Shown: positions 1 to 64,000 of the stretch, piece by piece
Numbering within the stretch: the stretch's first letter is position 1
How the letters are laid out: every line of letters starts with the position of its first letter
Source: Runella defluvii
GTDB taxonomy: Bacteria > Bacteroidota > Bacteroidia > Cytophagales > Spirosomataceae
Length of the DNA: 64,000 nucleotides
Assembly (NCBI RefSeq): GCF_014195535.1
Contig: NZ_JACIBY010000004.1
Span: forward strand, 1 to 64,000
Direction of reading: 5' to 3'
Notes under the pieces: generated by a model
Databases searched by the model: none
Told to the model about the DNA's origin: nothing
The model's input: the letters and a program-made list of their open reading frames with translations, nothing else
Program-made: the position numbers and the translations under genes

Positions 1-219
1 ATGAGAGAATCCTTAGCATGACCGTATTTTCAAAGAACGAAAAATGTACTTAACTAAATGTTATAACTTGTACTCAAATTTATGTCGCACAACAAGGTAG
101 TAAAAGTTGGGGCGTTTTACAAGACAGCGGCAGCTCTTTTTGTCATTGACTGTTTATGCACAATTAGAAGTGCATTTTACTAATTGTGCATAAATAGTCA
201 ACTTTACAAAATCGTTAGG
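1..219. other. Gene-free left edge of window
   Basis: No open frame with a recognisable product is visible here. The stretch is AT-rich and its only clear structure is the inverted repeat at 147-200, listed separately. It lies 3' of the minus-strand gene group that ends with the M15 relic. Confidence 0.5.
147..200. repeat. 21-bp inverted repeat (hairpin)
   Basis: The arms 147-167 and 180-200 are complementary at 20 of 21 positions (one G/A difference) around a 12-base loop; the arm core is TTATGCACAATTAG. It lies 20 bases beyond the stop of the minus-strand M15 relic, so it could end that transcription unit, although no clear T-run follows. It could also be the scar of a mobile element. I see no target duplication. 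Confidence 0.6.
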
Positions 220-423
220 TTATGCTGCTCGTGAAACAGTTTTGTTTTGAGCATTTTTGGTAAAAATCAACGCTTGTCGCCGATTGCGCGGTCCAAACGA
301 AACGTGTACCCAAGCGTCGAACTCTTGAATCAGTTGGTCGTAAGGGAGCGCAGAAGTTCGCACTAAGTCAAAAAGTTGTTGTACCGTAAATCCTTCGACG
401 GTAAAGTGGGAAGTGAGGTTCAT
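220..423 (-). pseudogene. C-terminal relic of an M15-type peptidase
   Basis: The 67-residue product carries a segment typical of the end of peptidase M15A/phage-endolysin-like proteins: LPYDQLIQEFDAWVHVSF followed by NRRQAL. The WVH histidine corresponds to the last zinc ligand of the family. The first two ligands (the SxHxxGxAxD region) are absent, and an in-frame TGA lies just upstream of the ATG at 423, so the frame cannot extend. M15 proteins of this type are usually about twice this length or more. I therefore read it as a truncated, catalytically dead remnant. It lies 44 bases beyond the stop of the 468-1445 lipoprotein gene on the same strand. A short intact protein that reuses the fold is the less likely alternative. 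Confidence 0.6.
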
Positions 424-467
424 AGGGAAGGGAACTGCTCATCTATTTTGCATGGTTGTTATTTCCT

Positions 468-1445
468 TTACGGAATCGTAATCGTAGCTGTGGATGTAGT
501 TTTAAGTGGCGTGATTATGCTGAACGCTGCGCGTAGTTTCTGGGTTGAGACATCGTAGAGCGAGTCTCGGGCTATTACAAAATAATCAGTATTGTCGGCC
601 AAAGTTCTAAAAAACACGTTACCTGTTGCATCGGTTAATTGTGATTCTAAGACCCCCGTGGGTTTTTTGGCACTACGGGCGGTTTCTGCCTGGGTAGCAT
701 TGGCAAATACAAGCACTTCTGACCCAATCATAGGCTTCATAGCGGCATCTTTTACCGTAATGCTAAGTTTGATACTTGCCAGAGCAGGGGTAACCAGCGT
801 AACTGGATGATGATTGATAGTCGTATAGTCGTTAAAATCAACTGTTGTTGTGGTAGTGACAACATCAAATACCTGTTTTTCGCGCGTTCCTGCTACGTAG
901 TAGGTGTTGGGGGCTAAGTCATAGAAAAATGCGATACCGTTTTCATTGGTAGTTTCTTTCTTGATATGCCCTTTGGCCTCACCTGCTGCGACTGATCCTG
1001 CTAATGTCTTATTGACAAACAAATATACCTCTACACCATTGACGGGCTGTTTATTGCTATCCGTAACAATTACCTTGATTTTGCCTCGTGGGTAGCGGGG
1101 CGATAACATTAATTCTGTACCATTGGACAGTAACTTTATATTTCCTTTAAACAAGATGCCTCGGCTGTCTTTCCATTCGCCTACCAAACATAAATTCTCA
1201 CGCTTTGGCTCAAAATCAATGGTGAATTTAGCTTCTTTGTCGGCTTTGAATTTGGTGATAAATGGGTCAGCTTCGGTATTGGGAGATATAAAAATGTCAG
1301 CCTCGGCAGCGAGATTTTTAGAGTTTTTGATTATGGTGTCTTGATAATATACTGTTCCCTGGGCTTTACTCGGCACAAACTCATCGCCTCTTTTACAATT
1401 TACTAATATGATGCTGATAGCTAAGAATAAAAATATCTTTTTCAT
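468..1445 (-). CDS. Lipoprotein with two Ig/CarboxypepD-like domains
   Basis: The 325-residue product begins with a lipoprotein signal (MKKIFLFLAISIILVNC), with Cys17 as the likely lipidated residue, so it should be anchored in a membrane and face the periplasm or cell surface. Two similar beta-sandwich segments follow, at about residues 121-200 and 224-310. Each has the pattern 'hydrophobic strands, T(N/D)xxGxxFFxxLAxNTxYxV' seen in carboxypeptidase-regulatory-like and prealbumin-like domains. No catalytic motif is visible. The gene starts 4 bases after the stop of the 898-residue secreted protein at 1450-4146, so the two are almost certainly co-transcribed and may act together at the envelope. 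The function is unknown; the domain assignment is by pattern only. Confidence 0.75.
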   Translation of the reverse strand: MKKIFLFLAISIILVNCKRGDEFVPSKAQGTVYYQDTIIKNSKNLAAEADIFISPNTEADPFITKFKADKEAKFTIDFEPKRENLCLVGEWKDSRGILFKGNIKLLSNGTELMLSPRYPRGKIKVIVTDSNKQPVNGVEVYLFVNKTLAGSVAAGEAKGHIKKETTNENGIAFFYDLAPNTYYVAGTREKQVFDVVTTTTTVDFNDYTTINHHPVTLVTPALASIKLSITVKDAAMKPMIGSEVLVFANATQAETARSAKKPTGVLESQLTDATGNVFFRTLADNTDYFVIARDSLYDVSTQKLRAAFSIITPLKTTSTATITIP

Positions 1446-1449
1446 GATT

Positions 1450-4146
1450 TTAGAAAGGGTTGATGAGTTGAACGAGACGCTTGAAAACCTCTACATCGGT
1501 GGTAATAGAATAATAGACACCCCCACTCGCAAGGCGTTCGTAGCTATTGAGGAGTTTGCCATTTTCTATTTCGTAAGATCGCTTGAAATAAAAGTTATAG
1601 CCCGCGTTTATATTGATGCCTGGAATAATGTCATAGCCAAGACCGACAAAATAGTTGCGGAGAAACTTGTAGCGCACCCCAAGACCCACAAACATCGACA
1701 GCCGATTGATATGGCCGTTACCGCGCAAGTAATCATAGCACTTGCCGTAATGCGTATATTTGGCCAACTTACAAGTTCGCATTTGGTTCATGGGTTTAAA
1801 AAGATAGATTTTTGCGCCTACTACAATATCTAACTGCTGTGGCTCGGCGTTATTGACAAATAGGCCTTTGGTTTCGTCATAGACTGAGGTATAGCGTGGC
1901 TTTGGTATGTAAGCCAGCCCCACACCATACCAGAACCTTGGTAAATCATACTGCTTATAAGAAGCATTTTTGACAACTTTGGTAGCTGTTTTGCCATCGC
2001 TTACCGATAAGTCGTAGCCTATTATTACCGCTCCTTTCTTCTCTTTAATCTCTCTGGCCTCGGCCCAGTCGGTGTGATAGAGAGTATCGGTATTGGGCTT
2101 TACATTGATTTGTAAAGGTGGGTTGGTTTGAGCATTAAGCCATTTTAGCTGAGCAGTAGCGAAGCTAAAACGTTGGCGCGATTGTAAAAAAACTTCTAAC
2201 AATTTCTTTTTTTGCTTTATTTCGGCTCTCTCTTTATATAATTTAATAGTATCTTGCTTAAGTAGTTGATAACTTTCTATTGATTCAATAAGGGAGGTTT
2301 TTGTTATTTCTCCAAGTGTTCTAATAGCATTTATCTGTTCTTTACTGTTATTAATACTCGCTTTTTTGATTTTCTCAGCATCTTCTGTAATTTTTTTGTT
2401 TGGTTTTTTTTGTTGGGAATTTGGGCTCTCAATTTCACTCATTCGAAAAGTTTGTTGTGGTACTGTTGTTCCAGAATTATCAGTGAACGTTGCTAACGTT
2501 TTTGTAGTTTCAAAAGAAATTTTTACATTATCAAGAGATTTTCTTTTGGCCTCTAATTCATCATTTACTATTTTTTCTTTATTGCTTAAATTGGCTAAAA
2601 TAACATTTGTAGCTGCTACTGAAGAACCTACATTATTGGCCTGAGCAAGAATACCATCAAACAACTTTCCCCAAGCATTGAAAGCATCAGTAATTGGAGT
2701 AGTGAGGGTGAAAGGGGTAACGGTTTCTTCGGCAAATGCTTTCGTGCCTCGTCTTAGGTTAAACACCAGCGGGCGCACTGCGTCAATGTCGGCTACTACG
2801 CTCGGAATGCTATTGGGGGCGTTGGATAAACGATAGTTGTTGAGAGCATTATAATGGGGCATCCAGTTTATCTGCTCCGCCTCAGATACAAACAGCGTAC
2901 CTGCGTAGAGCAAATTAGAACTTATCTCGCGTTCAATCAACCATTTCTCGTAAGCTTCTTTTCGGTTGGTTAGGTCTTTTTTCTTATCGGTCAGTTCTAC
3001 TACTTTTTGTTGGAGTGTGTCCAACTCGTTGAGGTATTTTTTGATGATTTTGTCGTTGTTGTCGCTTAGTTGGCTGTTTTTTATTACCAGTCCTATGGCA
3101 TCAATCCGTCTTTGCGTGGCAGCAAGTTCTTTATCAACATTTAAAATACTATTGTTGTCTATCTTTATTTTGTCAAATGGATTCATGGCGGGGGTATTAA
3201 GCCCCGTGAGCCACAGCCATTTTTTCATCCATTCTTTATTTTCGGGTACGTTCAGCAGCGCTTTCTCCAAGTAGGTATTTACCGTTGTTAAGTTGTTGTT
3301 ATCTTTCAGCAGTTTTTGAAGGTTTTCGCTTGGCAGTGAGTCTTTCACAGTGCCCATGAGTACACTGTAATCAAAAGCGTGTAGCGAGTCATCAATAACT
3401 TTGGCTTTTTTGATAAAATCGTTTTTTACTTTGTTAAAGTTAGGGGCATATTGTCCCCACTGTCCGTAGCAATCTTTATTTTCTTTGAGATAGCTGGCCA
3501 TCAGTATGTTATCAATATTTTGGCGAGTAAGTGTGAAGCCAACTTGAGCTTCATCCAAATCGCAAGGCACCTCAAACACCTTAGAAATAGCAACCGAGTC
3601 GCAAGGTGCTTTGGTGATATCAAACGTTAGAGTATCTGTTTTGGGGCAATTTTTTTTTTCTTGCCATTGCACTGAGAGCGTATAAATAGAATTGATATCA
3701 ATTTTATCAATTTGGGGAAGATAACTGCTTATGCTTTTTTTGTATTCTTCAAAAGCCGTACTATCTGGAAAAAGCAACTGGCTCTCTATACTCAAGTTTT
3801 TATATTTGATTTTACCTAACTTATCTTTGTATTCTTTGATTTTCTTTTGCAAAGGTGAGTTGGTGAAATCTGGGCCTTCGATGGCAAAAAAAAGTTTGTC
3901 GCCTTTTCTAAAAATGGAGGGCATATCGCCAACGAGTTGGCCTTTTTGGTTAAAACGAATGAAGTGTTCTCTATTGCCAAGGTAGTTCTGATTGAATATA
4001 TCGCACTCGCATTTCATTATTATTTTACAATCATCAACACAGGGGCTTGGTTTATTTGTGGTTTTTGATTTTTTTCCTTGAGAATGAATGTGAGTGGGTA
4101 AAATCAAAAATATCCATATTGTCAACAAGTAAGGTATATTTTTCAT
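1450..4146 (-). CDS. Large secreted coiled-coil protein, unknown function
   Basis: The 898-residue product has a Sec signal peptide (about residues 1-22, ending near HIHSQ) and a short cysteine cluster just after it (CVDDC and KCECDI). The middle holds long charged helical stretches rich in K, E, L and N, about residues 330-410 and again before residue 690, that look like coiled coils. The last 170 or so residues alternate aromatic and hydrophobic positions (VGLGVRYKFLRNYFVGLGY, INAGYNFYF) like beta strands of an outer-membrane protein. I recognise no family. It is the first gene of a pair with the lipoprotein at 468-1445, 4 bases apart. The likely location is periplasm or outer membrane, possibly as a barrel-anchored scaffold; this is inference from composition. 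Confidence 0.7.
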   Translation of the reverse strand: MKNIPYLLTIWIFLILPTHIHSQGKKSKTTNKPSPCVDDCKIIMKCECDIFNQNYLGNREHFIRFNQKGQLVGDMPSIFRKGDKLFFAIEGPDFTNSPLQKKIKEYKDKLGKIKYKNLSIESQLLFPDSTAFEEYKKSISSYLPQIDKIDINSIYTLSVQWQEKKNCPKTDTLTFDITKAPCDSVAISKVFEVPCDLDEAQVGFTLTRQNIDNILMASYLKENKDCYGQWGQYAPNFNKVKNDFIKKAKVIDDSLHAFDYSVLMGTVKDSLPSENLQKLLKDNNNLTTVNTYLEKALLNVPENKEWMKKWLWLTGLNTPAMNPFDKIKIDNNSILNVDKELAATQRRIDAIGLVIKNSQLSDNNDKIIKKYLNELDTLQQKVVELTDKKKDLTNRKEAYEKWLIEREISSNLLYAGTLFVSEAEQINWMPHYNALNNYRLSNAPNSIPSVVADIDAVRPLVFNLRRGTKAFAEETVTPFTLTTPITDAFNAWGKLFDGILAQANNVGSSVAATNVILANLSNKEKIVNDELEAKRKSLDNVKISFETTKTLATFTDNSGTTVPQQTFRMSEIESPNSQQKKPNKKITEDAEKIKKASINNSKEQINAIRTLGEITKTSLIESIESYQLLKQDTIKLYKERAEIKQKKKLLEVFLQSRQRFSFATAQLKWLNAQTNPPLQINVKPNTDTLYHTDWAEAREIKEKKGAVIIGYDLSVSDGKTATKVVKNASYKQYDLPRFWYGVGLAYIPKPRYTSVYDETKGLFVNNAEPQQLDIVVGAKIYLFKPMNQMRTCKLAKYTHYGKCYDYLRGNGHINRLSMFVGLGVRYKFLRNYFVGLGYDIIPGININAGYNFYFKRSYEIENGKLLNSYERLASGGVYYSITTDVEVFKRLVQLINPF

Positions 4147-4308
4147 AAATTTTAAGTTTTAAGGTATGCAAAAATTAAAAGTATGAATTTAATTGCAAAA
4201 TTTCAATTCGTTTTTTTTATATGTTACGGGAAAATTCCCATATTTAACACTGTATTTTTCCCCAAGAAAAAAGGGGTTTTGCTCGTAAATGTACTTGACT
4301 TTTACTTA

Positions 4309-4316
4309 TAGCTTTG
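4309..4316 (+). promoter_or_regulatory. Possible -7 element (TAGCTTTG)
   Basis: TAGCTTTG matches the Bacteroidetes -7 consensus TAnnTTTG and lies 38 bases before the ATG at 4355. A TTTG -33 box at the usual 19-21 base spacing is not present (the nearest TTTG is 27 bases away), so this is only a half-match. It would drive the 4355-6984 operon. Confidence 0.3.
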
Positions 4317-4354
4317 TGAAATAATTTTAAAACACATAAATCCTTTTTATAGCT

Positions 4355-4882
4355 ATGGCAAAATTGAGAAGTAAATCGAAGCTTTACCAAGAAATAGACG
4401 GAAAACCAAGCCAAGGAGGTATTGGGTTTTCTCCTGAAAAGGCTAGCGAAATGGTAAGGAGCTTGTATATTAATGAAAACAAGTTGAATCAGGGAGGAAA
4501 AGGTTTAATTCTCAATGGCAGCATTGTGGAAGCAACTTTTGATGAAGCTCAAATTCTGAGAATTTTAAGAACAAAAGGAGTAAGAGGAATTCGAGTTTAT
4601 TTAGCTCTTTCTGATAGAAAGTATAATAAAGCTACTGACGAATGTGAAGAAGTACCACTCCATTTAAGTTTTGTTTTAGTCGGCATTGACGAAAATGGGA
4701 AGGACAATGTATTAGAGTTTGATAGTGGTAAAAAATTTCTTGTGACTTGTGAGTGTGGAGGAAACTGTGAGCGCTGCCCCCCTGTAGTTAATACTGAGGT
4801 GAGTGATTCTGCTTTAAAAATGATTTTAAGCGGCCAAAAATTTAATGGTATAGACACTGATTTAAGATTGCTTGAGTTTTAG
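4355..4882 (+). CDS. Conserved hypothetical protein, first gene of two-component operon
   Basis: The 175-residue soluble product has no signal peptide or membrane segment. It contains a Cys-rich loop (CECGGNCERCPP, about residues 133-144) that could bind a metal, and a helical N-terminus with several GG turns. I do not recognise the family. The gene is followed one base later by the membrane protein at 4884-5531, then by the histidine kinase (overlapping) and the response regulator, so all four genes look like one transcript. That context suggests a role as an input, accessory or effector protein for the two-component system, but no sequence motif proves it. Codon use is AT-richer than in the kinase and regulator genes that follow. 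Confidence 0.65.
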   Translation: MAKLRSKSKLYQEIDGKPSQGGIGFSPEKASEMVRSLYINENKLNQGGKGLILNGSIVEATFDEAQILRILRTKGVRGIRVYLALSDRKYNKATDECEEVPLHLSFVLVGIDENGKDNVLEFDSGKKFLVTCECGGNCERCPPVVNTEVSDSALKMILSGQKFNGIDTDLRLLEF

Positions 4883-4883
4883 T

Positions 4884-5531
4884 ATGGCATTTTCACAGTA
4901 TATATATCTATCTTTATTAATCTTGTGCTTTTTTATAAGCCTGTCCCAATATGTAAAATATGGACAGGCTTACACTTATAAGGTTTTGTTTTTTTTACTT
5001 GGTTTTGGCGTTTTTACAGAAGTTATTCAGTTTTACATGCAAGAAACAAGCAATAAAAATGTAGGATTTATCTATCATTTTTATAATCCTATAGAATATA
5101 TATTGTATGCTTTCTTATACTTAGACTTTTATATTAGCACAAAAGCAAAGAAAACGCTTTTGTGGTCAATTCCAATTTACCTGATTTTCGCTATTCTTGG
5201 GTCATTATTTGTGTATGGAATACTTGATGGCAAAAAAGATGCTCATAATCATATTATTGGCGATCCGTTGAAAGTCATTTTACCATTGTATTACTTGTAT
5301 GAATTATATAATGATGACTCGCAAGAATCAGTGATCATTTTACCTATGTTTTGGATTAGTGTTGGTACAATGTTCTTCTTTTCTTTAGTAGCTGTTTTTA
5401 TGTCTATTCGAGTGGAACTTTCAAGTTTAGATAAAGAACTAGAAAGAACTCTACACTTTTGGCTTAATACTGTTCCCAATTATGTTATGTATATTATGTA
5501 CAGTATAGGTATGTTATGGCACCGTCAATAG
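4884..5531 (+). CDS. Multi-pass membrane protein, probable sensor partner
   Basis: The roughly 215-residue product is almost entirely hydrophobic, with about seven predicted membrane helices (for example SLLILCFFISL, VLFFLLGFGVFTEV, ILPMFWISVGTMFFF) and very short loops. A TTG at 4872 would add four residues, but ATG 4884, one base after the preceding stop, is the more natural start. The 3' end overlaps the start of the histidine kinase by 16 bases, a strong sign of translational coupling. The kinase itself has a single membrane helix and no extracellular domain, so this protein may supply signal detection. That is inference from arrangement; I recognise no named family. Confidence 0.65.
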   Translation: MAFSQYIYLSLLILCFFISLSQYVKYGQAYTYKVLFFLLGFGVFTEVIQFYMQETSNKNVGFIYHFYNPIEYILYAFLYLDFYISTKAKKTLLWSIPIYLIFAILGSLFVYGILDGKKDAHNHIIGDPLKVILPLYYLYELYNDDSQESVIILPMFWISVGTMFFFSLVAVFMSIRVELSSLDKELERTLHFWLNTVPNYVMYIMYSIGMLWHRQ

Positions 5532-6328
5532 AACATTTGGTACTCGCAATTAGTATTGGAGCATTCCTATTTTTACTGTTAACCTCTTTTATAGTTATTT
5601 TTTTATTGTTACAAAAAAGAAAATATCAAGCTAATCAAAAAAAAACGGCTGCCATGCAAGCCGCCTTCCAACAAGAAATCCTGCAAACACAGTTAGAGGT
5701 GCAAAACCTCACCATGCAGCAGCTAGGGCGGGAGTTGCACGATAACATTGGGCAGTTGCTGTCGGTGCTGAGGCTCAATCTCAACGTATTAGAAGAAACA
5801 GTGGAAGACGAAGGGACGAGAGGGCAGATTGCGGAGAGTAATCAGATTGTCGAGCAGACCATCGCCGATGTGCGGGCGCTTACCAAAAGCCTCGATGGCG
5901 ATTTTGTCAAAGATTTTGGGTTTATCGATAGCCTTTCGCATGAATTACAGCGGATTCGCAAAACCCGCCGCTACCAAACCGAGATTACTACTTCGGGCAC
6001 CCCTTACTCGCTCGGGTATCAGCACGAAATTGTCTTGTTTCGGATAGCGCAAGAAGTAATCAACAATGCTCTCAAACACGCCGCCGCCACTACCTTGCAC
6101 GTATCCGTAGGGTATGAGCCTACAAATTTTGGAATTACTATTAAAGATAATGGTAAAGGGTTTGATTACGAGGGTATTATGAGAAACGAGTTGAGCAAGT
6201 CGGGGGCGGGACTGCGAAATATCCAACGCCGCGCCGAGCTTATTGGTGGAAAGTGCGTAGTGGAAAGTAAAATAAACGAAGGGACTACCGTTTGTATTAA
6301 AATTGAACATTTTCCAGTGGGGAATTAA
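5516..6328 (+). CDS. Sensor histidine kinase, NarL/DesK-like (HisKA_3)
   Basis: The 270-residue product autophosphorylates on histidine and passes phosphate to the partner regulator encoded 9 bases downstream. One membrane helix spans about residues 9-32, followed by a short linker helix. The phosphoacceptor region QLGRELHDNIGQLL places the histidine at residue 75. The HATPase_c domain shows the N box NNALKH (183-188), the DNGKGF G1 box (211-216) and the SGAGLRNI G2 box (229-236). No periplasmic, PAS or HAMP domain is present, so sensing probably depends on the membrane helix or on the co-encoded membrane protein whose gene it overlaps. The family-level call is secure; the signal is unknown. 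Confidence 0.92.
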   Translation: MAPSIEHLVLAISIGAFLFLLLTSFIVIFLLLQKRKYQANQKKTAAMQAAFQQEILQTQLEVQNLTMQQLGRELHDNIGQLLSVLRLNLNVLEETVEDEGTRGQIAESNQIVEQTIADVRALTKSLDGDFVKDFGFIDSLSHELQRIRKTRRYQTEITTSGTPYSLGYQHEIVLFRIAQEVINNALKHAAATTLHVSVGYEPTNFGITIKDNGKGFDYEGIMRNELSKSGAGLRNIQRRAELIGGKCVVESKINEGTTVCIKIEHFPVGN

Positions 6329-6336
6329 GGGGCTGT

Positions 6337-6984
6337 ATGAAAACTACGATTGCAATTGTCGATGATCATGAGTTGATGGCTAGAGCGCTGTCGGGTTTGG
6401 TTCAAAAATACGAAGCCTACGAGGTGTTGTATGAAGCAACTAACGGTGAAGAACTGATTAAGCACATCAAACTTGGCATGATTCCCCAAATCGTGCTGCT
6501 CGACATCAACATGCCCGTGATGGATGGCTACGAAACGGCGATGTGGCTCAAAAATAACCACCCCGAAATCAAGATTTTGGCTTTATCCATGAATGACAAC
6601 GAAGCGTCCATCATCGGAATGCTTCGCAACGGCGCGCACGGATACCTGTTGAAAGGCTGCAAACCCTTTGAATTAAAACAAGCGCTTGATTCTCTGGTAG
6701 AAAGAGGGCGTTATTACACCGATTTTGTCACGAGTCAGCTCATTAAAAGCTTGAATCCTGAAACGTTGCTGGATCCTGTGGCCGCTTTGCACCTCAATGA
6801 CCGAGAGATGGATTTTGTCCGTTTGGCGTGCAGTGACCTCACCTATGTGGAAATTGCTGACAAAATGTGCGTCAGTCCGCGTACCGTCGATGGGTACCGA
6901 GAGAGTGTTTTTCAAAAAATGGGGGTCAAAACCCGCGTCACGATGGTGATGGAGGCTGTTCGTCTGAAAATCGTGGAACTTTAA
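6337..6984 (+). CDS. LuxR/NarL-family response regulator
   Basis: This is a 215-residue two-domain DNA-binding regulator. The receiver domain (about 1-120) has the acidic pair D9/D10 and the phosphoacceptor D56 in VLLDINMP, with K104 in the conserved lysine position. The C-terminal LuxR-type helix-turn-helix (about 148-210) contains LNDREMDFVRLACSDLTYVE and the recognition helix region SPRTVDGYRESVFQKMGVK. It sits 9 bases after the kinase gene and is the last gene of the operon. Its 3' end overlaps the convergent gene at 6981-8345 by 4 bases. Targets cannot be deduced from the sequence; autoregulation of the operon is possible. Confidence 0.93.
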   Translation: MKTTIAIVDDHELMARALSGLVQKYEAYEVLYEATNGEELIKHIKLGMIPQIVLLDINMPVMDGYETAMWLKNNHPEIKILALSMNDNEASIIGMLRNGAHGYLLKGCKPFELKQALDSLVERGRYYTDFVTSQLIKSLNPETLLDPVAALHLNDREMDFVRLACSDLTYVEIADKMCVSPRTVDGYRESVFQKMGVKTRVTMVMEAVRLKIVEL

Positions 6985-8345
6985 GGCTCGTAATAATACC
7001 CAAAAATAATCCCCATTTCGTCTTCACTCGTCAGACCAAATCGTACTGCTTTGGTCGTAGTATTGTTGTAGGTAATCTCCGACATCAACCCTTCGCCTTT
7101 TTTAAATTCCAACGCCACGGGGAAATTTTTAATCACAGGGTGTTCCCAATCGGTACTTTCGTAAACCACTTCACCGTCGCGAGCGCCCCCCACAATTTTA
7201 ATGACAAATTTTTCGCCGAGTTTATGATTGTGCGACGTGAGCATGAGTACTTTCGTGGGTTTTGAAAACAGAAAGTTCTTCGTCACTACCGTCCGTTTGC
7301 CTGCGGGTAAGTTTAGGTCTTGGTTGTTGAGGTCAAGCGAATTGGCCACAATTTTTACCTTCGACTTGTCTATTTTATACAAGTTGACATACACTTCTCC
7401 AGGGATTTTACCCGAAGTTTTGTTGACATAATGCGAGTTGAAATCAAACGAATAATTGGCAGGAACCCGAAGCGCAATGCCATCGGGGAAGCTATAATCA
7501 TGTTCTTGGGTTTGTGTTCCTGCCCAGAATACGTGGTTTTGCATACTCAAAAAAGTAAGCAAATTGCTGGTGCCATCGGCATTGCGTAAATCACGTACTT
7601 GCCCTAAAGACGGAAGATTTGCTTGGTTTTTGAAATCATACAAAATAAAGTGGTGGCTTCCAGGCCGCATCCGAGATTGAATCCGATTGATGTACAATTC
7701 GGTGGTATTACCGACGGGTTTTCTGACAAAAATCTCCCGCTCAAACGTGTTTGAAACCTCAAAGGGTTCAAGGTGAAGTTGAAAGCCGTCATTTGGATTA
7801 GGCGCTTCGAGGGCAGTAAAATTACTGCCAAATCCTGAGCCGCAAAGCGGGACGGAATTAGTGATAAGTGCCGCATCGACCGACCCGCCCGACCGTGGCG
7901 CACCTGCTTCAATCCATTTGCGAACAAACTCAATTTCGCCCACCGAAAGGCTATTGGCGCCCAAAGGCATGGGGTTGCCGTACTGACGCCCTGCCAATAA
8001 TGAGGCCCCACTGCAATTGATTTTGGTAAACAAAAAGCTTTTCGCAACATCCCCTGGCGTAATCAAGCGCATACCATCGTCTTTAGCGACGGTGTTTTTT
8101 GGGAATTTATTAACTAGATTGTCGTAAGAGACTTTGCTGGTAAGTACAAGGCCGTGTTGTTTGTAAGAAGCGTCTTGTTCGGACGAATGGCAGCCCGACG
8201 TGGCACACGATTTATCGAAAATTTGGGTCTGAACCAATTTGAAAGAGCCTTCTTCTAGCACTGTTTCCGATTCGGTATGGCACGAAATCAGAACGATAAA
8301 TAGGGCCGAAAAGAGAAGTAGTAAAGTAAGGAAACGGGTTTTCAT
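6981..8345 (-). CDS. Cytochrome c / PHM-like copper monooxygenase lipoprotein
   Basis: The 454-residue product starts with a lipobox (LISC, Cys22). A c-type haem motif CATSGCH follows at residues 47-53, within a segment like the planctomycete-type cytochrome C domain. The C-terminal half carries the complete ligand pattern of copper type II, ascorbate-dependent monooxygenases (PHM/DBH fold): an HH pair (231-232), a lone His (305, NSHYVN), an HxH pair (372 and 374, SHNHK) and a Met (444, SEDEM). In that family the two copper sites hydroxylate a C-H bond using O2 and a reductant; here the haem domain may supply electrons. It probably acts in the periplasm or on the surface. The substrate is unknown. 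It is a single minus-strand gene preceded by hairpin array A. Confidence 0.8.
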   Translation of the reverse strand: MKTRFLTLLLLFSALFIVLISCHTESETVLEEGSFKLVQTQIFDKSCATSGCHSSEQDASYKQHGLVLTSKVSYDNLVNKFPKNTVAKDDGMRLITPGDVAKSFLFTKINCSGASLLAGRQYGNPMPLGANSLSVGEIEFVRKWIEAGAPRSGGSVDAALITNSVPLCGSGFGSNFTALEAPNPNDGFQLHLEPFEVSNTFEREIFVRKPVGNTTELYINRIQSRMRPGSHHFILYDFKNQANLPSLGQVRDLRNADGTSNLLTFLSMQNHVFWAGTQTQEHDYSFPDGIALRVPANYSFDFNSHYVNKTSGKIPGEVYVNLYKIDKSKVKIVANSLDLNNQDLNLPAGKRTVVTKNFLFSKPTKVLMLTSHNHKLGEKFVIKIVGGARDGEVVYESTDWEHPVIKNFPVALEFKKGEGLMSEITYNNTTTKAVRFGLTSEDEMGIIFGYYYEP

Positions 8346-8444
8346 GCTAAAAAATCTTAAAATCGTGTGAAGATAACGAATAAAAGTAAATTGTTGATGT
8401 TCAGGTTATTGATGTGAGGATTAAATTTTCAAAGTACATCCGCC

Positions 8445-8966
8445 GTGGCATTGATTACTTCGTGGCATTGGTTACTCCTAACCAATGCAGAGGTTTCTCA
8501 AAACCTCGTGGCTGATTTTTTATGAAGGTTTTGAGAAACCTGATTCTTCTGGATATGAGTATCCAGAAGCACGTGTATTGTGGCATTGATTACTCCTAAC
8601 CAATGCAGAGGTTTCTCAAAACCTCGTGCTGATTTTTCTTATAGAGGTTTTGAGAAACCTAATTCTTCTGGATATGCGTATCCAGAAGCACGTGTATTGT
8701 GACATTGGTTACTCCTAATCAATGCAGAGGTTTCTCAAAACCTCGTGCTGATTTTTCTTATGAAGGTTTTGAGAAACCTGAATCTTCTGGATATGAGTAT
8801 CCAGAAGCACGTGTATCGTGACATTGGTTACTCCTAACCAATGCAGAGGTTTCTCAAAACCTCGTGCTGATTTTTCTTATGAAGGTTTTGAGAAACCTAA
8901 TTCTTCTGGATATGAGTATCCAGAAGCACGTGTATTGTGACATTGGTTAGGAGTATCCAGAAGCAC
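8445..8966. repeat. Hairpin array A: about 119-bp tandem repeat, four copies plus ends
   Basis: Four full units start at 8466, 8584, 8703 and 8822 (period 118-119), with a fifth truncated unit at 8941-8966 and a partial one from 8445. Each unit holds, in order: CATTGGTT-actcct-AACCAATG; GAGGTTT-ctca-AAACCTC; AGGTTT-TGAG-AAACCT; and CTTCTGGATA-TGAG-TATCCAGAAG. The second and third hairpins are reverse complements of each other, so larger folds are also possible. The array fills most of the 626-base gap between the CWC gene (whose stop at 8972 lies 5 bases away) and the start of the copper monooxygenase gene at 8345. No coding frame is conserved through it. Confidence 0.9.
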
Positions 8967-8971
8967 ATACG

Positions 8972-9184
8972 CTACGTAGCCAGCAACACAGAAGTACGTG
9001 CTAGTTCCTGCAAACATTTTATGCACAAACAACCTTCATACTGCGTACGCAAATCAGAAAGTGTTTGTTCGGATAGCGTGATTTCTGAACAAACACATAA
9101 ACCCTGTGTTGTAAGCTGACAACGAAATGCTTGCCCACAGCGAGGGCAAACTGGAATTGGGCTTGAATTTGAGGAAGTTGCCAT
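8972..9184 (-). CDS. Small cysteine-rich CWC-family protein
   Basis: The 70-residue product has eight cysteines (residues 13, 16, 22, 30, 32, 52, 54, 57) in the pattern CPRCG-x5-C-x7-CxC-x19-CxCxxC, followed by LQEL. This matches the Cys_rich_CWC family; the central CWC signature reads CVC here. The Cys spacing implies a zinc- or iron-type metal site. Family members have no settled function. Downstream, the repeat array begins almost immediately after the stop codon, so the array is likely to be part of this transcript's 3' region. It is divergent from the padR gene, with a promoter for the latter in the 108-base spacer. Confidence 0.75.
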   Translation of the reverse strand: MATSSNSSPIPVCPRCGQAFRCQLTTQGLCVCSEITLSEQTLSDLRTQYEGCLCIKCLQELARTSVLLAT

Positions 9185-9211
9185 AAAATGGAAAAAAAAT
9201 TTCGCAGGTTG

Positions 9212-9243
9212 TTTGATATATAAAAAACTTATATATATATTTG
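9212..9243 (+). promoter_or_regulatory. Bacteroidetes-type promoter for the padR-tonB cluster
   Basis: TTTG at 9212-9215 and TATATTTG at 9236-9243 are separated by 20 bases, an exact fit to the TTTG-N19-21-TAnnTTTG consensus of the Bacteroidetes primary sigma factor. Transcription would start near 9250, about 43 bases before the ATG at 9293. Confidence 0.6.
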
Positions 9244-9292
9244 TTCACACAATTTAAGAAAATAGTAAGAAAACGAGCTAACCACCGATTTT

Positions 9293-9652
9293 ATGGAAGC
9301 ATCAAGTAATGAATTTTTACGAGGCACGCTCAAAACGATAGTATTAAAGCTTTTGGCCGAACAAGGACGTATGTACGGATATGAAATTACGCAGTCGGTC
9401 AAAGAGCGTACGAGCGGTGAAATAACGCTAACCTTTGGCGCGTTATATCCTGTGTTGCACAAGCTTGAACAAGACGGATTCCTGATGACAGAGTCAGAAG
9501 AAGTGGATGGACGGCTTCGCAAGTACTACTCGCTTACTCCGAGTGGAAATGCGACAGCCGTTCAGAAAGTGTCTGATTTTGAGCGCTTTGTTGAAGCTAT
9601 GCAAAGCTTGTTAAGACCCCAAAATGGGGAAATATCTCTCGCTAAACTCTGA
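9293..9652 (+). CDS. PadR-family transcriptional regulator
   Basis: The 119-residue product is a winged-helix repressor-type protein. The diagnostic N-terminal stretch includes LKLLAEQGRMYGYEIT, the recognition region is TFGALYPVLHKLEQDGFL, and the wing is EVDGRLRKYYSLTPSG. Its length fits small PadR proteins that dimerise through a short C-terminal helix. It is the first gene behind a good promoter, and the genes after it on the same strand encode an unusual TonB-module membrane protein and two TonB-domain proteins. It probably regulates this cluster, including itself. The effector is unknown. Confidence 0.9.
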   Translation: MEASSNEFLRGTLKTIVLKLLAEQGRMYGYEITQSVKERTSGEITLTFGALYPVLHKLEQDGFLMTESEEVDGRLRKYYSLTPSGNATAVQKVSDFERFVEAMQSLLRPQNGEISLAKL

Positions 9653-9683
9653 TTTTGGAATTGAATTCATAACCACTACCGAC

Positions 9684-10208
9684 ATGAAAAAATTAACTCC
9701 GCAACAACTTAGCACACTGCACGACCATCTTATTCGGCAAAACACCAATGATCGCTTAGTTTCCGAATTGCTCGATCACTTGGCTTGCGAAGCTGAAGAG
9801 TACCTCTGGAAAGGTTATAACTTTGATTTGGCGTTGGCAAAAATTACGCAAGAAGCCAACTCTATGGCTGTAAAGTACCTCCGAGATACCTACCAGCACG
9901 AGGTTGCCATGACCGAAGAACAACTTCAAAATGCGAGTTTGGACGATATTATCTTTGAGTTTCGCAACAAAGACTATGGTGCTTACGACCTGCGCCAAGC
10001 CTACCCATTTGCCTTGCGTAGTGCCTTAATTTTGGGAATTGGGTTGTTTTTGATGATGATGGCGTTTTTGTCGGGAATCGTCAAAGGCTCTTGGGACTTC
10101 TATTCTCCTTCAGGTTTAATGTGGGTGCTTGGCGTATCAGGGGTAGCCTATTCAATAGGCTCTTGGTTCCTGAAAAGCCGACAACTCAAGCAGTTGACAA
10201 CCACTTAA
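9684..10208 (+). CDS. Membrane protein carrying only a TonB-type N-terminal module
   Basis: The roughly 174-residue product starts at ATG 9684; an upstream ATG at 9624 lies inside padR and gives an unlikely leader. The N-terminal 75 residues form a helical segment (QLSTLHDHLIRQN, ELLDHLACEAEEYLWKGY) of the kind found next to PadR regulators in Bacteroidetes. Then comes LDDIIFEFRNKDYGAYDLR, followed by Y and a membrane helix, which closely resembles the N-terminus of the TonB protein at 10672 (LDDIVFAQRNQAYGAYELR). A second membrane helix follows, but there is no proline-rich linker and no TonB C-terminal domain. It may interact with ExbB/ExbD-like partners or with TonB; this is inferred from the shared module. 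Confidence 0.7.
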   Translation: MKKLTPQQLSTLHDHLIRQNTNDRLVSELLDHLACEAEEYLWKGYNFDLALAKITQEANSMAVKYLRDTYQHEVAMTEEQLQNASLDDIIFEFRNKDYGAYDLRQAYPFALRSALILGIGLFLMMMAFLSGIVKGSWDFYSPSGLMWVLGVSGVAYSIGSWFLKSRQLKQLTTT

Positions 10209-10248
10209 TTTGAAAATTGGTTAATTAATAACTAATTGATTTACAGCC

Positions 10249-10653
10249 ATGAAACTGCTTCAATGGAAGTGGTGCGGTATTGCTTTGTGTTTTTTTGTTT
10301 CATTGTCGGTAGTGGCACAAAACAATACTTCACGCGAGCCCGTCTTTTCATTTGTGGAGCAACCCCCATCGTTTAAGGGTGGAAAGGATTCTCTATCTCT
10401 TTTTTTGAGAAAACACTTTGTCAATCCCGAAGCGGCCAAAAGTGCCAACGTGAATTGTAAAGTGATGGTCAAGTTTATTGTAGAACCCACAGGGCAGTTG
10501 TCCGATATTGAACTAGCTTGGAGTGCTGGTCATGGCTGCGACGAAGAGTCTCTGCGGGTTGTAAAATTATTTCCTCCTTGGGAACCTGGGCGGCAAAGCG
10601 GAAAAGCCGTGCGGGTTCGAGTTCATTTGACTCTTAACTATCCGTTTCAATAA
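10249..10653 (+). CDS. Secreted TonB C-terminal-domain protein
   Basis: The 134-residue product has a Sec signal peptide (about 1-23, ending VVAQ) followed by a TonB_C domain, recognised by VMVKFIVEPTGQLSDIEL, GCDEESLRVVKLFPPWEPG and the terminal RVRVHLTLNYPF. Unlike a normal energy transducer it has no membrane anchor module or proline-rich spacer, so it would be free in the periplasm. It lies between the protein carrying only the TonB N-terminal module (40 bases upstream) and the full TonB (18 bases downstream). It might compete with or assist TonB contact with outer-membrane receptors. That role is inference; the domain call is secure. Confidence 0.85.
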   Translation: MKLLQWKWCGIALCFFVSLSVVAQNNTSREPVFSFVEQPPSFKGGKDSLSLFLRKHFVNPEAAKSANVNCKVMVKFIVEPTGQLSDIELAWSAGHGCDEESLRVVKLFPPWEPGRQSGKAVRVRVHLTLNYPFQ

Positions 10654-10671
10654 AATAGCCTAAATACAACC

Positions 10672-11493
10672 ATGAAGACAACAGTTTTAGCAGCGTATGA
10701 TACGCTGGATGACATCGTTTTTGCCCAAAGGAATCAAGCCTATGGGGCGTATGAACTACGGAAGTCGTACCCTAAAGTGCTCCAAAAAGCGCTTATTATT
10801 GGAGTTACGGTGTTTTTGCTTATGTTGCTCGTTCCGACCATCTATGGAAAACTAAAAACGAATGAGCAGGCGCAAATAAACATGAAAGAATACACGCTTG
10901 AGAAAGTGCAAATGGAGAAAAAAGAAGAAAAGCCGCTACCCGAACTCGAAAAGCCCAAGGAAGAACCTAAGGTGGCGTCGGTTCGGTATCGGGTACCTGA
11001 AGTGGTTGAAAATCCGCCTATTGAGGAGATTCCTCCTATGGTAGAGGACTTGGAAAAAGCCAATCCAGGACAAGAAACGGTAGCAGGAACATCGGACGAA
11101 GTGGCGGTAGTGGCGCCCGTGGAAGATGCGCCTGCTCCCGAAATTACAAAATCGGTGGAGGTGGAAGCCAAAGAACCCGAAGTATTTGAACGCGTGGAGG
11201 TTGATCCTGAGTTTGCGGGAGGAATCAATGGCTTACGTACATTTTTGATGAATAATTTAAGGTACCCATCGCAAGCACAACGCAGCAACGTGCAAGGAAG
11301 AGTCTATCTGAGTTTTACGGTTGAGCCAGATGGTTCGCTGTCCAACATTAATGTTACCCGAGGAGTTGGGTTTGGTTGCGACGAAGAAGCCGTGCGTGTG
11401 ATGAAACTCATGCCCAAATGGAAACCTGGCAAACAGTCGGGACGGGCAGTACGGGTAAAATTCAACATGCCCATTGTGTTTACGTTGGAATAA
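10672..11493 (+). CDS. Energy transducer TonB
   Basis: The 273-residue protein is a complete Bacteroidetes TonB. It has an N-terminal module with RNQAYGAYELRKSY, a membrane helix at about residues 40-60 (ALIIGVTVFLLMLLV), a long Pro/Glu/Lys-rich periplasmic spacer (about 80-185) and a TonB_C domain (about 190-272) with GRVYLSFTVEPDGSL and GFGCDEEAVRVMKLMP. It would couple the proton motive force to outer-membrane TonB-dependent receptors. No exbB or exbD lies nearby, so it must share an ExbBD complex encoded elsewhere. It is the last gene of the padR cluster and is followed by a hairpin at 11551. Confidence 0.92.
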   Translation: MKTTVLAAYDTLDDIVFAQRNQAYGAYELRKSYPKVLQKALIIGVTVFLLMLLVPTIYGKLKTNEQAQINMKEYTLEKVQMEKKEEKPLPELEKPKEEPKVASVRYRVPEVVENPPIEEIPPMVEDLEKANPGQETVAGTSDEVAVVAPVEDAPAPEITKSVEVEAKEPEVFERVEVDPEFAGGINGLRTFLMNNLRYPSQAQRSNVQGRVYLSFTVEPDGSLSNINVTRGVGFGCDEEAVRVMKLMPKWKPGKQSGRAVRVKFNMPIVFTLE

Positions 11494-11550
11494 AAAAGAA
11501 AGACATACAGCTATCAGTTATAATTACATCTCACACACTTGACAAAGCCT

Positions 11551-11574
11551 CCCGAGAACGTTGCTGTTCTCGGG
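11551..11574. terminator. Hairpin between convergent tonB and barrel genes
   Basis: CCCGAGAAC and GTTCTCGGG form a perfect 9-bp stem around a 6-base loop, 57 bases after the tonB stop. There is no long T-run, so it may end transcription weakly or act as a 3' stabiliser. Confidence 0.5.
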
Positions 11575-11624
11575 AATTGCTGTGTTATGAGTGGCCCTTT
11601 TCGACAAAACCAAGAAAAAGAACA

Positions 11625-11690
11625 CTTGCCCTTTGCCTCTTGCTCCTCGCCCCTTGCCTCTTCACTTGCTCCTTGCCCTTTGCTTTCTAC
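11625..11690. repeat. Degenerate heptamer repeat (TTGCCC type)
   Basis: The sequence is built from variants of (C)TTGCCC(T) and CTCTTGC in phase, for example CTTGCCCTTTGCCTCTTGC. The same motif makes up the in-frame insert in waaA at 23746-23828. It fills the space up to the stop codon of the barrel gene at 11687 and resembles the short tandemly repeated sequences found scattered in some bacterial genomes. Confidence 0.7.
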
Positions 11691-12373
11691 AATCCACCAA
11701 TTCGGTAATTGATACCTACAGAGGCAAAATAGGGGCTTCCAAAGCCGAGCTCGCCGTTTAGTCCAATGCGTTCGGTGACGTAGCCACGTAGCCCGAAGAC
11801 AATAACCTGTACTTGTGGCATGGCAAAACCTGCCCCTACTTTGTTGCCAATGATTCCGCGCCAAAGTCCGCCACCACCTGCTTCTTTGAAGATTTCATCC
11901 ATCTTGCCATCTACCGCGCTAGAACTTCCACTGACGCCCCAAATTCCAATCCCAAGCCGTACGCCTGAGTACATGTCAAGCCGATTGGCATTGCCGTAGT
12001 GAAATAGCGCCCGCGCACCAATTGTAAGGCGCGACACCCCCAAGGTAACGTCGCCGAGATTTTCGTTTTTCTTATAGACAACGTCGTTGAGCTGGAGCAA
12101 AGATTTGTTAAAACTGACGGCGCCACCTACCGAAAACCAGTGGTTGATGCCGTAATCGTAGGCAAGGTTGATTTGCGGAGTAGTCGAAGCTCGCCCCGAA
12201 GAAAAAGCGACAGTCGTGTCAGACGATTGGGTAGAACCTGTGATATTCCCCCGAAAAAAAGAAAATAAACTTACGCCCGACTGAACGCTTACAACATGCT
12301 TGTAATCTTCATTTTGTGCCGATGCACCTAGCGAACAGGCGACTAAACTTGCAACGAGAAAACTTTTTTTCAT
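11687..12373 (-). CDS. Outer-membrane beta-barrel protein
   Basis: The roughly 228-residue product starts at ATG 12373 (MKKSFLVASLVACSLGASAQ, a clear signal peptide); an upstream in-frame start at 12451 adds a leader of unlikely composition. The mature protein has repeated amphipathic strands with glycine and aromatic residues (VSVQSGVSLFSFFRGN, LNAELGFGSP-like, FASVGINYRIG at the end), typical of Bacteroidetes 8- to 10-stranded OmpW/OmpX-like barrels and porin-family proteins. It ends in a hydrophobic strand, as such proteins do. No ligand or function is evident. It stands alone, convergent with tonB, with a possible -7 box upstream at 12430. Confidence 0.75.
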   Translation of the reverse strand: MKKSFLVASLVACSLGASAQNEDYKHVVSVQSGVSLFSFFRGNITGSTQSSDTTVAFSSGRASTTPQINLAYDYGINHWFSVGGAVSFNKSLLQLNDVVYKKNENLGDVTLGVSRLTIGARALFHYGNANRLDMYSGVRLGIGIWGVSGSSSAVDGKMDEIFKEAGGGGLWRGIIGNKVGAGFAMPQVQVIVFGLRGYVTERIGLNGELGFGSPYFASVGINYRIGGL

Positions 12374-12429
12374 GGCTTTTACAATTAAATTAAATTTATT
12401 TTTTGGTATATAAAACGATAAAAATTCTG

Positions 12430-12437
12430 CAAATGTA
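12430..12437 (-). promoter_or_regulatory. Possible -7 element for barrel gene
   Basis: On the minus strand this reads TACATTTG, matching TAnnTTTG, 57 bases before the ATG at 12373. No TTTG -33 box is found at the expected spacing, so support is partial. Confidence 0.3.
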
Positions 12438-12609
12438 GTGAAAATCAACAATTAAGCATTTTTGACCGAGATGGAAGGTACTCTTTATCCCAAGAATATT
12501 AAAAAAAGCATTTGAAGAATACAGCATCATTATGCACTTTTGTAAAAAGCCCTACTGATAAACAACGTTTCAATGGTATTCTTTTCCAACTATTATTGGT
12601 ATATTCCAA

Positions 12610-15600
12610 ATGAAAAACATTTTATCAAGGCATCCGATTCGGTTAGTGTGGCTTTTAATATGTTTGTGGGTAAGTCATAACGGCTTTTCTCAGCGAACTA
12701 TTGCCAATCAAATCAACCAAATAAAAGGGAAAGTAACGCCTAAGCGATACCGCCCTTTTTCAACACCCTTCTCTTCGGCCAGGATTGCGGCCGATACCGC
12801 ATTTGTCGAAGGCGCAACAGTTCATCGGTTTTTGATGAATCAGCCAGAAGTAGGACAATTACAGCTGGACAACAGCAACTTTATCGAAATTTCGTTGCCA
12901 GTTTCGGCTACCAAGAACATTGATTTAGAACTGGTGCCTTACACTATCTTTGGTAAGAATTTCAAGGTTTTAAATGCCAAAAACGAAGTAGTTGAGCCGC
13001 AAAATTTGGGTAAATTTTACCAAGGAATTGTCAAAGGTGATAACCAATCTACTGCTTCAGTTAGTATCATTGATGGAAAAATCAGCGGGATAATTTCCCA
13101 AAAAGAAGGCAATTTTAATCTAGGCTTGGAGGGCGACTCGGGGAACTATATCCTGTTTAACGAGCAAGATTTAAAACAAAAATCGAACTTTACCTGTGCC
13201 GCCGATGAAATGCCTGTGCGGGTAATGGGCCAAAACTTGGTGAAGGAAACGCCCGCCACAAGTAGCCTCGCGAGCAACGTTGCGTGTGGATCGGTCGAAA
13301 TTTATTTGGAAGCCGATTCGGCCTTGTTTGGCCAGCAAGGGAGTTCAATCGCCAATACGGTCAATTACATCAATTCGGTTTTTAGCAAAGTGGCGACTTT
13401 GTACAGCAACGAAGGGCTGTCGGTTGTTATTTCCGAAATAAAAGTGTGGAATACCACCGACCCTTACGTGGGTTATACGAGTACGGGTAATGTGTTAAGT
13501 GCATTCCGTAGTACGATTGGTACATCGTTTAATGGCCGTTTGGCACATTTTTTAAGCGGACGAAGCCTGGGAGGTGGGGTTGCTTATATAGATGTGCTAT
13601 GTGCCAAATCGTACGGACATGGGGTGAGTGCAAACTTGAGCACATACAACCCTAATTTGCCTACTTATTCGTGGAATGTGGAAGTGATAACGCACGAGTT
13701 GGGCCATAATTTTGGCTCTCCCCACACCCAAAGCTGCTCGTGGCCAGGCGGCGCGCTCGACAACTGTTATGCCACCGAAGAAGGCTGTCCTCCTGGCCCT
13801 GCACCGACAAATGGTGGTACCATTATGAGTTATTGCCACTTGACATCAACGGGGATTAATTTTGCCAACGGATTTGGAATGTATCCTGGCAATTTGATTC
13901 GGAGTCGAGCGCAGGATTGTTTGGGAAGTGCCGTTGCGCCGTCTAATCTTGCTGTTCTTGAGGTGTATAATACCCAAGTGTTGGTTTCATGGACGCACAC
14001 GGCAGGGCTTTATACTGTCGAATACCGACAAGTAGGGGCGGGGGCGTGGATTTTAGCGGGTACGTCGGGAAACAAAAATCGGACAATTTCGTCTTTAACT
14101 CCTAATACGGCTTACGAATGGCGCGTCAATGCCAATTGCTCCGATTTTGTTACGGGGACTTTTACCACCAACAATACACCTTCGCCAGGTACCTACTGCA
14201 TTCCTACGCACACCAGTGGATGCACGTATGGTATTTTAATAACAAGTGTACTGCTGGGAGGAACCACTCTTAGCAGTAATTCAGACTGTGCTTCGGGCGG
14301 GTATAGTTTTATCACTTCTCCTGTTAAAAGCTTGACATTAGGGCAGTCAAATAGTTTTACGGTGTCATTGGAAGGATATTATAACCCTGCTCAAATTGCC
14401 ATTTGGGTCGATTTGAATAAAGATGCTCAGTTTCAGGCAAACGAAAGGCTTTTTACCACAACTTCTGCCAGAACACAGGCAATCACAGGAACCATTACTG
14501 TGCCAGCAGGAAGCAGTATTGGCCAAACCCGAATGAGAATTATTGTCAATTTTAGTAGCACCCCCACCAACCCATGTGGTACTTATACGTATGGTGAAAC
14601 CGAAGACTATTACGTCAACCTTGTTTGTCCAGCACCTACCGCTTATACGGTGACAGGTGGAGGTAGTTTTTGTAGTGGAGGAGCGGGGGTGGCTGTGGGG
14701 TTAAGTGGCTCACAGACAGGGGTATCGTATCAATTAAAACGTGACAATACCGACGTAGGAACAGCCATGACGGGGACTGGCAATGCGTTGGTCTTTGGAA
14801 ATCAAACTGTTGCGGGTTCATACACTGTGTGGGCGACCCCGTCGGGTTGTACAGCGACAGCCATGACGGGTTCCGTCTCGGTAAGTGTCATGGCTAATCA
14901 GACCTTGGCAGCGGGAGTAACGGTAAATGCTACAAGCTGCGGAGGTACCAATGGTATCATACCTTTTACGACCACAAACGTATCAAATGGAAGTTATCAA
15001 TTGAGTTACACGGGAGCAGGCAGTCCCAAAACCGTGACAGTAAGTAACAATGCGTTTTCATTAACGGGTTTATCCGTAGGGACGTATAGTAATTTTTCGA
15101 TGACGGTGAATGGCTGTACCGCGAGTGATGCGACGACCAAAACGGTGAGTAATCCACCAAGTCCAGTATTGACTTCAGGGGCAATAACCAACGCCACCGT
15201 CTGTGGAGCTTCCGACGGGAGCATTGCTTTTTCAACGTCTTTTGTAACAAGTGGTACGTATCAGTTGAGTTACACGGGAGCGGGAAGTCCCAAGACCGTG
15301 ACAGTGAGCAATAACGCGTTTATATTGGCGGGTTTGTCGGTGGGAACGTACAGTAATTTTTCGATTACGGCCAACAACTGTACGGGTACTGATGCGACGT
15401 CCAAAACGGTCGCTTATTCAATAGTGCCGACTTTAGCAGCGGGAGTAACGGTAAACGCTACAAGCTGCGGAGGAACCAATGGTAGCATACCTTTTACGAC
15501 CACGAACGTATCGAATGGAAGTTATCAATTAAGTTACACGGGAGCAGGCAGTCCCAAAACTGTGACAGTAAGTAACAATGCGTTTTCTTTAACGGGTTTA

Positions 15601-17961
15601 TCCGTAGGGACTTATAGTAATTTTTCGATGACGGTGAATGGCTGTACCGCGAGCGATGCGACGACCAAAACGGTGAGTAATCCACCAAGTCCAGTATTGA
15701 CTTCGGGGGCAATAACCAACGCCACCGTCTGTGGAGCTTCCGACGGGAGCATTGCTTTTTCAACGTCTTTTGTAACAAGTGGTACGTATCAGTTGAGTTA
15801 CACGGGAGCGGGAAGTCCCAAGACCGTGACAGTGAGCAATAACGCGTTTATATTGGCGGGTTTGTCGGTGGGAACGTACAGTAATTTTTCGATTACGGCC
15901 AACAACTGTACGGGTACTGATGCGACGTCCAAAACGGTCGCTTATTCAATAGTGCCGACCTTGGCAGCGGGAGTAACGGTAAATGCTACAAGCTGCGGCG
16001 GTGCCAATGGTAGCATACCTTTTACGACCACAAACGTATCGAATGGAAGTTATCAATTGAGTTACACGGGAGCAGGCAGTCCCAAAACCGTGACAGTAAG
16101 TAACAATGCGTTTTCTTTAACGGGTTTATCCGTAGGGGCGTATAGTAATTTTTCGATGACGGTGAATGGCTGTACCGCGAGCGATGCAACGACCAAAACG
16201 GTGAGCAATCCACCAAGTCCAGTATTGACTTCGGGGGCAATAACCAACGCCACCGTCTGTGGAGCTTCCGACGGGAGCATTGCTTTTTCAACGTCTTTTG
16301 TACCAAGTGGTACGTATCAATTGAGTTACACGGGAGCAGGCAGTCCCAAGACCGTGACAGTGAGCAATAACGCGTTTGTATTGGCGGGTTTGTCGGTGGG
16401 AGCGTACAGTAATTTTTCGATTACGGCCAACAACTGTACGGGTATCGATGCGACGTCCAAAACGGTCGCTCATTCATTAATGCCGACCTTAGCGGCAGGA
16501 ACGGTAACTCCGTCGGCTACTTGTGGCGGTACGGATGGCGCTATTGCCTTTACGACAACCAATATTCCAAGCGGAAATTACCAACTTTCTTACACAGGTA
16601 CTGGCAGTCCCAAAACAGTAGCTATTGCCAACAATTTGTTTACCCTAGCCAATATACCAGCAGGAGTGTATAGCAATTTTACTATTGTCGTGAATGGTTG
16701 CACGGCACTTGACCCAACCTCAAAAACGGTTAATACTCCTACGTCGATTGGGCTGTTGGCAAGTACAGTAACCAATCCTACGACCTGCGGAGGAGCCAAC
16801 GGTAGCGTTGCGTTTACCACTACGAATATCCCCAGCGGGAATTACCAACTATCGTTTGTCGGTACAGGAAGTCCCAAAACCGTGTCGATTGTCAACAATG
16901 CTTTTACGTTAGCCAACCTCTCCGCAGGAACGTACAAAAACTTTTCTATTTCGTACAACTCCTGTGTTGCACTTGACACAACAACCCAAAAACTGGTCGA
17001 GCCAACACCTCCCAATGCAGGTAGCATTTCGGGAGCATTAGCTCTTTGTGTAGGTGTTCCTAATACGCTGACTACGAACGGAGTAGCGGGCGGAACGTGG
17101 AGCAGCGCAACGCCTTCGGTCGCGGCCATTCATCCAACTTCGGGGGTTATAACGGGGGGCAGTGCAGGAAGTAGCCTGATTACTTATACCGTAAATGCCA
17201 ACGGATGCTCGGCCAGCACTACTGCCACCGTGACGGTCAACGTTGCGAGTGCTGGAGGTAATTTGGCAGGAAGTGGGGCGGTTTGTACGGGTACCAACAG
17301 CTCGGTATTGACGTTGTCGGGCTACACGGGGGCATTGCAAAAGTGGCAATGGGCACTCACGCCTGATTTTAGTTCGGCTACCGATGTTTTCATTGCCGCC
17401 ACCAGCGTGACCACACAGAACCTGACGCAAACGATGTACTATCGTGTTATTATCAAAAACGGGGTTTGTGATGCAGTTAGTTCGCCTACTGCCACCATCA
17501 CCGTCAATCCACTTCCAACGGTCGGTTTTAGCGGCACAGCATCTATCTTCGTGGGCAATACTACCACAGTGTTCCCCGCAACGGGCGGGACTTGGATAAG
17601 CAATAGTTCAGTCAAAGCCAGTGTTACAAACGCAGGATTAGTGACGGGTTTGGAAGCAGGAACGGCCACATTTACCTTTACGGATACGACAACAGGCTGT
17701 AAAAATACTACCTCAACTTTGGTCGTGACCAATAATAGTAATTCTCCTTGTAACCAGACGATTACGTTGACAAGCCCAACCGATGACATTGCGACGGGTA
17801 GTGTGCTGAAACAATCCAATAACAGCATTAGGGCGGCCAATCGAGTGACAGGTACAACGACGGCGGTGACGTACCAGTCAGGTTCTTCGGTAACGCTCCA
17901 GCCAGGTTTTCAGGCCGAAGCAGGGACGGTGTTTAAAGCGCAAATAGGTGGGTGTAATTAA
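12610..17961 (+). CDS. Giant secreted reprolysin-like metalloprotease with repeats
   Basis: The 1783-residue protein has a signal peptide (1-28), a propeptide-like region to about residue 200, and a zinc metalloprotease domain with HELGHNFGSPH (H362, E363, H366, H372) and the Met-turn IMSYCH near residue 407, as in M12B/reprolysin-type metzincins. A fibronectin-III-like domain follows (about 437-515), then a GEVED-type domain (about 520-690, ending YGETEDYYV). Next come eight modules of about 88 residues (766-1470), six of them nearly identical in pairs, then Ig-like repeats. The C-terminus (about 1705-1783) has LQPGFQAEAGTVFKAQI and ends Gly-Cys-Asn, like the 3-coathanger-stack/GCX-COOH sorting domains of Bacteroidetes. 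It is probably exported to the surface or medium to digest proteins. Confidence 0.88.
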   Translation: MKNILSRHPIRLVWLLICLWVSHNGFSQRTIANQINQIKGKVTPKRYRPFSTPFSSARIAADTAFVEGATVHRFLMNQPEVGQLQLDNSNFIEISLPVSATKNIDLELVPYTIFGKNFKVLNAKNEVVEPQNLGKFYQGIVKGDNQSTASVSIIDGKISGIISQKEGNFNLGLEGDSGNYILFNEQDLKQKSNFTCAADEMPVRVMGQNLVKETPATSSLASNVACGSVEIYLEADSALFGQQGSSIANTVNYINSVFSKVATLYSNEGLSVVISEIKVWNTTDPYVGYTSTGNVLSAFRSTIGTSFNGRLAHFLSGRSLGGGVAYIDVLCAKSYGHGVSANLSTYNPNLPTYSWNVEVITHELGHNFGSPHTQSCSWPGGALDNCYATEEGCPPGPAPTNGGTIMSYCHLTSTGINFANGFGMYPGNLIRSRAQDCLGSAVAPSNLAVLEVYNTQVLVSWTHTAGLYTVEYRQVGAGAWILAGTSGNKNRTISSLTPNTAYEWRVNANCSDFVTGTFTTNNTPSPGTYCIPTHTSGCTYGILITSVLLGGTTLSSNSDCASGGYSFITSPVKSLTLGQSNSFTVSLEGYYNPAQIAIWVDLNKDAQFQANERLFTTTSARTQAITGTITVPAGSSIGQTRMRIIVNFSSTPTNPCGTYTYGETEDYYVNLVCPAPTAYTVTGGGSFCSGGAGVAVGLSGSQTGVSYQLKRDNTDVGTAMTGTGNALVFGNQTVAGSYTVWATPSGCTATAMTGSVSVSVMANQTLAAGVTVNATSCGGTNGIIPFTTTNVSNGSYQLSYTGAGSPKTVTVSNNAFSLTGLSVGTYSNFSMTVNGCTASDATTKTVSNPPSPVLTSGAITNATVCGASDGSIAFSTSFVTSGTYQLSYTGAGSPKTVTVSNNAFILAGLSVGTYSNFSITANNCTGTDATSKTVAYSIVPTLAAGVTVNATSCGGTNGSIPFTTTNVSNGSYQLSYTGAGSPKTVTVSNNAFSLTGLSVGTYSNFSMTVNGCTASDATTKTVSNPPSPVLTSGAITNATVCGASDGSIAFSTSFVTSGTYQLSYTGAGSPKTVTVSNNAFILAGLSVGTYSNFSITANNCTGTDATSKTVAYSIVPTLAAGVTVNATSCGGANGSIPFTTTNVSNGSYQLSYTGAGSPKTVTVSNNAFSLTGLSVGAYSNFSMTVNGCTASDATTKTVSNPPSPVLTSGAITNATVCGASDGSIAFSTSFVPSGTYQLSYTGAGSPKTVTVSNNAFVLAGLSVGAYSNFSITANNCTGIDATSKTVAHSLMPTLAAGTVTPSATCGGTDGAIAFTTTNIPSGNYQLSYTGTGSPKTVAIANNLFTLANIPAGVYSNFTIVVNGCTALDPTSKTVNTPTSIGLLASTVTNPTTCGGANGSVAFTTTNIPSGNYQLSFVGTGSPKTVSIVNNAFTLANLSAGTYKNFSISYNSCVALDTTTQKLVEPTPPNAGSISGALALCVGVPNTLTTNGVAGGTWSSATPSVAAIHPTSGVITGGSAGSSLITYTVNANGCSASTTATVTVNVASAGGNLAGSGAVCTGTNSSVLTLSGYTGALQKWQWALTPDFSSATDVFIAATSVTTQNLTQTMYYRVIIKNGVCDAVSSPTATITVNPLPTVGFSGTASIFVGNTTTVFPATGGTWISNSSVKASVTNAGLVTGLEAGTATFTFTDTTTGCKNTTSTLVVTNNSNSPCNQTITLTSPTDDIATGSVLKQSNNSIRAANRVTGTTTAVTYQSGSSVTLQPGFQAEAGTVFKAQIGGCN
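14908..16491 (+). repeat. Three 528-bp tandem repeats inside the protease gene
   Basis: Units start at 14908, 15436 and 15964, with only scattered base differences between them. Each unit encodes two related 88-residue modules (LAAGVTVNATSCGG and LTSGAITNATVCGA). Two more divergent modules follow to about 17020. Identity this high over three copies points to recent duplication or ongoing gene conversion, and copy number may vary between strains. Confidence 0.93.
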
Positions 17962-18034
17962 ACACCCCCATTTTTGATTGCCCTAAACTTTGGCGAACTT
18001 TGCGTTGGGTAAACATCCAATGCCTTTAATTACT

Positions 18035-19843
18035 ATGTCTGTTTTTGACTATAAAGCTGAGTTAGCCAAAATCCCCGCCGAACCTGGGGTGTACCGTTAT
18101 TTTAGTGAAGAGGGGGAAATTATTTACGTCGGCAAAGCCAAAAGTCTTAAAAATCGGGTCAGTAGTTATTTTGTCAAAAACCACGCCGACCGTAAGACGC
18201 GTCGTTTGGTAAGTCAGATTCGTCGGATTGAATTTACCATTGTACATACTGAATTTGATGCGCTGTTGCTTGAAAATCAGCTTATTAAACGGTATCAGCC
18301 TCGTTTCAATATCCTCCTGCGCGACGACAAAACGTATCCGTTTATCAAGATTTTTAATGAGCCCTTTCCACGTGTAGAATCCACCCGCCGCGTTGATAAA
18401 AAAACGGGAACTTACTTTGGCCCTTTTGCCAATCCACGGGCCATGTATAATCTGTTGGATATGTTTCGAGAATTGTATTCGTTGCGTACTTGTAACCTCA
18501 ACTTGTCGCCCGAGCATATAAAGGCGGATAAGTACAAAGTGTGCATGGAATACCACCTCAAACGCTGCAAAGGGCCGTGCGTGGGCTTGCAGCCGCTGGA
18601 AGAGTATGAGCAGGAAGTGGCGCAAATTCAGCAGATTCTCAAAGGGCAAATGAGTATTCCGCAGCAGTATTTTAAGCAAAATATGGTGCAAGCGGCCGAA
18701 AAATTGGAGTTTGAGAAAGCGCACGACTGGAAGATAAAATTGGAATTACTCCAAAATTTTCAAACAAAATCGACGGTTGTCAATCCTAAAATTGGCAATG
18801 TCGATGTCATTGTGATTGCTTCCGACGAAGAGGCGGCTTATGTCAATTACCTCAAAATCGTGAATGGCTACATCATGGCAGCTCAGACGTTGGAGGTAAA
18901 GAAAAAACTGGAGGAAACGGACGAGGAAATTTTGGCCTTGGTACTCTTCGAAATGCGCACGACCTACGAAAGTGAGGCCAAAGAAATCATCACGAACATC
19001 GAGATTACCACCGATTTTAAAGCCGAAATCACCATTCCCAAAATTGGAGATAAGCGCAGTTTGCTGGAAATGGCGTTGAAAAACGTGCATTATTTCCGCA
19101 AAGAAAAAGCCGAACGCCAACTCATTGAGGCAAGTGCGACCACCAATCGCCGCGACCGCGTACTGATTAAACTCAAAGCTGACCTTCAGCTCAAAACATT
19201 GCCGCGCCACATTGAGTGCTTCGATAACTCCAACATTCAGGGGACAAACCCTGTTTCTGCCATGGTGTGTTTTAAAGAAGGACGGGCTTCTAAAAAAGAT
19301 TACCGACATTTTTCGATTAAAACGGTGGTGGGTCCCAACGATTTTGCCAGTATGTATGAGGTCGTGACCCGCCGTTACACGCGTCTGTTGGAAGAAAATG
19401 CACCTTTGCCCGATTTGATTGTAATCGACGGTGGAAAAGGACAATTGAGCGCCGCTTGCGATGCTTTAAAAGCGGTCGGATTGTACGGAAAAGTCCCGAT
19501 TGTAGGCATTGCCAAACGGTTGGAAGAAATTTATTTTCCCGAAGATACGCTACCGTTGTACATCGACAAAAAATCGGAATCACTGCGCCTGATTCAGCAG
19601 ATTCGCGACGAAGCGCACCGCTTTGCCATCACCTATCACCGCGATAAACGTAGCCGAAATGCCATTGTGAGTGAACTTGAAAATGTGGACGGTATTGGTA
19701 AGAAAACAGCCGCCAATTTGCTCAAAGAGTTTAAAAGTGTGAAAGCCATACGTGAAGCAGATGCGGAGAAAATTGCAGCATTTGTTGGTAAAGACAAAGC
19801 CCAAAAAATCAAAGAGTATTTTGCCCAACAACAAGGAGAGTAA
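18035..19843 (+). CDS. uvrC: Excinuclease ABC subunit C
   Basis: The roughly 602-residue product makes the dual incisions of nucleotide excision repair with UvrA and UvrB. The N-terminal GIY-YIG nuclease domain shows PGVYRYF and IIYVGKAKSLKNRVSSYF. Then come the Cys-containing LRTCN and YHLKRCKGPCVG segments, a UVR motif region (AAEKLEFEKAHDWKIKLELL), the RNase H-like C-terminal nuclease (IECFDNSNIQGTNPVSAMV, PDLIVIDGGKGQLSAA) and a C-terminal helix-hairpin-helix (ENVDGIGKKTAANLLKEF). ATG 18035 is chosen because family members begin shortly before the FDYKAEL segment; ATG 18020 and TTG 17990 are in-frame alternatives. Length and motifs are complete. Confidence 0.96.
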   Translation: MSVFDYKAELAKIPAEPGVYRYFSEEGEIIYVGKAKSLKNRVSSYFVKNHADRKTRRLVSQIRRIEFTIVHTEFDALLLENQLIKRYQPRFNILLRDDKTYPFIKIFNEPFPRVESTRRVDKKTGTYFGPFANPRAMYNLLDMFRELYSLRTCNLNLSPEHIKADKYKVCMEYHLKRCKGPCVGLQPLEEYEQEVAQIQQILKGQMSIPQQYFKQNMVQAAEKLEFEKAHDWKIKLELLQNFQTKSTVVNPKIGNVDVIVIASDEEAAYVNYLKIVNGYIMAAQTLEVKKKLEETDEEILALVLFEMRTTYESEAKEIITNIEITTDFKAEITIPKIGDKRSLLEMALKNVHYFRKEKAERQLIEASATTNRRDRVLIKLKADLQLKTLPRHIECFDNSNIQGTNPVSAMVCFKEGRASKKDYRHFSIKTVVGPNDFASMYEVVTRRYTRLLEENAPLPDLIVIDGGKGQLSAACDALKAVGLYGKVPIVGIAKRLEEIYFPEDTLPLYIDKKSESLRLIQQIRDEAHRFAITYHRDKRSRNAIVSELENVDGIGKKTAANLLKEFKSVKAIREADAEKIAAFVGKDKAQKIKEYFAQQQGE

Positions 19844-19877
19844 TCCAACCGTTTTTATTTTTATAACAGCCAAATCT

Positions 19878-22517
19878 ATGCGAATAATAGTTTCCCTCTT
19901 TTTAGTGATAATCAACCTGACAGCTTTGGCCTCAGGCATCAAAGGGACGGTAAAAACCACCAAAGGTGAGCCCTTGCCTTACGCTACCATTGCCATCAAA
20001 GGAACCAGCACAGGCACCACCGCCAACGCCGAAGGGCGCTATGAGTTGTCGCTTGCGCCTGGCAAATACGAGGTGGTGTTTCAATATTTGGGTTTCAAAG
20101 CGCTGACCAAATCCATCGAAGTCACCAATGAGACCATCACGCTCAACATCGCTTTGGAAGAACAAGCCCTTACCATCAATGAAGTCAGAATTGGTTCCAA
20201 AAGTGAAGACCCCGCCTACACCATTATGCGTCGTGCCATTGCCAAAGCGCGTTTTCATGCGTTGCAGGTGCAATCTTACAATGCGCGGGCGTATATCAAA
20301 TCGTCGGGTTTAATAAAAAATATACCCTTTTATGCCGTGGGCTCGCTCAAAAAAGAAGGTATTGAAGAGGGGCGCCCGATTGTGAACGAAAGTGTGAGTG
20401 AAATTCGATTTAAACAGCCCAATACTTACAACCAACGCGTCATTTCGACCCGCAATACCCTCAACCAAGACGCCATAAGTCCCAATGCGTTTATTATGGC
20501 GAGTTTTTATAACGCCACGGTGGGAAATGCCGTTTCGCCCTTGTCGCCAAAAGCGCTAACTTATTACAAATTTGAGTACCAAGGCTCTTTTCGGGAGGGT
20601 GATTTGGAGGTAAATAAAATTAAAGTGATTCCGAAATCGTACGGAGAAGGAGTATTTAGAGGACAAATTTACATCATCGAAAACACCTGGGCCATTCACA
20701 GCCTTGACCTTGAAACAACGGCCGAAGGGCTTGATTTTCAGATGAAACAAGTCTATAATCCGTTGCAGGGTGTATGGTTGCCTACCACCAGCCGAATCCG
20801 TTTTGCGGGGTCGTTGTTAGGGTTTACGGGTGAGTTTAATCACGCAATTTCGCTGACTTACAACGACTTAAAAGTTAACCCTGCTTTTGTGGAAAATGTG
20901 GTGGTGTTGGACGAAAAAATCGAAAAGCCATCGAGTGATATTTCTAAAAAAGACCTTCGTACCAAAAAACTGAATGAATTGGCCGCGCAGCAAAAAGAGG
21001 TGTCGGGCAAGCAACTCAGAAAAATGCTAAAAGAGTACGAAAAACAAGACCGCAACGAGCGCAAAGCCCAAAAGGAAGATGTGAATGTGGTTCGTAGCGA
21101 CTCGATTGTCATTGATTCCATGGCCAACAAACGGAATGATGCTTTTTGGAACGAAATTCGCACCATTCCGCTCACCGAACTCGAAACCAAAAGCTACCAT
21201 CATTCGGATAGTGTACGGGTAGTAAAAGTGGCCAAAATAAAGGCTGATAGTACCAAGGCAAAGAAGGATTCAACCAATTTCGATTTGATGGCATTGTTAT
21301 CGGGGCGCACCTTTAAGTTGTCGAAACAATGGCGATTGGAATACGAAGGGCCGCTGCGAGCGCAGAATTTTACCTACAATACCGTAGAGGGATATGTATT
21401 AGAAAGTAGCTTAAATTTTATTCGACGCTTCAAGCAAGCAAACACCTTTTACATCAAACCATTGGGGCGTTATGCCATTGGTCGGAGGGAGTTGTTGGGG
21501 ACGCTAAGCACGGGTTGGCAGGGGCGCCGTCGCGGCATTTCATTGACGGGCGGGCGGTACGTGGCGCAGTTTAATCCAGCAAATCCTATTTCTCCTTCCA
21601 TCAATACCTCAGCGACGTTGTTGTTTGAAAACAATTACATGAAAATATACGAAAAGGAATTTGGTCGATTGGCATTTAATTATGCGCGCTTGGCCGATGT
21701 GTTGAGTGTTTCGGGAGGGATTGAATTTGGACGTCGTTATGCCTTAGAGAACCTAGAAAACCAGCGCCCGTGGATTCGTTGGAATCAATACGCTTTTACG
21801 CCCAATGCGCCTTACAATCGTGAACATAGCCATCGACTCAACGCCCTCGAAGCCGATTCTTACTACACCTTTGCACCGCACAATGCCCTCACGTTAGACG
21901 TGGCCCTGACGTGGAAGCCTGGCCAAAAATACCGCCTGTACAACGGCCGAAAACGCTACCTCGAAAACAACAATCCGTCGCTGACGTTGCGGTACGCCAA
22001 AGGAATCCCGACGATTGGAAACAGTGCCGTTGATTATGATCGGGTGGAGTTTGATATTCGTCAAGACCTGGAAACGGGGATTAAAAGCGAACTGCATTAT
22101 GCCGTTTCGGCGGGGGCGTTTCTTAATCGTCGGTCGGTGTATCTGATGGATTATAAGCATTTTATGGGAAATCGCACGTTCATCTTGTACGGCGATAGCT
22201 ATACCCGATTTCGGTCATTACCCTACTACGAGTATAGCACATCCGAACGTTATTTGGAAGCACACGTTACCAACGTTTACCGCCGCCTTTTGCTTACTCG
22301 CTTACCTTTTGTGCGCTTGGCGGGTCTAAAAGAAAACCTGATGGTACATTATTTGCTAACTCCTATGGCCAAGCATTATACCGAAGTGGGTTATGCGTTG
22401 GATGGCCTTATTCCAGGGTTCCCGTTTTTTAGGGTAGAAGCGATTGCGGTCTTTAATAATTTCAAGTACGATCACACGGCATTTCGGGTGGGGACAACTT
22501 TTAAGTTTGGTAATTAA
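19878..22517 (+). CDS. DUF5686 / carboxypeptidase-regulatory outer-membrane protein
   Basis: The roughly 879-residue product starts at ATG 19878; an earlier ATG at 19752 lies inside uvrC. It has a signal peptide (1-20), then a CarboxypepD_reg-like domain (about 21-105, GIKGTVKTTKGEPLPYATI). A DUF5686-type region follows, with DPAYTIMRRAIAKARFHALQ and YNARAYIKSSG. A long charged, partly coiled-coil insert (KQLRKMLKEYEKQDRNERKA) lies near the middle, and the C-terminal half looks like many beta strands of an outer-membrane barrel. The family is widespread in Bacteroidetes with unknown function, and the architecture resembles a TonB receptor without a plug. It follows uvrC by 34 bases and could be co-transcribed. 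Confidence 0.8.
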   Translation: MRIIVSLFLVIINLTALASGIKGTVKTTKGEPLPYATIAIKGTSTGTTANAEGRYELSLAPGKYEVVFQYLGFKALTKSIEVTNETITLNIALEEQALTINEVRIGSKSEDPAYTIMRRAIAKARFHALQVQSYNARAYIKSSGLIKNIPFYAVGSLKKEGIEEGRPIVNESVSEIRFKQPNTYNQRVISTRNTLNQDAISPNAFIMASFYNATVGNAVSPLSPKALTYYKFEYQGSFREGDLEVNKIKVIPKSYGEGVFRGQIYIIENTWAIHSLDLETTAEGLDFQMKQVYNPLQGVWLPTTSRIRFAGSLLGFTGEFNHAISLTYNDLKVNPAFVENVVVLDEKIEKPSSDISKKDLRTKKLNELAAQQKEVSGKQLRKMLKEYEKQDRNERKAQKEDVNVVRSDSIVIDSMANKRNDAFWNEIRTIPLTELETKSYHHSDSVRVVKVAKIKADSTKAKKDSTNFDLMALLSGRTFKLSKQWRLEYEGPLRAQNFTYNTVEGYVLESSLNFIRRFKQANTFYIKPLGRYAIGRRELLGTLSTGWQGRRRGISLTGGRYVAQFNPANPISPSINTSATLLFENNYMKIYEKEFGRLAFNYARLADVLSVSGGIEFGRRYALENLENQRPWIRWNQYAFTPNAPYNREHSHRLNALEADSYYTFAPHNALTLDVALTWKPGQKYRLYNGRKRYLENNNPSLTLRYAKGIPTIGNSAVDYDRVEFDIRQDLETGIKSELHYAVSAGAFLNRRSVYLMDYKHFMGNRTFILYGDSYTRFRSLPYYEYSTSERYLEAHVTNVYRRLLLTRLPFVRLAGLKENLMVHYLLTPMAKHYTEVGYALDGLIPGFPFFRVEAIAVFNNFKYDHTAFRVGTTFKFGN

Positions 22518-22540
22518 AACTTAACTTCCCGAAAGTTTAG

Positions 22541-22573
22541 ACCTTCCCGAAAGTTTTAAACTTTCGGGAAGGT
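22541..22573. terminator. Perfect palindromic hairpin between convergent genes
   Basis: A 16-bp perfect stem (ACCTTCCCGAAAGTTT with its complement) around a single base, nested in a weaker outer pair AACTTCCC/GGGAAGTT. It sits between the stops of the DUF5686 gene and waaA. Nearly the same palindrome recurs at 52622 and, diverged, at 53314. It probably ends transcription from both sides. Confidence 0.7.
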
Positions 22574-22579
22574 GGGAAG

Positions 22580-23920
22580 TTAAAACGCGCTGCGTATAGA
22601 CGCCATGACTTTGGCCGTAGCACCCGCATTTTTCTGTACATAATCGTAGCAACTACCCGCCTTTTGCTGGCGGATTTCGAGGTTTTGATATACTTCAGTA
22701 AAAGCCGTCGTAAATTCTTGGGTAGTGGCAATCGTGGTAGCACCGCCTAACTGCAATAAGTCCAGCGCTTCTTGGAATTTCTGATAATAGGGCTGCCCAA
22801 AGAAAATCGGCATTCCATACACCGCAGGTTCCATCGTATTGTGCAATCCATCCTTAAATGCCCCACCGACGTAAGCAAAATCGGCATACCGAAATAGCGA
22901 AGCCAACATACCAATCGTATCTAGGAAAAGAATGTCGAGGGGAGAATGCAGAATGTCGAGTGGAGTTCCATCAACTCCAAACCGTAAACCGTAAACCGTA
23001 AACCGTTCACTGGGTTTCTTGAGGGCTTTTTGCCATTGTTGGATTTGTTCAGTATTGATTTCGTGAGGGGCAATGATGACCTTGAGCGGAGCTTCCCACT
23101 GGTTCAAAAACGGAATCAGTACCTCCATGTCGTCGGGCCACGCCGAGCCAATGACCAAAAGCGGGTCTGTGCCTTTAAATGCTTCAATTTCAGGATAACT
23201 TTTGGCTTGTTTGGCAATTTGCACAACGCGGTCGAGGCGGGTATCACCTGCAACGGTCGCGGACGCATAGCCTACGGAATTGAGCAAGTGTTTGGAGGCC
23301 TCGTTTTGTACTAAAATCTCGTTGAAACAAAACAACATTCGTCGATAAAAGCCTCCGTAGGGTTTGAAAAACAGTTGGTTGGGACGGAAAATTGCGGAAA
23401 ATAAAAAAGTTGGAATTTGCCTTTTTTTGAGTTCGTGGAGGTAGTTGTACCAAAATTCGTATTTGATAAACAACGCGACGTCGGGTTGGACGCTATCCAA
23501 AAAACGCTTGACGTTTCGGGGGGTATCGACGGGTAAGTAACAAACTTCATCGACTTGGTCGTAATCTTTGCGGATTTCGTAGCCCGACGGCGAGAAAAAA
23601 CTCAGCACAATACGCGCATGAGGGTATTCAGCACGAATGGCTTCGATGACAGGTCTTCCTTGTTCAAACTCTCCCAGCGACGCCGCATGAACCCAGAAAA
23701 CTTTAGATTCCCGCACGGGCATCATACCTCGGAATGCCAAATCCTTCTTTGCCCTTTGCCCTTTGCCCTTTGCCTCTTGCCCTTTGCCCTTTGCCCCTTG
23801 CTTTTTGCTCTTCGCCCTCTGCCCCTCCACCCATTTGCGCGTTTTGGGATGGAAAAGTGCGACGATGTTGGCCAGAAAGACCAAAAGATGTAAGCCAAGG
23901 GTATAGAAAAATGCGAACAA
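22580..23920 (-). CDS. waaA: 3-deoxy-D-manno-octulosonic acid (Kdo) transferase
   Basis: The 446-residue enzyme transfers Kdo from CMP-Kdo to lipid A precursors at the inner membrane. It has an N-terminal membrane helix (about 1-22), and the N-terminal GT-B domain shows VFWVHAASLGEFEQGRP, containing the catalytic glutamate, followed by LSFFSPSGYE. The C-terminal domain has VIGSAWPDDME, IIAPHEI, FLDTIGMLASLF, YVGGAFKDGLHNTMEPA and PIFFGQPY. Two segments look inserted. One is a K/G/Q/A-rich stretch at about residues 32-60 encoded by heptamer repeats. The other is a segment near residue 305-318 (TVYGLRFGVDG) encoded by AACCGTA repeats. The enzyme is longer than usual because of these, but all family motifs are intact. 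Confidence 0.93.
   Translation of the reverse strand: MFAFFYTLGLHLLVFLANIVALFHPKTRKWVEGQRAKSKKQGAKGKGQEAKGKGQRAKKDLAFRGMMPVRESKVFWVHAASLGEFEQGRPVIEAIRAEYPHARIVLSFFSPSGYEIRKDYDQVDEVCYLPVDTPRNVKRFLDSVQPDVALFIKYEFWYNYLHELKKRQIPTFLFSAIFRPNQLFFKPYGGFYRRMLFCFNEILVQNEASKHLLNSVGYASATVAGDTRLDRVVQIAKQAKSYPEIEAFKGTDPLLVIGSAWPDDMEVLIPFLNQWEAPLKVIIAPHEINTEQIQQWQKALKKPSERFTVYGLRFGVDGTPLDILHSPLDILFLDTIGMLASLFRYADFAYVGGAFKDGLHNTMEPAVYGMPIFFGQPYYQKFQEALDLLQLGGATTIATTQEFTTAFTEVYQNLEIRQQKAGSCYDYVQKNAGATAKVMASIRSAF
22976..23010. repeat. AACCGTA heptamer repeat inside waaA
   Basis: About four copies of the 7-base unit AAACCGT run in tandem within the waaA reading frame, encoding a TVYGLRFG-like stretch on the minus strand. 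It lies in a variable linker between conserved motifs of the C-terminal domain. Confidence 0.8.
23746..23828. repeat. TTTGCCC heptamer repeat inside waaA
   Basis: About eleven copies or variants of the unit TTTGCCC or TTGCCTC run in tandem. On the minus strand they encode the low-complexity K/G/Q/A segment after the membrane helix of waaA. The same repeat family is seen at 11625-11690. Confidence 0.85.
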
Positions 23921-23983
23921 TTTTTGAATAAGTTACGTTAGACCAGTAAAAGTATTCAATCAACCTCTTACGTGTCAAATTAA

Positions 23984-24325
23984 ATGAACTGGAATCGACT
24001 CACTGACGTCGCTCAATTAGAAGAAATCAAGGAAGAATCCCACCAACATCCTGTTTTACTTTTCAAACACAGTACCCGTTGTTCAATTAGTGCCACTACA
24101 CTACGTCGGTTGGAAAGAGATTGGAACGAACAAGAAGTCGGTAATCTCAAGCCATATTACCTCGATTTGATAGCGTACCGACCCATTTCCAATAAAATTG
24201 CCGAAGAATTTGACGTATGGCATGAGTCACCCCAAGCCATACTGATTCGCAACGGAGAAAGTGTTTTCGACGCCTCGCACTACGATGTGACCTTCGACGC
24301 AATCAAAGAACAAGTGGCCTCATAG
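23984..24325 (+). CDS. ytxJ: Bacillithiol-system redox protein YtxJ
   Basis: The 113-residue thioredoxin-fold protein belongs to the YtxJ/DUF2847 family. It has the hallmark LLFKHSTRCSIS, with a single active-site cysteine, followed by LRRLERDW and the helix-strand pattern HESPQAILIRNGESVFDASHYDV that ends these proteins. YtxJ proteins are predicted to remove bacillithiol from mixed disulphides on cytosolic proteins, which implies that this organism makes bacillithiol. The gene is divergent from waaA, and its last 6 bases overlap the convergent methyltransferase gene. Length matches the family. Confidence 0.88.
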   Translation: MNWNRLTDVAQLEEIKEESHQHPVLLFKHSTRCSISATTLRRLERDWNEQEVGNLKPYYLDLIAYRPISNKIAEEFDVWHESPQAILIRNGESVFDASHYDVTFDAIKEQVAS

Positions 24326-25102
24326 TTTGCTAAAAACAATACACAGGTGCTTGTGAAGGAGCACCGTCGGATGGGTATTGAGCTGGTGTTGTTCGCGCAA
24401 AACTTCCTTTTCTCGGTCATTGTGCGCGTGTTTTGCCATTTTCTTAAAAGTCAGAAAAGAACGTAAGTAGAGGTACGCCCCAAAAAACACAAACCAAACC
24501 AAAGAGCTTACACTCAGTTGGTTGGCATAAACAGCTCGGTACCGCAATCCTGCCAAACTCGCCATCGTTCGCAGGCGCTGAACGTTGCAGAGATACACCC
24601 GACCGTTGTAGAGGTGTTGGTCGTCGTAGCCGATCACCTCTGCTTCGTTCGACAAAAACATGTCGCTCCGTTCGGCTTCTACCCACACATTGGCCATTCG
24701 GCCGCTCATGCTGCTGTTGTTGGGTTTGGTGATAATCAGTAAGCCGTTGGGTTTGAGGATTCTAGTCAGCTCTTTTAGCAGAGAGGTCTGGTCAGGAATA
24801 TGCTCAATCGTTTCCATCAAAAGCACATAGTCGGCGGAGTTTGACGCAATAGGCAAAGGCTTAGTCAAATCAATGGGAGAACAAGTCAACGCATCGCTTC
24901 GGAGGATGTCGGGGTGCATGTCAAAGGCACGAACGGTAGCACCTGCTTTGTGCCAAAGATTAGCCACGTAGCCCGACCCCGCTGAGACGTCAATCACGGT
25001 TTTTTGCCGAACGTCATTTTGGGCAAGGTATTGGTGGATAAACGTCAGTGCATTGCCTTTTGAATGCGGAACCAGCTTGATTTGCTCTTTTAAAGTTGAC
25101 AT
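24320..25102 (-). CDS. Class I SAM-dependent methyltransferase
   Basis: The 260-residue protein has a Methyltransf_11-type SAM-binding domain. Motif I is VIDVSAGSGYVANLW (about residues 38-52), followed by an acidic residue in VRAFDMHP. The motif IV region is SADYVLLMETIEHIPDQ, and LTRILKPNGLLIITKPN matches the post-motif strand. A hydrophobic helix near the C-terminus (SSLVWFVFFGAYLYL) suggests membrane association. It is the third gene of a minus-strand group with a glycosyltransferase (6 bases upstream) and a sugar aminotransferase, so it may modify a glycan or lipid-linked sugar. The substrate is not determinable. Confidence 0.8.
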   Translation of the reverse strand: MSTLKEQIKLVPHSKGNALTFIHQYLAQNDVRQKTVIDVSAGSGYVANLWHKAGATVRAFDMHPDILRSDALTCSPIDLTKPLPIASNSADYVLLMETIEHIPDQTSLLKELTRILKPNGLLIITKPNNSSMSGRMANVWVEAERSDMFLSNEAEVIGYDDQHLYNGRVYLCNVQRLRTMASLAGLRYRAVYANQLSVSSLVWFVFFGAYLYLRSFLTFKKMAKHAHNDREKEVLREQHQLNTHPTVLLHKHLCIVFSKL

Positions 25103-25108
25103 AAGGTG

Positions 25109-26014
25109 TTAGGATATATCCACGGGGCGGCTTTTGAGTTTTACCTTCCAGCGATCAATTTGTTTTTTGAGCCGTAACGTGGTATTTTCTTCAGGTTCTG
25201 GAAGGACTCCCAAAAATTTTGCCCCAATTTTAAGGTAATTTTTGAAAAAAGTATTGCTACTCAGCCCCCATTTTAATATAAATTGCGTTCGACCGTCGTT
25301 GCGCTTGACCCGCGCGGTGCTTCGACTTGCAAAATGATACACCCTACTTTTGCCAATTCCCTTGTAATACCGAACCCCATAATGCCAGAGTTTTATCATA
25401 AAGTCGGGGTCGCTGTACATGCCAGGAAAAAACTCAATGCTTAACCCACCTACGGCCCGATACACAAACGTTGGTAACACCATCGGGTACCATTGGCTGC
25501 CATTCCAGTCGTCTTTGGGAAAGCTGGCGTATTCCGACAAAAAGGCTGCTTCGTCGAACTCTGAAGGGTGTTTGCCGTAGTTTTTGTTGGTAATCACACA
25601 GGCATTGCCATTGTCAAAACCTTCAATCATCGTTCCGCTGATGCACCACTTATCGTTTTTTTGCTGTTTTATTTCTTCCAACAAATAAAAATCCCAATCG
25701 GGACAAACATACATGTCGTCGTCGATAAACACCAAATAATCGGCCATGGCCAAGTGAGAAGCGGCGTTGAAGCCGTAACAAACCCCTGAGTTCTGGCTAC
25801 TTTTGGTATAGCTAATATCTCCCTGCGCTTTTACCCATTCTTCGGTACCATCTTTTCCTTCGTTGACATGAACGACGATTTGGTGCTGATAACGGCTATT
25901 TTTTCGGAGGCTATTGACAAGACACCTGAGGTAGTCGAGGTTGTTCCACGAAGGAATGAGAATCGAAAAGACGGGAGAATAGGGGAGGGAGACTTTTGTG
26001 TGCGTAAACTCCAT
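25109..26014 (-). CDS. Glycosyltransferase family 2
   Basis: This is a 301-residue GT-A fold transferase. The N-terminal nucleotide-binding segment is VFSILIPSWNNLDYLRCLVN, and the metal-binding acidic motif is VFIDDDMYVCPDWD (about residues 94-108). A GGLSIEFFPGMYSDPDF segment supplies the acceptor-side acidic residues. No membrane helix is evident. It lies between the methyltransferase (6 bases downstream) and a terminator hairpin that separates it from the DegT aminotransferase, so it may have its own promoter. The group probably builds a cell-surface polysaccharide. Donor and acceptor are unknown. Confidence 0.85.
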   Translation of the reverse strand: MEFTHTKVSLPYSPVFSILIPSWNNLDYLRCLVNSLRKNSRYQHQIVVHVNEGKDGTEEWVKAQGDISYTKSSQNSGVCYGFNAASHLAMADYLVFIDDDMYVCPDWDFYLLEEIKQQKNDKWCISGTMIEGFDNGNACVITNKNYGKHPSEFDEAAFLSEYASFPKDDWNGSQWYPMVLPTFVYRAVGGLSIEFFPGMYSDPDFMIKLWHYGVRYYKGIGKSRVYHFASRSTARVKRNDGRTQFILKWGLSSNTFFKNYLKIGAKFLGVLPEPEENTTLRLKKQIDRWKVKLKSRPVDIS

Positions 26015-26032
26015 GAAAGTACTTTGAGAATG

Positions 26033-26083
26033 AAAAAACGGAGCCTCTCAGGGGGCGTTGATTGCCTCCTTGAAAAGCTCCGT
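26033..26083 (-). terminator. Intrinsic terminator after the DegT gene
   Basis: On the minus strand ACGGAGC pairs with GCTCCGT across an internally structured loop (AGGAGGC with GCCCCCT-type pairing), followed directly by TTTTTT. It lies 11 bases past the aminotransferase stop and 19 bases before the glycosyltransferase start. Confidence 0.65.
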
Positions 26084-26093
26084 CAAATTAAAT

Positions 26094-27254
26094 TTACCAA
26101 CCTTTTTGAAGAACGTACGCAATGTATCGAATGTCGTCTTCGGTCACGCGGGCGTGTAATGGAAGCACGAGATAGCGCTCTTCGATGGCATCCATTTTGG
26201 GGAATTGCCCTGGAGTACGGCCTCCAAAAATCGAATATTTATCGTTGCGATAATGCACTTGCCCCGACTCGATACCGTGTTCGCGGAGGTGACGCATGAG
26301 GTCTTCGCGGTGATCCACTTCGGCTGTGAGTAGCCATGCTGCGTGTTCACGATCTGTGTATTCACTACCAATCACCCGAATGCCTGGAATATCTTTGAGC
26401 AGCTCGCAGTACAAGCGGTAAAGCCGCTGACGATGTGCCAAATGTTCGTCAAATTCTTCCAAACCTGCCAAGCCTAAACTGGCCGCAATGTCGGTCATTT
26501 GGTATTTGTAACCTACTTCTACAATGTCGTTTTCCCAAATTCCTTTTTGTTTGCTGGTGCGGTCAATGCCAAACCAACGTAGTCGTTTTGCTTTTTCGAC
26601 CAAGGTTGGGTCTTTTACTACCAACATGCCGCCGTCGCCCGTTGTAATGTGTTTGATGGCTTGGAACGAAAACATCGTAAAGTCGCTTTCGCTACCGATG
26701 TAGCGCCCTTTGTATTTGGCACCCACGGCGTGCGCCGCGTCTTCGATAATGAAGAGATTGTGCTTCTTTCCGAGTGCCCACAGCTCATCCATGTCGCAAG
26801 GAAGACCACCGTAATGAACGCAGACAATTGCCTTTGTTTTGGGCGTAATGAGTTGCTCCACGTGTTTTACGTCGATGTTGAGGTTGTCATCCACATCGGC
26901 AAACACAATGTTGACTCCCATGTAAAGGAATGGGATGTTGGTGGCCGTACAAGTAAATACGGGGGCAATGACTTCATCGTCTGGTTGCAAATCGGCCAAC
27001 AAATACGCCAAGTGAAGAGCATCCGTCCCAGAGCCAACTGCCAAGCATTTGTTAGGGTACGTAAATTTTAACTCGAAGCGACGTTCAAATTCGTCCACTT
27101 TAGGGCCTTGGCCAATCCAACGTGAATGAAGGACTTCTGTGATGTTAGAAGCGGCTTTGGCAGGAATGTTAGGGTAGAACAGTACAATACCCTCCCTCGT
27201 ATCCATAACAGGATACTCATTCATGGGTTTCTCCAGAATCTTGTCAAGAATCAT
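26094..27254 (-). CDS. DegT/DnrJ/EryC1/StrS sugar aminotransferase
   Basis: The roughly 386-residue PLP enzyme is of the type that aminates nucleotide-activated keto-sugars. It shows the substrate-binding start VLHSRWIGQGPKVDEFE, the cofactor region AVGSGTDALHLAY, the PLP-contacting IIEDAAHAVGAKYKG and the Schiff-base lysine in FSFQAIKHITTGDGGMLV. The C-terminus has the HAAWLL and LPLHARVTEDDI patterns of the family. ATG 27254 gives a good length; ATG 27224 (MNEYPVMD) is an equally plausible start, and 27326 is too early. It heads the small glycan cluster with the GT2 and methyltransferase genes. The product sugar cannot be told from sequence alone. Confidence 0.9.
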   Translation of the reverse strand: MILDKILEKPMNEYPVMDTREGIVLFYPNIPAKAASNITEVLHSRWIGQGPKVDEFERRFELKFTYPNKCLAVGSGTDALHLAYLLADLQPDDEVIAPVFTCTATNIPFLYMGVNIVFADVDDNLNIDVKHVEQLITPKTKAIVCVHYGGLPCDMDELWALGKKHNLFIIEDAAHAVGAKYKGRYIGSESDFTMFSFQAIKHITTGDGGMLVVKDPTLVEKAKRLRWFGIDRTSKQKGIWENDIVEVGYKYQMTDIAASLGLAGLEEFDEHLAHRQRLYRLYCELLKDIPGIRVIGSEYTDREHAAWLLTAEVDHREDLMRHLREHGIESGQVHYRNDKYSIFGGRTPGQFPKMDAIEERYLVLPLHARVTEDDIRYIAYVLQKGW

Positions 27255-27671
27255 ACAAAGTTTGATAGATAATAGTACTCGTTTTTTCTCAAAATTGGGC
27301 TGTGGAAAGAAGTGTAGGCTAAGCACTTCTTTTGTTAGAGAGACAACATAACTTCTAATCGCTCAATAAAGATTCCTGAATATCCAAAAACCTTGTTTGT
27401 TTAGATATAAAACCGTATTGTCGAGACAAATATACAATAAATAGCGATAATGCAATATACAATATAGAAGAAAACAAGAGAAATCAAAATTATTTTTGAA
27501 GACTATTCCAGTATATTGATTTACAGTGAGTTATTGGGTGTGGGGTCCCAGTTTAGTGCTGGAAAAATGGTGATTTTTAATGATTTTTGGGCTATTTTAA
27601 GGACTTTTTAACCACTTTGTAGTGACTTTTTAATCTGAAATTGGGCGACAAAAGCATTTTTTTTCAAAAGT
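27255..27671. other. AT-rich intergenic region
   Basis: This spacer of about 417 bases between two minus-strand genes holds the putative promoter at 27427-27456 and otherwise only AT-rich sequence with no convincing gene, hairpin or repeat. It includes the untranslated leader of the aminotransferase mRNA. Confidence 0.5.
27427..27456 (-). promoter_or_regulatory. Putative promoter of the DegT gene
   Basis: Read on the minus strand, ATTG (27456-27453) and TATATTTG (27434-27427) are 18 bases apart, close to the Bacteroidetes consensus although the -33 box is one base off TTTG. The leader would be about 165-195 bases. Confidence 0.4.
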
Positions 27672-27998
27672 TTAGTGTGATACCGCTTTTAGCCCGATGA
27701 TAGAGCCAATCAAAGTAACAAGAAATAGGAGTCTCCAAAAAGTGATGGGTTCTTTAAATACAATGATGCCAATCAAAACAGTACCGACCGCACCAATCCC
27801 CGTCCACACGGCATAAGCAGAGCCAAGAGGTAGCGTTCGAGTTGCTTTCAGCAAAAGCCCCATACTGGCACAAAGAGCGACCAAAAAACCAGCGTACCAT
27901 GCATACATTTCGTTGCCCGTGCTTGTTTTTGCTTTACCCAAACAAAAGGCAAATAGTACTTCAAACAAGCCTGCGATGGTCAAGATAATCCAATTCAT
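27672..27998 (-). CDS. SMR-family exporter, SugE/Gdx-like
   Basis: The 108-residue protein has four membrane helices and belongs to the small multidrug resistance family, which works as a dual-topology dimer. The essential glutamate is E13 in TIAGLFEVLFAF. The LPLGSAYAVWTGIGAVGTVLIG segment matches the signature around TM3, and a terminal GLK follows TM4. The sequence looks closer to SugE/Gdx guanidinium exporters than to broad-range EmrE, but this subtype is only probable. It stands 72 bases before the Crp gene in the transcription direction and probably has its own promoter. No guanidine riboswitch was recognised upstream. Confidence 0.88.
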   Translation of the reverse strand: MNWIILTIAGLFEVLFAFCLGKAKTSTGNEMYAWYAGFLVALCASMGLLLKATRTLPLGSAYAVWTGIGAVGTVLIGIIVFKEPITFWRLLFLVTLIGSIIGLKAVSH

Positions 27999-28069
27999 TC
28001 CTTTTTAATTTTGAGCAAAGGTCTGAAATTAGCTTGGGACGGTATTTTACAAATGATAAATAATGAGGT

Positions 28070-28678
28070 CTATTTGAGTTCGGCCCTGATTCGGCTCAAA
28101 CTCACTTGGGTTATTCCCAAATAAGAAGCAATGTATCCTAGCTGAACGCGCTGAATGAGGGCAGGATTCTTTTGCAAAAGCTCGTTGTAGCGTTGGCTTG
28201 CCGTTCGGAACTGCCGAGAGATGAGCCGTTCTTCTGTTTTGATAAGCTCCTGTTCGGCAAATTTTCTACCCCAATTGGCAAGGTGAATGTCTTGGCCGAA
28301 AAGTTGTTGTAGGTCGTGTATTTTGAGTTGATATAGGTCACAGTTATCCAGCAACTCTACGTCTTCATAGCCTTTCTGGTTTTCGACGTAGCTTTTCATT
28401 GAAATAACAGTGTCGCCCTCTTGTCCAAACCAAAACGTGATTTCATTGTCGGGGGTTTGGGCATAAGCGCGGACAATCCCCTTTTTGATAAAATAAATAT
28501 CCGTTTCGATCTTGTCGGCCCGCAACAAAATGTGCCCTTTGGGATAGCTCACTTCGCGAATATACCTTTTGAGCGAAAGTCTCGACGGCGCTGGAAGCAA
28601 GTATATTTTATCAAGTAGTGGGTCTAGTAAATCAGGCTGACTTGCCGATGCGTCGTCCATTTTGCCTTGTATGGTCAT
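28070..28678 (-). CDS. Crp/Fnr-family transcriptional regulator
   Basis: This is a roughly 202-residue regulator. The cyclic-nucleotide-binding-like jelly roll (about 25-135) includes KGHILLRADKIETDIYFIKKGIVRAY, and the C-terminal helix-turn-helix has IQRVQLGYIASYLGITQVSLSRIRAEL. It has no Fnr-type cysteine cluster. Bacteroidetes encode many proteins of this type that lack the cAMP-contact residues of E. coli Crp; here also the canonical RxS-type pocket is not evident. ATG 28678 avoids overlap with the upstream amidohydrolase stop at 28695; ATG 28705 is an alternative that would overlap it by 11 bases. It could regulate the amidohydrolase or the SMR exporter next to it. Confidence 0.88.
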   Translation of the reverse strand: MTIQGKMDDASASQPDLLDPLLDKIYLLPAPSRLSLKRYIREVSYPKGHILLRADKIETDIYFIKKGIVRAYAQTPDNEITFWFGQEGDTVISMKSYVENQKGYEDVELLDNCDLYQLKIHDLQQLFGQDIHLANWGRKFAEQELIKTEERLISRQFRTASQRYNELLQKNPALIQRVQLGYIASYLGITQVSLSRIRAELK

Positions 28679-28694
28679 CGTACTATTCCATTGC

Positions 28695-30032
28695 TTAGTA
28701 AACAACCTTCCCTTGGTATATCAACGACTTAATGGGAGAGATGCGGGAAACTGCTTCGGCCGAACAGCTCGCATCTACCAATACCACATTGGCGTCGTCG
28801 CCTGCTTTGGGCCACTGCTGTTCGCCTTTGTCGGTAAGCGGCAAAGGGCCTGCGGTGGCCAATTTTAAGATTCTCGATAGCCCAAACTCCGTAGCATACC
28901 CGTACAGCTGAGCGGCTAAATTGGCTTTTTGTAATACGCTTCCTGTTCCGAACGTATTCCAATGATCTACAATGCTGTCGTTGCCCGTCATGACGTTGAC
29001 CCCGTACTTCAACAGCGTAGGAATGGGCATGATGGTGTTCCCAAACGGAATGGTTGATAAAATTCCGATGCGGGCGGCCGCAAGTTTTTCGGCGATTTCT
29101 TCTTGTTTTCCTTTGTCGAGTTTGGCCAACGCAAAAGCGTGACTGACGTAGGTTTTGCCTTTTAACACAGGATTTTCGTTGACTTTTGCCATCAGGTACT
29201 CAATGGTTTTGAGCCCAGATTCTCCCGATTCATGCAAGTGAATGTCAATGCCTTTGTGGTGATCTAAGGCCAATTGGATGGTAAAATCCATGGTTTTTTC
29301 GATAGCGCCGTCTAGGGTAAACGGGTCAACGCCCCCAATGAAATCAATGTCCGTTTGAGCGGCTTCTTTCATGTACGGGGCTGAGTCGGTATAAAACACG
29401 CCATGCTGAGGAAATGCCACCAATTCAGCGCCAAAAACGTCTTTTTTGTTACGCAGGGCTGTTTGCAGGTTTTTCAACGATTGGAGCTTAGAAGTTGGCT
29501 CAATGTTGACGTGACTACGGGCAAATCCCGTTCCGCGCGATTGGAGCAATTCGATGAGTTTTTCGGCTTTTTGGGTCGAATTTTTGAGCATTTCGGGCAA
29601 AATCTGCTGCTCTAGCGCAATCATGCCTTTTACGCCGTTGGTTCGTCTTTTGGTCGCCTGCCACTTGTCGCCGTAGAACGTTTTGTCCAAATGGATGTGC
29701 ATGTCTTTAAACGAAGGCAGCATCAAAAGGCCCTTCGCGTCGATGGCATCAGCGGGTGGTTTTTGGGAGCTAATGGTGGTGATTTTTCCATTCGTAATTT
29801 CCACCGAAAACAAGCCCGTTTTTGTGCCAATCACCTCCTCGCCTTCGTAGTCAAACCCTGTTTCAAGGCGTACGTTTTTTAAGGTATATTTGTTGCCATT
29901 GCCCGTGGAAGCCCCCCACGCAATTTCTTTTTCGGGAGAGAGCAGCGAAGCACTGGGTGCCAATGAAAGCCCAGATAAACCTACGATGGAGTGTTGAAGA
30001 AAGGCTTTGCGCGAAAGGGAGGACTGGTTCAT
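28695..30032 (-). CDS. Amidohydrolase, cytosine-deaminase-like, exported
   Basis: The 445-residue metal-dependent hydrolase has the pattern of the cytosine deaminase/AtzC group: DMHIHLDKTF (HxH metal site), DIHLHESGE, VSHAFALAK and the catalytic aspartate in TGNDSIVDHW. The N-terminus (SRKAFLQHSIVGLSGLSLAPS) resembles a Tat- or Sec-type signal, although only one arginine stands in the SRKAF motif, so export is probable rather than certain. The substrate is a cyclic amide or N-heterocycle by family; the exact one is unknown. It lies between a YdeI-like gene (14 bases upstream) and the Crp gene, suggesting one transcript. Confidence 0.82.
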   Translation of the reverse strand: MNQSSLSRKAFLQHSIVGLSGLSLAPSASLLSPEKEIAWGASTGNGNKYTLKNVRLETGFDYEGEEVIGTKTGLFSVEITNGKITTISSQKPPADAIDAKGLLMLPSFKDMHIHLDKTFYGDKWQATKRRTNGVKGMIALEQQILPEMLKNSTQKAEKLIELLQSRGTGFARSHVNIEPTSKLQSLKNLQTALRNKKDVFGAELVAFPQHGVFYTDSAPYMKEAAQTDIDFIGGVDPFTLDGAIEKTMDFTIQLALDHHKGIDIHLHESGESGLKTIEYLMAKVNENPVLKGKTYVSHAFALAKLDKGKQEEIAEKLAAARIGILSTIPFGNTIMPIPTLLKYGVNVMTGNDSIVDHWNTFGTGSVLQKANLAAQLYGYATEFGLSRILKLATAGPLPLTDKGEQQWPKAGDDANVVLVDASCSAEAVSRISPIKSLIYQGKVVY

Positions 30033-30045
30033 GTGGTAAGTTGTT

Positions 30046-30609
30046 TTATCCTTTGGTAGATTTTTGATTGAGCAGCACCATCATTTCGTCAATGCGTTTT
30101 TGGCGTGTTTCGGGGCGTTTGGCAAAAAGCAATCGGGCCAATAGTTCTTTTTTAGCCGACTTACTCAGCCCCAAAAACTGAGTCATCAATCCCTCTTGAC
30201 CCACAAGTGCTTGTTCCAAATCGGGAGGAATGACTAAGGCTTCCACATCGTCGAGCATAGTCCAAGAGCCATTGCGCTTGGCCACTTCGATACTTGCAAA
30301 ACCCGCTTCCGTCATCAGTCCCGCCTCAATAAGCTGGTCAACCTTTACTTTATTAATTTTCGACCACGTACTTTTTGCTTTGCGAGGACAAAAAAACTGG
30401 TGCGATTTTTCAGAATCGACGGTTACTTTTTTGCTGTCTATCCAGCCAAAGCACAGTGCGACGTCCACAGCCTCGCTCCAAGTAATGGAGGGAATAGCCG
30501 ACGATTTTTTATAAAAAACAACCCAAACGGCCTGTTGAGATTGGTGATTTTGTTCCAACCAAGCGCGCCATTCCGCACTATTTTTGGGGTAAAACACGTC
30601 GATAGTCAT
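30046..30609 (-). CDS. YdeI/OmpD-associated family protein
   Basis: The roughly 187-residue product matches the YdeI (bacteriocin-protection-like) family. It has the N-terminal segment NSAEWRAWLEQNHQSQQAVW, the core ITWSEAVDVALCFGWIDSKK, and FFCPRKAKSTWSKINKVKVDQL, all highly typical. The C-terminal helical part ends RRPETRQKRI-like (AKRPETRQKRIDEMM). Members are small cytosolic proteins linked to stress and antimicrobial-peptide tolerance, but without a defined activity. The start at ATG 30609 (MTIDVFYPK) fits the family better than 30639. It is the first gene of the amidohydrolase group and is divergent from the toxin-antitoxin-like pair. Confidence 0.85.
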   Translation of the reverse strand: MTIDVFYPKNSAEWRAWLEQNHQSQQAVWVVFYKKSSAIPSITWSEAVDVALCFGWIDSKKVTVDSEKSHQFFCPRKAKSTWSKINKVKVDQLIEAGLMTEAGFASIEVAKRNGSWTMLDDVEALVIPPDLEQALVGQEGLMTQFLGLSKSAKKELLARLLFAKRPETRQKRIDEMMVLLNQKSTKG

Positions 30610-30712
30610 AGCTAGTGGCAGGGGCATCTCGCCCGTCATTTTTAACCAAAGACTCTCATACAGTTAATATCCTCCACACATCGCTTAAAATGCTCTATTT
30701 TAGAAGAGATTT

Positions 30713-30750
30713 ATTTACAAATTTTTAAATAGTTTACATTTTTTGTAAAT
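30713..30750. promoter_or_regulatory. AT-rich palindromic operator candidate
   Basis: ATTTACAAA (30713-30721) and TTTGTAAAT (30742-30750) form a 9-bp inverted repeat, and TTTACA (30733-30738) with TGTAAA (30744-30749) forms a closer one that shares the right arm. It ends 22 bases before the ATG at 30772, a good place for autorepression by the HTH protein encoded downstream. Confidence 0.45.
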
Positions 30751-30771
30751 TTATACTCAAATAAAATACGG

Positions 30772-31251
30772 ATGTACTTGCTCAATAGGGGTGCTAATCC
30801 ACCTACGCCTGTTGAGGCCATTATTGAGCCTATAGCAGTTAGCGATTTGAAGAAACTGACCAAAAAGGATTTCCATTTTACTTGGAAAGACTTTACGGAA
30901 ACTGAACTGTGGAAATTACGGATAGCAGACAGTAAAGATATGTTAGGGGCAATGTCACTAACATACTATCCACTTGAATATCGCATAGAAATTAACCTGA
31001 TTGCTAGCCGAAGTGATAATTTTGGGCCTGGTAAGCAGTATGACCGAATTGCTGGTTGTTTAATTGGATGGGCATGTCGGCTAGCGGTAAAAGAATACGG
31101 CTATCTAGCCTGTGTATCGCTTAAACCAAAAACCCGATTGGTAAAACATTATCAAAATAAGTATGGTATGCTGGATGGTGGCCAGCAACTGTATTTAGAA
31201 GGAAGACCACTTTATACTCTCATTCAAACCTACATCGACCATGAACCTTGA
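30772..31251 (+). CDS. GNAT-like protein, putative toxin of a two-gene module
   Basis: The 159-residue product has a layout like a GNAT acyltransferase: central strands (LTYYPLEYRIEINLIAS), a pyrophosphate-loop-like turn GPGKQYDRIAG, a long helix (CLIGWACRLAVKEYGYLA) and a C-terminal strand-helix pair CVSLKPKTRLVKHYQNKYGM. The classical R/QxxGxG/A loop is not intact, so the assignment is tentative. The gene overlaps by 11 bases the next gene, which encodes a helix-turn-helix protein, and a palindrome precedes the start. Overlap, order and size resemble type II toxin-antitoxin loci, in which GNAT toxins acetylate aminoacyl-tRNA. No membership of a named family is claimed. Confidence 0.55.
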   Translation: MYLLNRGANPPTPVEAIIEPIAVSDLKKLTKKDFHFTWKDFTETELWKLRIADSKDMLGAMSLTYYPLEYRIEINLIASRSDNFGPGKQYDRIAGCLIGWACRLAVKEYGYLACVSLKPKTRLVKHYQNKYGMLDGGQQLYLEGRPLYTLIQTYIDHEP

Positions 31252-31753
31252 CGCAATAGCTCCCGAAGAAATAGTAGATGGCTTTATGTTACCGGCTAAA
31301 ATGACTCTTGAGCAGAAACGCCAAGCCGACCAGCAATTAGCCGTTATCCGTCAAAAGAGATTAGTTGAGCAATCTGAACAGGAAAAGCTATATGGTCAAT
31401 TGCTTCAATTGAAAATCCATATCGAGGATTATATCAAGCAGGATACGTTTGATCCCAAAAAAGGCTTTGCCTATTTCTTACAATTATATATTGAGCTTCA
31501 ACATAAAAAGAAGATTGAGGTAGCTTCTGAACTTGATATTCATAAAACGAAGCTCAGTCAATTACTTTCTGGTCGTAGAGCACCTTCTGAAGATATTTTT
31601 ATTCGATTAGAGTTTCATTCTAATCAGTTTATTTCTGCTCGTAACTGGTTTCGGCTTTCAATGAAACAACAGGAATATTCTATCATGACGAATTCTTCGC
31701 TAAGAAATAAAGAGAAGAAGCATGTTAAAGGCCATTTGGCATTAGAATTTTAA
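31241..31753 (+). CDS. HTH protein, putative antitoxin partner
   Basis: The 170-residue product is helical. The N-terminal half is charged and may be a coiled coil (LEQKRQADQQLAVIRQKRLVE), and the C-terminal part is an XRE/HigA-like helix-turn-helix, including KKKIEVASELDIHKTKLSQL then LSGRRAPSEDIFIRLE. The overlap with the upstream GNAT-like gene indicates translational coupling. HigA-type antitoxins often have the sequence 'SxLSxLLxGRRxxSxxxxIRLE' in this helix, supporting an antitoxin and repressor role. The tail after residue 150 is basic. Alternatively it could be a plain regulator. Confidence 0.6.
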   Translation: MNLDAIAPEEIVDGFMLPAKMTLEQKRQADQQLAVIRQKRLVEQSEQEKLYGQLLQLKIHIEDYIKQDTFDPKKGFAYFLQLYIELQHKKKIEVASELDIHKTKLSQLLSGRRAPSEDIFIRLEFHSNQFISARNWFRLSMKQQEYSIMTNSSLRNKEKKHVKGHLALEF

Positions 31754-31761
31754 TTAGATAC

Positions 31762-32071
31762 ATGACCGACCTCAACTTGTCGTCTCACATAAATCAATGT
31801 CTCATTTTGCAGGATGTGGGACAGCGTTTAATTGTGAAATATGTTTGCTACTAACGAGCGTCAGCGAAGGGGCAAGTACTGAAATTGAGAGCCCCTATTT
31901 ATTGCTCCAGAGGAGCTACATCTTCGTAGAAAGCGTGAATCACATCCAAAATAAAGCCTCGCATTTACACAAGCTTTGCTCGCTGAAACAGATTTTGATG
32001 ATGCCAAAATAGCCTCTTTGACAGGGGTAAGCCTCGAAGTTGTGCAAAAATTGAGGGCATTACAAAAATAA
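31762..32071 (+). pseudogene. Decayed gene relic with several in-frame stops
   Basis: An ATG at 31762 opens a 30-codon frame (MTDLNLSSHINQCLILQDVG). Then, one frame over, from 31841 to the stop at 32069 there are coding-like pieces, MFATNERQRRGKY, APEELHLRRKRESHPK and ALLAETDFDDAKIASLTGVS followed by LEVVQKLRALQK, broken by TGA at 31880 and 31886 and TAA at 31952. The last piece looks like a small C-terminal helix-turn-helix found at the end of several accessory proteins. The parent family is not identified. The rest of the 31754-32242 gap shows no further gene. Confidence 0.5.
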
Positions 32072-32242
32072 AACGTCACCTTGCGACCTCTGCGCTCTCG
32101 CCAGGATGACTTTTAATCATCATCTCTCACCAAGAGACGAGCCATTGCGAGGGCATCTCATCTAGCTAATATCCTCATGGGAAGTGATTAGGTGAAACCT
32201 CGATGATGCGGGCGTTTTGCGATGGAGATAGCCCACATTGTG

Positions 32243-32947
32243 TCAATTGCTATTCATCTTGACGACCCGAAAATGTATTCCAAATGAAACTGGGTTCACT
32301 TTATCTATTGTTTTAACAAAAGTCGCCTTAATTTCCGCTGAAAGGCTAGACTCAATGACTAAAGAATACCTTGGAATCACTTTTAACTCTACTCCAGCTC
32401 GTAAAAAAGCCCGATTTCGAAAGGTAGCACTACCTACGCCGAACGTCTGAGTTTCAATCGTATTTCCAAAATCATCCCTCCAGCGCTGATACTGTTTTCC
32501 GACGACATCTTGGGTTAAGCCACCTGTAGTTAGAATAGCAACCACGGGCGAGACGGAGGTTTTTCGCATTGCCCCCCATGCAATTTCAATCCCTCTTGTG
32601 TCTCTTTGTAGTAAAACAACCGCTGAGGAGCCACTGTAAGGCTGCAAACGATTGAGTTCAAAACGGCGTTGGTTATAGGAAAAATTCCAAAACCAATGCC
32701 AATGTTCGTGACGTTTCATTTTGTTTGTCCAGCCCAAGCTTAAGCTGAACCCGCCTCTAAAATGAGTGTTTTTATCGTTGTAATGACGTGAATTTCTGAC
32801 CACCCCATATGTCTGAGTAGAGCCGTAATCTATGAAATAATTTTCCTTCTGTCCATAGGCTGAATTGCTTCTAATAAATACTAGAAACCAAAAAAGTGTA
32901 ACGCGGCAGCCACTTGAAATCTGCTTATTTGCTCCTAACATAATCAA
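32243..32947 (-). CDS. Predicted outer-membrane/secreted protein, unknown
   Basis: The 234-residue product has a hydrophobic N-terminus (VTLFWFLVFIRSNSAYGQ) that looks like a signal peptide ending AYGQ after an atypical leader. The rest alternates hydrophobic and polar residues with many aromatics (GGFSLSLGWTN, HWHWFWNFSYNQRRFELN) and ends in a strand (SFGIHFRVVKM), typical of a small beta-barrel. Its start overlaps the stop of the lipoprotein gene at 32944 by 4 bases, so the two form an operon. I recognise no family. It lies in an AT-rich patch with gene relics and may be strain-specific. Confidence 0.6.
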   Translation of the reverse strand: MIMLGANKQISSGCRVTLFWFLVFIRSNSAYGQKENYFIDYGSTQTYGVVRNSRHYNDKNTHFRGGFSLSLGWTNKMKRHEHWHWFWNFSYNQRRFELNRLQPYSGSSAVVLLQRDTRGIEIAWGAMRKTSVSPVVAILTTGGLTQDVVGKQYQRWRDDFGNTIETQTFGVGSATFRNRAFLRAGVELKVIPRYSLVIESSLSAEIKATFVKTIDKVNPVSFGIHFRVVKMNSN

Positions 32948-33336
32948 TAATTTCTAAGGAGTGTGTCACTTTTTATAGTTACCATAATGGGAGTTTTCGC
33001 ATTGATTCGCCGTAAGTCAACCGTAAAGAGAGAGCGTTCAAGTACTGGAATCTGTGTTTCTTTAAATTTTACAACCACTTTACAACTCAAATCAGAAAAC
33101 CCTTCTACGTGTTCCAAATTATACAAGACATCCATAACTTTTTGATTTTGAAAATTTTTTACAACAATCGAATCGCCACGATAAGCAGGGAATTCATAAT
33201 TGAAAAACTTGATAACAACCTTTTCAATTTCCAATCCACTTTCATTGGTAAGAGTGATTTTCATTTGACGGGTGTAGCCAAAAACAAAGCAACCCGAGAG
33301 GAATGCCGTTAGCAATGTGACAATAATCCATTTCAT
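32944..33336 (-). CDS. Small lipoprotein, unknown function
   Basis: The 130-residue product has a lipobox (FLSGC, Cys16) after a short hydrophobic signal, so it should be lipid-anchored. The mature part is an all-beta-looking domain (MKITLTNESGLEIEKVVIKF, CKVVVKFKETQIPVLERSLF) resembling a single Ig-like or transthyretin-like sandwich. No catalytic residues stand out. The 4-base overlap with the barrel-like gene at 32243 indicates coupled expression; the pair may form an envelope complex. Just upstream lies the decayed gene fragment at 33343-33540. Confidence 0.6.
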   Translation of the reverse strand: MKWIIVTLLTAFLSGCFVFGYTRQMKITLTNESGLEIEKVVIKFFNYEFPAYRGDSIVVKNFQNQKVMDVLYNLEHVEGFSDLSCKVVVKFKETQIPVLERSLFTVDLRRINAKTPIMVTIKSDTLLRNY

Positions 33337-33342
33337 ACGTGC

Positions 33343-33540
33343 TTAATTTATTTGTTCATTCCCTTTGACCAACAACTCAAAATTCTCAAATCGCCCTTCA
33401 ATCATCCAATCGCAGAGATAATCACTTTGTAGATTTTTGAGTTTTATGCCTCTATCATAGGCGAAGGCACAGGCCGCTATCACAGGAGTACACCAATAAC
33501 CTTTAAAACTAGGATTGGGATATCTAAAGATTAGACCCTG
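33343..33540 (-). pseudogene. C-terminal gene fragment, possibly DUF1911/PoNi-like
   Basis: This frame, closed upstream by a stop at 33541, encodes about 65 residues including NPSFKGYWCTPVIAACAFAY and LQSDYLCDWMIEG. The segment 'GYWxxxxxAxxFAYD...D' recalls the end of DUF1911-type immunity proteins, but the match is weak and from memory only. There is no usable start codon near its beginning, so it is a broken remnant. It overlaps the 3' end of the 33531-34025 gene by 10 bases. Confidence 0.4.
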
Positions 33541-34025
33541 CTATAAATCATTAACTCACAACTTAGAGCAACGATAAAAGTATCACCTGTATCTGAGAAT
33601 CCTAATGCTCTTAACTCGCAAGCTCCATCCTTACCAATCACTTTTATCTCTTGTTTATTGGGTGAAATCAAATAAAATCGTTTGATTGAGTATTTTTCAA
33701 AGGGTTTATCGTCGGGTTCAAGTTCAGATACCACCAAGCTCCAGTTATCTTGGGAAGTTTTAGGCAAATTATCATTTCCGTGAAGGCCATGTAGTTTGAT
33801 TTTTATATTGGATAAAAAATCAAATCCAGTTACTGTGTGATTGACTTGGTCAAATTGAGCCCACCAGTGTAAGTCATCATATTTCCTTGCAATTTTTTCC
33901 CCCGTTTTGCAATTGAAGATTGCTTGCCCTTGGCTGGATACGACGATTAAAAAATCTTGGTTAGGTGCGTACCCCACATTTTCAAGACCACCGATAGCGA
34001 ATGTATTTTTATGTTTCCACATCAT
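33531..34025 (-). CDS. Hypothetical protein, WD/beta-propeller-like segment
   Basis: The 164-residue cytosolic product (no signal peptide) looks all-beta. Blades such as YAPNQDFLIVVSSQGQAIFN and LGFSDTGDTFIVALSCELMI have the 'ordinary prediction then observed value' pattern of single-propeller-blade proteins. It lies in an accessory patch between gene relics and the terminator of the membrane-protein gene at 34159. Proteins of this size and setting are often immunity or stress proteins, but nothing specific supports that. No family is recognised. Confidence 0.5.
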   Translation of the reverse strand: MMWKHKNTFAIGGLENVGYAPNQDFLIVVSSQGQAIFNCKTGEKIARKYDDLHWWAQFDQVNHTVTGFDFLSNIKIKLHGLHGNDNLPKTSQDNWSLVVSELEPDDKPFEKYSIKRFYLISPNKQEIKVIGKDGACELRALGFSDTGDTFIVALSCELMIYSRV

Positions 34026-34129
34026 CTTTTTAAAATAGTTGAATTATTTTGCTAGCCTTTGTTTGAGGGTAACTAGTAATAGCAAAAACGAGCGAAACCC
34101 TCGCACTACCCACGAAACTACACAAAAAA

Positions 34130-34149
34130 AGCGCTGGGCAACCAGCGCT
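34130..34149 (-). terminator. Strong intrinsic terminator
   Basis: AGCGCTGG and CCAGCGCT pair perfectly around GCAA, flanked by A7 on the left and T6 on the right, so it can work in both directions. It lies 10 bases past the stop of the membrane-protein gene at 34159. Confidence 0.85.
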
Positions 34150-34158
34150 TTTTTGCTT

Positions 34159-35466
34159 TTATTTCTTCTCTTCCACGGGTGGGGGAGCGCCAAAACGCTT
34201 GTGGCTGTTTTTGAGTTCGCCGTGTGAGTTAATTAAAATCAGCGTCAAGAGGGCAATGCTCGCGATGACAAGTACAAAGTTTTTGCCCCACTTTGATAGG
34301 TCGATGGCACGAGGCGTAAAATTGACCTCGGCGTTGCGGATAAGTACCGCCACAATCACCCAATTGACAACATAGAGGTATTGTTCAATGCGGTAGCTGC
34401 TCAAAAATGCCCCCGTTACCAGTAAGCTATACACTACATACAGTCCCCAATGTCCCAAAAACAAGGCATATACTTCGGAGGCGGAGTAGGAGAGCGGATT
34501 GGTTTTGGTGAGGTAGTAACGTACCCACCACAGCGCCGACATCAACAAAACAAAAGCCAACGCCACCAACTGCACCGTACGGTAAATGTCGCTTTCGGGG
34601 GCAAAATCGAGTTTGCTAAAGATACCTTGCAGGCGCTCGACCGAAAACGATTGTTCCCACACTACGTAAGGAATAAAGAGCATGGACATTAGCAGCGGAA
34701 ACCAAGTTTTGGCCTTGGGTTGGGTTTCGGCAGTGCGTTCCCATTCCGAGGTAAACGTGCCGTAGGCCATGCCCAATCCACCAAAAAAGCCCAACGAATA
34801 TTCCATCACGTTCCAGAAATTGAACTTGATGCCCGTCAGTCCGCCCAATACTTGCAGGAAATTACCAAACGCAAACCCAAAGCCGCCCCCAAGTCCCGAA
34901 AAGGCCGCTACGCGCAGGGCAGAGGTGTGGTTATTGCGGACGAGGTACCACGTCAGCGCGGCGGCCGCACCAAACACCGCCGCCCACATTTCGGAGCGGG
35001 GAGGGGTCATGTACCATTCAAATTCTTCAATCAGGAAAAAATACGCAACGGCCGCACCTACAACCATCTCAACGGTGACTTCGTGCCATTTGACGGGTTT
35101 TTGGGGACTGTCGGCCAGCGCCAACCCAAACAATGCTCCTCCTATGTAGCCGTACAAACCTCCAATCACAAAGAGCATGAGCAGCCCGTAATAGACGTTG
35201 ATAAAATCATCGCCGCGCCCGTAGCCGACCAAAATTCCGTAGCTGGCGATTCCGCCCAACCCCCAGCCGATGGCTCCCGCGAGGGTAGCGGCAAAGAGCT
35301 TGGCGTACCAGTCGGTGCGGCGCGCGACAAATAGAATGCTGAGGGTGCCCACTGCCCCCGCCCAAGCCGCACCGTACTCGTGTCCGAATTGGCCGCGAAT
35401 GGCCCAAGCGGTTCCGAGCGACATCGCCACGAGGAGCATGGGGAAGTAAAGTTGTTTGTTTTTCAT
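34159..35466 (-). CDS. Multi-pass membrane protein A (RGQFGHEYGAA family)
   Basis: The 435-residue protein has about ten or more membrane helices. It begins with a conserved block containing GTAWAIRGQFGHEYGAAWAG, followed by GAIGWGLGGIASYG, GGLYGYIGGALFGLALADS and EWYMTPPRSEMW. The same blocks occur in the protein at 55808-57928 (RGNFGHEYGAAFAG, GAIGWGFGGSISY, MTPPRSDDWAG), so the two are paralogues. I know no named function; the glycine-rich helix packing and its place in a sugar-utilisation region suggest a transporter or membrane enzyme for a sugar derivative. It is divergent from the DegT gene at 35607 and shares with it a spacer that contains a 10-bp inverted repeat. Confidence 0.7.
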   Translation of the reverse strand: MKNKQLYFPMLLVAMSLGTAWAIRGQFGHEYGAAWAGAVGTLSILFVARRTDWYAKLFAATLAGAIGWGLGGIASYGILVGYGRGDDFINVYYGLLMLFVIGGLYGYIGGALFGLALADSPQKPVKWHEVTVEMVVGAAVAYFFLIEEFEWYMTPPRSEMWAAVFGAAAALTWYLVRNNHTSALRVAAFSGLGGGFGFAFGNFLQVLGGLTGIKFNFWNVMEYSLGFFGGLGMAYGTFTSEWERTAETQPKAKTWFPLLMSMLFIPYVVWEQSFSVERLQGIFSKLDFAPESDIYRTVQLVALAFVLLMSALWWVRYYLTKTNPLSYSASEVYALFLGHWGLYVVYSLLVTGAFLSSYRIEQYLYVVNWVIVAVLIRNAEVNFTPRAIDLSKWGKNFVLVIASIALLTLILINSHGELKNSHKRFGAPPPVEEKK

Positions 35467-35479
35467 TGGATAAGAAAGG

Positions 35480-35589
35480 TGTTTATCAGGGTTTAGTATC
35501 GTTTTTAGATATACCTTTTTGCCCTTGAAAAAGGCTATTTGAGTAGTCTAAAAAACTAGCTAGTCAGTATTGTAATTATCTGATAAACA
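35480..35589. promoter_or_regulatory. Inverted repeat bracketing a divergent promoter region
   Basis: TGTTTATCAG (35480-35489) and CTGATAAACA (35580-35589) are exact reverse complements, each 14-18 bases from one of the two divergent start codons (35466 and 35607). This symmetric position suits an operator for a looping or dimeric regulator. CTGATAAAC recurs near 12555 and 53269. Confidence 0.4.
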
Positions 35590-35606
35590 TTAAAAACCTC
35601 CCACCC

Positions 35607-36800
35607 GTGGAAATAACAGAAAAGACCGTCAAAAAGAGTTTTGCGTGGCCTATTTTTGACGAAACCGAAGTAGAAGCCGTCGCCGAAGTGGTTCGTAGTG
35701 GCAAATGGGGCAACCCTGATTGTGGTGATTTGGTCGAGGCGTTTGAGAAAGAATTTGCGGCTTATTGCGGTAGTAAGTACGCCATTAGCTGCGTCAATGG
35801 CTCGGTGTCGCTGCGATTGGCCCTGATTGCCTGCGGCGTCAAGCCTGGCGATGAGGTTATCGTTCCTCCTTATACGTTTATTGCAACGGCATCAACGGTG
35901 ATTGAGGCCAATTGTGTGCCTGTTTTTGTTGATATTGACCCTGAGACGTACAACATCAGCCCCGCGGCCATCGAAGCCGCCATTACGCCCCGTACCAAAG
36001 TGATTATTCCCGTGCATTTTGGCGGGCAGGCTTGCGACATGGACGCGATTATGGACATTGCAAAACGCCACAACCTGCGCGTTATCGAAGACGCCGCGCA
36101 CGCCCACGGTGCCGAGTACAAAGGCAAAAAACTGGGGGCGATTGGAGACGTAGGGAGCTTCAGTTTTCAGTCTTCTAAAAACCTGACGGCGGGCGAGGGC
36201 GGCATCGTTGTCACCGACGACGACGAACTGTACGCCATGATGCACTCCTTGCGTAACGTGGGGCGTATTGAGGGCGGGCAGTGGTACGACCACTACAACC
36301 CAGGTTGCAACTACCGTATTACCCAAATGCAGGCCGTGCTGTTGTCGGCGCAATTGAAGCGGTTGGAGCAACAAACCCTCGTGCGTGATGCCAACGGCCT
36401 TTATTTGAATCAATTACTGGAAAATATTGAAGGCATTACTCCTCTGAAACGCGGTTTTGGCGAAACCCGTCACTGTTACCATTTGTACATTATCAAGTAC
36501 GACAAAACGCATTTTAATGGGTTGTCGAAAGTGGAGTTTGTAGAGCGTTTGGCGGCCGAGGGCGTCCCTTGTTTTAGAGGATACCCCCATCCGTTGTACA
36601 AGCAACCGTTGTTCCAAAACAAAAACTTTATGTGTTATGCCATCCCCGACTACGTGGATTACAGCCAAGTACATTGCCCCGTTGCCGAGTACGCCTGCAG
36701 CGACGAAGGAGTGTGGATTTTACAACACGGAATGTTAGGAACGAAGGAAGACATGGAGTCGTTTGCCGAAGCGATTCTGAAAGTAAAACGCGAGGCATAA
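35607..36800 (+). CDS. DegT/DnrJ/EryC1/StrS family aminotransferase
   Basis: This 397-residue PLP enzyme differs from the copy at 26094. It has VVRSGKWGNPDCGDLVEAFE, ISCVNGSVSLRLAL, EVIVPPYTFIATASTV, VIEDAAHAHGAEYKG and the Schiff-base lysine in FSFQSSKNLTAGEGGIVV. The nearest functional types include AHBA-synthase-like and GDP-perosamine-synthase-like enzymes, but members of this branch next to glycoside hydrolases may act on free or inositol-like keto-sugars. It starts with GTG 35607; no ATG lies close by. It is followed 25 bases later by the secreted glucuronidase-like gene at 36826, so both are probably co-transcribed. The sugar substrate is unknown. Confidence 0.88.
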   Translation: MEITEKTVKKSFAWPIFDETEVEAVAEVVRSGKWGNPDCGDLVEAFEKEFAAYCGSKYAISCVNGSVSLRLALIACGVKPGDEVIVPPYTFIATASTVIEANCVPVFVDIDPETYNISPAAIEAAITPRTKVIIPVHFGGQACDMDAIMDIAKRHNLRVIEDAAHAHGAEYKGKKLGAIGDVGSFSFQSSKNLTAGEGGIVVTDDDELYAMMHSLRNVGRIEGGQWYDHYNPGCNYRITQMQAVLLSAQLKRLEQQTLVRDANGLYLNQLLENIEGITPLKRGFGETRHCYHLYIIKYDKTHFNGLSKVEFVERLAAEGVPCFRGYPHPLYKQPLFQNKNFMCYAIPDYVDYSQVHCPVAEYACSDEGVWILQHGMLGTKEDMESFAEAILKVKREA

Positions 36801-36825
36801 CCATCCACCAACCATTTCTCAACTC

Positions 36826-39153
36826 ATGTTTAAACAACGTACTTTTTTGCTTTTGATAGCGGTGTTAGGTGGTATGCTGACGACCTATGCCCAATCGTTA
36901 TCCCTCAAAAATGCTACCATTTTGGTATCGCCGTCGGTGCCAGTACCTATGCGCGAAACGGCTCCTAAAGTTTTTACGGAAGAAATCAACAAACGGACGC
37001 AGTTGCTACTCAAGCCCGCCACGGCTTGGCCCAAAACGGGCGTGACGGTGGCAATGGCGCTGTCGAGCGACCGAGAACTGTTCGGGAAAGCGTTGCCTGC
37101 TCGAAAAGCGGGCGATGCGGCCGAGACTCGGGCGGAAGGTTTTCGGGTGGTGGTCGATGGGCAAACGCTCTGGATTATCGGTGCCGATGCCCGTGGGGTG
37201 TTGTTTGGGACGGGCTGGGTGCTGCGCCATTTGGAGATGTCGGCGGGGAATGCGTTGCTCGCACCTACGACCGACGTCGCGACGTCGCCCGCGTACCCGA
37301 TTCGCGGACATCAGCTGGGCTACCGCCATACCGCCAATTCGTACGATGCGTGGACGGTTGGGCAGTTTGATCAATACTTCAGAGAATTAGCGATTTTTGG
37401 TACCAATGCCGTTGAAGGGATTCCGTTTCACGAGGATGAAAAACCCAATCCGCATTTTAAAATTCCTGCCTCCGAAATGCGGGTGAAAATGGGGGAACTT
37501 TGCCAACAATACGACCTCGATTACTGGGTATGGACGCCCGTGACGTTTGAGCTGACCGATGCCGACAAGCGTGCGGCCGAATTGCGATTGCACGAAGAGT
37601 TTTACAAAAAATGCCCCCGCCTCGACCACATTTTTGTACCAGGCGGCGACCCTGGTGACAATCACCCCAAATTGGTGTTGCCTTTTTTGAAAGACTTACA
37701 CCAGCTACTGACGAAGTACCACCCCAAAGCGAAAGTGTGGGTTTCGTTGCAAGGCTTTAGCGTGGAGCAAACTGATTATTTTTACCGCTATTTGGCCGAA
37801 AATAGCCCCGATTGGCTGCAAGGCGTAGTTTCGGGGCCAGGAAGTCCGCCAATGGCCGAAACGCGTTTTCGTTTGCCAAAAAAATACCAACACCGCCAGT
37901 ACCCCGACATCACGCACAATGTTCGTTGCGAGTTTCCTGTGCGCGGTTGGGACCAAGCCTACGCGCTGACCCTCGGCCGCGAAGCGTCCAATCCGCGACC
38001 TTACGCATTCTCTGAAATCCACCAAACGTATGCTCCTTTTACCGATGGCTTTGTGTCGTATTCGGACGGTTGCCACGACGACGTCAACAAGGTAGTGTGG
38101 AGCATGAGAGGATGGAATCCTACGATGGATGTACGTGAGATTATGACCGATTATACGCGCTTCTTTTTTGGAAAAACCGCCACTGAAAGCGCCGCCGATG
38201 GCATTGCCGCCCTCGAAAATAACTGGAAAGGCTCGCTGGTTCAAAACGGTGGGGTAGAGGCTACGTTTGCTTTTTGGAAAGGGCTGGAAACGGCTAACCC
38301 TGCTTTGAAAAACAATTGGCGTTGGCAGATGCTTTTGCTACGCGCCAACTACGATACCTACACCCGCCGCCGATTGGTGTATGAGCAATCGCTTGAAAAA
38401 CAGGCAAATGGAGTGCTTTCTCAGGCTTCAGAGCTAGGCACTGAAAAAGCCATGAACGAGGCGTTGACGCTGGTCAATCGGGCCGACCAACAAAATTGTG
38501 CGCCTGAGTTACGTCAAAAAATAGAACAATTGTGTGCCGATTTATTCACATCGATTGGGTTGCAAACAAGCGTCAAAAAACACAATGCCAAAGGCTATGA
38601 GCGTGGTTGTGTATTGGATTTTGTGGATTATCCGCTCAATAACCGTTGGTGGTTGGCCGATGAGTTTAAAAAAGTGTCCACTTTACCCTCGGAGGAAGCC
38701 AAAAAAGTACGTTTGAAAGAAATAGCCACGTGGGAAAATCCAGGGATAGGAAGTTTTTACGACGACGTGTCGAGCGTAGCGAAAGGGCCGCGGGTGAAGA
38801 CGATTTCCGAAGATGCTACCGACGTGGCATGGTGGGAAGACGGTTTCAGTCGGACTCGTTTGTCGGCGCAATTGTTTCAGAAATGCCCTGAATTAGAATA
38901 CGATAACCTCCAAATGGACGCGCGGTATATTGTTCGGGTAGTTGGGTCAGGAGAAGCGCTGTTGCGCGTGGATGGGCGACGTTTGGAGCCGATTACCTAT
39001 AGTCGCGAACCTAATGGCGTTAAAGAATGGATTGTGCCCTTGACGTTGACCCAAGACGGAAAATTGCACGTTACGTTTGATGAACCCGAAGAGTCACACC
39101 TAAACTGGCGAAAGCAATCCAAAATCTCGGATGTTTGGTTGCTGAAGCAGTAG
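36826..39153 (+). CDS. Secreted alpha-glucuronidase-like glycoside hydrolase A
   Basis: The 775-residue protein has a signal peptide (1-23). An N-terminal domain like those preceding GH67 and GH20 enzymes (about 25-150) ends in ARGVLFGTGWVLRHL. A (beta/alpha)8-type region follows, with YPIRGHQLGYR (157-167), FGTNAVEGIP, LDHIFVPGGDPGD (266-278), YPDITHN (359-365), LGREASNPRP and SYSDGCHDDVNK (411-422). All these blocks recur in the protein at 50200-52614. Annotators usually call such sequences alpha-glucuronidase family or GH20-like; the acid/base residue cannot be named from sequence alone. The C-terminal 300 residues are helical and then beta-rich. It would act in the periplasm or at the surface on a glycan. 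Confidence 0.7.
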   Translation: MFKQRTFLLLIAVLGGMLTTYAQSLSLKNATILVSPSVPVPMRETAPKVFTEEINKRTQLLLKPATAWPKTGVTVAMALSSDRELFGKALPARKAGDAAETRAEGFRVVVDGQTLWIIGADARGVLFGTGWVLRHLEMSAGNALLAPTTDVATSPAYPIRGHQLGYRHTANSYDAWTVGQFDQYFRELAIFGTNAVEGIPFHEDEKPNPHFKIPASEMRVKMGELCQQYDLDYWVWTPVTFELTDADKRAAELRLHEEFYKKCPRLDHIFVPGGDPGDNHPKLVLPFLKDLHQLLTKYHPKAKVWVSLQGFSVEQTDYFYRYLAENSPDWLQGVVSGPGSPPMAETRFRLPKKYQHRQYPDITHNVRCEFPVRGWDQAYALTLGREASNPRPYAFSEIHQTYAPFTDGFVSYSDGCHDDVNKVVWSMRGWNPTMDVREIMTDYTRFFFGKTATESAADGIAALENNWKGSLVQNGGVEATFAFWKGLETANPALKNNWRWQMLLLRANYDTYTRRRLVYEQSLEKQANGVLSQASELGTEKAMNEALTLVNRADQQNCAPELRQKIEQLCADLFTSIGLQTSVKKHNAKGYERGCVLDFVDYPLNNRWWLADEFKKVSTLPSEEAKKVRLKEIATWENPGIGSFYDDVSSVAKGPRVKTISEDATDVAWWEDGFSRTRLSAQLFQKCPELEYDNLQMDARYIVRVVGSGEALLRVDGRRLEPITYSREPNGVKEWIVPLTLTQDGKLHVTFDEPEESHLNWRKQSKISDVWLLKQ

Positions 39154-39158
39154 TTGCA

Positions 39159-39221
39159 ACCATATAAGACATATAAGGGATTATAAGAAAAACTTATAGG
39201 CCCTTATATGTCTTATATGGT
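39159..39221. repeat. Long perfect hairpin between convergent genes
   Basis: Arms 39159-39179 and 39201-39221 are exact complements over 21 bp (core ATATAAGACATATAAGGG), and the loop holds a second small stem TATAAG/CTTATA. It lies between the convergent genes ending at 39153 and 39244, so it can serve as a bidirectional terminator, although the T-run is weak. Confidence 0.75.
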
Positions 39222-39243
39222 CCCAAAAATTAGCTGCAAAAAA

Positions 39244-40749
39244 CTACAACTCCCGAATCCGAATAGCTCGGAAAGTGGCCTCGTCGCCGTGGTCTTGAAG
39301 GAGAATATGCCCCCCAGGCATTCCAAAATCCTCCACCTCCTTAAACTTACTCGCCGCCTTCGCCTGCTTAAACTCAGGGCTGCCAATGGTATATTCGACC
39401 ACTTTTACGCCGTTGAGCCAGTGCGTCACGCGTTTGCCCTCTACCCGAATCCGTCCACGATTCCATTCTCCGATGGGCTTTTGCTGGCGTGAATTGGGTT
39501 CTATCAATTCATACAAACTCGCCGTACGTCGCTTGTCGTTGGTATCGTTGGCAATGTCTTTGTTGCCCAAATCGTCAATCAGTTGATACTCTGGCCCTAA
39601 CAGAGAACCGTTGGGGTATTTTTTGACAAAATATTTAAGACCTGTATTGGCACCAGGAGCGAGCTTAAATTCAAATTCTAAATCAAACTGCGAGTAGGTC
39701 TTTTTGGTAATAATATCTCCTCCCCGCACTACAGCCTTGCTTTCCCCTCGGCCTTTGTTGACCACCAATTCATTGTTTTCGATGGCCCAGCCTTCTTTAG
39801 GGAACTGGTCACTTTTGGCCGAAGTCCAGCTTTGGGTTGATGTGCCGTTAAACAGCCATTCCCACGGACTTGGGGTGTGTAATTGTACCGATGGGTGCAT
39901 GGTATATAGGCGGAATTGTTTGCCATCGTTTACCAGCATCCCGCTCGATTTGTCGCTTCCGAGAATAGGGTTTCGGTCGTATTTTGTCCAGTGAATGAGG
40001 TCATTAGAAACGGCCACATTGGTGCTCCATTCGCGCCAATCTTTAAAAGCCGAGGCGTGGTAATAACCGTAGTATTTCCCTTGGTACTTGATGACTTGGT
40101 TCATCGCTACCGCAAATTTGTCGTAGCCATCAGGGCCTAAAGCAATGACAGGTTCATCTTGAACGTTCTTCCAAATTTTCAAATCGCGGGAGGTCGCGAG
40201 CCAAATTCCCAAGTCGGCCCGCTCGTAAAAGAGGTACCACGTTTTGTTTTCGTACCAAATCGCAGGCGTCCCGTAAGCCCCTTTGCTGATGGGTGTTCCG
40301 TTGGTTTGGCGAATGTCCAAATTGCCTTTTTCTTTCCAGTGAATACGGTCGGTAGAAGTAAGTAAATGAGCGACGTCGTCGCGGCCTTCGGCAAACATGT
40401 AATAAACGCCATTCACTTTCACCACCGACATATCTTCCACCCAATCCAGCCTATAAATAGGGTTTTGAGGATGGCGCTTCCAGTGAATTCCGTCCGTGGA
40501 CGAGGCGTAACCGAGAAATTTGGTGGATTTGGGTTCGTTTTTGTAGCCCGTGTACCAAAGGTGGTAGGTATTTCCTTCGCGCAGGATATATCCCCGTTCG
40601 CGAATTTTTTCGTCCCACGTTTTTTGGCCTGTTCCTTCAAAAACGGGATTTTGAGGGTAGGCTTTGAAGTCCACGATTTCGGAGGGAAATTGGGCGAAAC
40701 TTTGATTAAAATAACAGCAAGAAAGGGCGAGGAAAAGGAGTTTTTTCAT
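39244..40749 (-). CDS. Beta-propeller (GH43/130-like) fused to DUF1080 domain
   Basis: The 501-residue secreted protein has a signal peptide (1-19). Residues about 25-285 form a five-bladed propeller of the GH43/GH32/GH130 type, with repeated 'YASSTDGIHWKRHPQNPI', 'MLVNDGKQFRLYTM' and 'WYENKTWYLFYERAD' blade patterns. A DUF1080/3-keto-disaccharide hydrolase-type concanavalin fold (about 295-500) follows, with EWLFNGTSTQSWTS, FDLEFEFKLAPGANTGLKYF, GPEYQLIDD and WNRGRIRVEGKRVTHWLNG. DUF1080 proteins are linked to cleavage of 3-keto-glycosides. The fusion suggests binding or hydrolysis of an oxidised glycan. It is the third gene of a minus-strand group after the TPR-TonB gene (33 bases). Confidence 0.8.
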   Translation of the reverse strand: MKKLLFLALSCCYFNQSFAQFPSEIVDFKAYPQNPVFEGTGQKTWDEKIRERGYILREGNTYHLWYTGYKNEPKSTKFLGYASSTDGIHWKRHPQNPIYRLDWVEDMSVVKVNGVYYMFAEGRDDVAHLLTSTDRIHWKEKGNLDIRQTNGTPISKGAYGTPAIWYENKTWYLFYERADLGIWLATSRDLKIWKNVQDEPVIALGPDGYDKFAVAMNQVIKYQGKYYGYYHASAFKDWREWSTNVAVSNDLIHWTKYDRNPILGSDKSSGMLVNDGKQFRLYTMHPSVQLHTPSPWEWLFNGTSTQSWTSAKSDQFPKEGWAIENNELVVNKGRGESKAVVRGGDIITKKTYSQFDLEFEFKLAPGANTGLKYFVKKYPNGSLLGPEYQLIDDLGNKDIANDTNDKRRTASLYELIEPNSRQQKPIGEWNRGRIRVEGKRVTHWLNGVKVVEYTIGSPEFKQAKAASKFKEVEDFGMPGGHILLQDHGDEATFRAIRIREL

Positions 40750-40782
40750 AGTGGGAAAATAGAAATGGAAGGGAGGGGAAAT

Positions 40783-41628
40783 TTACTCTTTCCCCAGTGA
40801 AAATGTGATGCCAAACGTGTTTTGGAAACGAACGGGTTTGCCCCATTTAACGGCGGGACTCCAGTTGTTCATTAATTTGATGAGACGTATTGCTTCTTCG
40901 TCGCAACCGCCACCGATGCCCTTGATGACCCGTACCGATTCGGGAATGACTTTCCCTTTTTCATTGATGATAAAGCCTAGCCATACCTTGCCGCTGATTT
41001 TCTCTTTGGCGGCCTTTTCTGGATATTTCATGTTGTTGGCAATGACATTGCTTATGCCTTTTAACCCAGAAGCGTAGGCGGCAGGAACTTCCACGTCGGG
41101 GGCGATAAAACCTTCGGTGAGACTTTTGGCGTAGATGTCGCTGCTATCGGCCAATACCCTCGCTTCGGCAGTGTAAGGCGATTGGGGGTAGCCGCTCACT
41201 TTACGAAAGAGTTCTCCTGCTCGTTGGAAGTCGAGTTGTTGGTAGCGTTGTTTGGCAAGGGTCCAATAGTTGGTCATCAGCGTGGCTTGTACGGTGCTGT
41301 CTTTGGGATTAATGTCTAATATTTTTTCATACACAGTCATGGTTACTTTGGCGGCGTCCGCATCTTTAGATAACTCCTGAATCGAATGCCAAAAACCTAA
41401 GCACTTGTCGCAGTTTTCGAGTTGCATGATGAGGTAGTCATCATTTTCATTGCCAGTTACTTGTTTTGCCTTTTCGTACAGTTCTTTGGCTTGTTGATAC
41501 TTGCCTGCTAAAAAGAGTTTGTCAGCTTGAGCTTTGTGGCCAGTGCTGTCTTTGGGTGGGGTAGATTGCGCATGTAATGCGTTACTTATCAGGAATGTTA
41601 GTAGGGTCAGTAGTGTAAGAAATTTCAT
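40783..41628 (-). CDS. TPR-TonB C-terminal fusion protein
   Basis: The 281-residue secreted protein has a signal peptide (1-20, ending LHAQ) and TPR-like helical repeats (about 30-150, for example KLFLAGKYQQAKELYEKAKQ and YQQLDFQRAGELFRK). It ends with a TonB_C domain (about 195-280) containing SGKVWLGFIINEKGKVIPES and GGGCDEEAIRLIKLMNNWSPA. It has no transmembrane anchor module, so it is a periplasmic TonB-domain protein rather than a standard energy transducer. It lies 33 bases before the propeller/DUF1080 gene and 143 bases after the XylR gene, inside the sugar locus, and might substitute for TonB or organise a complex. No SusC-type receptor is nearby. Confidence 0.82.
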   Translation of the reverse strand: MKFLTLLTLLTFLISNALHAQSTPPKDSTGHKAQADKLFLAGKYQQAKELYEKAKQVTGNENDDYLIMQLENCDKCLGFWHSIQELSKDADAAKVTMTVYEKILDINPKDSTVQATLMTNYWTLAKQRYQQLDFQRAGELFRKVSGYPQSPYTAEARVLADSSDIYAKSLTEGFIAPDVEVPAAYASGLKGISNVIANNMKYPEKAAKEKISGKVWLGFIINEKGKVIPESVRVIKGIGGGCDEEAIRLIKLMNNWSPAVKWGKPVRFQNTFGITFSLGKE

Positions 41629-41770
41629 ATTTTTGGGTTAGATAATTTTGGGCAAAAATACCTTGATTTCTTAATTCTCCCACTATTTTTAATGTCGCTT
41701 TATGCCTTTTTTCTTTTTAAAGTTCAACTATTTCATTATTCTCTAAAACTAAGAATGACGGCAAAATTCC

Positions 41771-42934
41771 CTATTTTCCTGCTAAATACTTATTGCGATA
41801 TTCGATGGGGGTACAGCCTTTGATTTGCCGAAATTGCCGCGCAATGTTTTTACTGTCGGTGAGGCCCATGTCAAGCGCGATTTCAAAAACCGTCATGTCA
41901 GTTTCGAGCAATTTTTGGGTAAATTTCTCGATACGTAAATTAAAAATGTACTTGTAAATCGGGTAGCCCGTAATGTCCTGAAAACGTTGCTCCAACGCCC
42001 GCCGCGACAACGGTACTTGTTTGACTACGTCATCGACTTGCAGGTTTTTGTCAATATTTTGGTGAATAAATTTCAAAGACGAAGCAATGTACTTGTCGTT
42101 GGTAGCATAAATGTCAGTGGACTGGCGCGTGATTACCTGCGTTGGTTTTACGTAAATGTCGTAAAAATCCGACGTTCCGTGCTCAATCATGTGGTGCAAC
42201 AACTTGGCCGCATCGTAGCCACCTTTTTCGGTGTCTTGGGCAATGCTCGAAAGCGGTGGGTCCGAAAACTCACAAATCATTTCGTCGTTATCGACGCCCA
42301 ACACGGCCACTTCTTCGGGGATACGGATATTGGCCAAACGACAGGCTTCCGTAATGTGCTGCCCTTGGTTGTCGTCGCAAGCCATGAGGGCAAGCGGTTT
42401 GGGGAGCGAATTGAGCCATTGGCTCAGGGGGCTAGGTTTGTAGTACCACAGTTCACTCGACCGCGACATGGCGTGCTCAAAATAATGCACAGGGTAGCCC
42501 GCTTTCCGTATGCGTGCCTCAAAACCTTCGGCCCGCTCGCGCGACCAAACGATGTCTTTGAAACCGTAAAAAGCAAAGTGTTTGAAGCCTTTTCGGAGAA
42601 AATACTCGGCGCCTAGGTGTCCTGCTTCGTAGTGATCGCCTGTGATGTTGGGAATTTCTTTGAAACGCTCTTTAAAGTCTTGGGCAATGACGGGAATTCC
42701 TGCTTCCACGATTTTAGAAATCTTGGGGTCGTTGTACAACTGTCCAATGATGCCGTCGGCTTCCCATTCGAGCGCCCATTCCAAAATCCCGTCGATACCA
42801 ATCGTTTCGCGCTGAAACAGGGGCATTCGACAAAAAATCCACGGGCCATGCTCTTTCGAGTACTTCGAAATTCCTTGAAGTAAGCCTTTGCTGTATTCTT
42901 CGGCAAAGTCGATGAGAAGGATAATTTTGTACAT
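41771..42934 (-). CDS. XylR-type AraC regulator with LacI-like sensor domain
   Basis: The 387-residue regulator combines an N-terminal periplasmic-binding-like sugar sensor (about 1-270, with VIAQDFKERFKEIPNITGDH and EVAVLGVDNDEMICEFSDPPLSSI) and a C-terminal AraC double helix-turn-helix (about 280-385, with VPLSRRALEQRFQDITGYPI and IALDMGLTDSKNIARQF). This arrangement is typical of XylR regulators that activate sugar catabolic operons when bound to the sugar. Its ATG abuts the TAG stop of the MFS gene, indicating tight coupling. The likely ligand is GlcNAc or a related sugar handled by the neighbouring cassette, which is inference from context. Confidence 0.9.
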   Translation of the reverse strand: MYKIILLIDFAEEYSKGLLQGISKYSKEHGPWIFCRMPLFQRETIGIDGILEWALEWEADGIIGQLYNDPKISKIVEAGIPVIAQDFKERFKEIPNITGDHYEAGHLGAEYFLRKGFKHFAFYGFKDIVWSRERAEGFEARIRKAGYPVHYFEHAMSRSSELWYYKPSPLSQWLNSLPKPLALMACDDNQGQHITEACRLANIRIPEEVAVLGVDNDEMICEFSDPPLSSIAQDTEKGGYDAAKLLHHMIEHGTSDFYDIYVKPTQVITRQSTDIYATNDKYIASSLKFIHQNIDKNLQVDDVVKQVPLSRRALEQRFQDITGYPIYKYIFNLRIEKFTQKLLETDMTVFEIALDMGLTDSKNIARQFRQIKGCTPIEYRNKYLAGK

Positions 42935-44188
42935 CTAGGAAAAAAGTTCTTTCCAACTTTTAATGGTCGCGTTGGTCACAAGGGGTTTTGCCCAAAAACC
43001 AATGCTCAAAATATATCCCAAAGTAATCATCAAAAACAACATCGCCAAACGTAAGCCTACTAATTCGGCCAAGCCCCCAATGATGAGTGGCACCACCGCG
43101 CCGCCCGCGATGCCCGAACACAAAATCCCCGAAAACGTCCCGTGGTGATAAGGAACGGAATTGAGGGCCAACGAGACGATAATCGACCACATCACCGAAG
43201 CAAAAAAACCGCTCATTGGAAAGGCATACAGGGCCATTTCGAGCGGCCCAAACAAGCCTACTAACACCGAAACAATGGCTCCAACGGTGAAAAGCAGCAG
43301 TACCCGACGGCTATCGAAGAGTTTCAACAAAACAAGCCCTAAAATACAGCCAATGGTGAGCAAGCCCCAAAAATACGAAATCACCGAAGCTCCTTCCGTC
43401 GCTGGGTCAACGTTGTGGTAGGTTTGCAGAAATTTTGACGTCCAGTTAGCAATGCCCTGTTCCGTACCGACGTACGCAAAAATCCCTAGAAAAAACAGGT
43501 AAACGTAGCGGTTTTTGAGTAAGTCGTTGAAGGCGTTTTGGGTATCAATCTTCTCGTCTTCTTTGAGTTCTACTTCGGGAAAATGTACCATTTTTACGAT
43601 GAAGACCATCAAAAGCGCTACCACCGCAAACACCCAATACAACGAAACCCATTTCAACTCAGCAGGTACGATGCCGTTGAGCGTAGAAATAAAAGCATTC
43701 ACTTCTTGTCCCGAATGAACATTCAGTACTAAGTAGCTGTAAAGCATGGGACTCAAAAAAGAAGCACCGCCAAAAAATAACTGCGCCATCACGGAGTTGA
43801 AGGCAAAATTTGCTTCACCTCCTGCCACGCGAAGTAAAGGGTTAATTACCACTTGAAGCATGGCCATGCCGATGCCGATGATAAAAAGTGATAGGAGCGA
43901 TACGGTAAACGTAGGAACTAGCGCGAATAACAACGCCCCACCAAATGCCAACAAAAAAGCCCAGAAAAGCACCTTTTTCTCACGGTATTTTTCGACCAAT
44001 ATCCCCGAAGGAATGGAGGCCACCCCGTAGGCCACAAAAAAGGCAAATGGTAAAAAACCCGCCAAGCCAATGCTGAGGTTGAAGCTATCGACAATGTCGG
44101 GGATAATGGGGCCAAGAATATTACTCAAAAACGATATAACGAAGAAGATAACGAAAATGAGAATAACAATAAAGGTGTTTCTTTTCAT
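42935..44188 (-). CDS. MFS sugar permease, FucP/NagP type
   Basis: The roughly 417-residue protein has twelve predicted membrane helices of the FucP-like sugar:proton symporter branch. The early GPIIPDIVDSFNLSIGLAGF and PSGILVEKYREKKV motifs (the MFS loop 2-3) are followed by the group hallmark GGEANFAFNSVMAQLFFGGA and FLSPML. Paralogues in other bacteria carry fucose or N-acetylglucosamine (NagP). The location between a ROK kinase and the XylR regulator, beside a hexosaminidase, favours GlcNAc or a related amino sugar. Start ATG 44188 (MKRNTF) is preferred; 44236 would add an unnatural leader. Confidence 0.87.
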   Translation of the reverse strand: MKRNTFIVILIFVIFFVISFLSNILGPIIPDIVDSFNLSIGLAGFLPFAFFVAYGVASIPSGILVEKYREKKVLFWAFLLAFGGALLFALVPTFTVSLLSLFIIGIGMAMLQVVINPLLRVAGGEANFAFNSVMAQLFFGGASFLSPMLYSYLVLNVHSGQEVNAFISTLNGIVPAELKWVSLYWVFAVVALLMVFIVKMVHFPEVELKEDEKIDTQNAFNDLLKNRYVYLFFLGIFAYVGTEQGIANWTSKFLQTYHNVDPATEGASVISYFWGLLTIGCILGLVLLKLFDSRRVLLLFTVGAIVSVLVGLFGPLEMALYAFPMSGFFASVMWSIIVSLALNSVPYHHGTFSGILCSGIAGGAVVPLIIGGLAELVGLRLAMLFLMITLGYILSIGFWAKPLVTNATIKSWKELFS

Positions 44189-44256
44189 GTGGTTTTGGGT
44201 TTTGGATTTGGTCGGGTTGTGAGCAACCCGCTGCACATTTTACTCGACACTCCCTC

Positions 44257-45117
44257 TTACCTCAAGCTGCTCACAGGTACTTTGGCATCTTGCAATACCA
44301 ACGCCGCAGCACCTAAGAGAGCGATGTCGTCGTTTTGAGACTGAAGGATTTTGATTCTTTTGAGGGTTTCGGGATAGGCGAAATCCTCAAGCGCTTCGCG
44401 CATTCCTCCTTCAAAAAACGAGTAAGCTTTGGCAATAGAACCACCCAATACAATGGCTTCGGGGTCGTAGGTGTACATGGCCGCTTTGATGGCAAAACCC
44501 AAATGTACACCAAATTCTTGCCATAAACGAAGGGCTTTTTTGTCGCCGTCGAGTGCGGCGTTGCTCACAAGCAGGGCCGTAGTGCCGTGAATGGCTTCAA
44601 AGAAGTTGCTCCCTGCGTAGTATTCGAGGTTGTGCTCGCGGTAAGGCAAAAGACCGATTTCGCCCGCGCCGCAGTTGCTCCCGTTGTATAACTGATTGTC
44701 GATGATAATGCCTGACCCTAAGCCAGTTCCAATGGTCATTCCAACGACAGAGTTGTAGTGTTGGGCAACGCCATAACGATGCTCGCCGAGGCTAAAACAG
44801 TTGGCATCGTTGTTGACATAGACGGGTATGTTAAATTCTTCTTCCAAAATATCACGTAACGCTACTTTTTCCCACGAAGGGATATTGGCTACGTTATAAA
44901 CGATGCCTTTTTCGACATCGACGACTGAGGGGACACCAATCCCAATGCTTCCAATGGGATGTTGGGTGAGAGGACGTATCAGGTCAAACAACTGCTCTAA
45001 AGTAGCCGACATGGACTCCTTCTCTTGGAGGAAAACTGTGTTTTGGTGGATAATTTCCCCGTTAAACTCTATTCCCGCTTTTACTTTGGTCCCTCCTAAA
45101 TCTACTCCTATTTTCAT
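44257..45117 (-). CDS. ROK-family sugar kinase
   Basis: The 286-residue protein has the actin-like kinase fold of ROK proteins: the ATP-phosphate loop GVDLGGTKVKAGI near the start, the catalytic aspartate in VYVNNDANCFSLGE, and the second phosphate motif GMTIGTGLGSGII. The usual zinc-binding CxCGxxGCxE region is missing; the equivalent stretch reads NCGAGEIGLLPY then EYYAG. ROK proteins phosphorylate hexoses such as glucose, GlcNAc or ManNAc. Together with the GH20 enzyme and permease it would activate the imported sugar, probably GlcNAc. The absent zinc cysteines are an odd feature, but they are also lacking in some sugar kinases of the family. Confidence 0.85.
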   Translation of the reverse strand: MKIGVDLGGTKVKAGIEFNGEIIHQNTVFLQEKESMSATLEQLFDLIRPLTQHPIGSIGIGVPSVVDVEKGIVYNVANIPSWEKVALRDILEEEFNIPVYVNNDANCFSLGEHRYGVAQHYNSVVGMTIGTGLGSGIIIDNQLYNGSNCGAGEIGLLPYREHNLEYYAGSNFFEAIHGTTALLVSNAALDGDKKALRLWQEFGVHLGFAIKAAMYTYDPEAIVLGGSIAKAYSFFEGGMREALEDFAYPETLKRIKILQSQNDDIALLGAAALVLQDAKVPVSSLR

Positions 45118-45176
45118 TGGTGCTACTTTTTAAGTGTTAACGTTGCGTATGTACTTGAGCGAACGCGTGGTGGGTA

Positions 45177-45216
45177 ATTATGAATTACGAATGATGAATT
45201 ACGACTTACGAATGGG
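45177..45216. repeat. Degenerate short repeat TGAATTACGA type
   Basis: The 40 bases directly after the hexosaminidase stop consist of variants of (T)GAATTACGAA and GACTTACGAA in tandem. Together with 11625, 22976 and 23746 it belongs to the scattered short-repeat class of this genome. Confidence 0.55.
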
Positions 45217-47796
45217 CTACTTTACTTCGACGGTGCGGCTTGCTTTGCCTGCGGCGTCAAATGCTTTGAGCTTGATTTTTCCTGTTACTTGGACAGGGGC
45301 GGTGTATTCGGGTGACTTATCGGTGGGCTCGCTGCCGTCGGTGGTGTAGCGTACCCGAAGCCCAGGATAAGCGATATTGGCCTTCAATGTTCCGTTTTCG
45401 ACTACTGCCCCTGGCAGCGGAATGCGGTAGTTGTAGCCACCGTTGAGGTAGCTAAGGCGAGGTAGGTCTTTTTGGGCGAGGGTATTTACAAAAATATTCC
45501 AGCTTGCCTGAATCGCTTTTTCGCGCGCGGTGCGGTCGGCAATGGTTTCCCAAGGGCGCTCGGCGCTCCATGCACTTTCTGCAAAGCCCATCAGTTTGGG
45601 TAAGGTATAGTATTCGAGCATGTCACGGCCTTTGATGGTCTCGCTCCACAACTGGCATTCTACGCCAACGATATTTTTGCGGGCATCGGGCCGTAAACGC
45701 TCTACGTTGTTGAATACCAAAGGCTTGCCGAAATTATTGGTATAAGTAGTTTTAAACATGTCGTACGGGGCAAACGTGTAGTTGTCGCGGGTATCGACAA
45801 AGCCAGCCCAGTAAAGACCCGGCTCTTGCGACTCATTGTTGTAGGCCAAATCAAAATAAAAATTGGTGACGTTGCACAACACTACGGGGTAGCCTGCATT
45901 GGCCAAACGATAACCTAAATCGGGGTCGTAGAGGTTGTTCCACACGTAAGGGACCACGTTTTTGCCCGCAAACTCAGGATTGATCTTGAGCGCACCGTCT
46001 TTGGTTTTTGTTAATCCTACTTCCTCCCAACCGTGTACTTGGAGGCCGCGTTTTTGTAAACGAGGCAACAAACGGCGAATGAAATAAGCGTGGAGGTTAT
46101 GAAATTCGCCGATGCTCGGGTCTTTTTTGAGCAGGTCTTGTGCCCAAGGTGACTTGGTCCACGCACCTCCTGCAACTTCGTCGCCCCCAATGTGGAAAAT
46201 ATCCAACGAAAGCCCCGCTTCTTTGTACATTTTGATGATTTCGTCGGTCACTTTTTCGTAAAAGCGGTAGGTGGACTCTTGCGTCACATCTGTCACGTTG
46301 TCTTTGTAGCTTTGCGCCGACAAATAAACGGATTCGTCCTTGGGATCCACCAAGCGGTATTCGTTGGCTTCTTTTTCTTTGCCTTCTTTCATCAAACGTT
46401 GATAACGCGCTTCCATCGCTTTGATGGCCGCCCGCGCGTGGCCAGGTAGGTTGACTTCAGGGATGATTTTGATGTGGCGAGCGTGGGCGTATTTTAAAAT
46501 TTCAATAAAATCAGCTTTGGTATAAAACCCACTTCCGTGGCTTCCTTTGCCATAGGCTTGGGGGCCAGAGCCGTAGCCTGGGTGTAAGGCGGCATCTTTG
46601 TACGACTTAACATGCTGACGCTGACCGCCTACTTGCGTAAGTTCAGGCAAACCGTCGATTTCAACGCGCCAGCCTTCGTCTTCCGTTACGTAAAACAAAA
46701 AATGGTTGAGTTTGTAAAATGCCAACACATCCAACTGACGAAGAATGGTCTCTTTGGTTTGGAAATTACGGCCGACATCAAGGTGCATACTGCGGAACGA
46801 AAAGCGAGGAGCGTCTTCGATTTGCAGAGCTTCCAACGAAATGGTGCCTGATTTTTGGGCTAAAGCCGCCGTTGGAATGAGCGCAACAAGGCTCTGTGTG
46901 CCGTAAAACACGCCCGCTGCGTCGCTGCCAACGATGGAAACCCCTTGCGGACTCACGCCTAGTTTGTAAGCTTCTTTGCTAATTCCTTTAACACTCAACG
47001 CGGCGGTACTCAACGAAATGGTATTGGGTGCGGGCGGCGCGTTTTTGGTTTTAAACTCGCTACCTGTTAGCTCTTTGAGGCGTTGAGCCAACAAATTGGC
47101 TTCGTTTTCAAGTCCTGCGGCGTAGTGAATTGGGGTGGATGAGGTCAATGAAAAAGAACCTTGCCCCGTCACCACACTGATGGGAGAGGGGATAATGCGT
47201 TGTAATTGATTAGCGGCCACGGGGCTTACTTGAAGATTTTCGTTGTAGCGTGAGCTAGCCGTAATGATGGGGTCTTGGTCGTTGGGGCCGCGCAAAAGTT
47301 GTTCTTTGCGCGTAAACGGCACAATCGCACATTTTTCTATGGGAACAATTTGTGATTCTTCGCCTTTGGCATCATAAAAGACAAAATATAATCCCAGTGG
47401 CGCATCAGTTTCTTTGATAACGCTCTCGGTACCACGGTAGCTAATGGCAACCGAATCGCCAGGCGCAAGACGAAATCCTTTGTTAGGAGAAAGCTTGTAC
47501 CAGTCGCCGTTGATGTGCTCCAGTGTCGCGAGCTGGGGGGTAGGCGTGGGCGTAAGCGGGCGAGGAGCCATGTTAAAAAACAGTGCCCAAGCGCTATCGC
47601 CAAGGGTAAGTGAGCCATTGTTTTTGAGGTAAAATTTTGCTTCAAAAACATCATTAGGCCCTGCAAAATTGCTGGTCAATTCCCACGAAATAGCAATGTT
47701 ACTTGCCTGATCGAACGCTCCTTCTGACGCAGATTTGCAGCCACTGAGCCACCAAATAAAAATACATAAAACAGTGATAGACGAAATAGTACGCAT
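45217..47796 (-). CDS. Beta-N-acetylhexosaminidase, GH20
   Basis: The 859-residue lipoprotein (lipobox LSGC at about residue 20) has a CHB_HEX-like carbohydrate-binding domain (about 30-170), a GH20b domain and the GH20 catalytic barrel. The catalytic pair D539-E540 lies in FHIGGDEVAGGAW, and APRFSFRSMHLDVGRNF precedes the barrel. A C-terminal CHB_HEX_C-like domain ends YTTDGSEPTDKSPEY. It removes terminal GlcNAc or GalNAc from chitooligosaccharides or glycoconjugates at the cell surface. Downstream lie the kinase, permease and regulator; upstream and divergent is the NagX-like gene, with an inverted repeat between the two starts. The function is secure at family level. Confidence 0.93.
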   Translation of the reverse strand: MRTISSITVLCIFIWWLSGCKSASEGAFDQASNIAISWELTSNFAGPNDVFEAKFYLKNNGSLTLGDSAWALFFNMAPRPLTPTPTPQLATLEHINGDWYKLSPNKGFRLAPGDSVAISYRGTESVIKETDAPLGLYFVFYDAKGEESQIVPIEKCAIVPFTRKEQLLRGPNDQDPIITASSRYNENLQVSPVAANQLQRIIPSPISVVTGQGSFSLTSSTPIHYAAGLENEANLLAQRLKELTGSEFKTKNAPPAPNTISLSTAALSVKGISKEAYKLGVSPQGVSIVGSDAAGVFYGTQSLVALIPTAALAQKSGTISLEALQIEDAPRFSFRSMHLDVGRNFQTKETILRQLDVLAFYKLNHFLFYVTEDEGWRVEIDGLPELTQVGGQRQHVKSYKDAALHPGYGSGPQAYGKGSHGSGFYTKADFIEILKYAHARHIKIIPEVNLPGHARAAIKAMEARYQRLMKEGKEKEANEYRLVDPKDESVYLSAQSYKDNVTDVTQESTYRFYEKVTDEIIKMYKEAGLSLDIFHIGGDEVAGGAWTKSPWAQDLLKKDPSIGEFHNLHAYFIRRLLPRLQKRGLQVHGWEEVGLTKTKDGALKINPEFAGKNVVPYVWNNLYDPDLGYRLANAGYPVVLCNVTNFYFDLAYNNESQEPGLYWAGFVDTRDNYTFAPYDMFKTTYTNNFGKPLVFNNVERLRPDARKNIVGVECQLWSETIKGRDMLEYYTLPKLMGFAESAWSAERPWETIADRTAREKAIQASWNIFVNTLAQKDLPRLSYLNGGYNYRIPLPGAVVENGTLKANIAYPGLRVRYTTDGSEPTDKSPEYTAPVQVTGKIKLKAFDAAGKASRTVEVK

Positions 47797-47837
47797 AAAT
47801 ACCGAGGTTAAGTAGCCCTAATAGTACGCTGATGCGT

Positions 47838-47872
47838 ATTAAAAATACCATTCTGGGTACAGTATTTTTAAT
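47838..47872. promoter_or_regulatory. Inverted repeat between divergent hexosaminidase and NagX genes
   Basis: ATTAAAAATAC (47838-47848) and GTATTTTTAAT (47862-47872) are exact reverse complements 13 bases apart, and each arm resembles part of a promoter. The element lies 42 bases from one start and 27 bases from the other. It fits an operator for a dimeric regulator such as the XylR-like protein encoded nearby. Confidence 0.5.
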
Positions 47873-47898
47873 TCTTTCTTTAACCGACACCAACTAAG

Positions 47899-48990
47899 AT
47901 GTCTCTTTCAAGCTCCCGTCTTATTTCGCTCGACGCGCTTCGTGGGTTTACGGTGGCCGCCATGATTATGGTCAACTTCCCAGGTAGTAGCGACCACGTC
48001 TTTTTTACGCTTCGCCACACCGTTTGGAATGGCCTTTCGTTTACCGACTTGGTAGCGCCTATTTTTTTGTACGTCATTGGGGTGTCCATTGTGTTGGCCT
48101 ACTCAAAAAAGAAGGACGGCGACAAAAAAGAGTTGTATAAAAAAATCGTTGTTCGGTCGCTGAAAATCTACGCGGTTGGGATGTTTTTGAACCTGATGCC
48201 TGATTTTAATCTTGCCGAAGCCCGTTGGACGGGAACCCTTCACCGCATTGCGTTTGTGTTTTTGGGATGTGCAATTTTGTTTTTAAATACTAATTGGCGA
48301 CAGCAGGCGTGGATAACTGCTAGTATTTTGGTAGGTTATTGGTTGGCCTTAACCCTCATTCCTACCCCAGGTGTAGGCAAAGTAATGCTCGAACCAGGCG
48401 TCAACATTGTGGCGTGGTTTGACTCAAAGTTCTTGCCAGGAAAAATGTGGCAAGGCACGTGGGACCCCGAAAGTATTTTGAGTACGTTGCCTTCAATCGC
48501 TTCGGGTATCACGGGGATGTTGGCGGGACGCTTGTTAATCACCGATTTAAGCCCAAATCTGAAGGTCAATTACCTGATGACAGCGGGGGTGATTTCGTCG
48601 GTGCTGGGGTATTTTTGGGGACTTGGGTTTCCTGTCAATGAAAACCTTTGGACGAGTTCTTTTGTGTTGGTAACTTCTGGTTTTGCGAGTTTGCTGTTGG
48701 GGGCATTGTATTTTACGGTTGATATTTTGGGAAAAACGAAAGGAACGCAAGTGGGAATCATCTTTGGAGCCAATGCTATTTCGGTATATGTGCTTGGTGA
48801 CATCTTGGCCTTGTTTTTTTACGGAACCAAACTCGGTGATAAAACCCCAAACGAACACGCTGTCAATACCTTGGTGGGAATGGGAATGAGCCCGAACCTT
48901 GCAAGTTGGCTTTATGCCTTGTTTTTTGTAGCCATCAACTTCATCCCTGTCTATTGGCTGTATCGAAAAAAGATTTTTATCAAATTGTAA
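47899..48990 (+). CDS. HGSNAT/NagX-like membrane acyltransferase or permease
   Basis: The 363-residue protein has about ten membrane helices and belongs to the DUF5009/heparan-alpha-glucosaminide N-acetyltransferase-like group. It starts with RLISLDALRGFTVAAMIMVN, followed by DHVFFTLRHTVWNGLSFTDL and APIFLYVIGVSIVLAY. Proteins of this type in proteobacterial GlcNAc loci are called NagX and are suspected to handle amino sugars at the inner membrane. Its divergent position from the GH20 gene fits that role. The catalytic His of human HGSNAT cannot be placed with certainty. Directly after the stop (2 bases) begins hairpin array B. Confidence 0.82.
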   Translation: MSLSSSRLISLDALRGFTVAAMIMVNFPGSSDHVFFTLRHTVWNGLSFTDLVAPIFLYVIGVSIVLAYSKKKDGDKKELYKKIVVRSLKIYAVGMFLNLMPDFNLAEARWTGTLHRIAFVFLGCAILFLNTNWRQQAWITASILVGYWLALTLIPTPGVGKVMLEPGVNIVAWFDSKFLPGKMWQGTWDPESILSTLPSIASGITGMLAGRLLITDLSPNLKVNYLMTAGVISSVLGYFWGLGFPVNENLWTSSFVLVTSGFASLLLGALYFTVDILGKTKGTQVGIIFGANAISVYVLGDILALFFYGTKLGDKTPNEHAVNTLVGMGMSPNLASWLYALFFVAINFIPVYWLYRKKIFIKL

Positions 48991-48992
48991 CA

Positions 48993-49236
48993 GGGTCAGA
49001 CGACAGTCAGACCCTAATCAGGTGATAGCAAACGGTCTGACTATTGTCTGACCTGCGTACAACACCAAGCCTATTTTGGGTCAGACGGTAGTCAGACCCA
49101 AAATAGATGATAGCAAACTAGTAAACGGTCTGACTATCGTCTGACCTGCGTGTAACATCAAGCCCATTTGGGGTCAGACGGTAGTCAGACCCAAATAACA
49201 AATTTTAAACATAAACGGTCTGACTACCGTCTGACC
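48993..49236. repeat. Hairpin array B: alternating GGGTCAGAC / GGTCTGAC elements
   Basis: Six 20-22-bp elements alternate: GGGTCAGAC-type at 48993, 49078 and 49171, and GGTCTGAC-type at 49034, 49127 and 49217. The element at 49217-49236 is the exact complement of the inner 20 bases of 49078 and 49171, so any adjacent pair can fold. Each element also folds on itself with one A-A or T-T mismatch. The linkers GATAGCAAAC and CTGCGT(G/A)(T/C)AACA(C/T)CAAGC repeat too, giving a period of about 85-93 bases. The array fills the 257-base gap between the NagX-like and metallophosphoesterase genes. Confidence 0.9.
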
Positions 49237-49247
49237 TCTGTGAAAGT

Positions 49248-50180
49248 ATGAGAAAACAACTCATTTGCCTTTGTTTTGCGTTGTGGGGAATCCAAGCCAC
49301 GGTGGAGGCGCAAAAAGTAAAATTCGGGGTGCTTTCGGACGTACACGTTCCGACCATGCACGATGCCAAAGAACGCTTGACGGCGTTTGTGGACAGTATG
49401 AAAACGGCCAAACCCGATTTTGTCGTTGATTTGGGCGATTTTGGAACCCCCGCGCCCAAGTATGCCTACGGTTTTGAGATTTGGAATAGCTTCCCTGGCC
49501 CAAAATACCATGTCATTGGCAACCACGAAATGGACGGAGGTTTTTCGCTGAAACAGGCGTTGGAGTATCGAAAAATGACTTCGTCGTATTATTCGTTTGA
49601 GCAAAAAGGATTCAATTTTATCGTCCTAGACGGCAACGACAAAAAATCGTCTGACGTAAAAGGCTATCAAGAACACTTGAACCCGCCGCAAATAGCGTGG
49701 CTACGCGACGAACTTATGAAGGCCAAAGGCCCGATTGTGATTTTCTCGCACCAAGGCTTAGGCAAAGATGGGGTGGACAATGCGGAAGAAATTCGACAAA
49801 TTCTTGAAAACCACAATGCAAAGGCGAAAAAGAACAAAGTGATTGCCAATTTCTACGGTCACATTCACTACGACCGCGCCGATAACATCAACGGAATCTG
49901 GTACGTCTGTATCAACTCCATGTCTTACAAATGGCTTGGGGAAGAATACGGTCGGGTTCGCTACAGTGAGGAAGTTGATAAAAATTTCAAATGGATAAAA
50001 TACACGGCGCCCTACCGTGATCCGCTGTTTACGGTGATTGAAATCTCTAAAAAAGGCAAAATTACTATGTCAGGGAAGAAATCGCAGTGGGTTGGGCCTT
50101 CGCCCAAAGAAATGGGTTTTCCCCAAGATAATAAAGACTACGATGTCCCCGAAATTCGTCCAAAAGTATTAAAGTTTTGA
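49248..50180 (+). CDS. Secreted calcineurin-like metallophosphoesterase
   Basis: The 310-residue exported protein (signal peptide 1-22, ending VEAQ) has the full metallophosphoesterase metal motif set: GVLSDVHV (DxH), VDLGDF (GD), IGNHEM, IFSHQGLG and FYGHIHYDRA. It should hydrolyse phosphate esters in the periplasm with two bound metal ions. The C-terminal region has a beta-rich extension. It follows array B on the same strand and precedes the glucuronidase-like gene B by 19 bases, so the two are probably co-transcribed. The substrate may be a sugar phosphate or phospho-glycan released by the neighbouring enzymes. No closer family name is assigned. Confidence 0.88.
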   Translation: MRKQLICLCFALWGIQATVEAQKVKFGVLSDVHVPTMHDAKERLTAFVDSMKTAKPDFVVDLGDFGTPAPKYAYGFEIWNSFPGPKYHVIGNHEMDGGFSLKQALEYRKMTSSYYSFEQKGFNFIVLDGNDKKSSDVKGYQEHLNPPQIAWLRDELMKAKGPIVIFSHQGLGKDGVDNAEEIRQILENHNAKAKKNKVIANFYGHIHYDRADNINGIWYVCINSMSYKWLGEEYGRVRYSEEVDKNFKWIKYTAPYRDPLFTVIEISKKGKITMSGKKSQWVGPSPKEMGFPQDNKDYDVPEIRPKVLKF

Positions 50181-50199
50181 CGGGTAAAAGCCTCTTTTT

Positions 50200-52614
50200 A
50201 TGACAAAACTGCCACTATTATTGATTGCTTTTTTTTCAGCGTTTATGAGTTTGGCCAAACCCATTGACCTCACCAAAGCGCGCATTTATACTTCTATTTC
50301 GGACAAACAAGTACTGCTCCGAAGCATTGAGATGCTTCAAGAAGAAGTAAAAAAACGAACCCAAGTAACGTGGGAAGTAACGGATAAACTACCAACCACT
50401 GCGACGCCGTTGGTAGTGATTGCGCTGGAAAAAGACGTAGCTCTTTTGCCGACTGCGTGGCAAAAGGAGGTACAAAAACTGTCCACTATCTCAGCGGAAG
50501 GGTTTAAATTAGTGACAATTCCCGCCTCGCAGGCCGTATTGATAGTGGGTAAAGATGCGCGCGGTGTTTTGTATGGAGTAGGGCGTTTACTCCGAAAATT
50601 AGCCATGTACCCCCAAAAAATAACCATAGAGGAGGGGGTACAACTAGCCACGAGTCCGCGCTATCCCGTGAGAGGACATCAGCTGGGGTACCGACCTAAA
50701 ACCAATGCCTACGACGCTTTTTCGGTGGCACAATTTGACCAATACATCCGTGAACTTGCCCTTTTTGGGGCCAATAGCATCGAACTCGTTCCGCCTCGCA
50801 CCGACGATGATGTGAAAAGTGGGCACATGAAACTGCCTGCCATGGATATGATTCGGGAGCAGTCGCGGATTTGTAAAGAATATGGGCTGGACGTTTGGAT
50901 GTGGTATCCCAACATGGGCTCGAACTATACCCATCCCGATTCCATTCAAATTGAACTTGACGAGCGTCACAAAGTGTTTTCGGCCATTCCAAAGCTTGAT
51001 CACGTCTTTGTGCCTGGAGGTGACCCAGGCGATTTAGAACCCGATATTATGTTTGCGTGGCTTCAAAAAATGTCGGTGGTTTTGAAAAAATACCATCCCA
51101 AAGCCAAAATATGGGTGTCGCCGCAGGTATTCAAACCTAGTAAAAAGTGGTTCGATTCGTTTTTTGCTCAGGTCAATCGAGGGTATCCGTGGTTTGGTGG
51201 AGTGGTGTTTGGGCCGTGGGTAAAAATGCCCGTGCCAGAAATTCGTCGCATCACCAAAGCGTCGATTCCGATTCGGCATTATCCCGATATTACCCACAAT
51301 TACAGTTCTCAATACCCCGTTCCTCATTGGGATTTGGTTTTTGCGCAAACCCTTGGTCGTGAAAGTATTAACCCTCGCCCGCACGACGAAAAAACGATTC
51401 ACAATGCCTTGGATGAATACGGCGTTGGAAGCATCAGCTATTCAGAAGGCACCAACGACGACGTGAATAAATTTGTGTGGAGCGACCAAGATTGGAATCC
51501 CGAAACGCCCGTCATCGAGACGCTTCGCGATTATGCGCGTTTGTTTGTCGGAATGGATTACCAAGAAACCGTAGCACAGGGGCTTATTTCGCTCGAAAAT
51601 ACATTCCGAGGGCCGTTGTTGACCAACGAGTCGGTGGAAAGAACCCTGATGCAGTGGCAATCTATGGAGCAAAAGGCATCGTTGGCAGTTTTGCAAAATC
51701 CCCGTTTTCAAATGGGGCTGATTCGGGCGTATTACGATGCTTATACGCGCCGTCGATTGTTGTACGAAACCGAATTGGAGCAACAGGCAAAAGATGCACT
51801 GCGGGGGGCGGTCAAAGGAAATTCGTTGGCGGCGATTCAACAAGCCAAAACGACCTTGGAACGGGCGTGGAAAGTGCCAATTTTGCCCCAATACCGTCAA
51901 AAATGCGTTGATTTAGCCGATTCTCTCTTCAAAAGTATTGGCGCACAGCTGACGGTTGAGCGTCACGGGGCGGTATCGGGACGTGGAAATTTTGTGGACA
52001 ACATCGACCTACCGCTCAACGATTCGCCTTGGTTGTTGGACGAACTTGGTAAGATTGAAAAATTAAATAACGAAGCCGAACGTCAACAGAAAATAGACCA
52101 ACTGCTCCACCGCACCGACCCGGGCGCGGGAGGTTTTTACGACCATTTTGGCGCACCCGAAAGCTGGCATCGGGTAGTTTCGGATGTTTCGTGGGAGAAA
52201 GACCCAGGTAGTTTACAATCACCACGGGTAAGTTTTGGCGTTGGAATTGTAGGGGAAGAGTGGGTGGACGAAATCAGGGCAACTGGTTTTAAAGGACAAG
52301 TAACGCCAAGAGCGTGGATGAAGCAGGTAAAAACCTTGTATGAGGAGCCGTTAAAGATTGCTTACAACGAGCTAGACCCCAAGGCAACCTACCGAATGCG
52401 GATTTCTTACACGGGGCGTTTTCGGTCACGAATGAAACTAACGACGGATGACGGGGCCCTGATTCATGATTTTTTTCAAACGGGCGAAGAACCTCTCTTT
52501 GAGTTTGATGTTCCCCAAAAATCTACTGCCGACGGGAAAGTAACCTTTATTTGGACGTGTGGTGAAGGCGGTCAAGGCCCGCAAGTCACCGAAATTTGGC
52601 TAATGAAGAAATGA
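50200..52614 (+). CDS. Secreted alpha-glucuronidase-like glycoside hydrolase B
   Basis: The 804-residue paralogue of the protein at 36826 has a signal peptide (1-19). It shares the blocks ARGVLYGVGRLLRKL, YPVRGHQLGYR, FGANSIELVP, LDHVFVPGGDPGD, YHPKAKIWVSPQ, HYPDITHN, LGRESINPRP and SYSEGTNDDVNK. At the last site this copy has Glu where copy A has Asp (SYSDG), which may matter if that residue is catalytic. The C-terminal half differs more, so the two may have different substrates. Both are probably (beta/alpha)8 glycoside hydrolases related to GH67/GH20 with an N-terminal accessory domain. It follows the metallophosphoesterase gene in one unit and ends near a palindromic terminator at 52622. 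Confidence 0.7.
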   Translation: MTKLPLLLIAFFSAFMSLAKPIDLTKARIYTSISDKQVLLRSIEMLQEEVKKRTQVTWEVTDKLPTTATPLVVIALEKDVALLPTAWQKEVQKLSTISAEGFKLVTIPASQAVLIVGKDARGVLYGVGRLLRKLAMYPQKITIEEGVQLATSPRYPVRGHQLGYRPKTNAYDAFSVAQFDQYIRELALFGANSIELVPPRTDDDVKSGHMKLPAMDMIREQSRICKEYGLDVWMWYPNMGSNYTHPDSIQIELDERHKVFSAIPKLDHVFVPGGDPGDLEPDIMFAWLQKMSVVLKKYHPKAKIWVSPQVFKPSKKWFDSFFAQVNRGYPWFGGVVFGPWVKMPVPEIRRITKASIPIRHYPDITHNYSSQYPVPHWDLVFAQTLGRESINPRPHDEKTIHNALDEYGVGSISYSEGTNDDVNKFVWSDQDWNPETPVIETLRDYARLFVGMDYQETVAQGLISLENTFRGPLLTNESVERTLMQWQSMEQKASLAVLQNPRFQMGLIRAYYDAYTRRRLLYETELEQQAKDALRGAVKGNSLAAIQQAKTTLERAWKVPILPQYRQKCVDLADSLFKSIGAQLTVERHGAVSGRGNFVDNIDLPLNDSPWLLDELGKIEKLNNEAERQQKIDQLLHRTDPGAGGFYDHFGAPESWHRVVSDVSWEKDPGSLQSPRVSFGVGIVGEEWVDEIRATGFKGQVTPRAWMKQVKTLYEEPLKIAYNELDPKATYRMRISYTGRFRSRMKLTTDDGALIHDFFQTGEEPLFEFDVPQKSTADGKVTFIWTCGEGGQGPQVTEIWLMKK

Positions 52615-52621
52615 TTTTACG

Positions 52622-52653
52622 ACCTTCCCGAAAGTTTTAAACTTTCGGGAAGG
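52622..52653. terminator. Palindromic hairpin, same family as at 22541
   Basis: The sequence ACCTTCCCGAAAGTTTT and its complement form a nearly perfect stem 8 bases after the stop of glucuronidase-like B and 16 bases before the stop of the convergent cold-shock gene. It shares 32 bases with the hairpin at 22541. Confidence 0.7.
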
Positions 52654-52668
52654 AGAGTCAGTATGAAA

Positions 52669-53115
52669 TTACCCTATTTTCTTGACTTCAACTGCCACGG
52701 GGCCTTTGGGTCGCATTTTTATTTGGAATGAAACTTTGTCTTTCTCTTTAACAGGCTCCTTCAATTCGTTGATATGCACAAAAATACTTTCGTTGGTCTT
52801 CGCATCTTTAATAAAACCGTACCCTTTTTGCTCGTTGAAAAAATGAACACTACCAATGCGCTCCGAAGCCTCTTCCTCGGCGTTTTGAATCTCGGGCGAA
52901 TACTCGCGGGGTTTTTCAGGTTGTTTTTTTACAAGTGAAGGTGGCACACTCGATAAGTTGCCATTTTCATCCACATAGGCCATCATGTCTTCTAGTCCTT
53001 TTCCTTTGCTAGACGACGCCAACCGTTCTTCTTTTCGTTCTTCTTTTCCTTTACGTTTCTTTATTTTTTTTTGTTCGCGCTCTTTCTTGGTAAATGTTGT
53101 TTTTGATCCGCTCAT
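52669..53115 (-). CDS. Cold-shock-domain protein with charged N-terminal extension
   Basis: The 148-residue product has a C-terminal cold-shock domain (about 84-148) with the RNP-like motifs KGYGFIKD and IFVHINEL, and a very basic N-terminal region (about 1-45: KKEREQKKIKKRKGKEERKE). The extension resembles those of Bacteroidetes CspA-like proteins with added RNA contacts. It would bind single-stranded nucleic acid, perhaps as an RNA chaperone. It is a single gene, convergent with glucuronidase-like B, with the 53116-53379 spacer upstream. The call is secure for the domain; the role is inferred. Confidence 0.9.
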   Translation of the reverse strand: MSGSKTTFTKKEREQKKIKKRKGKEERKEERLASSSKGKGLEDMMAYVDENGNLSSVPPSLVKKQPEKPREYSPEIQNAEEEASERIGSVHFFNEQKGYGFIKDAKTNESIFVHINELKEPVKEKDKVSFQIKMRPKGPVAVEVKKIG

Positions 53116-53313
53116 TTGGTACTTGGTTTAATGATGGTATTTCTTTGAATTAAATTGTGTAGCAGAGATACCAAAGAATTAAAGAATGCGGTTTGACGGC
53201 GTAGATTAATTGCCTTGTGTGATTGTACAACTAAAGGGAAGCGAACAAAAACAGGAAGTATTGGTATGCTGATAAACTTTCTAACAACAAACATACCATT
53301 ATAATTTCACTAT

Positions 53314-53348
53314 CTCTTCCCAAAAGTTTCAAAACTTTTAGGAAGAGG
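53314..53348. terminator. Imperfect hairpin after purple-acid-phosphatase-like gene
   Basis: TCTCTTCCCAAAAGTTT pairs with AAACTTTTAGGAAGAGG with two mismatches. It lies 31 bases past the stop of the minus-strand gene at 53380 and is a diverged member of the palindrome family at 22541 and 52622. The rest of the 53116-53379 spacer has no gene; a CTGATAAAC site occurs at 53269. Confidence 0.55.
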
Positions 53349-53379
53349 TAATTTCGCCCTTCAGATGGCGTATATTGGT

Positions 53380-54777
53380 TTATTTTTTCTTGTCTTTACG
53401 CGCTTTGTATTCCTTAAATCGGTTTTCGTACTCCTTGATTTGCTCGGGGGTAAAGCGGTTGAGGTAGGTCTCTGGCAAAGCGAGGAGTTCGGGCGCTAAT
53501 TTAGGAGCGGTGTCGATTAACTTATTGCGACCACCCGCATTTTTGGTTAAGTCAAAAACATCGTAAAGCTCTCCCGCCACCGTATAGGCTTTGTACGAAA
53601 GCTTGTTGCCATCGACCGAAATGATTTGGTACAACTGCGTGTTAGAACCTGCTCTGTCCATCCAGTCTTGCAAGCCAATCGTGTACATTTTAGGCCCGCT
53701 CACCGACACTACATAGATAGGGCCATCGGGGTATTTACGGCTTTGCCCCAAAGGCATGTTAAGCCCACGCCCGTAGGTGTGGTCATGGCCTTGTAAAACC
53801 AAATCGACGTTGTATTTTTTGTAAATAGGTTCCATTTTTAAACGCCATTCATCGTTGTTACGCCCGTTGGCAGTCGAATAAATTGGGTGGTGGTGCGTTA
53901 CAATTGTCCAACGATTGGGGTTTTTCTCCAATACGCTTACCAACCATTTGGCTTGTTCTTCCAATACGTTGGCATCAAGTAAGGCGGCTTGGGAGTTTAA
54001 AGAAACAAAACGTACGCCTTGATAATCAAAGTAATAGGCGGTTTCTTTGAGACTTGCTGGGCCATTTTCTGGTAAAACAAACGACGGCCGCCAATGGATA
54101 GATAATGACGATTTGCCAGCGGGGTCGCGGAAATATTCGTGATTGCCTGGGCTGGCTAGGGTTGGTACCATGCCGTTGATCCAGCCGCCAGCCTCAAACC
54201 ACTCGCCCCATTGCCAATCGGCGTTGGAAGTTGTGATGAGGTCGCCCGCGTGAATCATTAAGCTCACGGAAGGCATGGCTGAATACGCCCCCCGAATGGT
54301 ACGCGACCAGAGCGAACGAATGTCGTTTTGGGCATCTCCAAAATACAAAAATGAGAATGGAACGGCTTGGTCGTTGGCGGTTTTGAAATGAAACCACTCG
54401 CTCCAATATTCGCCCGCCCCCACACGGTAGCTGTATTTAGTGTTGGGTTTGAGGTTGGTAAAATGAACTGTATGATAAAGCACACGCTTGCCATCCACGA
54501 CTACAGTTTCGGTAGTGGCAGGTACCAAGGTGGCTTTTTTGACAAAATCGGGCGACGCATCGGCTTCGTGAATGGCGCCAATGGCCGCAACAATGGTGGA
54601 ATCCGTTCGCCAGTTGATCGACTGCGACGTGGCGGCGTTGTTTTCCTGCCAACCCATAATAACGCGGTCGGGATAAGGGGTGGGTGTGTAAGGTTTGTGC
54701 GTTTGTGCCGCGCTCGTTAGGGCTAAAAAACTGCCTACTAGGAGGCCAAAAACGCCTGATTTTTGGATAACTTTCAT
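53380..54777 (-). CDS. Purple-acid-phosphatase-like metallophosphoesterase
   Basis: The roughly 465-residue exported protein starts at ATG 54777 (MKVIQKSGVFGLLVG, signal peptide to about residue 24); an earlier in-frame start at 55110 lies within the upstream oxidoreductase gene. An N-terminal fibronectin-like domain of the purple acid phosphatase type (about 30-130, HTVHFTNLKPNTKYSYRVG) is followed by the metallophosphoesterase domain with YFGDAQND, HAGDLIT, PGNHEYF, THHHPIY and QGHDHTYGRG. The C-terminus is lysine-rich. It is the fourth gene of a minus-strand operon (aldolase, membrane protein B, Gfo/Idh/MocA, this gene) with gaps of 16-33 bases, so it probably serves the same sugar pathway. 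Confidence 0.88.
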   Translation of the reverse strand: MKVIQKSGVFGLLVGSFLALTSAAQTHKPYTPTPYPDRVIMGWQENNAATSQSINWRTDSTIVAAIGAIHEADASPDFVKKATLVPATTETVVVDGKRVLYHTVHFTNLKPNTKYSYRVGAGEYWSEWFHFKTANDQAVPFSFLYFGDAQNDIRSLWSRTIRGAYSAMPSVSLMIHAGDLITTSNADWQWGEWFEAGGWINGMVPTLASPGNHEYFRDPAGKSSLSIHWRPSFVLPENGPASLKETAYYFDYQGVRFVSLNSQAALLDANVLEEQAKWLVSVLEKNPNRWTIVTHHHPIYSTANGRNNDEWRLKMEPIYKKYNVDLVLQGHDHTYGRGLNMPLGQSRKYPDGPIYVVSVSGPKMYTIGLQDWMDRAGSNTQLYQIISVDGNKLSYKAYTVAGELYDVFDLTKNAGGRNKLIDTAPKLAPELLALPETYLNRFTPEQIKEYENRFKEYKARKDKKK

Positions 54778-54793
54778 AGTAAAGGTCACTGAC

Positions 54794-55774
54794 TTATGAT
54801 TGTACAATTTGATCCATGAGGAGGTTGGCGCGGGCGCCAGTTTCACCCGTGCTTGGGCAGGTGCCTTCACCTCTGAGTTGCTGAACAATTGTTTCAATGA
54901 GAGGTTGTTGAACGTGTTCAGGGTACGGTATTTCAAAGGTTTCGGTACCTTCGGCGGTTTCAACGCGAATAGTAAAGCGCTCGAAAAATGAAAAAGTGAT
55001 TTTTCCTTTTGAACCAATAAACTCTGATTCGTCGAGGCGTTGTTCGGGGTTGAGCGTGTAGCACCAGCTGCCCGTTCCCAATACGCCCGACTCAAATTCA
55101 AAGGAGGCAACTACAATGTCGTCGGCTTGGTACAAGCCTGCTTGGTTTCTGCTAATGCCTTTGCCCGACGCAATAGGGCCAAAAATATATTCTAACAAGT
55201 CGAACTGGTGCGATGCCAAATCGTGGAAATGCCCTCCACCCGAAATCGCGGGGTCAACGCGCCAACGCGGTTGGGCTCCGTCCCCAATTTCCTCGGAGTA
55301 GGGGTTGTAATGAATTTGAACTTTTACCAAACGTATATCGCCAATCGCTTTTTGGTCCACCAATTCTTTGAGTTTGAGAAAATATGGCAACTGACGACGA
55401 TAGTAGGCCACAAACAACGGCACACCCGTTTCGCGACTGATTTGGTTCATTTGTTCGCATTCGTCGGCACTGAGCGCCATCGGTTTTTCTACATACACGG
55501 CCTTGCCCGCTTTCATGGCCTTAGCGGCATATTCAAGGTGAACGTTGGGCGGGGTAGCAATGTAGATGGCATTGACGTCGGGGTCGTTGATAAGTTCATC
55601 GACATCGTTGTACCATTTGGGTACACCGTGACGTTGGGCATAATCGGCGGCTTTTTGGGCATCGCGACCCATGACAGCGACGAGCGATGAATGGGGCACT
55701 TTGCTAAAAGCAGGCCCACTTTTCTTTTCGGTTACGTTGCCACAACCAATCATTCCCCAGTTGATATGTTCCAT
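54794..55774 (-). CDS. Gfo/Idh/MocA-family oxidoreductase
   Basis: The roughly 326-residue NAD(P)-dependent enzyme has a Rossmann domain with GMIGCGNVTEKKSGPAF and AIYIATPPNVHLEYA, the catalytic lysine motif VYVEKPMAL, and a C-terminal domain with PAISGGGHFHDLASHQFDLL, in which His residues assist catalysis. Members oxidise or reduce sugars at C3 or act on inositols. Next to a DUF1080-type protein (39244) this fits a pathway in which a sugar is first made into a 3-keto derivative. It begins at ATG 55774 (MEHINWG); 55792 would add a short leader. The gene is part of the aldolase-led minus-strand operon. Confidence 0.88.
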   Translation of the reverse strand: MEHINWGMIGCGNVTEKKSGPAFSKVPHSSLVAVMGRDAQKAADYAQRHGVPKWYNDVDELINDPDVNAIYIATPPNVHLEYAAKAMKAGKAVYVEKPMALSADECEQMNQISRETGVPLFVAYYRRQLPYFLKLKELVDQKAIGDIRLVKVQIHYNPYSEEIGDGAQPRWRVDPAISGGGHFHDLASHQFDLLEYIFGPIASGKGISRNQAGLYQADDIVVASFEFESGVLGTGSWCYTLNPEQRLDESEFIGSKGKITFSFFERFTIRVETAEGTETFEIPYPEHVQQPLIETIVQQLRGEGTCPSTGETGARANLLMDQIVQS

Positions 55775-55807
55775 AAAAGCGAAAGTTTTCAATGAATACG
55801 TTGTTGT

Positions 55808-57928
55808 TTATTTGTGCTTGGCGTTTTTAAGATTGGGCTTGGAGCGCCATGTAGCTTCAGGCCCGAAACGGGTAAAGTACGTCTTTTTATCTAATTTTTC
55901 GTACGGTGGATACGCATAAATAAAGCGATTGGTTGACAAAAAAAAGACACTGACAACGGCAACGGTACTCAGTGCGCGTATCCAGGCTTTTTTATACAAA
56001 CCGCTAAAAGATTGTTGTTGAAAATGGCTAAAGGTTTCACTACTATCAAAAATAGGCTCGTGCTCGCGTGGTAAGGTCAGTAACAGGAATGAAACCAGCA
56101 TGGCATTGACGGTAATGACCCATTCGGTGAGCAAACGCGATGGATGCCAGCCAACGAGCGCGCGTTCAAAGTTGCCAATAATCATAACCCAAAGCAAGAC
56201 CAGCAAAAGTAATTGTCCTTTGCCCAACCACGTTTTGGGGAATAAAGCAAGGGGCTCTTTGAAATGGCGTTTGAGGAGGAAGGCAAACAAGGCTACCAGC
56301 AGCAACCACGTCAGTCGAAACCAACCTTCGGGCGTAAAATGGAGAAAATCAATGTAAGGGAGGCGGCCCAAATAGGGGACATCCCAAAGCGCAGGGACGG
56401 TTTCGGTACTTCCGTCGGAAAGTGTGATAGCCTGAGTCCAAACTTCTTGGTTGAGTCGTTCGCCCCATTCACTAACATTTTTAAATAGGTTGACGTACGT
56501 AATTCCGAGTAATACAAAAAGCGTCATTCCGCCCAATGCCCATTTTTCAGCCGACGTTTTTTGCGGTGAAGGGGCTGATAAAGGCAGACGTGCCGCTAAG
56601 ATGGCAAACAAAGCCGCGATGGCAATGCCATTGACGAAACCATAGCTTTGTTCCAAGAAACTATGCCAGTTTTGTTGTTGCCAATTGCTCCAAAGCGCCA
56701 GTTGTTGAGTTTCGGTAGCAGGTAAAATTCGGGGACTTCCAAAGGCCATCAAGAGTTGTTTTATCCACTGAATGCCCGAAAAACCCAGCCCACCTATCGT
56801 GCCGCAAACAATGGATGCAAACGCTACTGATTGGTAACCATTACGTCGCATCCAGAGAATCATTCCTACAAATACGCCCGTAATCCCTGCCCAGTCGTCG
56901 CTGCGCGGAGGTGTCATGCGCAAACCGCCAATGGACGTAAAAAAAAGGCTTCCTAGCACGGGGAAAATCAGAAACGAAACCAGCCACCCGCCTGCCATAT
57001 ATACAATGAGTGAAGAGCCATCGCGGAATTTGCCGAAACGATTAAAATAAAAGGTAATGCCTACCACGGCTCCGATGAACCAACCGACGTGCTGGGGGTA
57101 ATCGCCAAACCATTGAGGCCAGTTGTTCAGGAAGTTATGGGCGTCAAAGGCCACTTTTTTCGTTTCGGGGTCGATGTAGGTAGGGTCTCCCAGCGTATAG
57201 GTAAGCGCAGCGGCAAGCGATGGTAATACCCCCGTTTTTTGTAAAACCCATTGCCCTACTAAACCCACGAGCGCACCGCCTAGCAAGCAGAGCGGCAACC
57301 AAAAGCTCTTTTTGAAACGTTGTTCCCACGTATCGTACAAACCCGCCGCGAGTAGTGCAAAAAAGGCAGGTAGGTAGTCGGCATCAAACCAGTAAAGCGG
57401 GCTTTTGTGCCGTGACCAAGTATGGTCAAATGCAATGCCCGACTGTAGCCAGTTGGCAACAGGATCTTCGATGAGGTCTAAGACGAGCCAAGTCGCAAAT
57501 AACCACCAAATGGGTTTTGTCAGGCGAATAAGGGTCGATTTGTCGGCAGCAGCGGCTAGTGCCGTTCCTGCACCTCCCAAGGCGGCCCACAAAAAACCAA
57601 TGTAGAACAAGGTGACATAACCGTAGAGTTGAGAAGGGGCGTGGCCGCTTTCGGTGGATGAAATGACTTGCATGTACGAAATGGAACCTCCAAATCCCCA
57701 ACCAATTGCTCCAAAAAAAGCAAAATAGAGTACTTTTTCGCGCCAGTCGGGGCGACCAGAAAGCAAACAACCCGTGATGGCCGCCAAACATCCTGCAAAA
57801 GCAGCGCCATATTCATGTCCGAAGTTTCCGCGGATACCCCAACCAATGCCCAACGAAAGTCCTACCGTTACAAACGTTGACAGTCGCCGACTAGGGGTTG
57901 GGGTTGATGTAAAAAGTGACGTTAACAT
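55808..57928 (-). CDS. Multi-pass membrane protein B (RGNFGHEYGAA family)
   Basis: The 706-residue protein has about fifteen or more membrane helices. It is the paralogue of the 435-residue protein at 34159: both contain GHEYGAA near the N-terminus (RGNFGHEYGAAFAG), GAIGWGFGG, FLWAALGGAG-like glycine-rich helices and MTPPRSDDWAG. This copy has an extra central region (about 150-300) and a longer C-terminus (FRLTWLLLVALFAFLLKRHF). I know no named function. Its place between the HpcH/HpaI aldolase (17 bases upstream) and the Gfo/Idh/MocA gene (33 bases) suggests a membrane step, perhaps transport, in the same route. Confidence 0.68.
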   Translation of the reverse strand: MLTSLFTSTPTPSRRLSTFVTVGLSLGIGWGIRGNFGHEYGAAFAGCLAAITGCLLSGRPDWREKVLYFAFFGAIGWGFGGSISYMQVISSTESGHAPSQLYGYVTLFYIGFLWAALGGAGTALAAAADKSTLIRLTKPIWWLFATWLVLDLIEDPVANWLQSGIAFDHTWSRHKSPLYWFDADYLPAFFALLAAGLYDTWEQRFKKSFWLPLCLLGGALVGLVGQWVLQKTGVLPSLAAALTYTLGDPTYIDPETKKVAFDAHNFLNNWPQWFGDYPQHVGWFIGAVVGITFYFNRFGKFRDGSSLIVYMAGGWLVSFLIFPVLGSLFFTSIGGLRMTPPRSDDWAGITGVFVGMILWMRRNGYQSVAFASIVCGTIGGLGFSGIQWIKQLLMAFGSPRILPATETQQLALWSNWQQQNWHSFLEQSYGFVNGIAIAALFAILAARLPLSAPSPQKTSAEKWALGGMTLFVLLGITYVNLFKNVSEWGERLNQEVWTQAITLSDGSTETVPALWDVPYLGRLPYIDFLHFTPEGWFRLTWLLLVALFAFLLKRHFKEPLALFPKTWLGKGQLLLLVLLWVMIIGNFERALVGWHPSRLLTEWVITVNAMLVSFLLLTLPREHEPIFDSSETFSHFQQQSFSGLYKKAWIRALSTVAVVSVFFLSTNRFIYAYPPYEKLDKKTYFTRFGPEATWRSKPNLKNAKHK

Positions 57929-57945
57929 GCCGATGGGAGGTTACG

Positions 57946-58758
57946 TCAGATGACTAAATTGGGGGAATCATCGGATTGAACGGTGTCTCCAACGGCTTGT
58001 TTAATCACCGAAAGGTCATGACGGAGGCGTTGGGTAAAGAGGGCAATGTCAAAACTATGCACCACAATATTGGCCCCTTCGTTGATCCATTTGATTTGGC
58101 GCTCGGGTTCCAGCGAAAAATGAATGCCAATCGCGAGTCCATGGGCGCGGGTTTTATGAATGATGGTGCGAACGGCTTCCTCAAAAACGGGATGGTCGTA
58201 CTGCTCGGGTAAGCCCAGACTCACCGACAAATCGTGCGGGCCAATGAACACGGCATCTAAGCCTTTGACCGACAATAAATCGTCGAGGCGTTCGAGGGCA
58301 GGCACACTTTCGATGTTGGCAATACAAATGTTGGCGGCGTTGTGGTTGGCAATATACTGCGCGAGTTCGGCAGGCATTTCTGCGCCTTCGTGGAGGTATT
58401 GGTGCAGCACTTCGCCTTTCAGTGGGCGGTACTTTACGCCACCTACCAGCTCGCGAATTTGGGTGACGGATTCTAAATATGGTGCAACCACTCCCAACGC
58501 GCCGCCGTCAATCACTTGGCAAGCCAAAAATGGGTCGGGGCTAGGAATACGAACGATGGGCGTTATGTCCAAAGCGCGGAAAATTTGGCACATTTTGGCC
58601 AATTCGCCACGGTCTAGCGGAATGTGTTCGGTATCAATAAATACAAAATCAAGCCCTACTTTTTTGAGCGCCGCAGGCCACATAGGTGAGGTGGACGTAA
58701 AGCAAGTGCCATAGACATTTTGGCCGTTTTGTAGTTTTTGGAGTAAGCTAAGGGTCAT
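57946..58758 (-). CDS. HpcH/HpaI-family aldolase
   Basis: The 270-residue protein belongs to the class II HpcH/HpaI aldolases (2-keto-3-deoxy-glucarate and 2,4-dihydroxyhept-2-enedioate aldolase type). Metal- and substrate-binding segments are FVFIDTEHIPLDRGEL, VRIPSPDPF, GALGVVAPYLES, IANIESVPALERLDDL (with its metal Glu) and FIGPHDLSVSLG. It would split a 2-keto-3-deoxy acid into pyruvate plus an aldehyde, or run a related reaction. It is the first gene of the operon that continues with membrane protein B, the oxidoreductase and the phosphatase, and suits degradation of an acidic sugar such as a uronate. Confidence 0.88.
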   Translation of the reverse strand: MTLSLLQKLQNGQNVYGTCFTSTSPMWPAALKKVGLDFVFIDTEHIPLDRGELAKMCQIFRALDITPIVRIPSPDPFLACQVIDGGALGVVAPYLESVTQIRELVGGVKYRPLKGEVLHQYLHEGAEMPAELAQYIANHNAANICIANIESVPALERLDDLLSVKGLDAVFIGPHDLSVSLGLPEQYDHPVFEEAVRTIIHKTRAHGLAIGIHFSLEPERQIKWINEGANIVVHSFDIALFTQRLRHDLSVIKQAVGDTVQSDDSPNLVI

Positions 58759-58920
58759 GGTTGGAATCTGAAAAGGAAGTGTTTCTTAATAACAACGGTA
58801 GAAGTAATACGTTTGGGGCAAAGGATGAGGCTATTTATATGAGAATCTATTTTGGCACGTTTATTGGGAAAAGGTAATTTATTCACCAAAGGTGAGCAAC
58901 ATCAATAACTGTAAAAGACA

Positions 58921-59952
58921 ATGGAAGCACCGAAAGAATTTGTAGCTTTGCTTCGAGATACACAAATGATTTTGGACAGTATGCCTGACGAAGCCCTCGA
59001 TATATCGGTGGTTATACCACTTTTCAACGAAGAAGAATCTCTACCTGAACTTACTGCGTGGATAAAACGCGTGATGGATGAGCACCAATTTAGCTACGAA
59101 GTGTTGCTTATCGACGACGGAAGTTCCGACGATTCTTGGTCAATCATTCAAAAATTGGCGGTCGATAATCCGAGTATCAAAGGAATTCGTTTCAACCGCA
59201 ACTATGGCAAAACGCCTGCTTTGCAAACGGGTTTTCAGGTGGTAAAAGGCAAAGTGGTCATTACGATGGACGCCGACCTCCAAGATAGTCCCGACGAAAT
59301 TCCAGAGCTATACCGAATGATTACCGAAGACGGGTACGATTTGGTGTCGGGCTGGAAACAAAAACGGTATGATCCGCTTAGTAAGACGCTTCCTACGAAG
59401 TTGTTTAATGCCGTAACGCGCAGTATTTCAGGGGTATATCTTCACGATTTTAACTGCGGATTGAAAGCCTATAAACAGCGAGTGGTAAAAAATATCACAC
59501 TTTATGGCGAAATGCACCGCTACATTCCTGTGGTGGCTAAGTGGAATGGTTTCCGTAAAATCGGGGAAAAAGTGGTGCAACACCGCGCTCGTAAATACGG
59601 AAGCACGAAGTTTGGTTTAGAGCGTTTTGTCAATGGCTTTTTGGACTTACTTTCGATTACGTTTGTTCACCGCTTTAGCAAAGCGCCGATGCACTTCTTT
59701 GGCCTGTGGGGAACGCTCTCGTTTCTGATTGGTTTTTTGATTACGACGGGGTTGATTATCAAGAAATTGTACTTGATTTATACCCACGAACCTTATCGAA
59801 ATGTGACCGAAAATCCGCTGTTTTACTTGGCGTTGGTTGCCATAGTCATCGGATTTCAACTTTTTCTAGCAGGGTTTTTAGGCGAAATGATGGTGAAGCA
59901 ACATACCGTCAAACAACCCGATTATCTGGTTTCGGAACAGATTGGAGTTTAG
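58921..59952 (+). CDS. Polyprenyl-phosphate glycosyltransferase (DPM1/GtrB-like)
   Basis: The 343-residue GT2 enzyme has VVIPLFNEEESLPELT, the acidic loop LLIDDGSSDDSW, the DADLQDSPDEI metal site and an RHRARKYGSTKFG-like (HRARKYGSTKFG) acceptor motif. Two C-terminal membrane helices follow (about 255-285 and 300-325). Such proteins move a sugar from a nucleotide donor to undecaprenyl or dolichyl phosphate for later transfer across the membrane. It starts at ATG 58921; an in-frame ATG at 58966 is possible. It is a single gene divergent from the aldolase operon, and its 3' end runs straight into hairpin array C, whose far end carries a strong terminator. Confidence 0.88.
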   Translation: MEAPKEFVALLRDTQMILDSMPDEALDISVVIPLFNEEESLPELTAWIKRVMDEHQFSYEVLLIDDGSSDDSWSIIQKLAVDNPSIKGIRFNRNYGKTPALQTGFQVVKGKVVITMDADLQDSPDEIPELYRMITEDGYDLVSGWKQKRYDPLSKTLPTKLFNAVTRSISGVYLHDFNCGLKAYKQRVVKNITLYGEMHRYIPVVAKWNGFRKIGEKVVQHRARKYGSTKFGLERFVNGFLDLLSITFVHRFSKAPMHFFGLWGTLSFLIGFLITTGLIIKKLYLIYTHEPYRNVTENPLFYLALVAIVIGFQLFLAGFLGEMMVKQHTVKQPDYLVSEQIGV

Positions 59953-59953
59953 C

Positions 59954-60468
59954 GTGTGGTTGGTTACTTATAGCCAACCTGAGGTTGCTCCCCGCAGAAC
60001 TTACCAAGTTTTTGAAAAACCTTGAGCGTCAGATTTAAGAATCTGACGTCACTTGTCGTGTGGTTGGTTACTTATAACCAACCTGAGGTTGCTTACAACC
60101 GAATTTACCAAGGTTTTGAAAAACCTTGAGCGTCAGATTTGAGAATCTTACGTCACTTGCCGTGAAGTTGGTTACTTATAACCAACCTGAGGTTGCTCAC
60201 AACCTAATTTGCCAAGTTTTTGAGAAACCTTGAGCGTCAGATTTGAGAATCTGACGGCACTTGTTGTGTGGTTGGTTACTTATAACCAACCTGAGGTTGC
60301 TCCCCGCATAGTTTACCAAGGTTTTGAGAAACCTTGAGCGTCAGATTTGAGAATCTGACGTCACTTGTCGTGTGGTTGGTTCCTTATAACCAACCTGAGG
60401 TTGCTCACAACCGAATTTACCAAGGTTTTGAGAAACCTTGAGCGTCAGATTTGAGAATCTGACGGCAC
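59954..60468. repeat. Hairpin array C: five 104-bp tandem repeats
   Basis: Units start at 59954, 60058, 60162, 60266 and 60370, exactly 104 bases apart. Each holds, in order: GGTTGGTT-actt-ATAACCAACC; AGGTTG-ctca-CAACCT (lost in two units); CAAGGTTT-TGAG-AAACCTTG; and CGTCAGATT-TGAG-AATCTGACG. The array begins one base after the stop codon of the glycosyltransferase and ends 7 bases before an intrinsic terminator, so it should be transcribed as a 3' untranslated region of about 520 nucleotides. Hairpin order and the TGAG/CTCA loops match array A. It occupies most of the 59953-60584 gap. Confidence 0.93.
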
Positions 60469-60475
60469 CAAAAAA

Positions 60476-60504
60476 AGCGCAGAACGAGTTTCTGCGCTTT
60501 TTTT
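60476..60504 (+). terminator. Intrinsic terminator at the far end of array C
   Basis: AGCGCAGAA and TTCTGCGCT form a perfect 9-bp stem around 5 bases, followed by T6-7 and preceded by A7, so it can stop transcripts on both strands. It lies 80 bases before the ompA start. Confidence 0.85.
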
Positions 60505-60584
60505 GAAAAATAAAAACGACCTATGTAGTTGAAATTTAAAATTATATAGCTTTCTTGCATATAAATAAATCCTTAAATCCCAAA

Positions 60585-61586
60585 ATGATGATTTCTTATT
60601 TGCTAAGTTTGGTTTGTGGCCTTTACGGTGGCGGAGCCACTCAGGAAGTTGCCCAAGTAGAAAATCACTCAGTACGAATTGTCGGCAGTTTTCGCGACAA
60701 TACCACTAAAGATTTTCTCAAAAAAAGCACGATTCGCGCGGTGTTCAAGTCGGGAAAACAACTGACGTACGAAACCAATGCCAATGGGGTGTATGAAATT
60801 GTAGTGCCCGATTCGACCCAATTTCTAACCTTTGATTCGGAAGGGTACCGTACCCATACGATTCCTGTCACGTTTATTGGGAAAATTTCGAGCAAAGCGA
60901 CTTTTTCCATTCAGCCTGAAATGGTGCTAACAAAAGACTCGCTCCAAGTTTCGGAGAGTCCTTCTCAATTATTGTATGTGTCTTTTCTTTTTCCCGATGG
61001 AATGGATGTCAATCATTTAATTACGAGAAATAACTCCAAGGCTTTTACCAGTTTTGACTATCGTAAAACGTATAATAAAGGCAAACATTTGTCATGGCAT
61101 GCCACCGAGTTATCTAAAGGTATATACGAATATAAATCGACGACGCCTGAAGGAAAAAAGCTGTATTACAAGCAATTTGAGGTAAAAGAAGGGTATAATT
61201 TTATGGAAGTTACGCCCCAGCCAGAAGAATCACTTTCACCGCCAGCGGTGGCATTAACCGACCAAGTGTTGTACTTTTCACAGAGTACGTATGAGTTGAG
61301 TGAAGAGGTGAAAACGAATTTGGATGCGATAAGTAAAGCCTTGGTTGCTCAACCACAGACCAAATTACAAATCACGGGTCATACCGATAACGTGGGAGAG
61401 TCTGATAAAAACCTCATTTTGTCGGAATACCGCGCCAAAGTAGTAGCGAGTTATTTGGAACAAAAGGGCGTTTCAGCAAGTCAATTGGTGGTAGAATGGA
61501 AGGGAGCAGCTGCGCCTGCAGTGTCAAATGACGCAGAAGATAACAAAATAAAAAATCGCCGAGTGGAGCTGAAGGTAATTCCGTGA
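60585..61586 (+). CDS. OmpA-family peptidoglycan-binding outer-membrane protein
   Basis: The roughly 333-residue protein starts at ATG 60585 (MMISYLLSLVCGLYGGGATQ, a signal-like leader); the TTG at 60555 adds a non-signal stretch. The N-terminal half has a carboxypeptidase-regulatory-like beta domain (about 35-125). The C-terminal OmpA domain (about 230-333) shows VLYFSQSTYELSEEVKTNL, the peptidoglycan motif LQITGHTDNVGESDKN and NRRVELKVIP. It would tether the outer membrane to the cell wall. It is a single gene between the terminator of array C and a convergent M1 peptidase gene. Confidence 0.88.
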   Translation: MMISYLLSLVCGLYGGGATQEVAQVENHSVRIVGSFRDNTTKDFLKKSTIRAVFKSGKQLTYETNANGVYEIVVPDSTQFLTFDSEGYRTHTIPVTFIGKISSKATFSIQPEMVLTKDSLQVSESPSQLLYVSFLFPDGMDVNHLITRNNSKAFTSFDYRKTYNKGKHLSWHATELSKGIYEYKSTTPEGKKLYYKQFEVKEGYNFMEVTPQPEESLSPPAVALTDQVLYFSQSTYELSEEVKTNLDAISKALVAQPQTKLQITGHTDNVGESDKNLILSEYRAKVVASYLEQKGVSASQLVVEWKGAAAPAVSNDAEDNKIKNRRVELKVIP

Positions 61587-61610
61587 TAGGTTTAAATTGA
61601 AAGGTGTGAT

Positions 61611-61645
61611 GCAGAGACGCAACCAATTATGCCTTGCGTCTCTGC
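61611..61645. terminator. Bidirectional hairpin between ompA and M1 peptidase
   Basis: GCAGAGACGCA (61611-61621) and TGCGTCTCTGC (61635-61645) pair perfectly over 11 bp around a 13-base loop, between two convergent stop codons at 61586 and 61657. Confidence 0.65.
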
Positions 61646-61656
61646 GTTAAAATCCT

Positions 61657-64000
61657 TTAAAACTCTCCAAACTGACCGTACATATCCTTCAATTTGGGGT
61701 CACGTTCGGTGTTGCGGATGTCTTTTCGCATGGCTTTTACCCCTTCAATGTCAGTCAAAAGTCCCAGTACTTGATATGCCCCAAACCGCACAAAATAAGC
61801 AGGGTCATTGCGGGCCATAGTTTCGAGCATTGGCAACGCTTTTCGTTGTACCGAACCATCAGATTTGATGAGGTATTTGCCAAACACTTGCAAAAAATTA
61901 TACATTTCTGCCGACTTCAAACGCTTCATTTTCACCATAAACCAGTCGTACTGCTCGGGTTTTGCCAAGCCTGCGTAGTAATTGGCTACGGCCGTCACGA
62001 TTTCGCTATTGGGGGCGTTTTCAAAGCGTTTGGCTACGTCAACTGCGTCGTCGGGCTTTCCGATAAGGTAGGCATCGAGTGCCGCCGATACCACCTGATA
62101 CGAGCTGTCGTTGAGGGCTTCGCGGAAGAGCGGATCGTTGGAGTTATCCCCAAACGAGCCTAACGTAATGATGGCCTCAGTACGCACCCGTGCATGGGCA
62201 TCCACGCGAGCTTTGCTTTGCACAAGTCGTTCTACTTCATTAAACTGCAAACCATCGTATTCGGAGAAGTTAGAAACGGCTAATTGTCTGATTTTCCAAA
62301 ACTTATCGCTCATGGCTTGCATCATGAGTTGGCGCACGGTAGAGTCGGCGAGTTGGTTTTCTAAGCCCGTAATGGCCTCATAGCGAGCTAGGTATTTATC
62401 ACAATGTTGGTACTGAAAGATTAATTCAGGCTTTGATTTCTCGTAATTAATCTCGCCCAGTAGTTGCCGCTCGGCGTCAAAATCCACCAAATCAGGGCGT
62501 TGTTTTACTGGAATTTCAAACGTCTGTTTTGCTTTGTTGACGACAATATCATGGGTTTCTTTTTGCCCATTTACCCAGACATCCACCTTGAGGGGTAAAC
62601 GGTGAATCGGCGTATAGAGCGAGTCCTGCAACTGAGAGACTTTGAGCGTTACTTTGTTGGCGTCGTACGATTTTTCTACTTTCAACGTAGGATGGCCTGG
62701 TGACAAGAACCACTGATTGAAAAACCAGTTCAAATCTTCGCCCGTTACTTCTTCAAAGGATTCCCGTAAATCGTTCACTTCGGCGGTTCCGAACCCGTAG
62801 CGAATGAGGTAATTGCGCGTGGCGGCAAAAAAAGCTTCGTCGCCAATGTATTTGCGAAGCATGTGCAAGACAAGCCCTCCTTTGGCATACGAATGGTTGT
62901 CGAACATGTCTTCCATGTCGGTGTAATTGTACCGAATGAGGGGTTCTTGTTTTTGTTCAGATTCGCCCAAATACTGCTGCAAAGAGCCTTGTGCCCAAAA
63001 ATCAGCTTGTTCGGCGCCGAGTTTGTGTTCGTTCCAGAGGTATTCAGAATAATTGGCAAACGCCTCGTTGAGCGGTAAATGTACCCACGATTCACACGTG
63101 ACCAAATTTCCAAACCAATGGTGCATGAGTTCGTGCGCGATGACATCGTCGGAGTTTCCATCCAGCAAAGCGCGGGTATCGGTTTGGACATTTTCGGCAT
63201 GAACGGTCATGGACGTGTTTTCCATCGCACCTGCCACAAAGTCGCGAACGGCAATTTGGGCGTATTTATCCCACTGAAATTCTACCCCAAATTTGCTTTC
63301 AAAGAAATCAATCATTTCTCGCGTACGTCCAAAAATGGCTTTGGCGTGCGGGGCATATTCGGGTTCTACGTAGTAACTTAGCTCAAGGCCATTGCGAATG
63401 GTATCGTGCGCCACGGCAAAATCGCCCACCACAAAGGCCGCCAAGTAAGGAGCGTGAGGCAGTTTCTGCACCCAGCGGTCGGTGCGGGTACTGTCGGGGT
63501 TGAGGCGAGATTCGACGAGTTTTCCGTTGGAAAGCGTCTTAAAGCGTTTCTCAACCGTCAGACGAATGTCTTGGGTCATTTTTTCATTCGGGCTGTCCAC
63601 CGTAGGCATCCAGCACGAATTGTACTCGGTCTCGCCCTGCGTCCAAATCTGCTGTGGTTTTCCTTCGTCTAGCCCGTCGGCATTGATGAAATAGAGCCCT
63701 TTGTCGCCCTTTGTGCCCACAATTCCCGCAGGCAGTTCGTTGGGTTTTGCTACGTAGTCGATAAGTACGTGAAGGGTATCAAAACGCGAGTACTTACGGC
63801 GCAATTTGATGTTTAAAAGGCGCTTGTCGTAGGTATATTCGAGCGGGTCGTTGATGTATTCGTAGATGTATTTTTTTTGGAGGGAATCGTATTTTTTGAG
63901 GGTATCTAGTTGGAAAATACCCTTAATGTCGAAGCCTTTCGCGTCTAATTCGAGGGTATTTTGGGGGTAAAAATAGGGCTTAAACGTAATGACGGCGCTC
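61657..64000 (-). CDS. M1-family aminopeptidase (5' end beyond window)
   Basis: At least 780 residues are visible. The frame is open through the right edge of the window (the TTG at 63804 is internal, since in-frame residues such as FYPQNTLELDAKGFDIKGIF precede it). The zinc motif is HELMHHW with NEAFANYSEYLW supplying the third ligand, preceded by the exopeptidase motif GAMENTSMT (the GAMEN element). An N-terminal beta domain, the catalytic gluzincin domain, and HEAT-like helical repeats at the C-terminus (VRTEAIITLGSF, DSSYQVVSAALDAYL) complete the fold. It removes N-terminal residues from peptides, probably in the periplasm. Convergent with ompA. Confidence 0.9.
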   Translation of the reverse strand, partial: SAVITFKPYFYPQNTLELDAKGFDIKGIFQLDTLKKYDSLQKKYIYEYINDPLEYTYDKRLLNIKLRRKYSRFDTLHVLIDYVAKPNELPAGIVGTKGDKGLYFINADGLDEGKPQQIWTQGETEYNSCWMPTVDSPNEKMTQDIRLTVEKRFKTLSNGKLVESRLNPDSTRTDRWVQKLPHAPYLAAFVVGDFAVAHDTIRNGLELSYYVEPEYAPHAKAIFGRTREMIDFFESKFGVEFQWDKYAQIAVRDFVAGAMENTSMTVHAENVQTDTRALLDGNSDDVIAHELMHHWFGNLVTCESWVHLPLNEAFANYSEYLWNEHKLGAEQADFWAQGSLQQYLGESEQKQEPLIRYNYTDMEDMFDNHSYAKGGLVLHMLRKYIGDEAFFAATRNYLIRYGFGTAEVNDLRESFEEVTGEDLNWFFNQWFLSPGHPTLKVEKSYDANKVTLKVSQLQDSLYTPIHRLPLKVDVWVNGQKETHDIVVNKAKQTFEIPVKQRPDLVDFDAERQLLGEINYEKSKPELIFQYQHCDKYLARYEAITGLENQLADSTVRQLMMQAMSDKFWKIRQLAVSNFSEYDGLQFNEVERLVQSKARVDAHARVRTEAIITLGSFGDNSNDPLFREALNDSSYQVVSAALDAYLIGKPDDAVDVAKRFENAPNSEIVTAVANYYAGLAKPEQYDWFMVKMKRLKSAEMYNFLQVFGKYLIKSDGSVQRKALPMLETMARNDPAYFVRFGAYQVLGLLTDIEGVKAMRKDIRNTERDPKLKDMYGQFGEF

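Follow-up and report, generated by a model that had tools for sequence, protein, structure and literature searches.

Two inverted-doublet arrays in the window

The window (the whole 64,000-nucleotide stretch of Runella defluvii DNA that was analysed) contains two arrays of hairpin-forming repeats, A and C. TRF places array A at 8462–8949 (period 119, 4.1 copies, 94% matches) and array C at 59953–60468 (period 104, 5.0 copies, 90% matches). Array A lies upstream of a copper monooxygenase-like ORF (minus strand, 6981–8345), with a candidate 70-aa ORF to its right (minus strand, 8972–9184) and, beyond that, a PadR-type regulator (plus strand, 9293–9652). Array C begins directly 3′ of the stop codon of a glycosyltransferase ORF (58921–59952) and is followed by a long inverted repeat (around 60469–60505), the next ORF being OmpA-like. 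The features are as follows.

8445–8966, no strand: array A, made up of four complete inverted doublets (about 119 bp per unit), plus stubs at the ends
8445–8459, plus strand: half-hairpin stub at the 5′ end of array A, with GTG foot, 5′ arm and the first two bases of the loop
8462–8507, plus strand: array A unit 1 forward half-unit, with GTGG foot, hairpin 1 CATTGGTTA-CTCC-TAACCAATG and hairpin 2 GAGGTTT-CTCA-AAACCTC
8525–8572, minus strand: array A unit 1 inverted half-unit, reading on that strand GTGC, TTCTGGATA-CTCA-TATCCAGAA, then a second hairpin
8580–8691, no strand: array A unit 2, half-units 8580–8625 (plus) and 8644–8691 (minus)
8699–8810, no strand: array A unit 3, half-units 8699–8744 (plus) and 8763–8810 (minus)
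8818–8929, no strand: array A unit 4, half-units 8818–8863 (plus) and 8882–8929 (minus)
8937–8966, no strand: stub at the 3′ end of array A, hairpin 1 foot and 5′ arm joined directly to the 3′ part of hairpin 4
59954–60468, no strand: array C, made up of five units, each about 104 bp long
60058–60102, plus strand: array C unit 2 forward half-unit, GTGT, hairpin 1 GGTTGGTTA-CTTA-TAACCAACC
60110–60156, minus strand: array C unit 2 inverted half-unit, reading on that strand GTGA, CGTAAGATT-CTCA-AATCTGACG, one mismatch
60422–60468, minus strand: array C unit 5 inverted half-unit, reading on that strand GTGC, CGTCAGATT-CTCA-AATCTGACG

Sequence reading and a hairpin scan agree with the initial annotation that A and C carry the same hairpins in the same order, and the paired two-arm stem changes that it quoted between them are present in the sequence. 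Its further claim that the loops stay unchanged fails for hairpin 1, whose loop is CTCC in A and CTTA in C. Hairpin 2 is broken in two of the five array C units (units 1 and 4). Kissing loops between the halves, through the reverse complements CTCA and TGAG, were considered and rejected: CTCC (hairpin 1) stands with TGAG (hairpin 4) in A, and CTTA mostly with TGAG in C, so loop complementarity is not kept.

A genome-wide family with a largely kept foot and loop

A covariance-model search, as the initial annotation had envisaged, places A and C in a family with at least 149 matches in the genome, and gives matches in related genomes too. The 14-bp core of the family occurs 251 times in the genome, against 0 in a reversed control. 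Each unit consists of two inverted half-units. A half-unit runs from GTGN into a 9-bp hairpin whose loop is CTCA or resembles it; after a short spacer comes a second hairpin, also with a 4-nt loop of that kind. As in canonical REPs, this is a high-copy palindrome outside genes (61 of 62 hairpin clusters are not contained within an ORF, as called by a simple ORF caller); as in REPINs, two inverted REP-like sequences flank a short, diverse spacer.

In 57 loci, all fetched for their matches, a GTG foot preceding a 9-bp stem (at most one mismatch) and any 4-nt loop was found 203 times; when all 64 trinucleotides are counted in the foot position, the median is 6 and the runner-up to GTG reaches 24. 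The feet are GTGC (102), GTGT (52), GTGG (26) and GTGA (23), so the canonical REP foot GT[AG]G does not hold across these 203. GTG is also present in 44 of 44 half-units chosen by their hairpins; these rows are what remains of 59 hairpin pairs once duplicate sequences are dropped together with rows that contain N, have a loop longer or shorter than 4 nt or fall outside the 45–50 nt length range, and 43 of them (all but L017) form alignment A1.

Stems are paired, private to each array and locally homogeneous

Across 81 representatives, picked by their 5′ side alone with one per locus and strand, the outer four stem pairs are Watson–Crick in 57–70, against shuffled means of 22–26, and all four pair types are seen. 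Within an array, units are nearly identical; between arrays, the outer four pairs differ and are mostly still paired. Stem arms show 0.39 differences of 9 within an array and 3.93 between arrays, and 70 distinct representative arms occur in this one genome with foot and loop kept. Stems this private to their arrays speak against copying from locus to locus having been frequent in recent times. In the 43-row alignment, pairs with two-sided changes are no more numerous than in shuffles (201 of 500 as high) and neither are pair types (93 of 500 as high).

The initial annotation held that selection acts on the fold and not on the sequence. Its first half is supported, in that the stems are kept by pairing; its second is not, because sequence itself is conserved in the GTG foot, in the loop and in most of the stem core (GGNT), and the fold alone is therefore not what is kept.

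At most of the orthologous loci compared, stems are common to sister genomes and unit number differs. In Runella limosa, the four units of array A share one two-arm change relative to the window. Hairpin 4 of array C there carries an uncompensated mismatch in five of the six counted half-units and a different mismatch at the same pair in the sixth. The array A flanks, whole or in part, are matched at nine further genomes of the genus; the orthologous comparison sets aside these nine and the array C site of genome G004.

These patterns bear on the possibility that the stems reflect a mutation process, namely hairpin-templated quasipalindrome correction together with array homogenisation, the fold being under little selection and the link to the transposase described below a historical one. 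The shared two-arm change in R. limosa array A fits such a process, as does the scarcity of intermediates, 65 of 1,827 cells being non-Watson–Crick among hairpins chosen at no more than one mismatch. It leaves the kept foot and loop unexplained, however, and the existence of mismatches that several units of one array have in common shows that hairpin correction is not immediate. We consider this account unlikely as a sufficient explanation, although the process could act jointly with the one we prefer.

The initial annotation left open whether the fold acts in RNA or as DNA cruciforms. G.T makes up 16 of those 65 non-Watson–Crick cells, and 23 of 103 in the 81-representative set, and so is not preferred over other mismatches, which disfavours RNA and points to the fold acting as single-stranded DNA. 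That the arrays act as terminators, mRNA stabilisers or other 3′ UTR elements, with compensation reflecting selection on an RNA fold, is for this reason very unlikely, even though array C sits directly after a stop codon and ahead of a long inverted repeat, and clusters lie at convergent ORF pairs more often than at divergent ones (21 to 5). A consensus scan for terminators returned none around array C and two weak minus-strand sites in array A, no Rfam family reaches its gathering score in the window, and hairpin presence tracks a transposase gene.

A RAYT gene accompanies the hairpins

On the same contig as A and C, a REP-associated tyrosine transposase (RAYT) gene is nested in a larger array of the family. 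Its product scores 101.3 bits against NF047646 (curated cut-off 80), as expected of the RAYT family, and when its sequence is compared with the PDB a single entry, 4er8 (TnpArep, E 2e-4), reaches E 0.1 or better. For the R. limosa homologue, the best fold match of the predicted model (pLDDT 70.6) is likewise 4er8_A (E 4e-7). All five proteins compared carry NHIH. Their Y motif is YIHNNP in two and YMHNNP in the three from the window's genus, against the subclass 2.6 pattern YIH[QN]NP, and their W motif reads IWDD, IWED or IWEE, with IWTD in the A3 consensus.

Several observations link gene and hairpins. First, hairpins built on this plan flank close RAYT homologues in Runella, in Spirosoma and in a genome from a different family; their loops are CTCA, CTTA or CTTC. 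In genome G073 and a Flavobacterium record, the RAYT-flanking hairpins keep the plan with loops CCC or CCCC/CCCT. Hairpins of Spirosoma validum (L115 and L218) were found by the model and missed by the strict GTG plus 9-bp scan. The tree of 15 RAYT homologues, built to see whether the protein and the loop type go together, is mostly unresolved.

Second, RAYT and hairpins co-occur. Counting RAYT with hairpins, RAYT only, hairpins only and neither, 59 genomes divide as 8/0/3/48 and 200 genomes as 11/1/25/163; the two samples overlap, the counts ignore relatedness and, with the RAYT search cut at 1e-25 in the 200-genome sample, they cover close homologues and hide distant ones. Hairpin-positive genomes without a close RAYT number 3 of 11 and 25 of 36, respectively, and we assume RAYT loss in them.

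Third, within the window's genus, the three genomes with an intact RAYT have at least 103 model matches each, six with a broken RAYT or no close homologue have 17–41, and the remaining four of 13 have none. Genome G056 has an uninterrupted RAYT, yet only two model matches; the hairpins flanking its RAYT keep GTG and CTCA and have different stem cores, and model R1 may score such hairpins low.

The link is limited to close homologues, because 22 distant RAYT-like loci of relatives (L092–L113) gave no model match at E 0.01. Six of the genome's seven PF01797 loci lack family hairpins in the fetched flanks, some of which are truncated where the contig stops; at L032, among these six, a different hairpin family is present.

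The least probable alternative is that the hairpins are sites for a host DNA-binding protein, spread for host benefit with the RAYT as passenger: their location outside ORFs would suit it, but a binder of duplex DNA does not need an outer stem that is free in sequence yet paired, and four of the 13 genus genomes have no model match.

Comparison with known REP systems

The initial annotation named no repeat family. We place the arrays with REP/REPIN elements, because a RAYT gene lies inside one array of the family and the same association recurs in other lineages. PMC6006769 describes subclass 2.6 REPtrons, from Bacteroidetes, as a RAYT gene with atypical hairpins on its flanks; these hairpins lack GT[AG]G and recur at other genomic sites. 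The present system shares with this subclass (RAYT group 5) the hairpin-flanked RAYT, the copies elsewhere and the want of a GT[AG]G consensus, as well as NHIH (within NH[LIV]H), SS after the Y motif and a length of about 180 aa; its Y[IM]HNNP motif agrees with the subclass pattern in part. It differs in the W motif, which is WD, WE or WT in the RAYTs compared and the A3 consensus, and not WQ. The two-hairpin half-unit, kept loop and array-private stems seen here do not figure in the main-text description of PMC6006769. On these sequence features, the best reading is that the RAYT resembles TnpAREP subclass 2.6.

By definition, a REPIN pairs two REPs in inverted orientation around a spacer that is short and diverse (PMC8049555). 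The family likewise has two inverted REP-like halves and a spacer, and is similarly non-autonomous and tied to a RAYT; unlike REPINs, it has two hairpins per half, tandem units of about 100–130 bp and stems mostly not shared between loci. REPINs are also duplicated by their RAYT, and what bears on this here is co-occurrence with the gene and presence or absence at orthologous sites. In Escherichia coli, where TnpAREP (group 2) reportedly processes REPs as single strands, as may happen here, GTAG and a stem bulge are needed and loop changes are tolerated (PMC8266576), whereas this family has a GTGN foot, no bulge and a kept loop. In group 3 REPtrons (Stenotrophomonas, Marinomonas), stems are short and perfectly paired and some loop bases are critical, and in the Stenotrophomonas REPtron changes at three bottom stem positions improved cleavage while other stem changes had modest effects (PMC8266576). 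Short, well-paired stems, and loop bases that may matter, are common to both; a GTAG foot, one hairpin per REP and other loops set group 3 apart (PMC8266576).

A RAYT that may read foot and loop

Judged from sequence comparison, arrays A and C are probably REPIN/BIME-like non-autonomous repeats served by the RAYT (an HuH-Y1 enzyme) on the same contig. The enzyme would recognise the foot and the loop in DNA that is single-stranded, as at replication forks, and would require the stem just as a stem, that is, paired. It would seed new sites rarely, and local gain and loss of units through strand switching or unequal recombination would homogenise each array, which would in consequence drift to its own compensated stem pair. 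Set against this explanation are the hairpins without a close RAYT, the GTGN foot, the private stems, G056, the shared uncompensated mismatches and the 43-row shuffles.

PMC8049555 describes RAYTs as bacterial transposases that have been domesticated and whose exact function is unknown, and PMC6006769 calls the targets of subclass 2.6 simply atypical. The hairpin family gives a concrete anatomy to subclass 2.6-like targets. Its 70 stem arms, combined with a conserved foot and loop, together with lineages using another loop (CCC), amount to a natural mutagenesis set, and what a RAYT reads becomes a question testable with few oligonucleotides.

More tentatively, the system might be a loop-read, stem-blind HuH system: if the RAYT recognises its targets by GTG foot and 4-nt loop, each locus is free to hold a private stem pair, and the loop could be the site of strand breakage or switching, leaving stubs and letting arrays grow, shrink and homogenise. 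Among candidate truncated copies, 21 of 43 end in the loop or one base beyond it, a count in which three of the 43 rows (L009, lengths 52–60) represent another hairpin of the unit.

Hairpin arrays built from a two-hairpin half-unit

Arrays A (8445–8966, ~119-bp units) and C (59954–60468, ~104-bp units) belong, in our judgement, to a family of REPIN/BIME-like arrays of a REP-associated tyrosine transposase (RAYT) resembling TnpAREP subclass 2.6. TRF and sequence reading place both arrays where the initial annotation had them, a hairpin scan recovers its four hairpins in identical succession in each, and the two-arm stem changes that it quoted between them are present in the sequence. Its constant loops hold except at hairpin 1 (CTCC in A, CTTA in C), and the hairpins are not complete in all units, hairpin 2 being broken in array C units 1 and 4.

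With array C as a DNA query, 27 matches turned up in its own genome, which comprises 8.0 Mb in 50 contigs; this genome holds 251 copies of the 14-bp core GGTTTTGAGAAACC (138 + 113) and 0 of the control core read backwards. We picked 44 distinct half-units from 17 loci by a loop starting CT and a core G[GA][AT]T, and GTG, which was not a selection condition, stands at a constant place in 44/44. In each half-unit, GTGN leads into a first hairpin (H1; 9-bp stem, 4-nt loop); past a spacer that measures 1–4 nt across alignment A1 comes a second hairpin (H2), frequently with the sequence GAGGTTT-CTCA-AAACCTC. The full unit is made of two head-to-head half-units, the second on the other strand, so that its H2 and H1 appear as hairpins 3 and 4. 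With stem and loop sequence unconstrained, 203 GTG-footed 9-bp hairpins were counted in 57 loci, compared with 24 for the trinucleotide ranked second and 6 as the median, and their loops were CTCA (146), CTCC (27), CTTA (14) and others (16); because the 57 loci were picked for matches, these counts describe the arrays rather than the whole genome. The covariance-model search that had been proposed, run with 43 half-units, gave at least 149 matches in the own genome at E 0.001 or better.

Stem compensation

In a 43-row alignment, 95.5% of paired-position cells are paired, falling to 33–53% in slid versions, and 124 cells differ on both sides versus 37.1 in shuffles; neither the pairs with two-sided change (10 versus 9.2 shuffled) nor the pair types (24 versus 21.9) are in excess. 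In a sharper test, only the 5′ side decided the choice of 249 candidates, and one was kept per locus and strand, leaving 81. Among these representatives the outer four pairs are above shuffles, being Watson–Crick in 57/81, 64/81, 61/81 and 70/81, against shuffled means of 22.4, 25.9, 24.3 and 22.1 and maxima of 36, 42, 36 and 34 (2000 shuffles), with all four pair types seen at each. Pairs 6 and 8 are invariant and uninformative on covariation. All nine pairs are present in 45/81, and five or fewer in 10/81. G.T makes up 16/65 and 23/103 of the non-Watson–Crick cells in two sets, about the share expected from unselected single changes; selection on an RNA fold would be expected to enrich G.U, and we take the lack of such a preference as a pointer to DNA rather than RNA.

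Stems are private to arrays. The 203 hairpins fall into 93 array-strand groups with 70 distinct representative arms, which differ at 3.93 of 9 positions between representatives (4278 pairs) versus 0.39 within groups (225 pairs); sequence is almost unconstrained at the outer four positions and mostly GGNT further in. In a comparison that covered 20 loci of the sister genome G010 and a few others, arrays with both flanks matched at a G010 locus mostly have the stems of that locus, and unit number differs. Exceptions are L016/L213, with H1 fully different and H4, the H1 of the inverted half, identical, and L174/L209, where the stem differs. In Runella limosa, the array A orthologue reads CGTTGGTTA/TAACCAACG, against CATTGGTTA/TAACCAATG in the window, a change of both arms in all four units; the site holds a fused remnant in G010 and nothing in G007. 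At the array C site, read over a few hundred bases in 11 relatives, arrays occur in G010 and R. limosa, a half-unit in G007, units with other stems in G012 and G001, and no array or unit in 6/11. Compensation is not instantaneous, because a single uncompensated mismatch is common to five of the six counted inverted half-units of the R. limosa array C, and in the sixth that pair is mismatched in another way. This orthologous array (L148) is interrupted by an insert of well over 1 kb.

Candidate truncated copies number 43, often directly precede a full copy, and in 21/43 end at positions 15–18 from GTG; with the loop at 14–17, these ends fall inside it or one base past it, a pattern consistent with strands being switched or cut there. 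By a simple caller (ORFs of 120 aa or more), 61/62 clusters lie outside ORFs, with neighbours that are convergent (21), tandem (34), divergent (5) or, in one case, missing; this caller is blind to small ORFs and scored array A as divergent despite an adjoining 70-aa ORF. That candidate ORF (8972–9184, minus strand) encodes several cysteines.

A RAYT gene within the hairpin family

PF01797 has seven matches in the own genome, including the following gene.

G000:C4:567,261-567,848, RAYT gene on the same contig as the window, ~507 kb from array C (PF01797, NF047646)

It is nested in an array of the hairpin family, with units on both sides, and scores 101.3 bits with NF047646 (REP-associated tyrosine transposase; cut-off 80). 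Five homologues share HIH and a Y with [IM]HNNP after it; we take this HIH and Y to be the catalytic residues of the HuH-Y1 family. The sole match in a PDB sequence search was 4er8, TnpArep. The AlphaFold model of the R. limosa RAYT has a mean pLDDT of 70.6, with values under or near 60 in five residue blocks; its best fold match is 4er8_A, the structure of a RAYT in complex with a REP hairpin, and the IS608 and ISDra2 transposases appear next.

We compared R. limosa, Spirosoma validum, S. arboris, a Spirosoma MAG, a Flavobacterium record, a Runella MAG and an Ignavibacteriales MAG; genomes G158 and G194 encode the very RAYT proteins of S. validum and S. arboris, respectively, with no differences. 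RAYT-flanking hairpins of the same plan occur in the window's genus (intact-gene loci), at Spirosoma loci (in S. validum detected by the covariance model only) and in G056, from another family. Hairpins in genome G073 and in the Flavobacterium record also follow this plan, but with loops CCC and CCCC/CCCT. No half-unit of the plan was seen at the Ignavibacteriales locus (RAYT 38% identity), and more distant RAYT-like genes had a model match at 0/22 loci.

In a sample of 59 genomes, where a RAYT counted as close from 47% identity and 110 bits upward, 8 had RAYT and hairpins, 0 RAYT alone, 3 hairpins alone and 48 neither. Among 200 genomes of the taxonomic family (RAYT threshold E 1e-25) the counts were 11, 1, 25 and 163. 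Fisher p values are 7e-8 and 1.6e-8, respectively, and are descriptive, as the samples overlap and kinship is ignored. The chief objection to the RAYT reading comes from the genomes with hairpins alone, for which RAYT loss is a likely cause; five of the 25 have a single weak match each and belong to one genus. Within the window's genus, the three intact-RAYT genomes have at least 103 model matches; G001, G002 and G007, whose RAYT copies are broken or partial, and G009, G011 and G012, with no close RAYT, have 17 to 41; four genomes have no model match.

Comparison with published systems

Subclass 2.6 is reported to include the RAYT group 5 sequences, to come mostly from Bacteroidetes and to have atypical secondary structures at its flanks that lack the GT[AG]G consensus (PMC6006769). 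Its W motif is given as WQ (PMC6006769), which the C4 RAYT and its homologues lack; we therefore regard the system as akin to subclass 2.6 rather than as a proven member. Another study describes group 2 RAYTs that require GTAG and a bulge and leave the loop sequence free, and two group 3 systems in which loop bases are critical; in one of these two, from Stenotrophomonas, cleavage improves when the three bottom stem positions are changed (PMC8266576). This hairpin family looks like a natural counterpart of the loop-critical group 3 kind. Among the matches listed in literature on REP/RAYT/REPtron, Runella and Spirosoma, no description of it was found. What we judge new, within a known kind, is the two-hairpin half-unit, in which foot and loop are conserved while stems are free and private to each array.

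Other hairpin families and repeats

Array B (48995–49235) belongs to a second hairpin family, GTCTGACNNNNGTCTGAC, whose stem has a central T.T mismatch. This family has 160 copies in the genome versus 0 for the backwards pattern; in 26 inspected copies the next outer pair is Watson–Crick in 26/26 (three types) and the pair beyond in 18/26. Hairpins of this family stand on both sides of a RAYT-like gene at L039 (G000:C1:854492-854884), which scores 32.8 bits with NF047646, under the cut-off. Another RAYT, at L034 (G000:C2:562156-562623), is over it at 99.2 bits and has in its flanks six GGCACGAGGC...GCCTCGCGCC hairpins, which may represent one more REP family of this genome. GTAGAGAC...GTCTCTAC hairpins adjoin RAYT-like matches at L036 1282 and L037 1426 (contigs C9 and C3). 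Finally, a 264-bp tandem repeat (14899–16470; six copies, 69% matches) lies inside a 1783-aa ORF (12610–17961).
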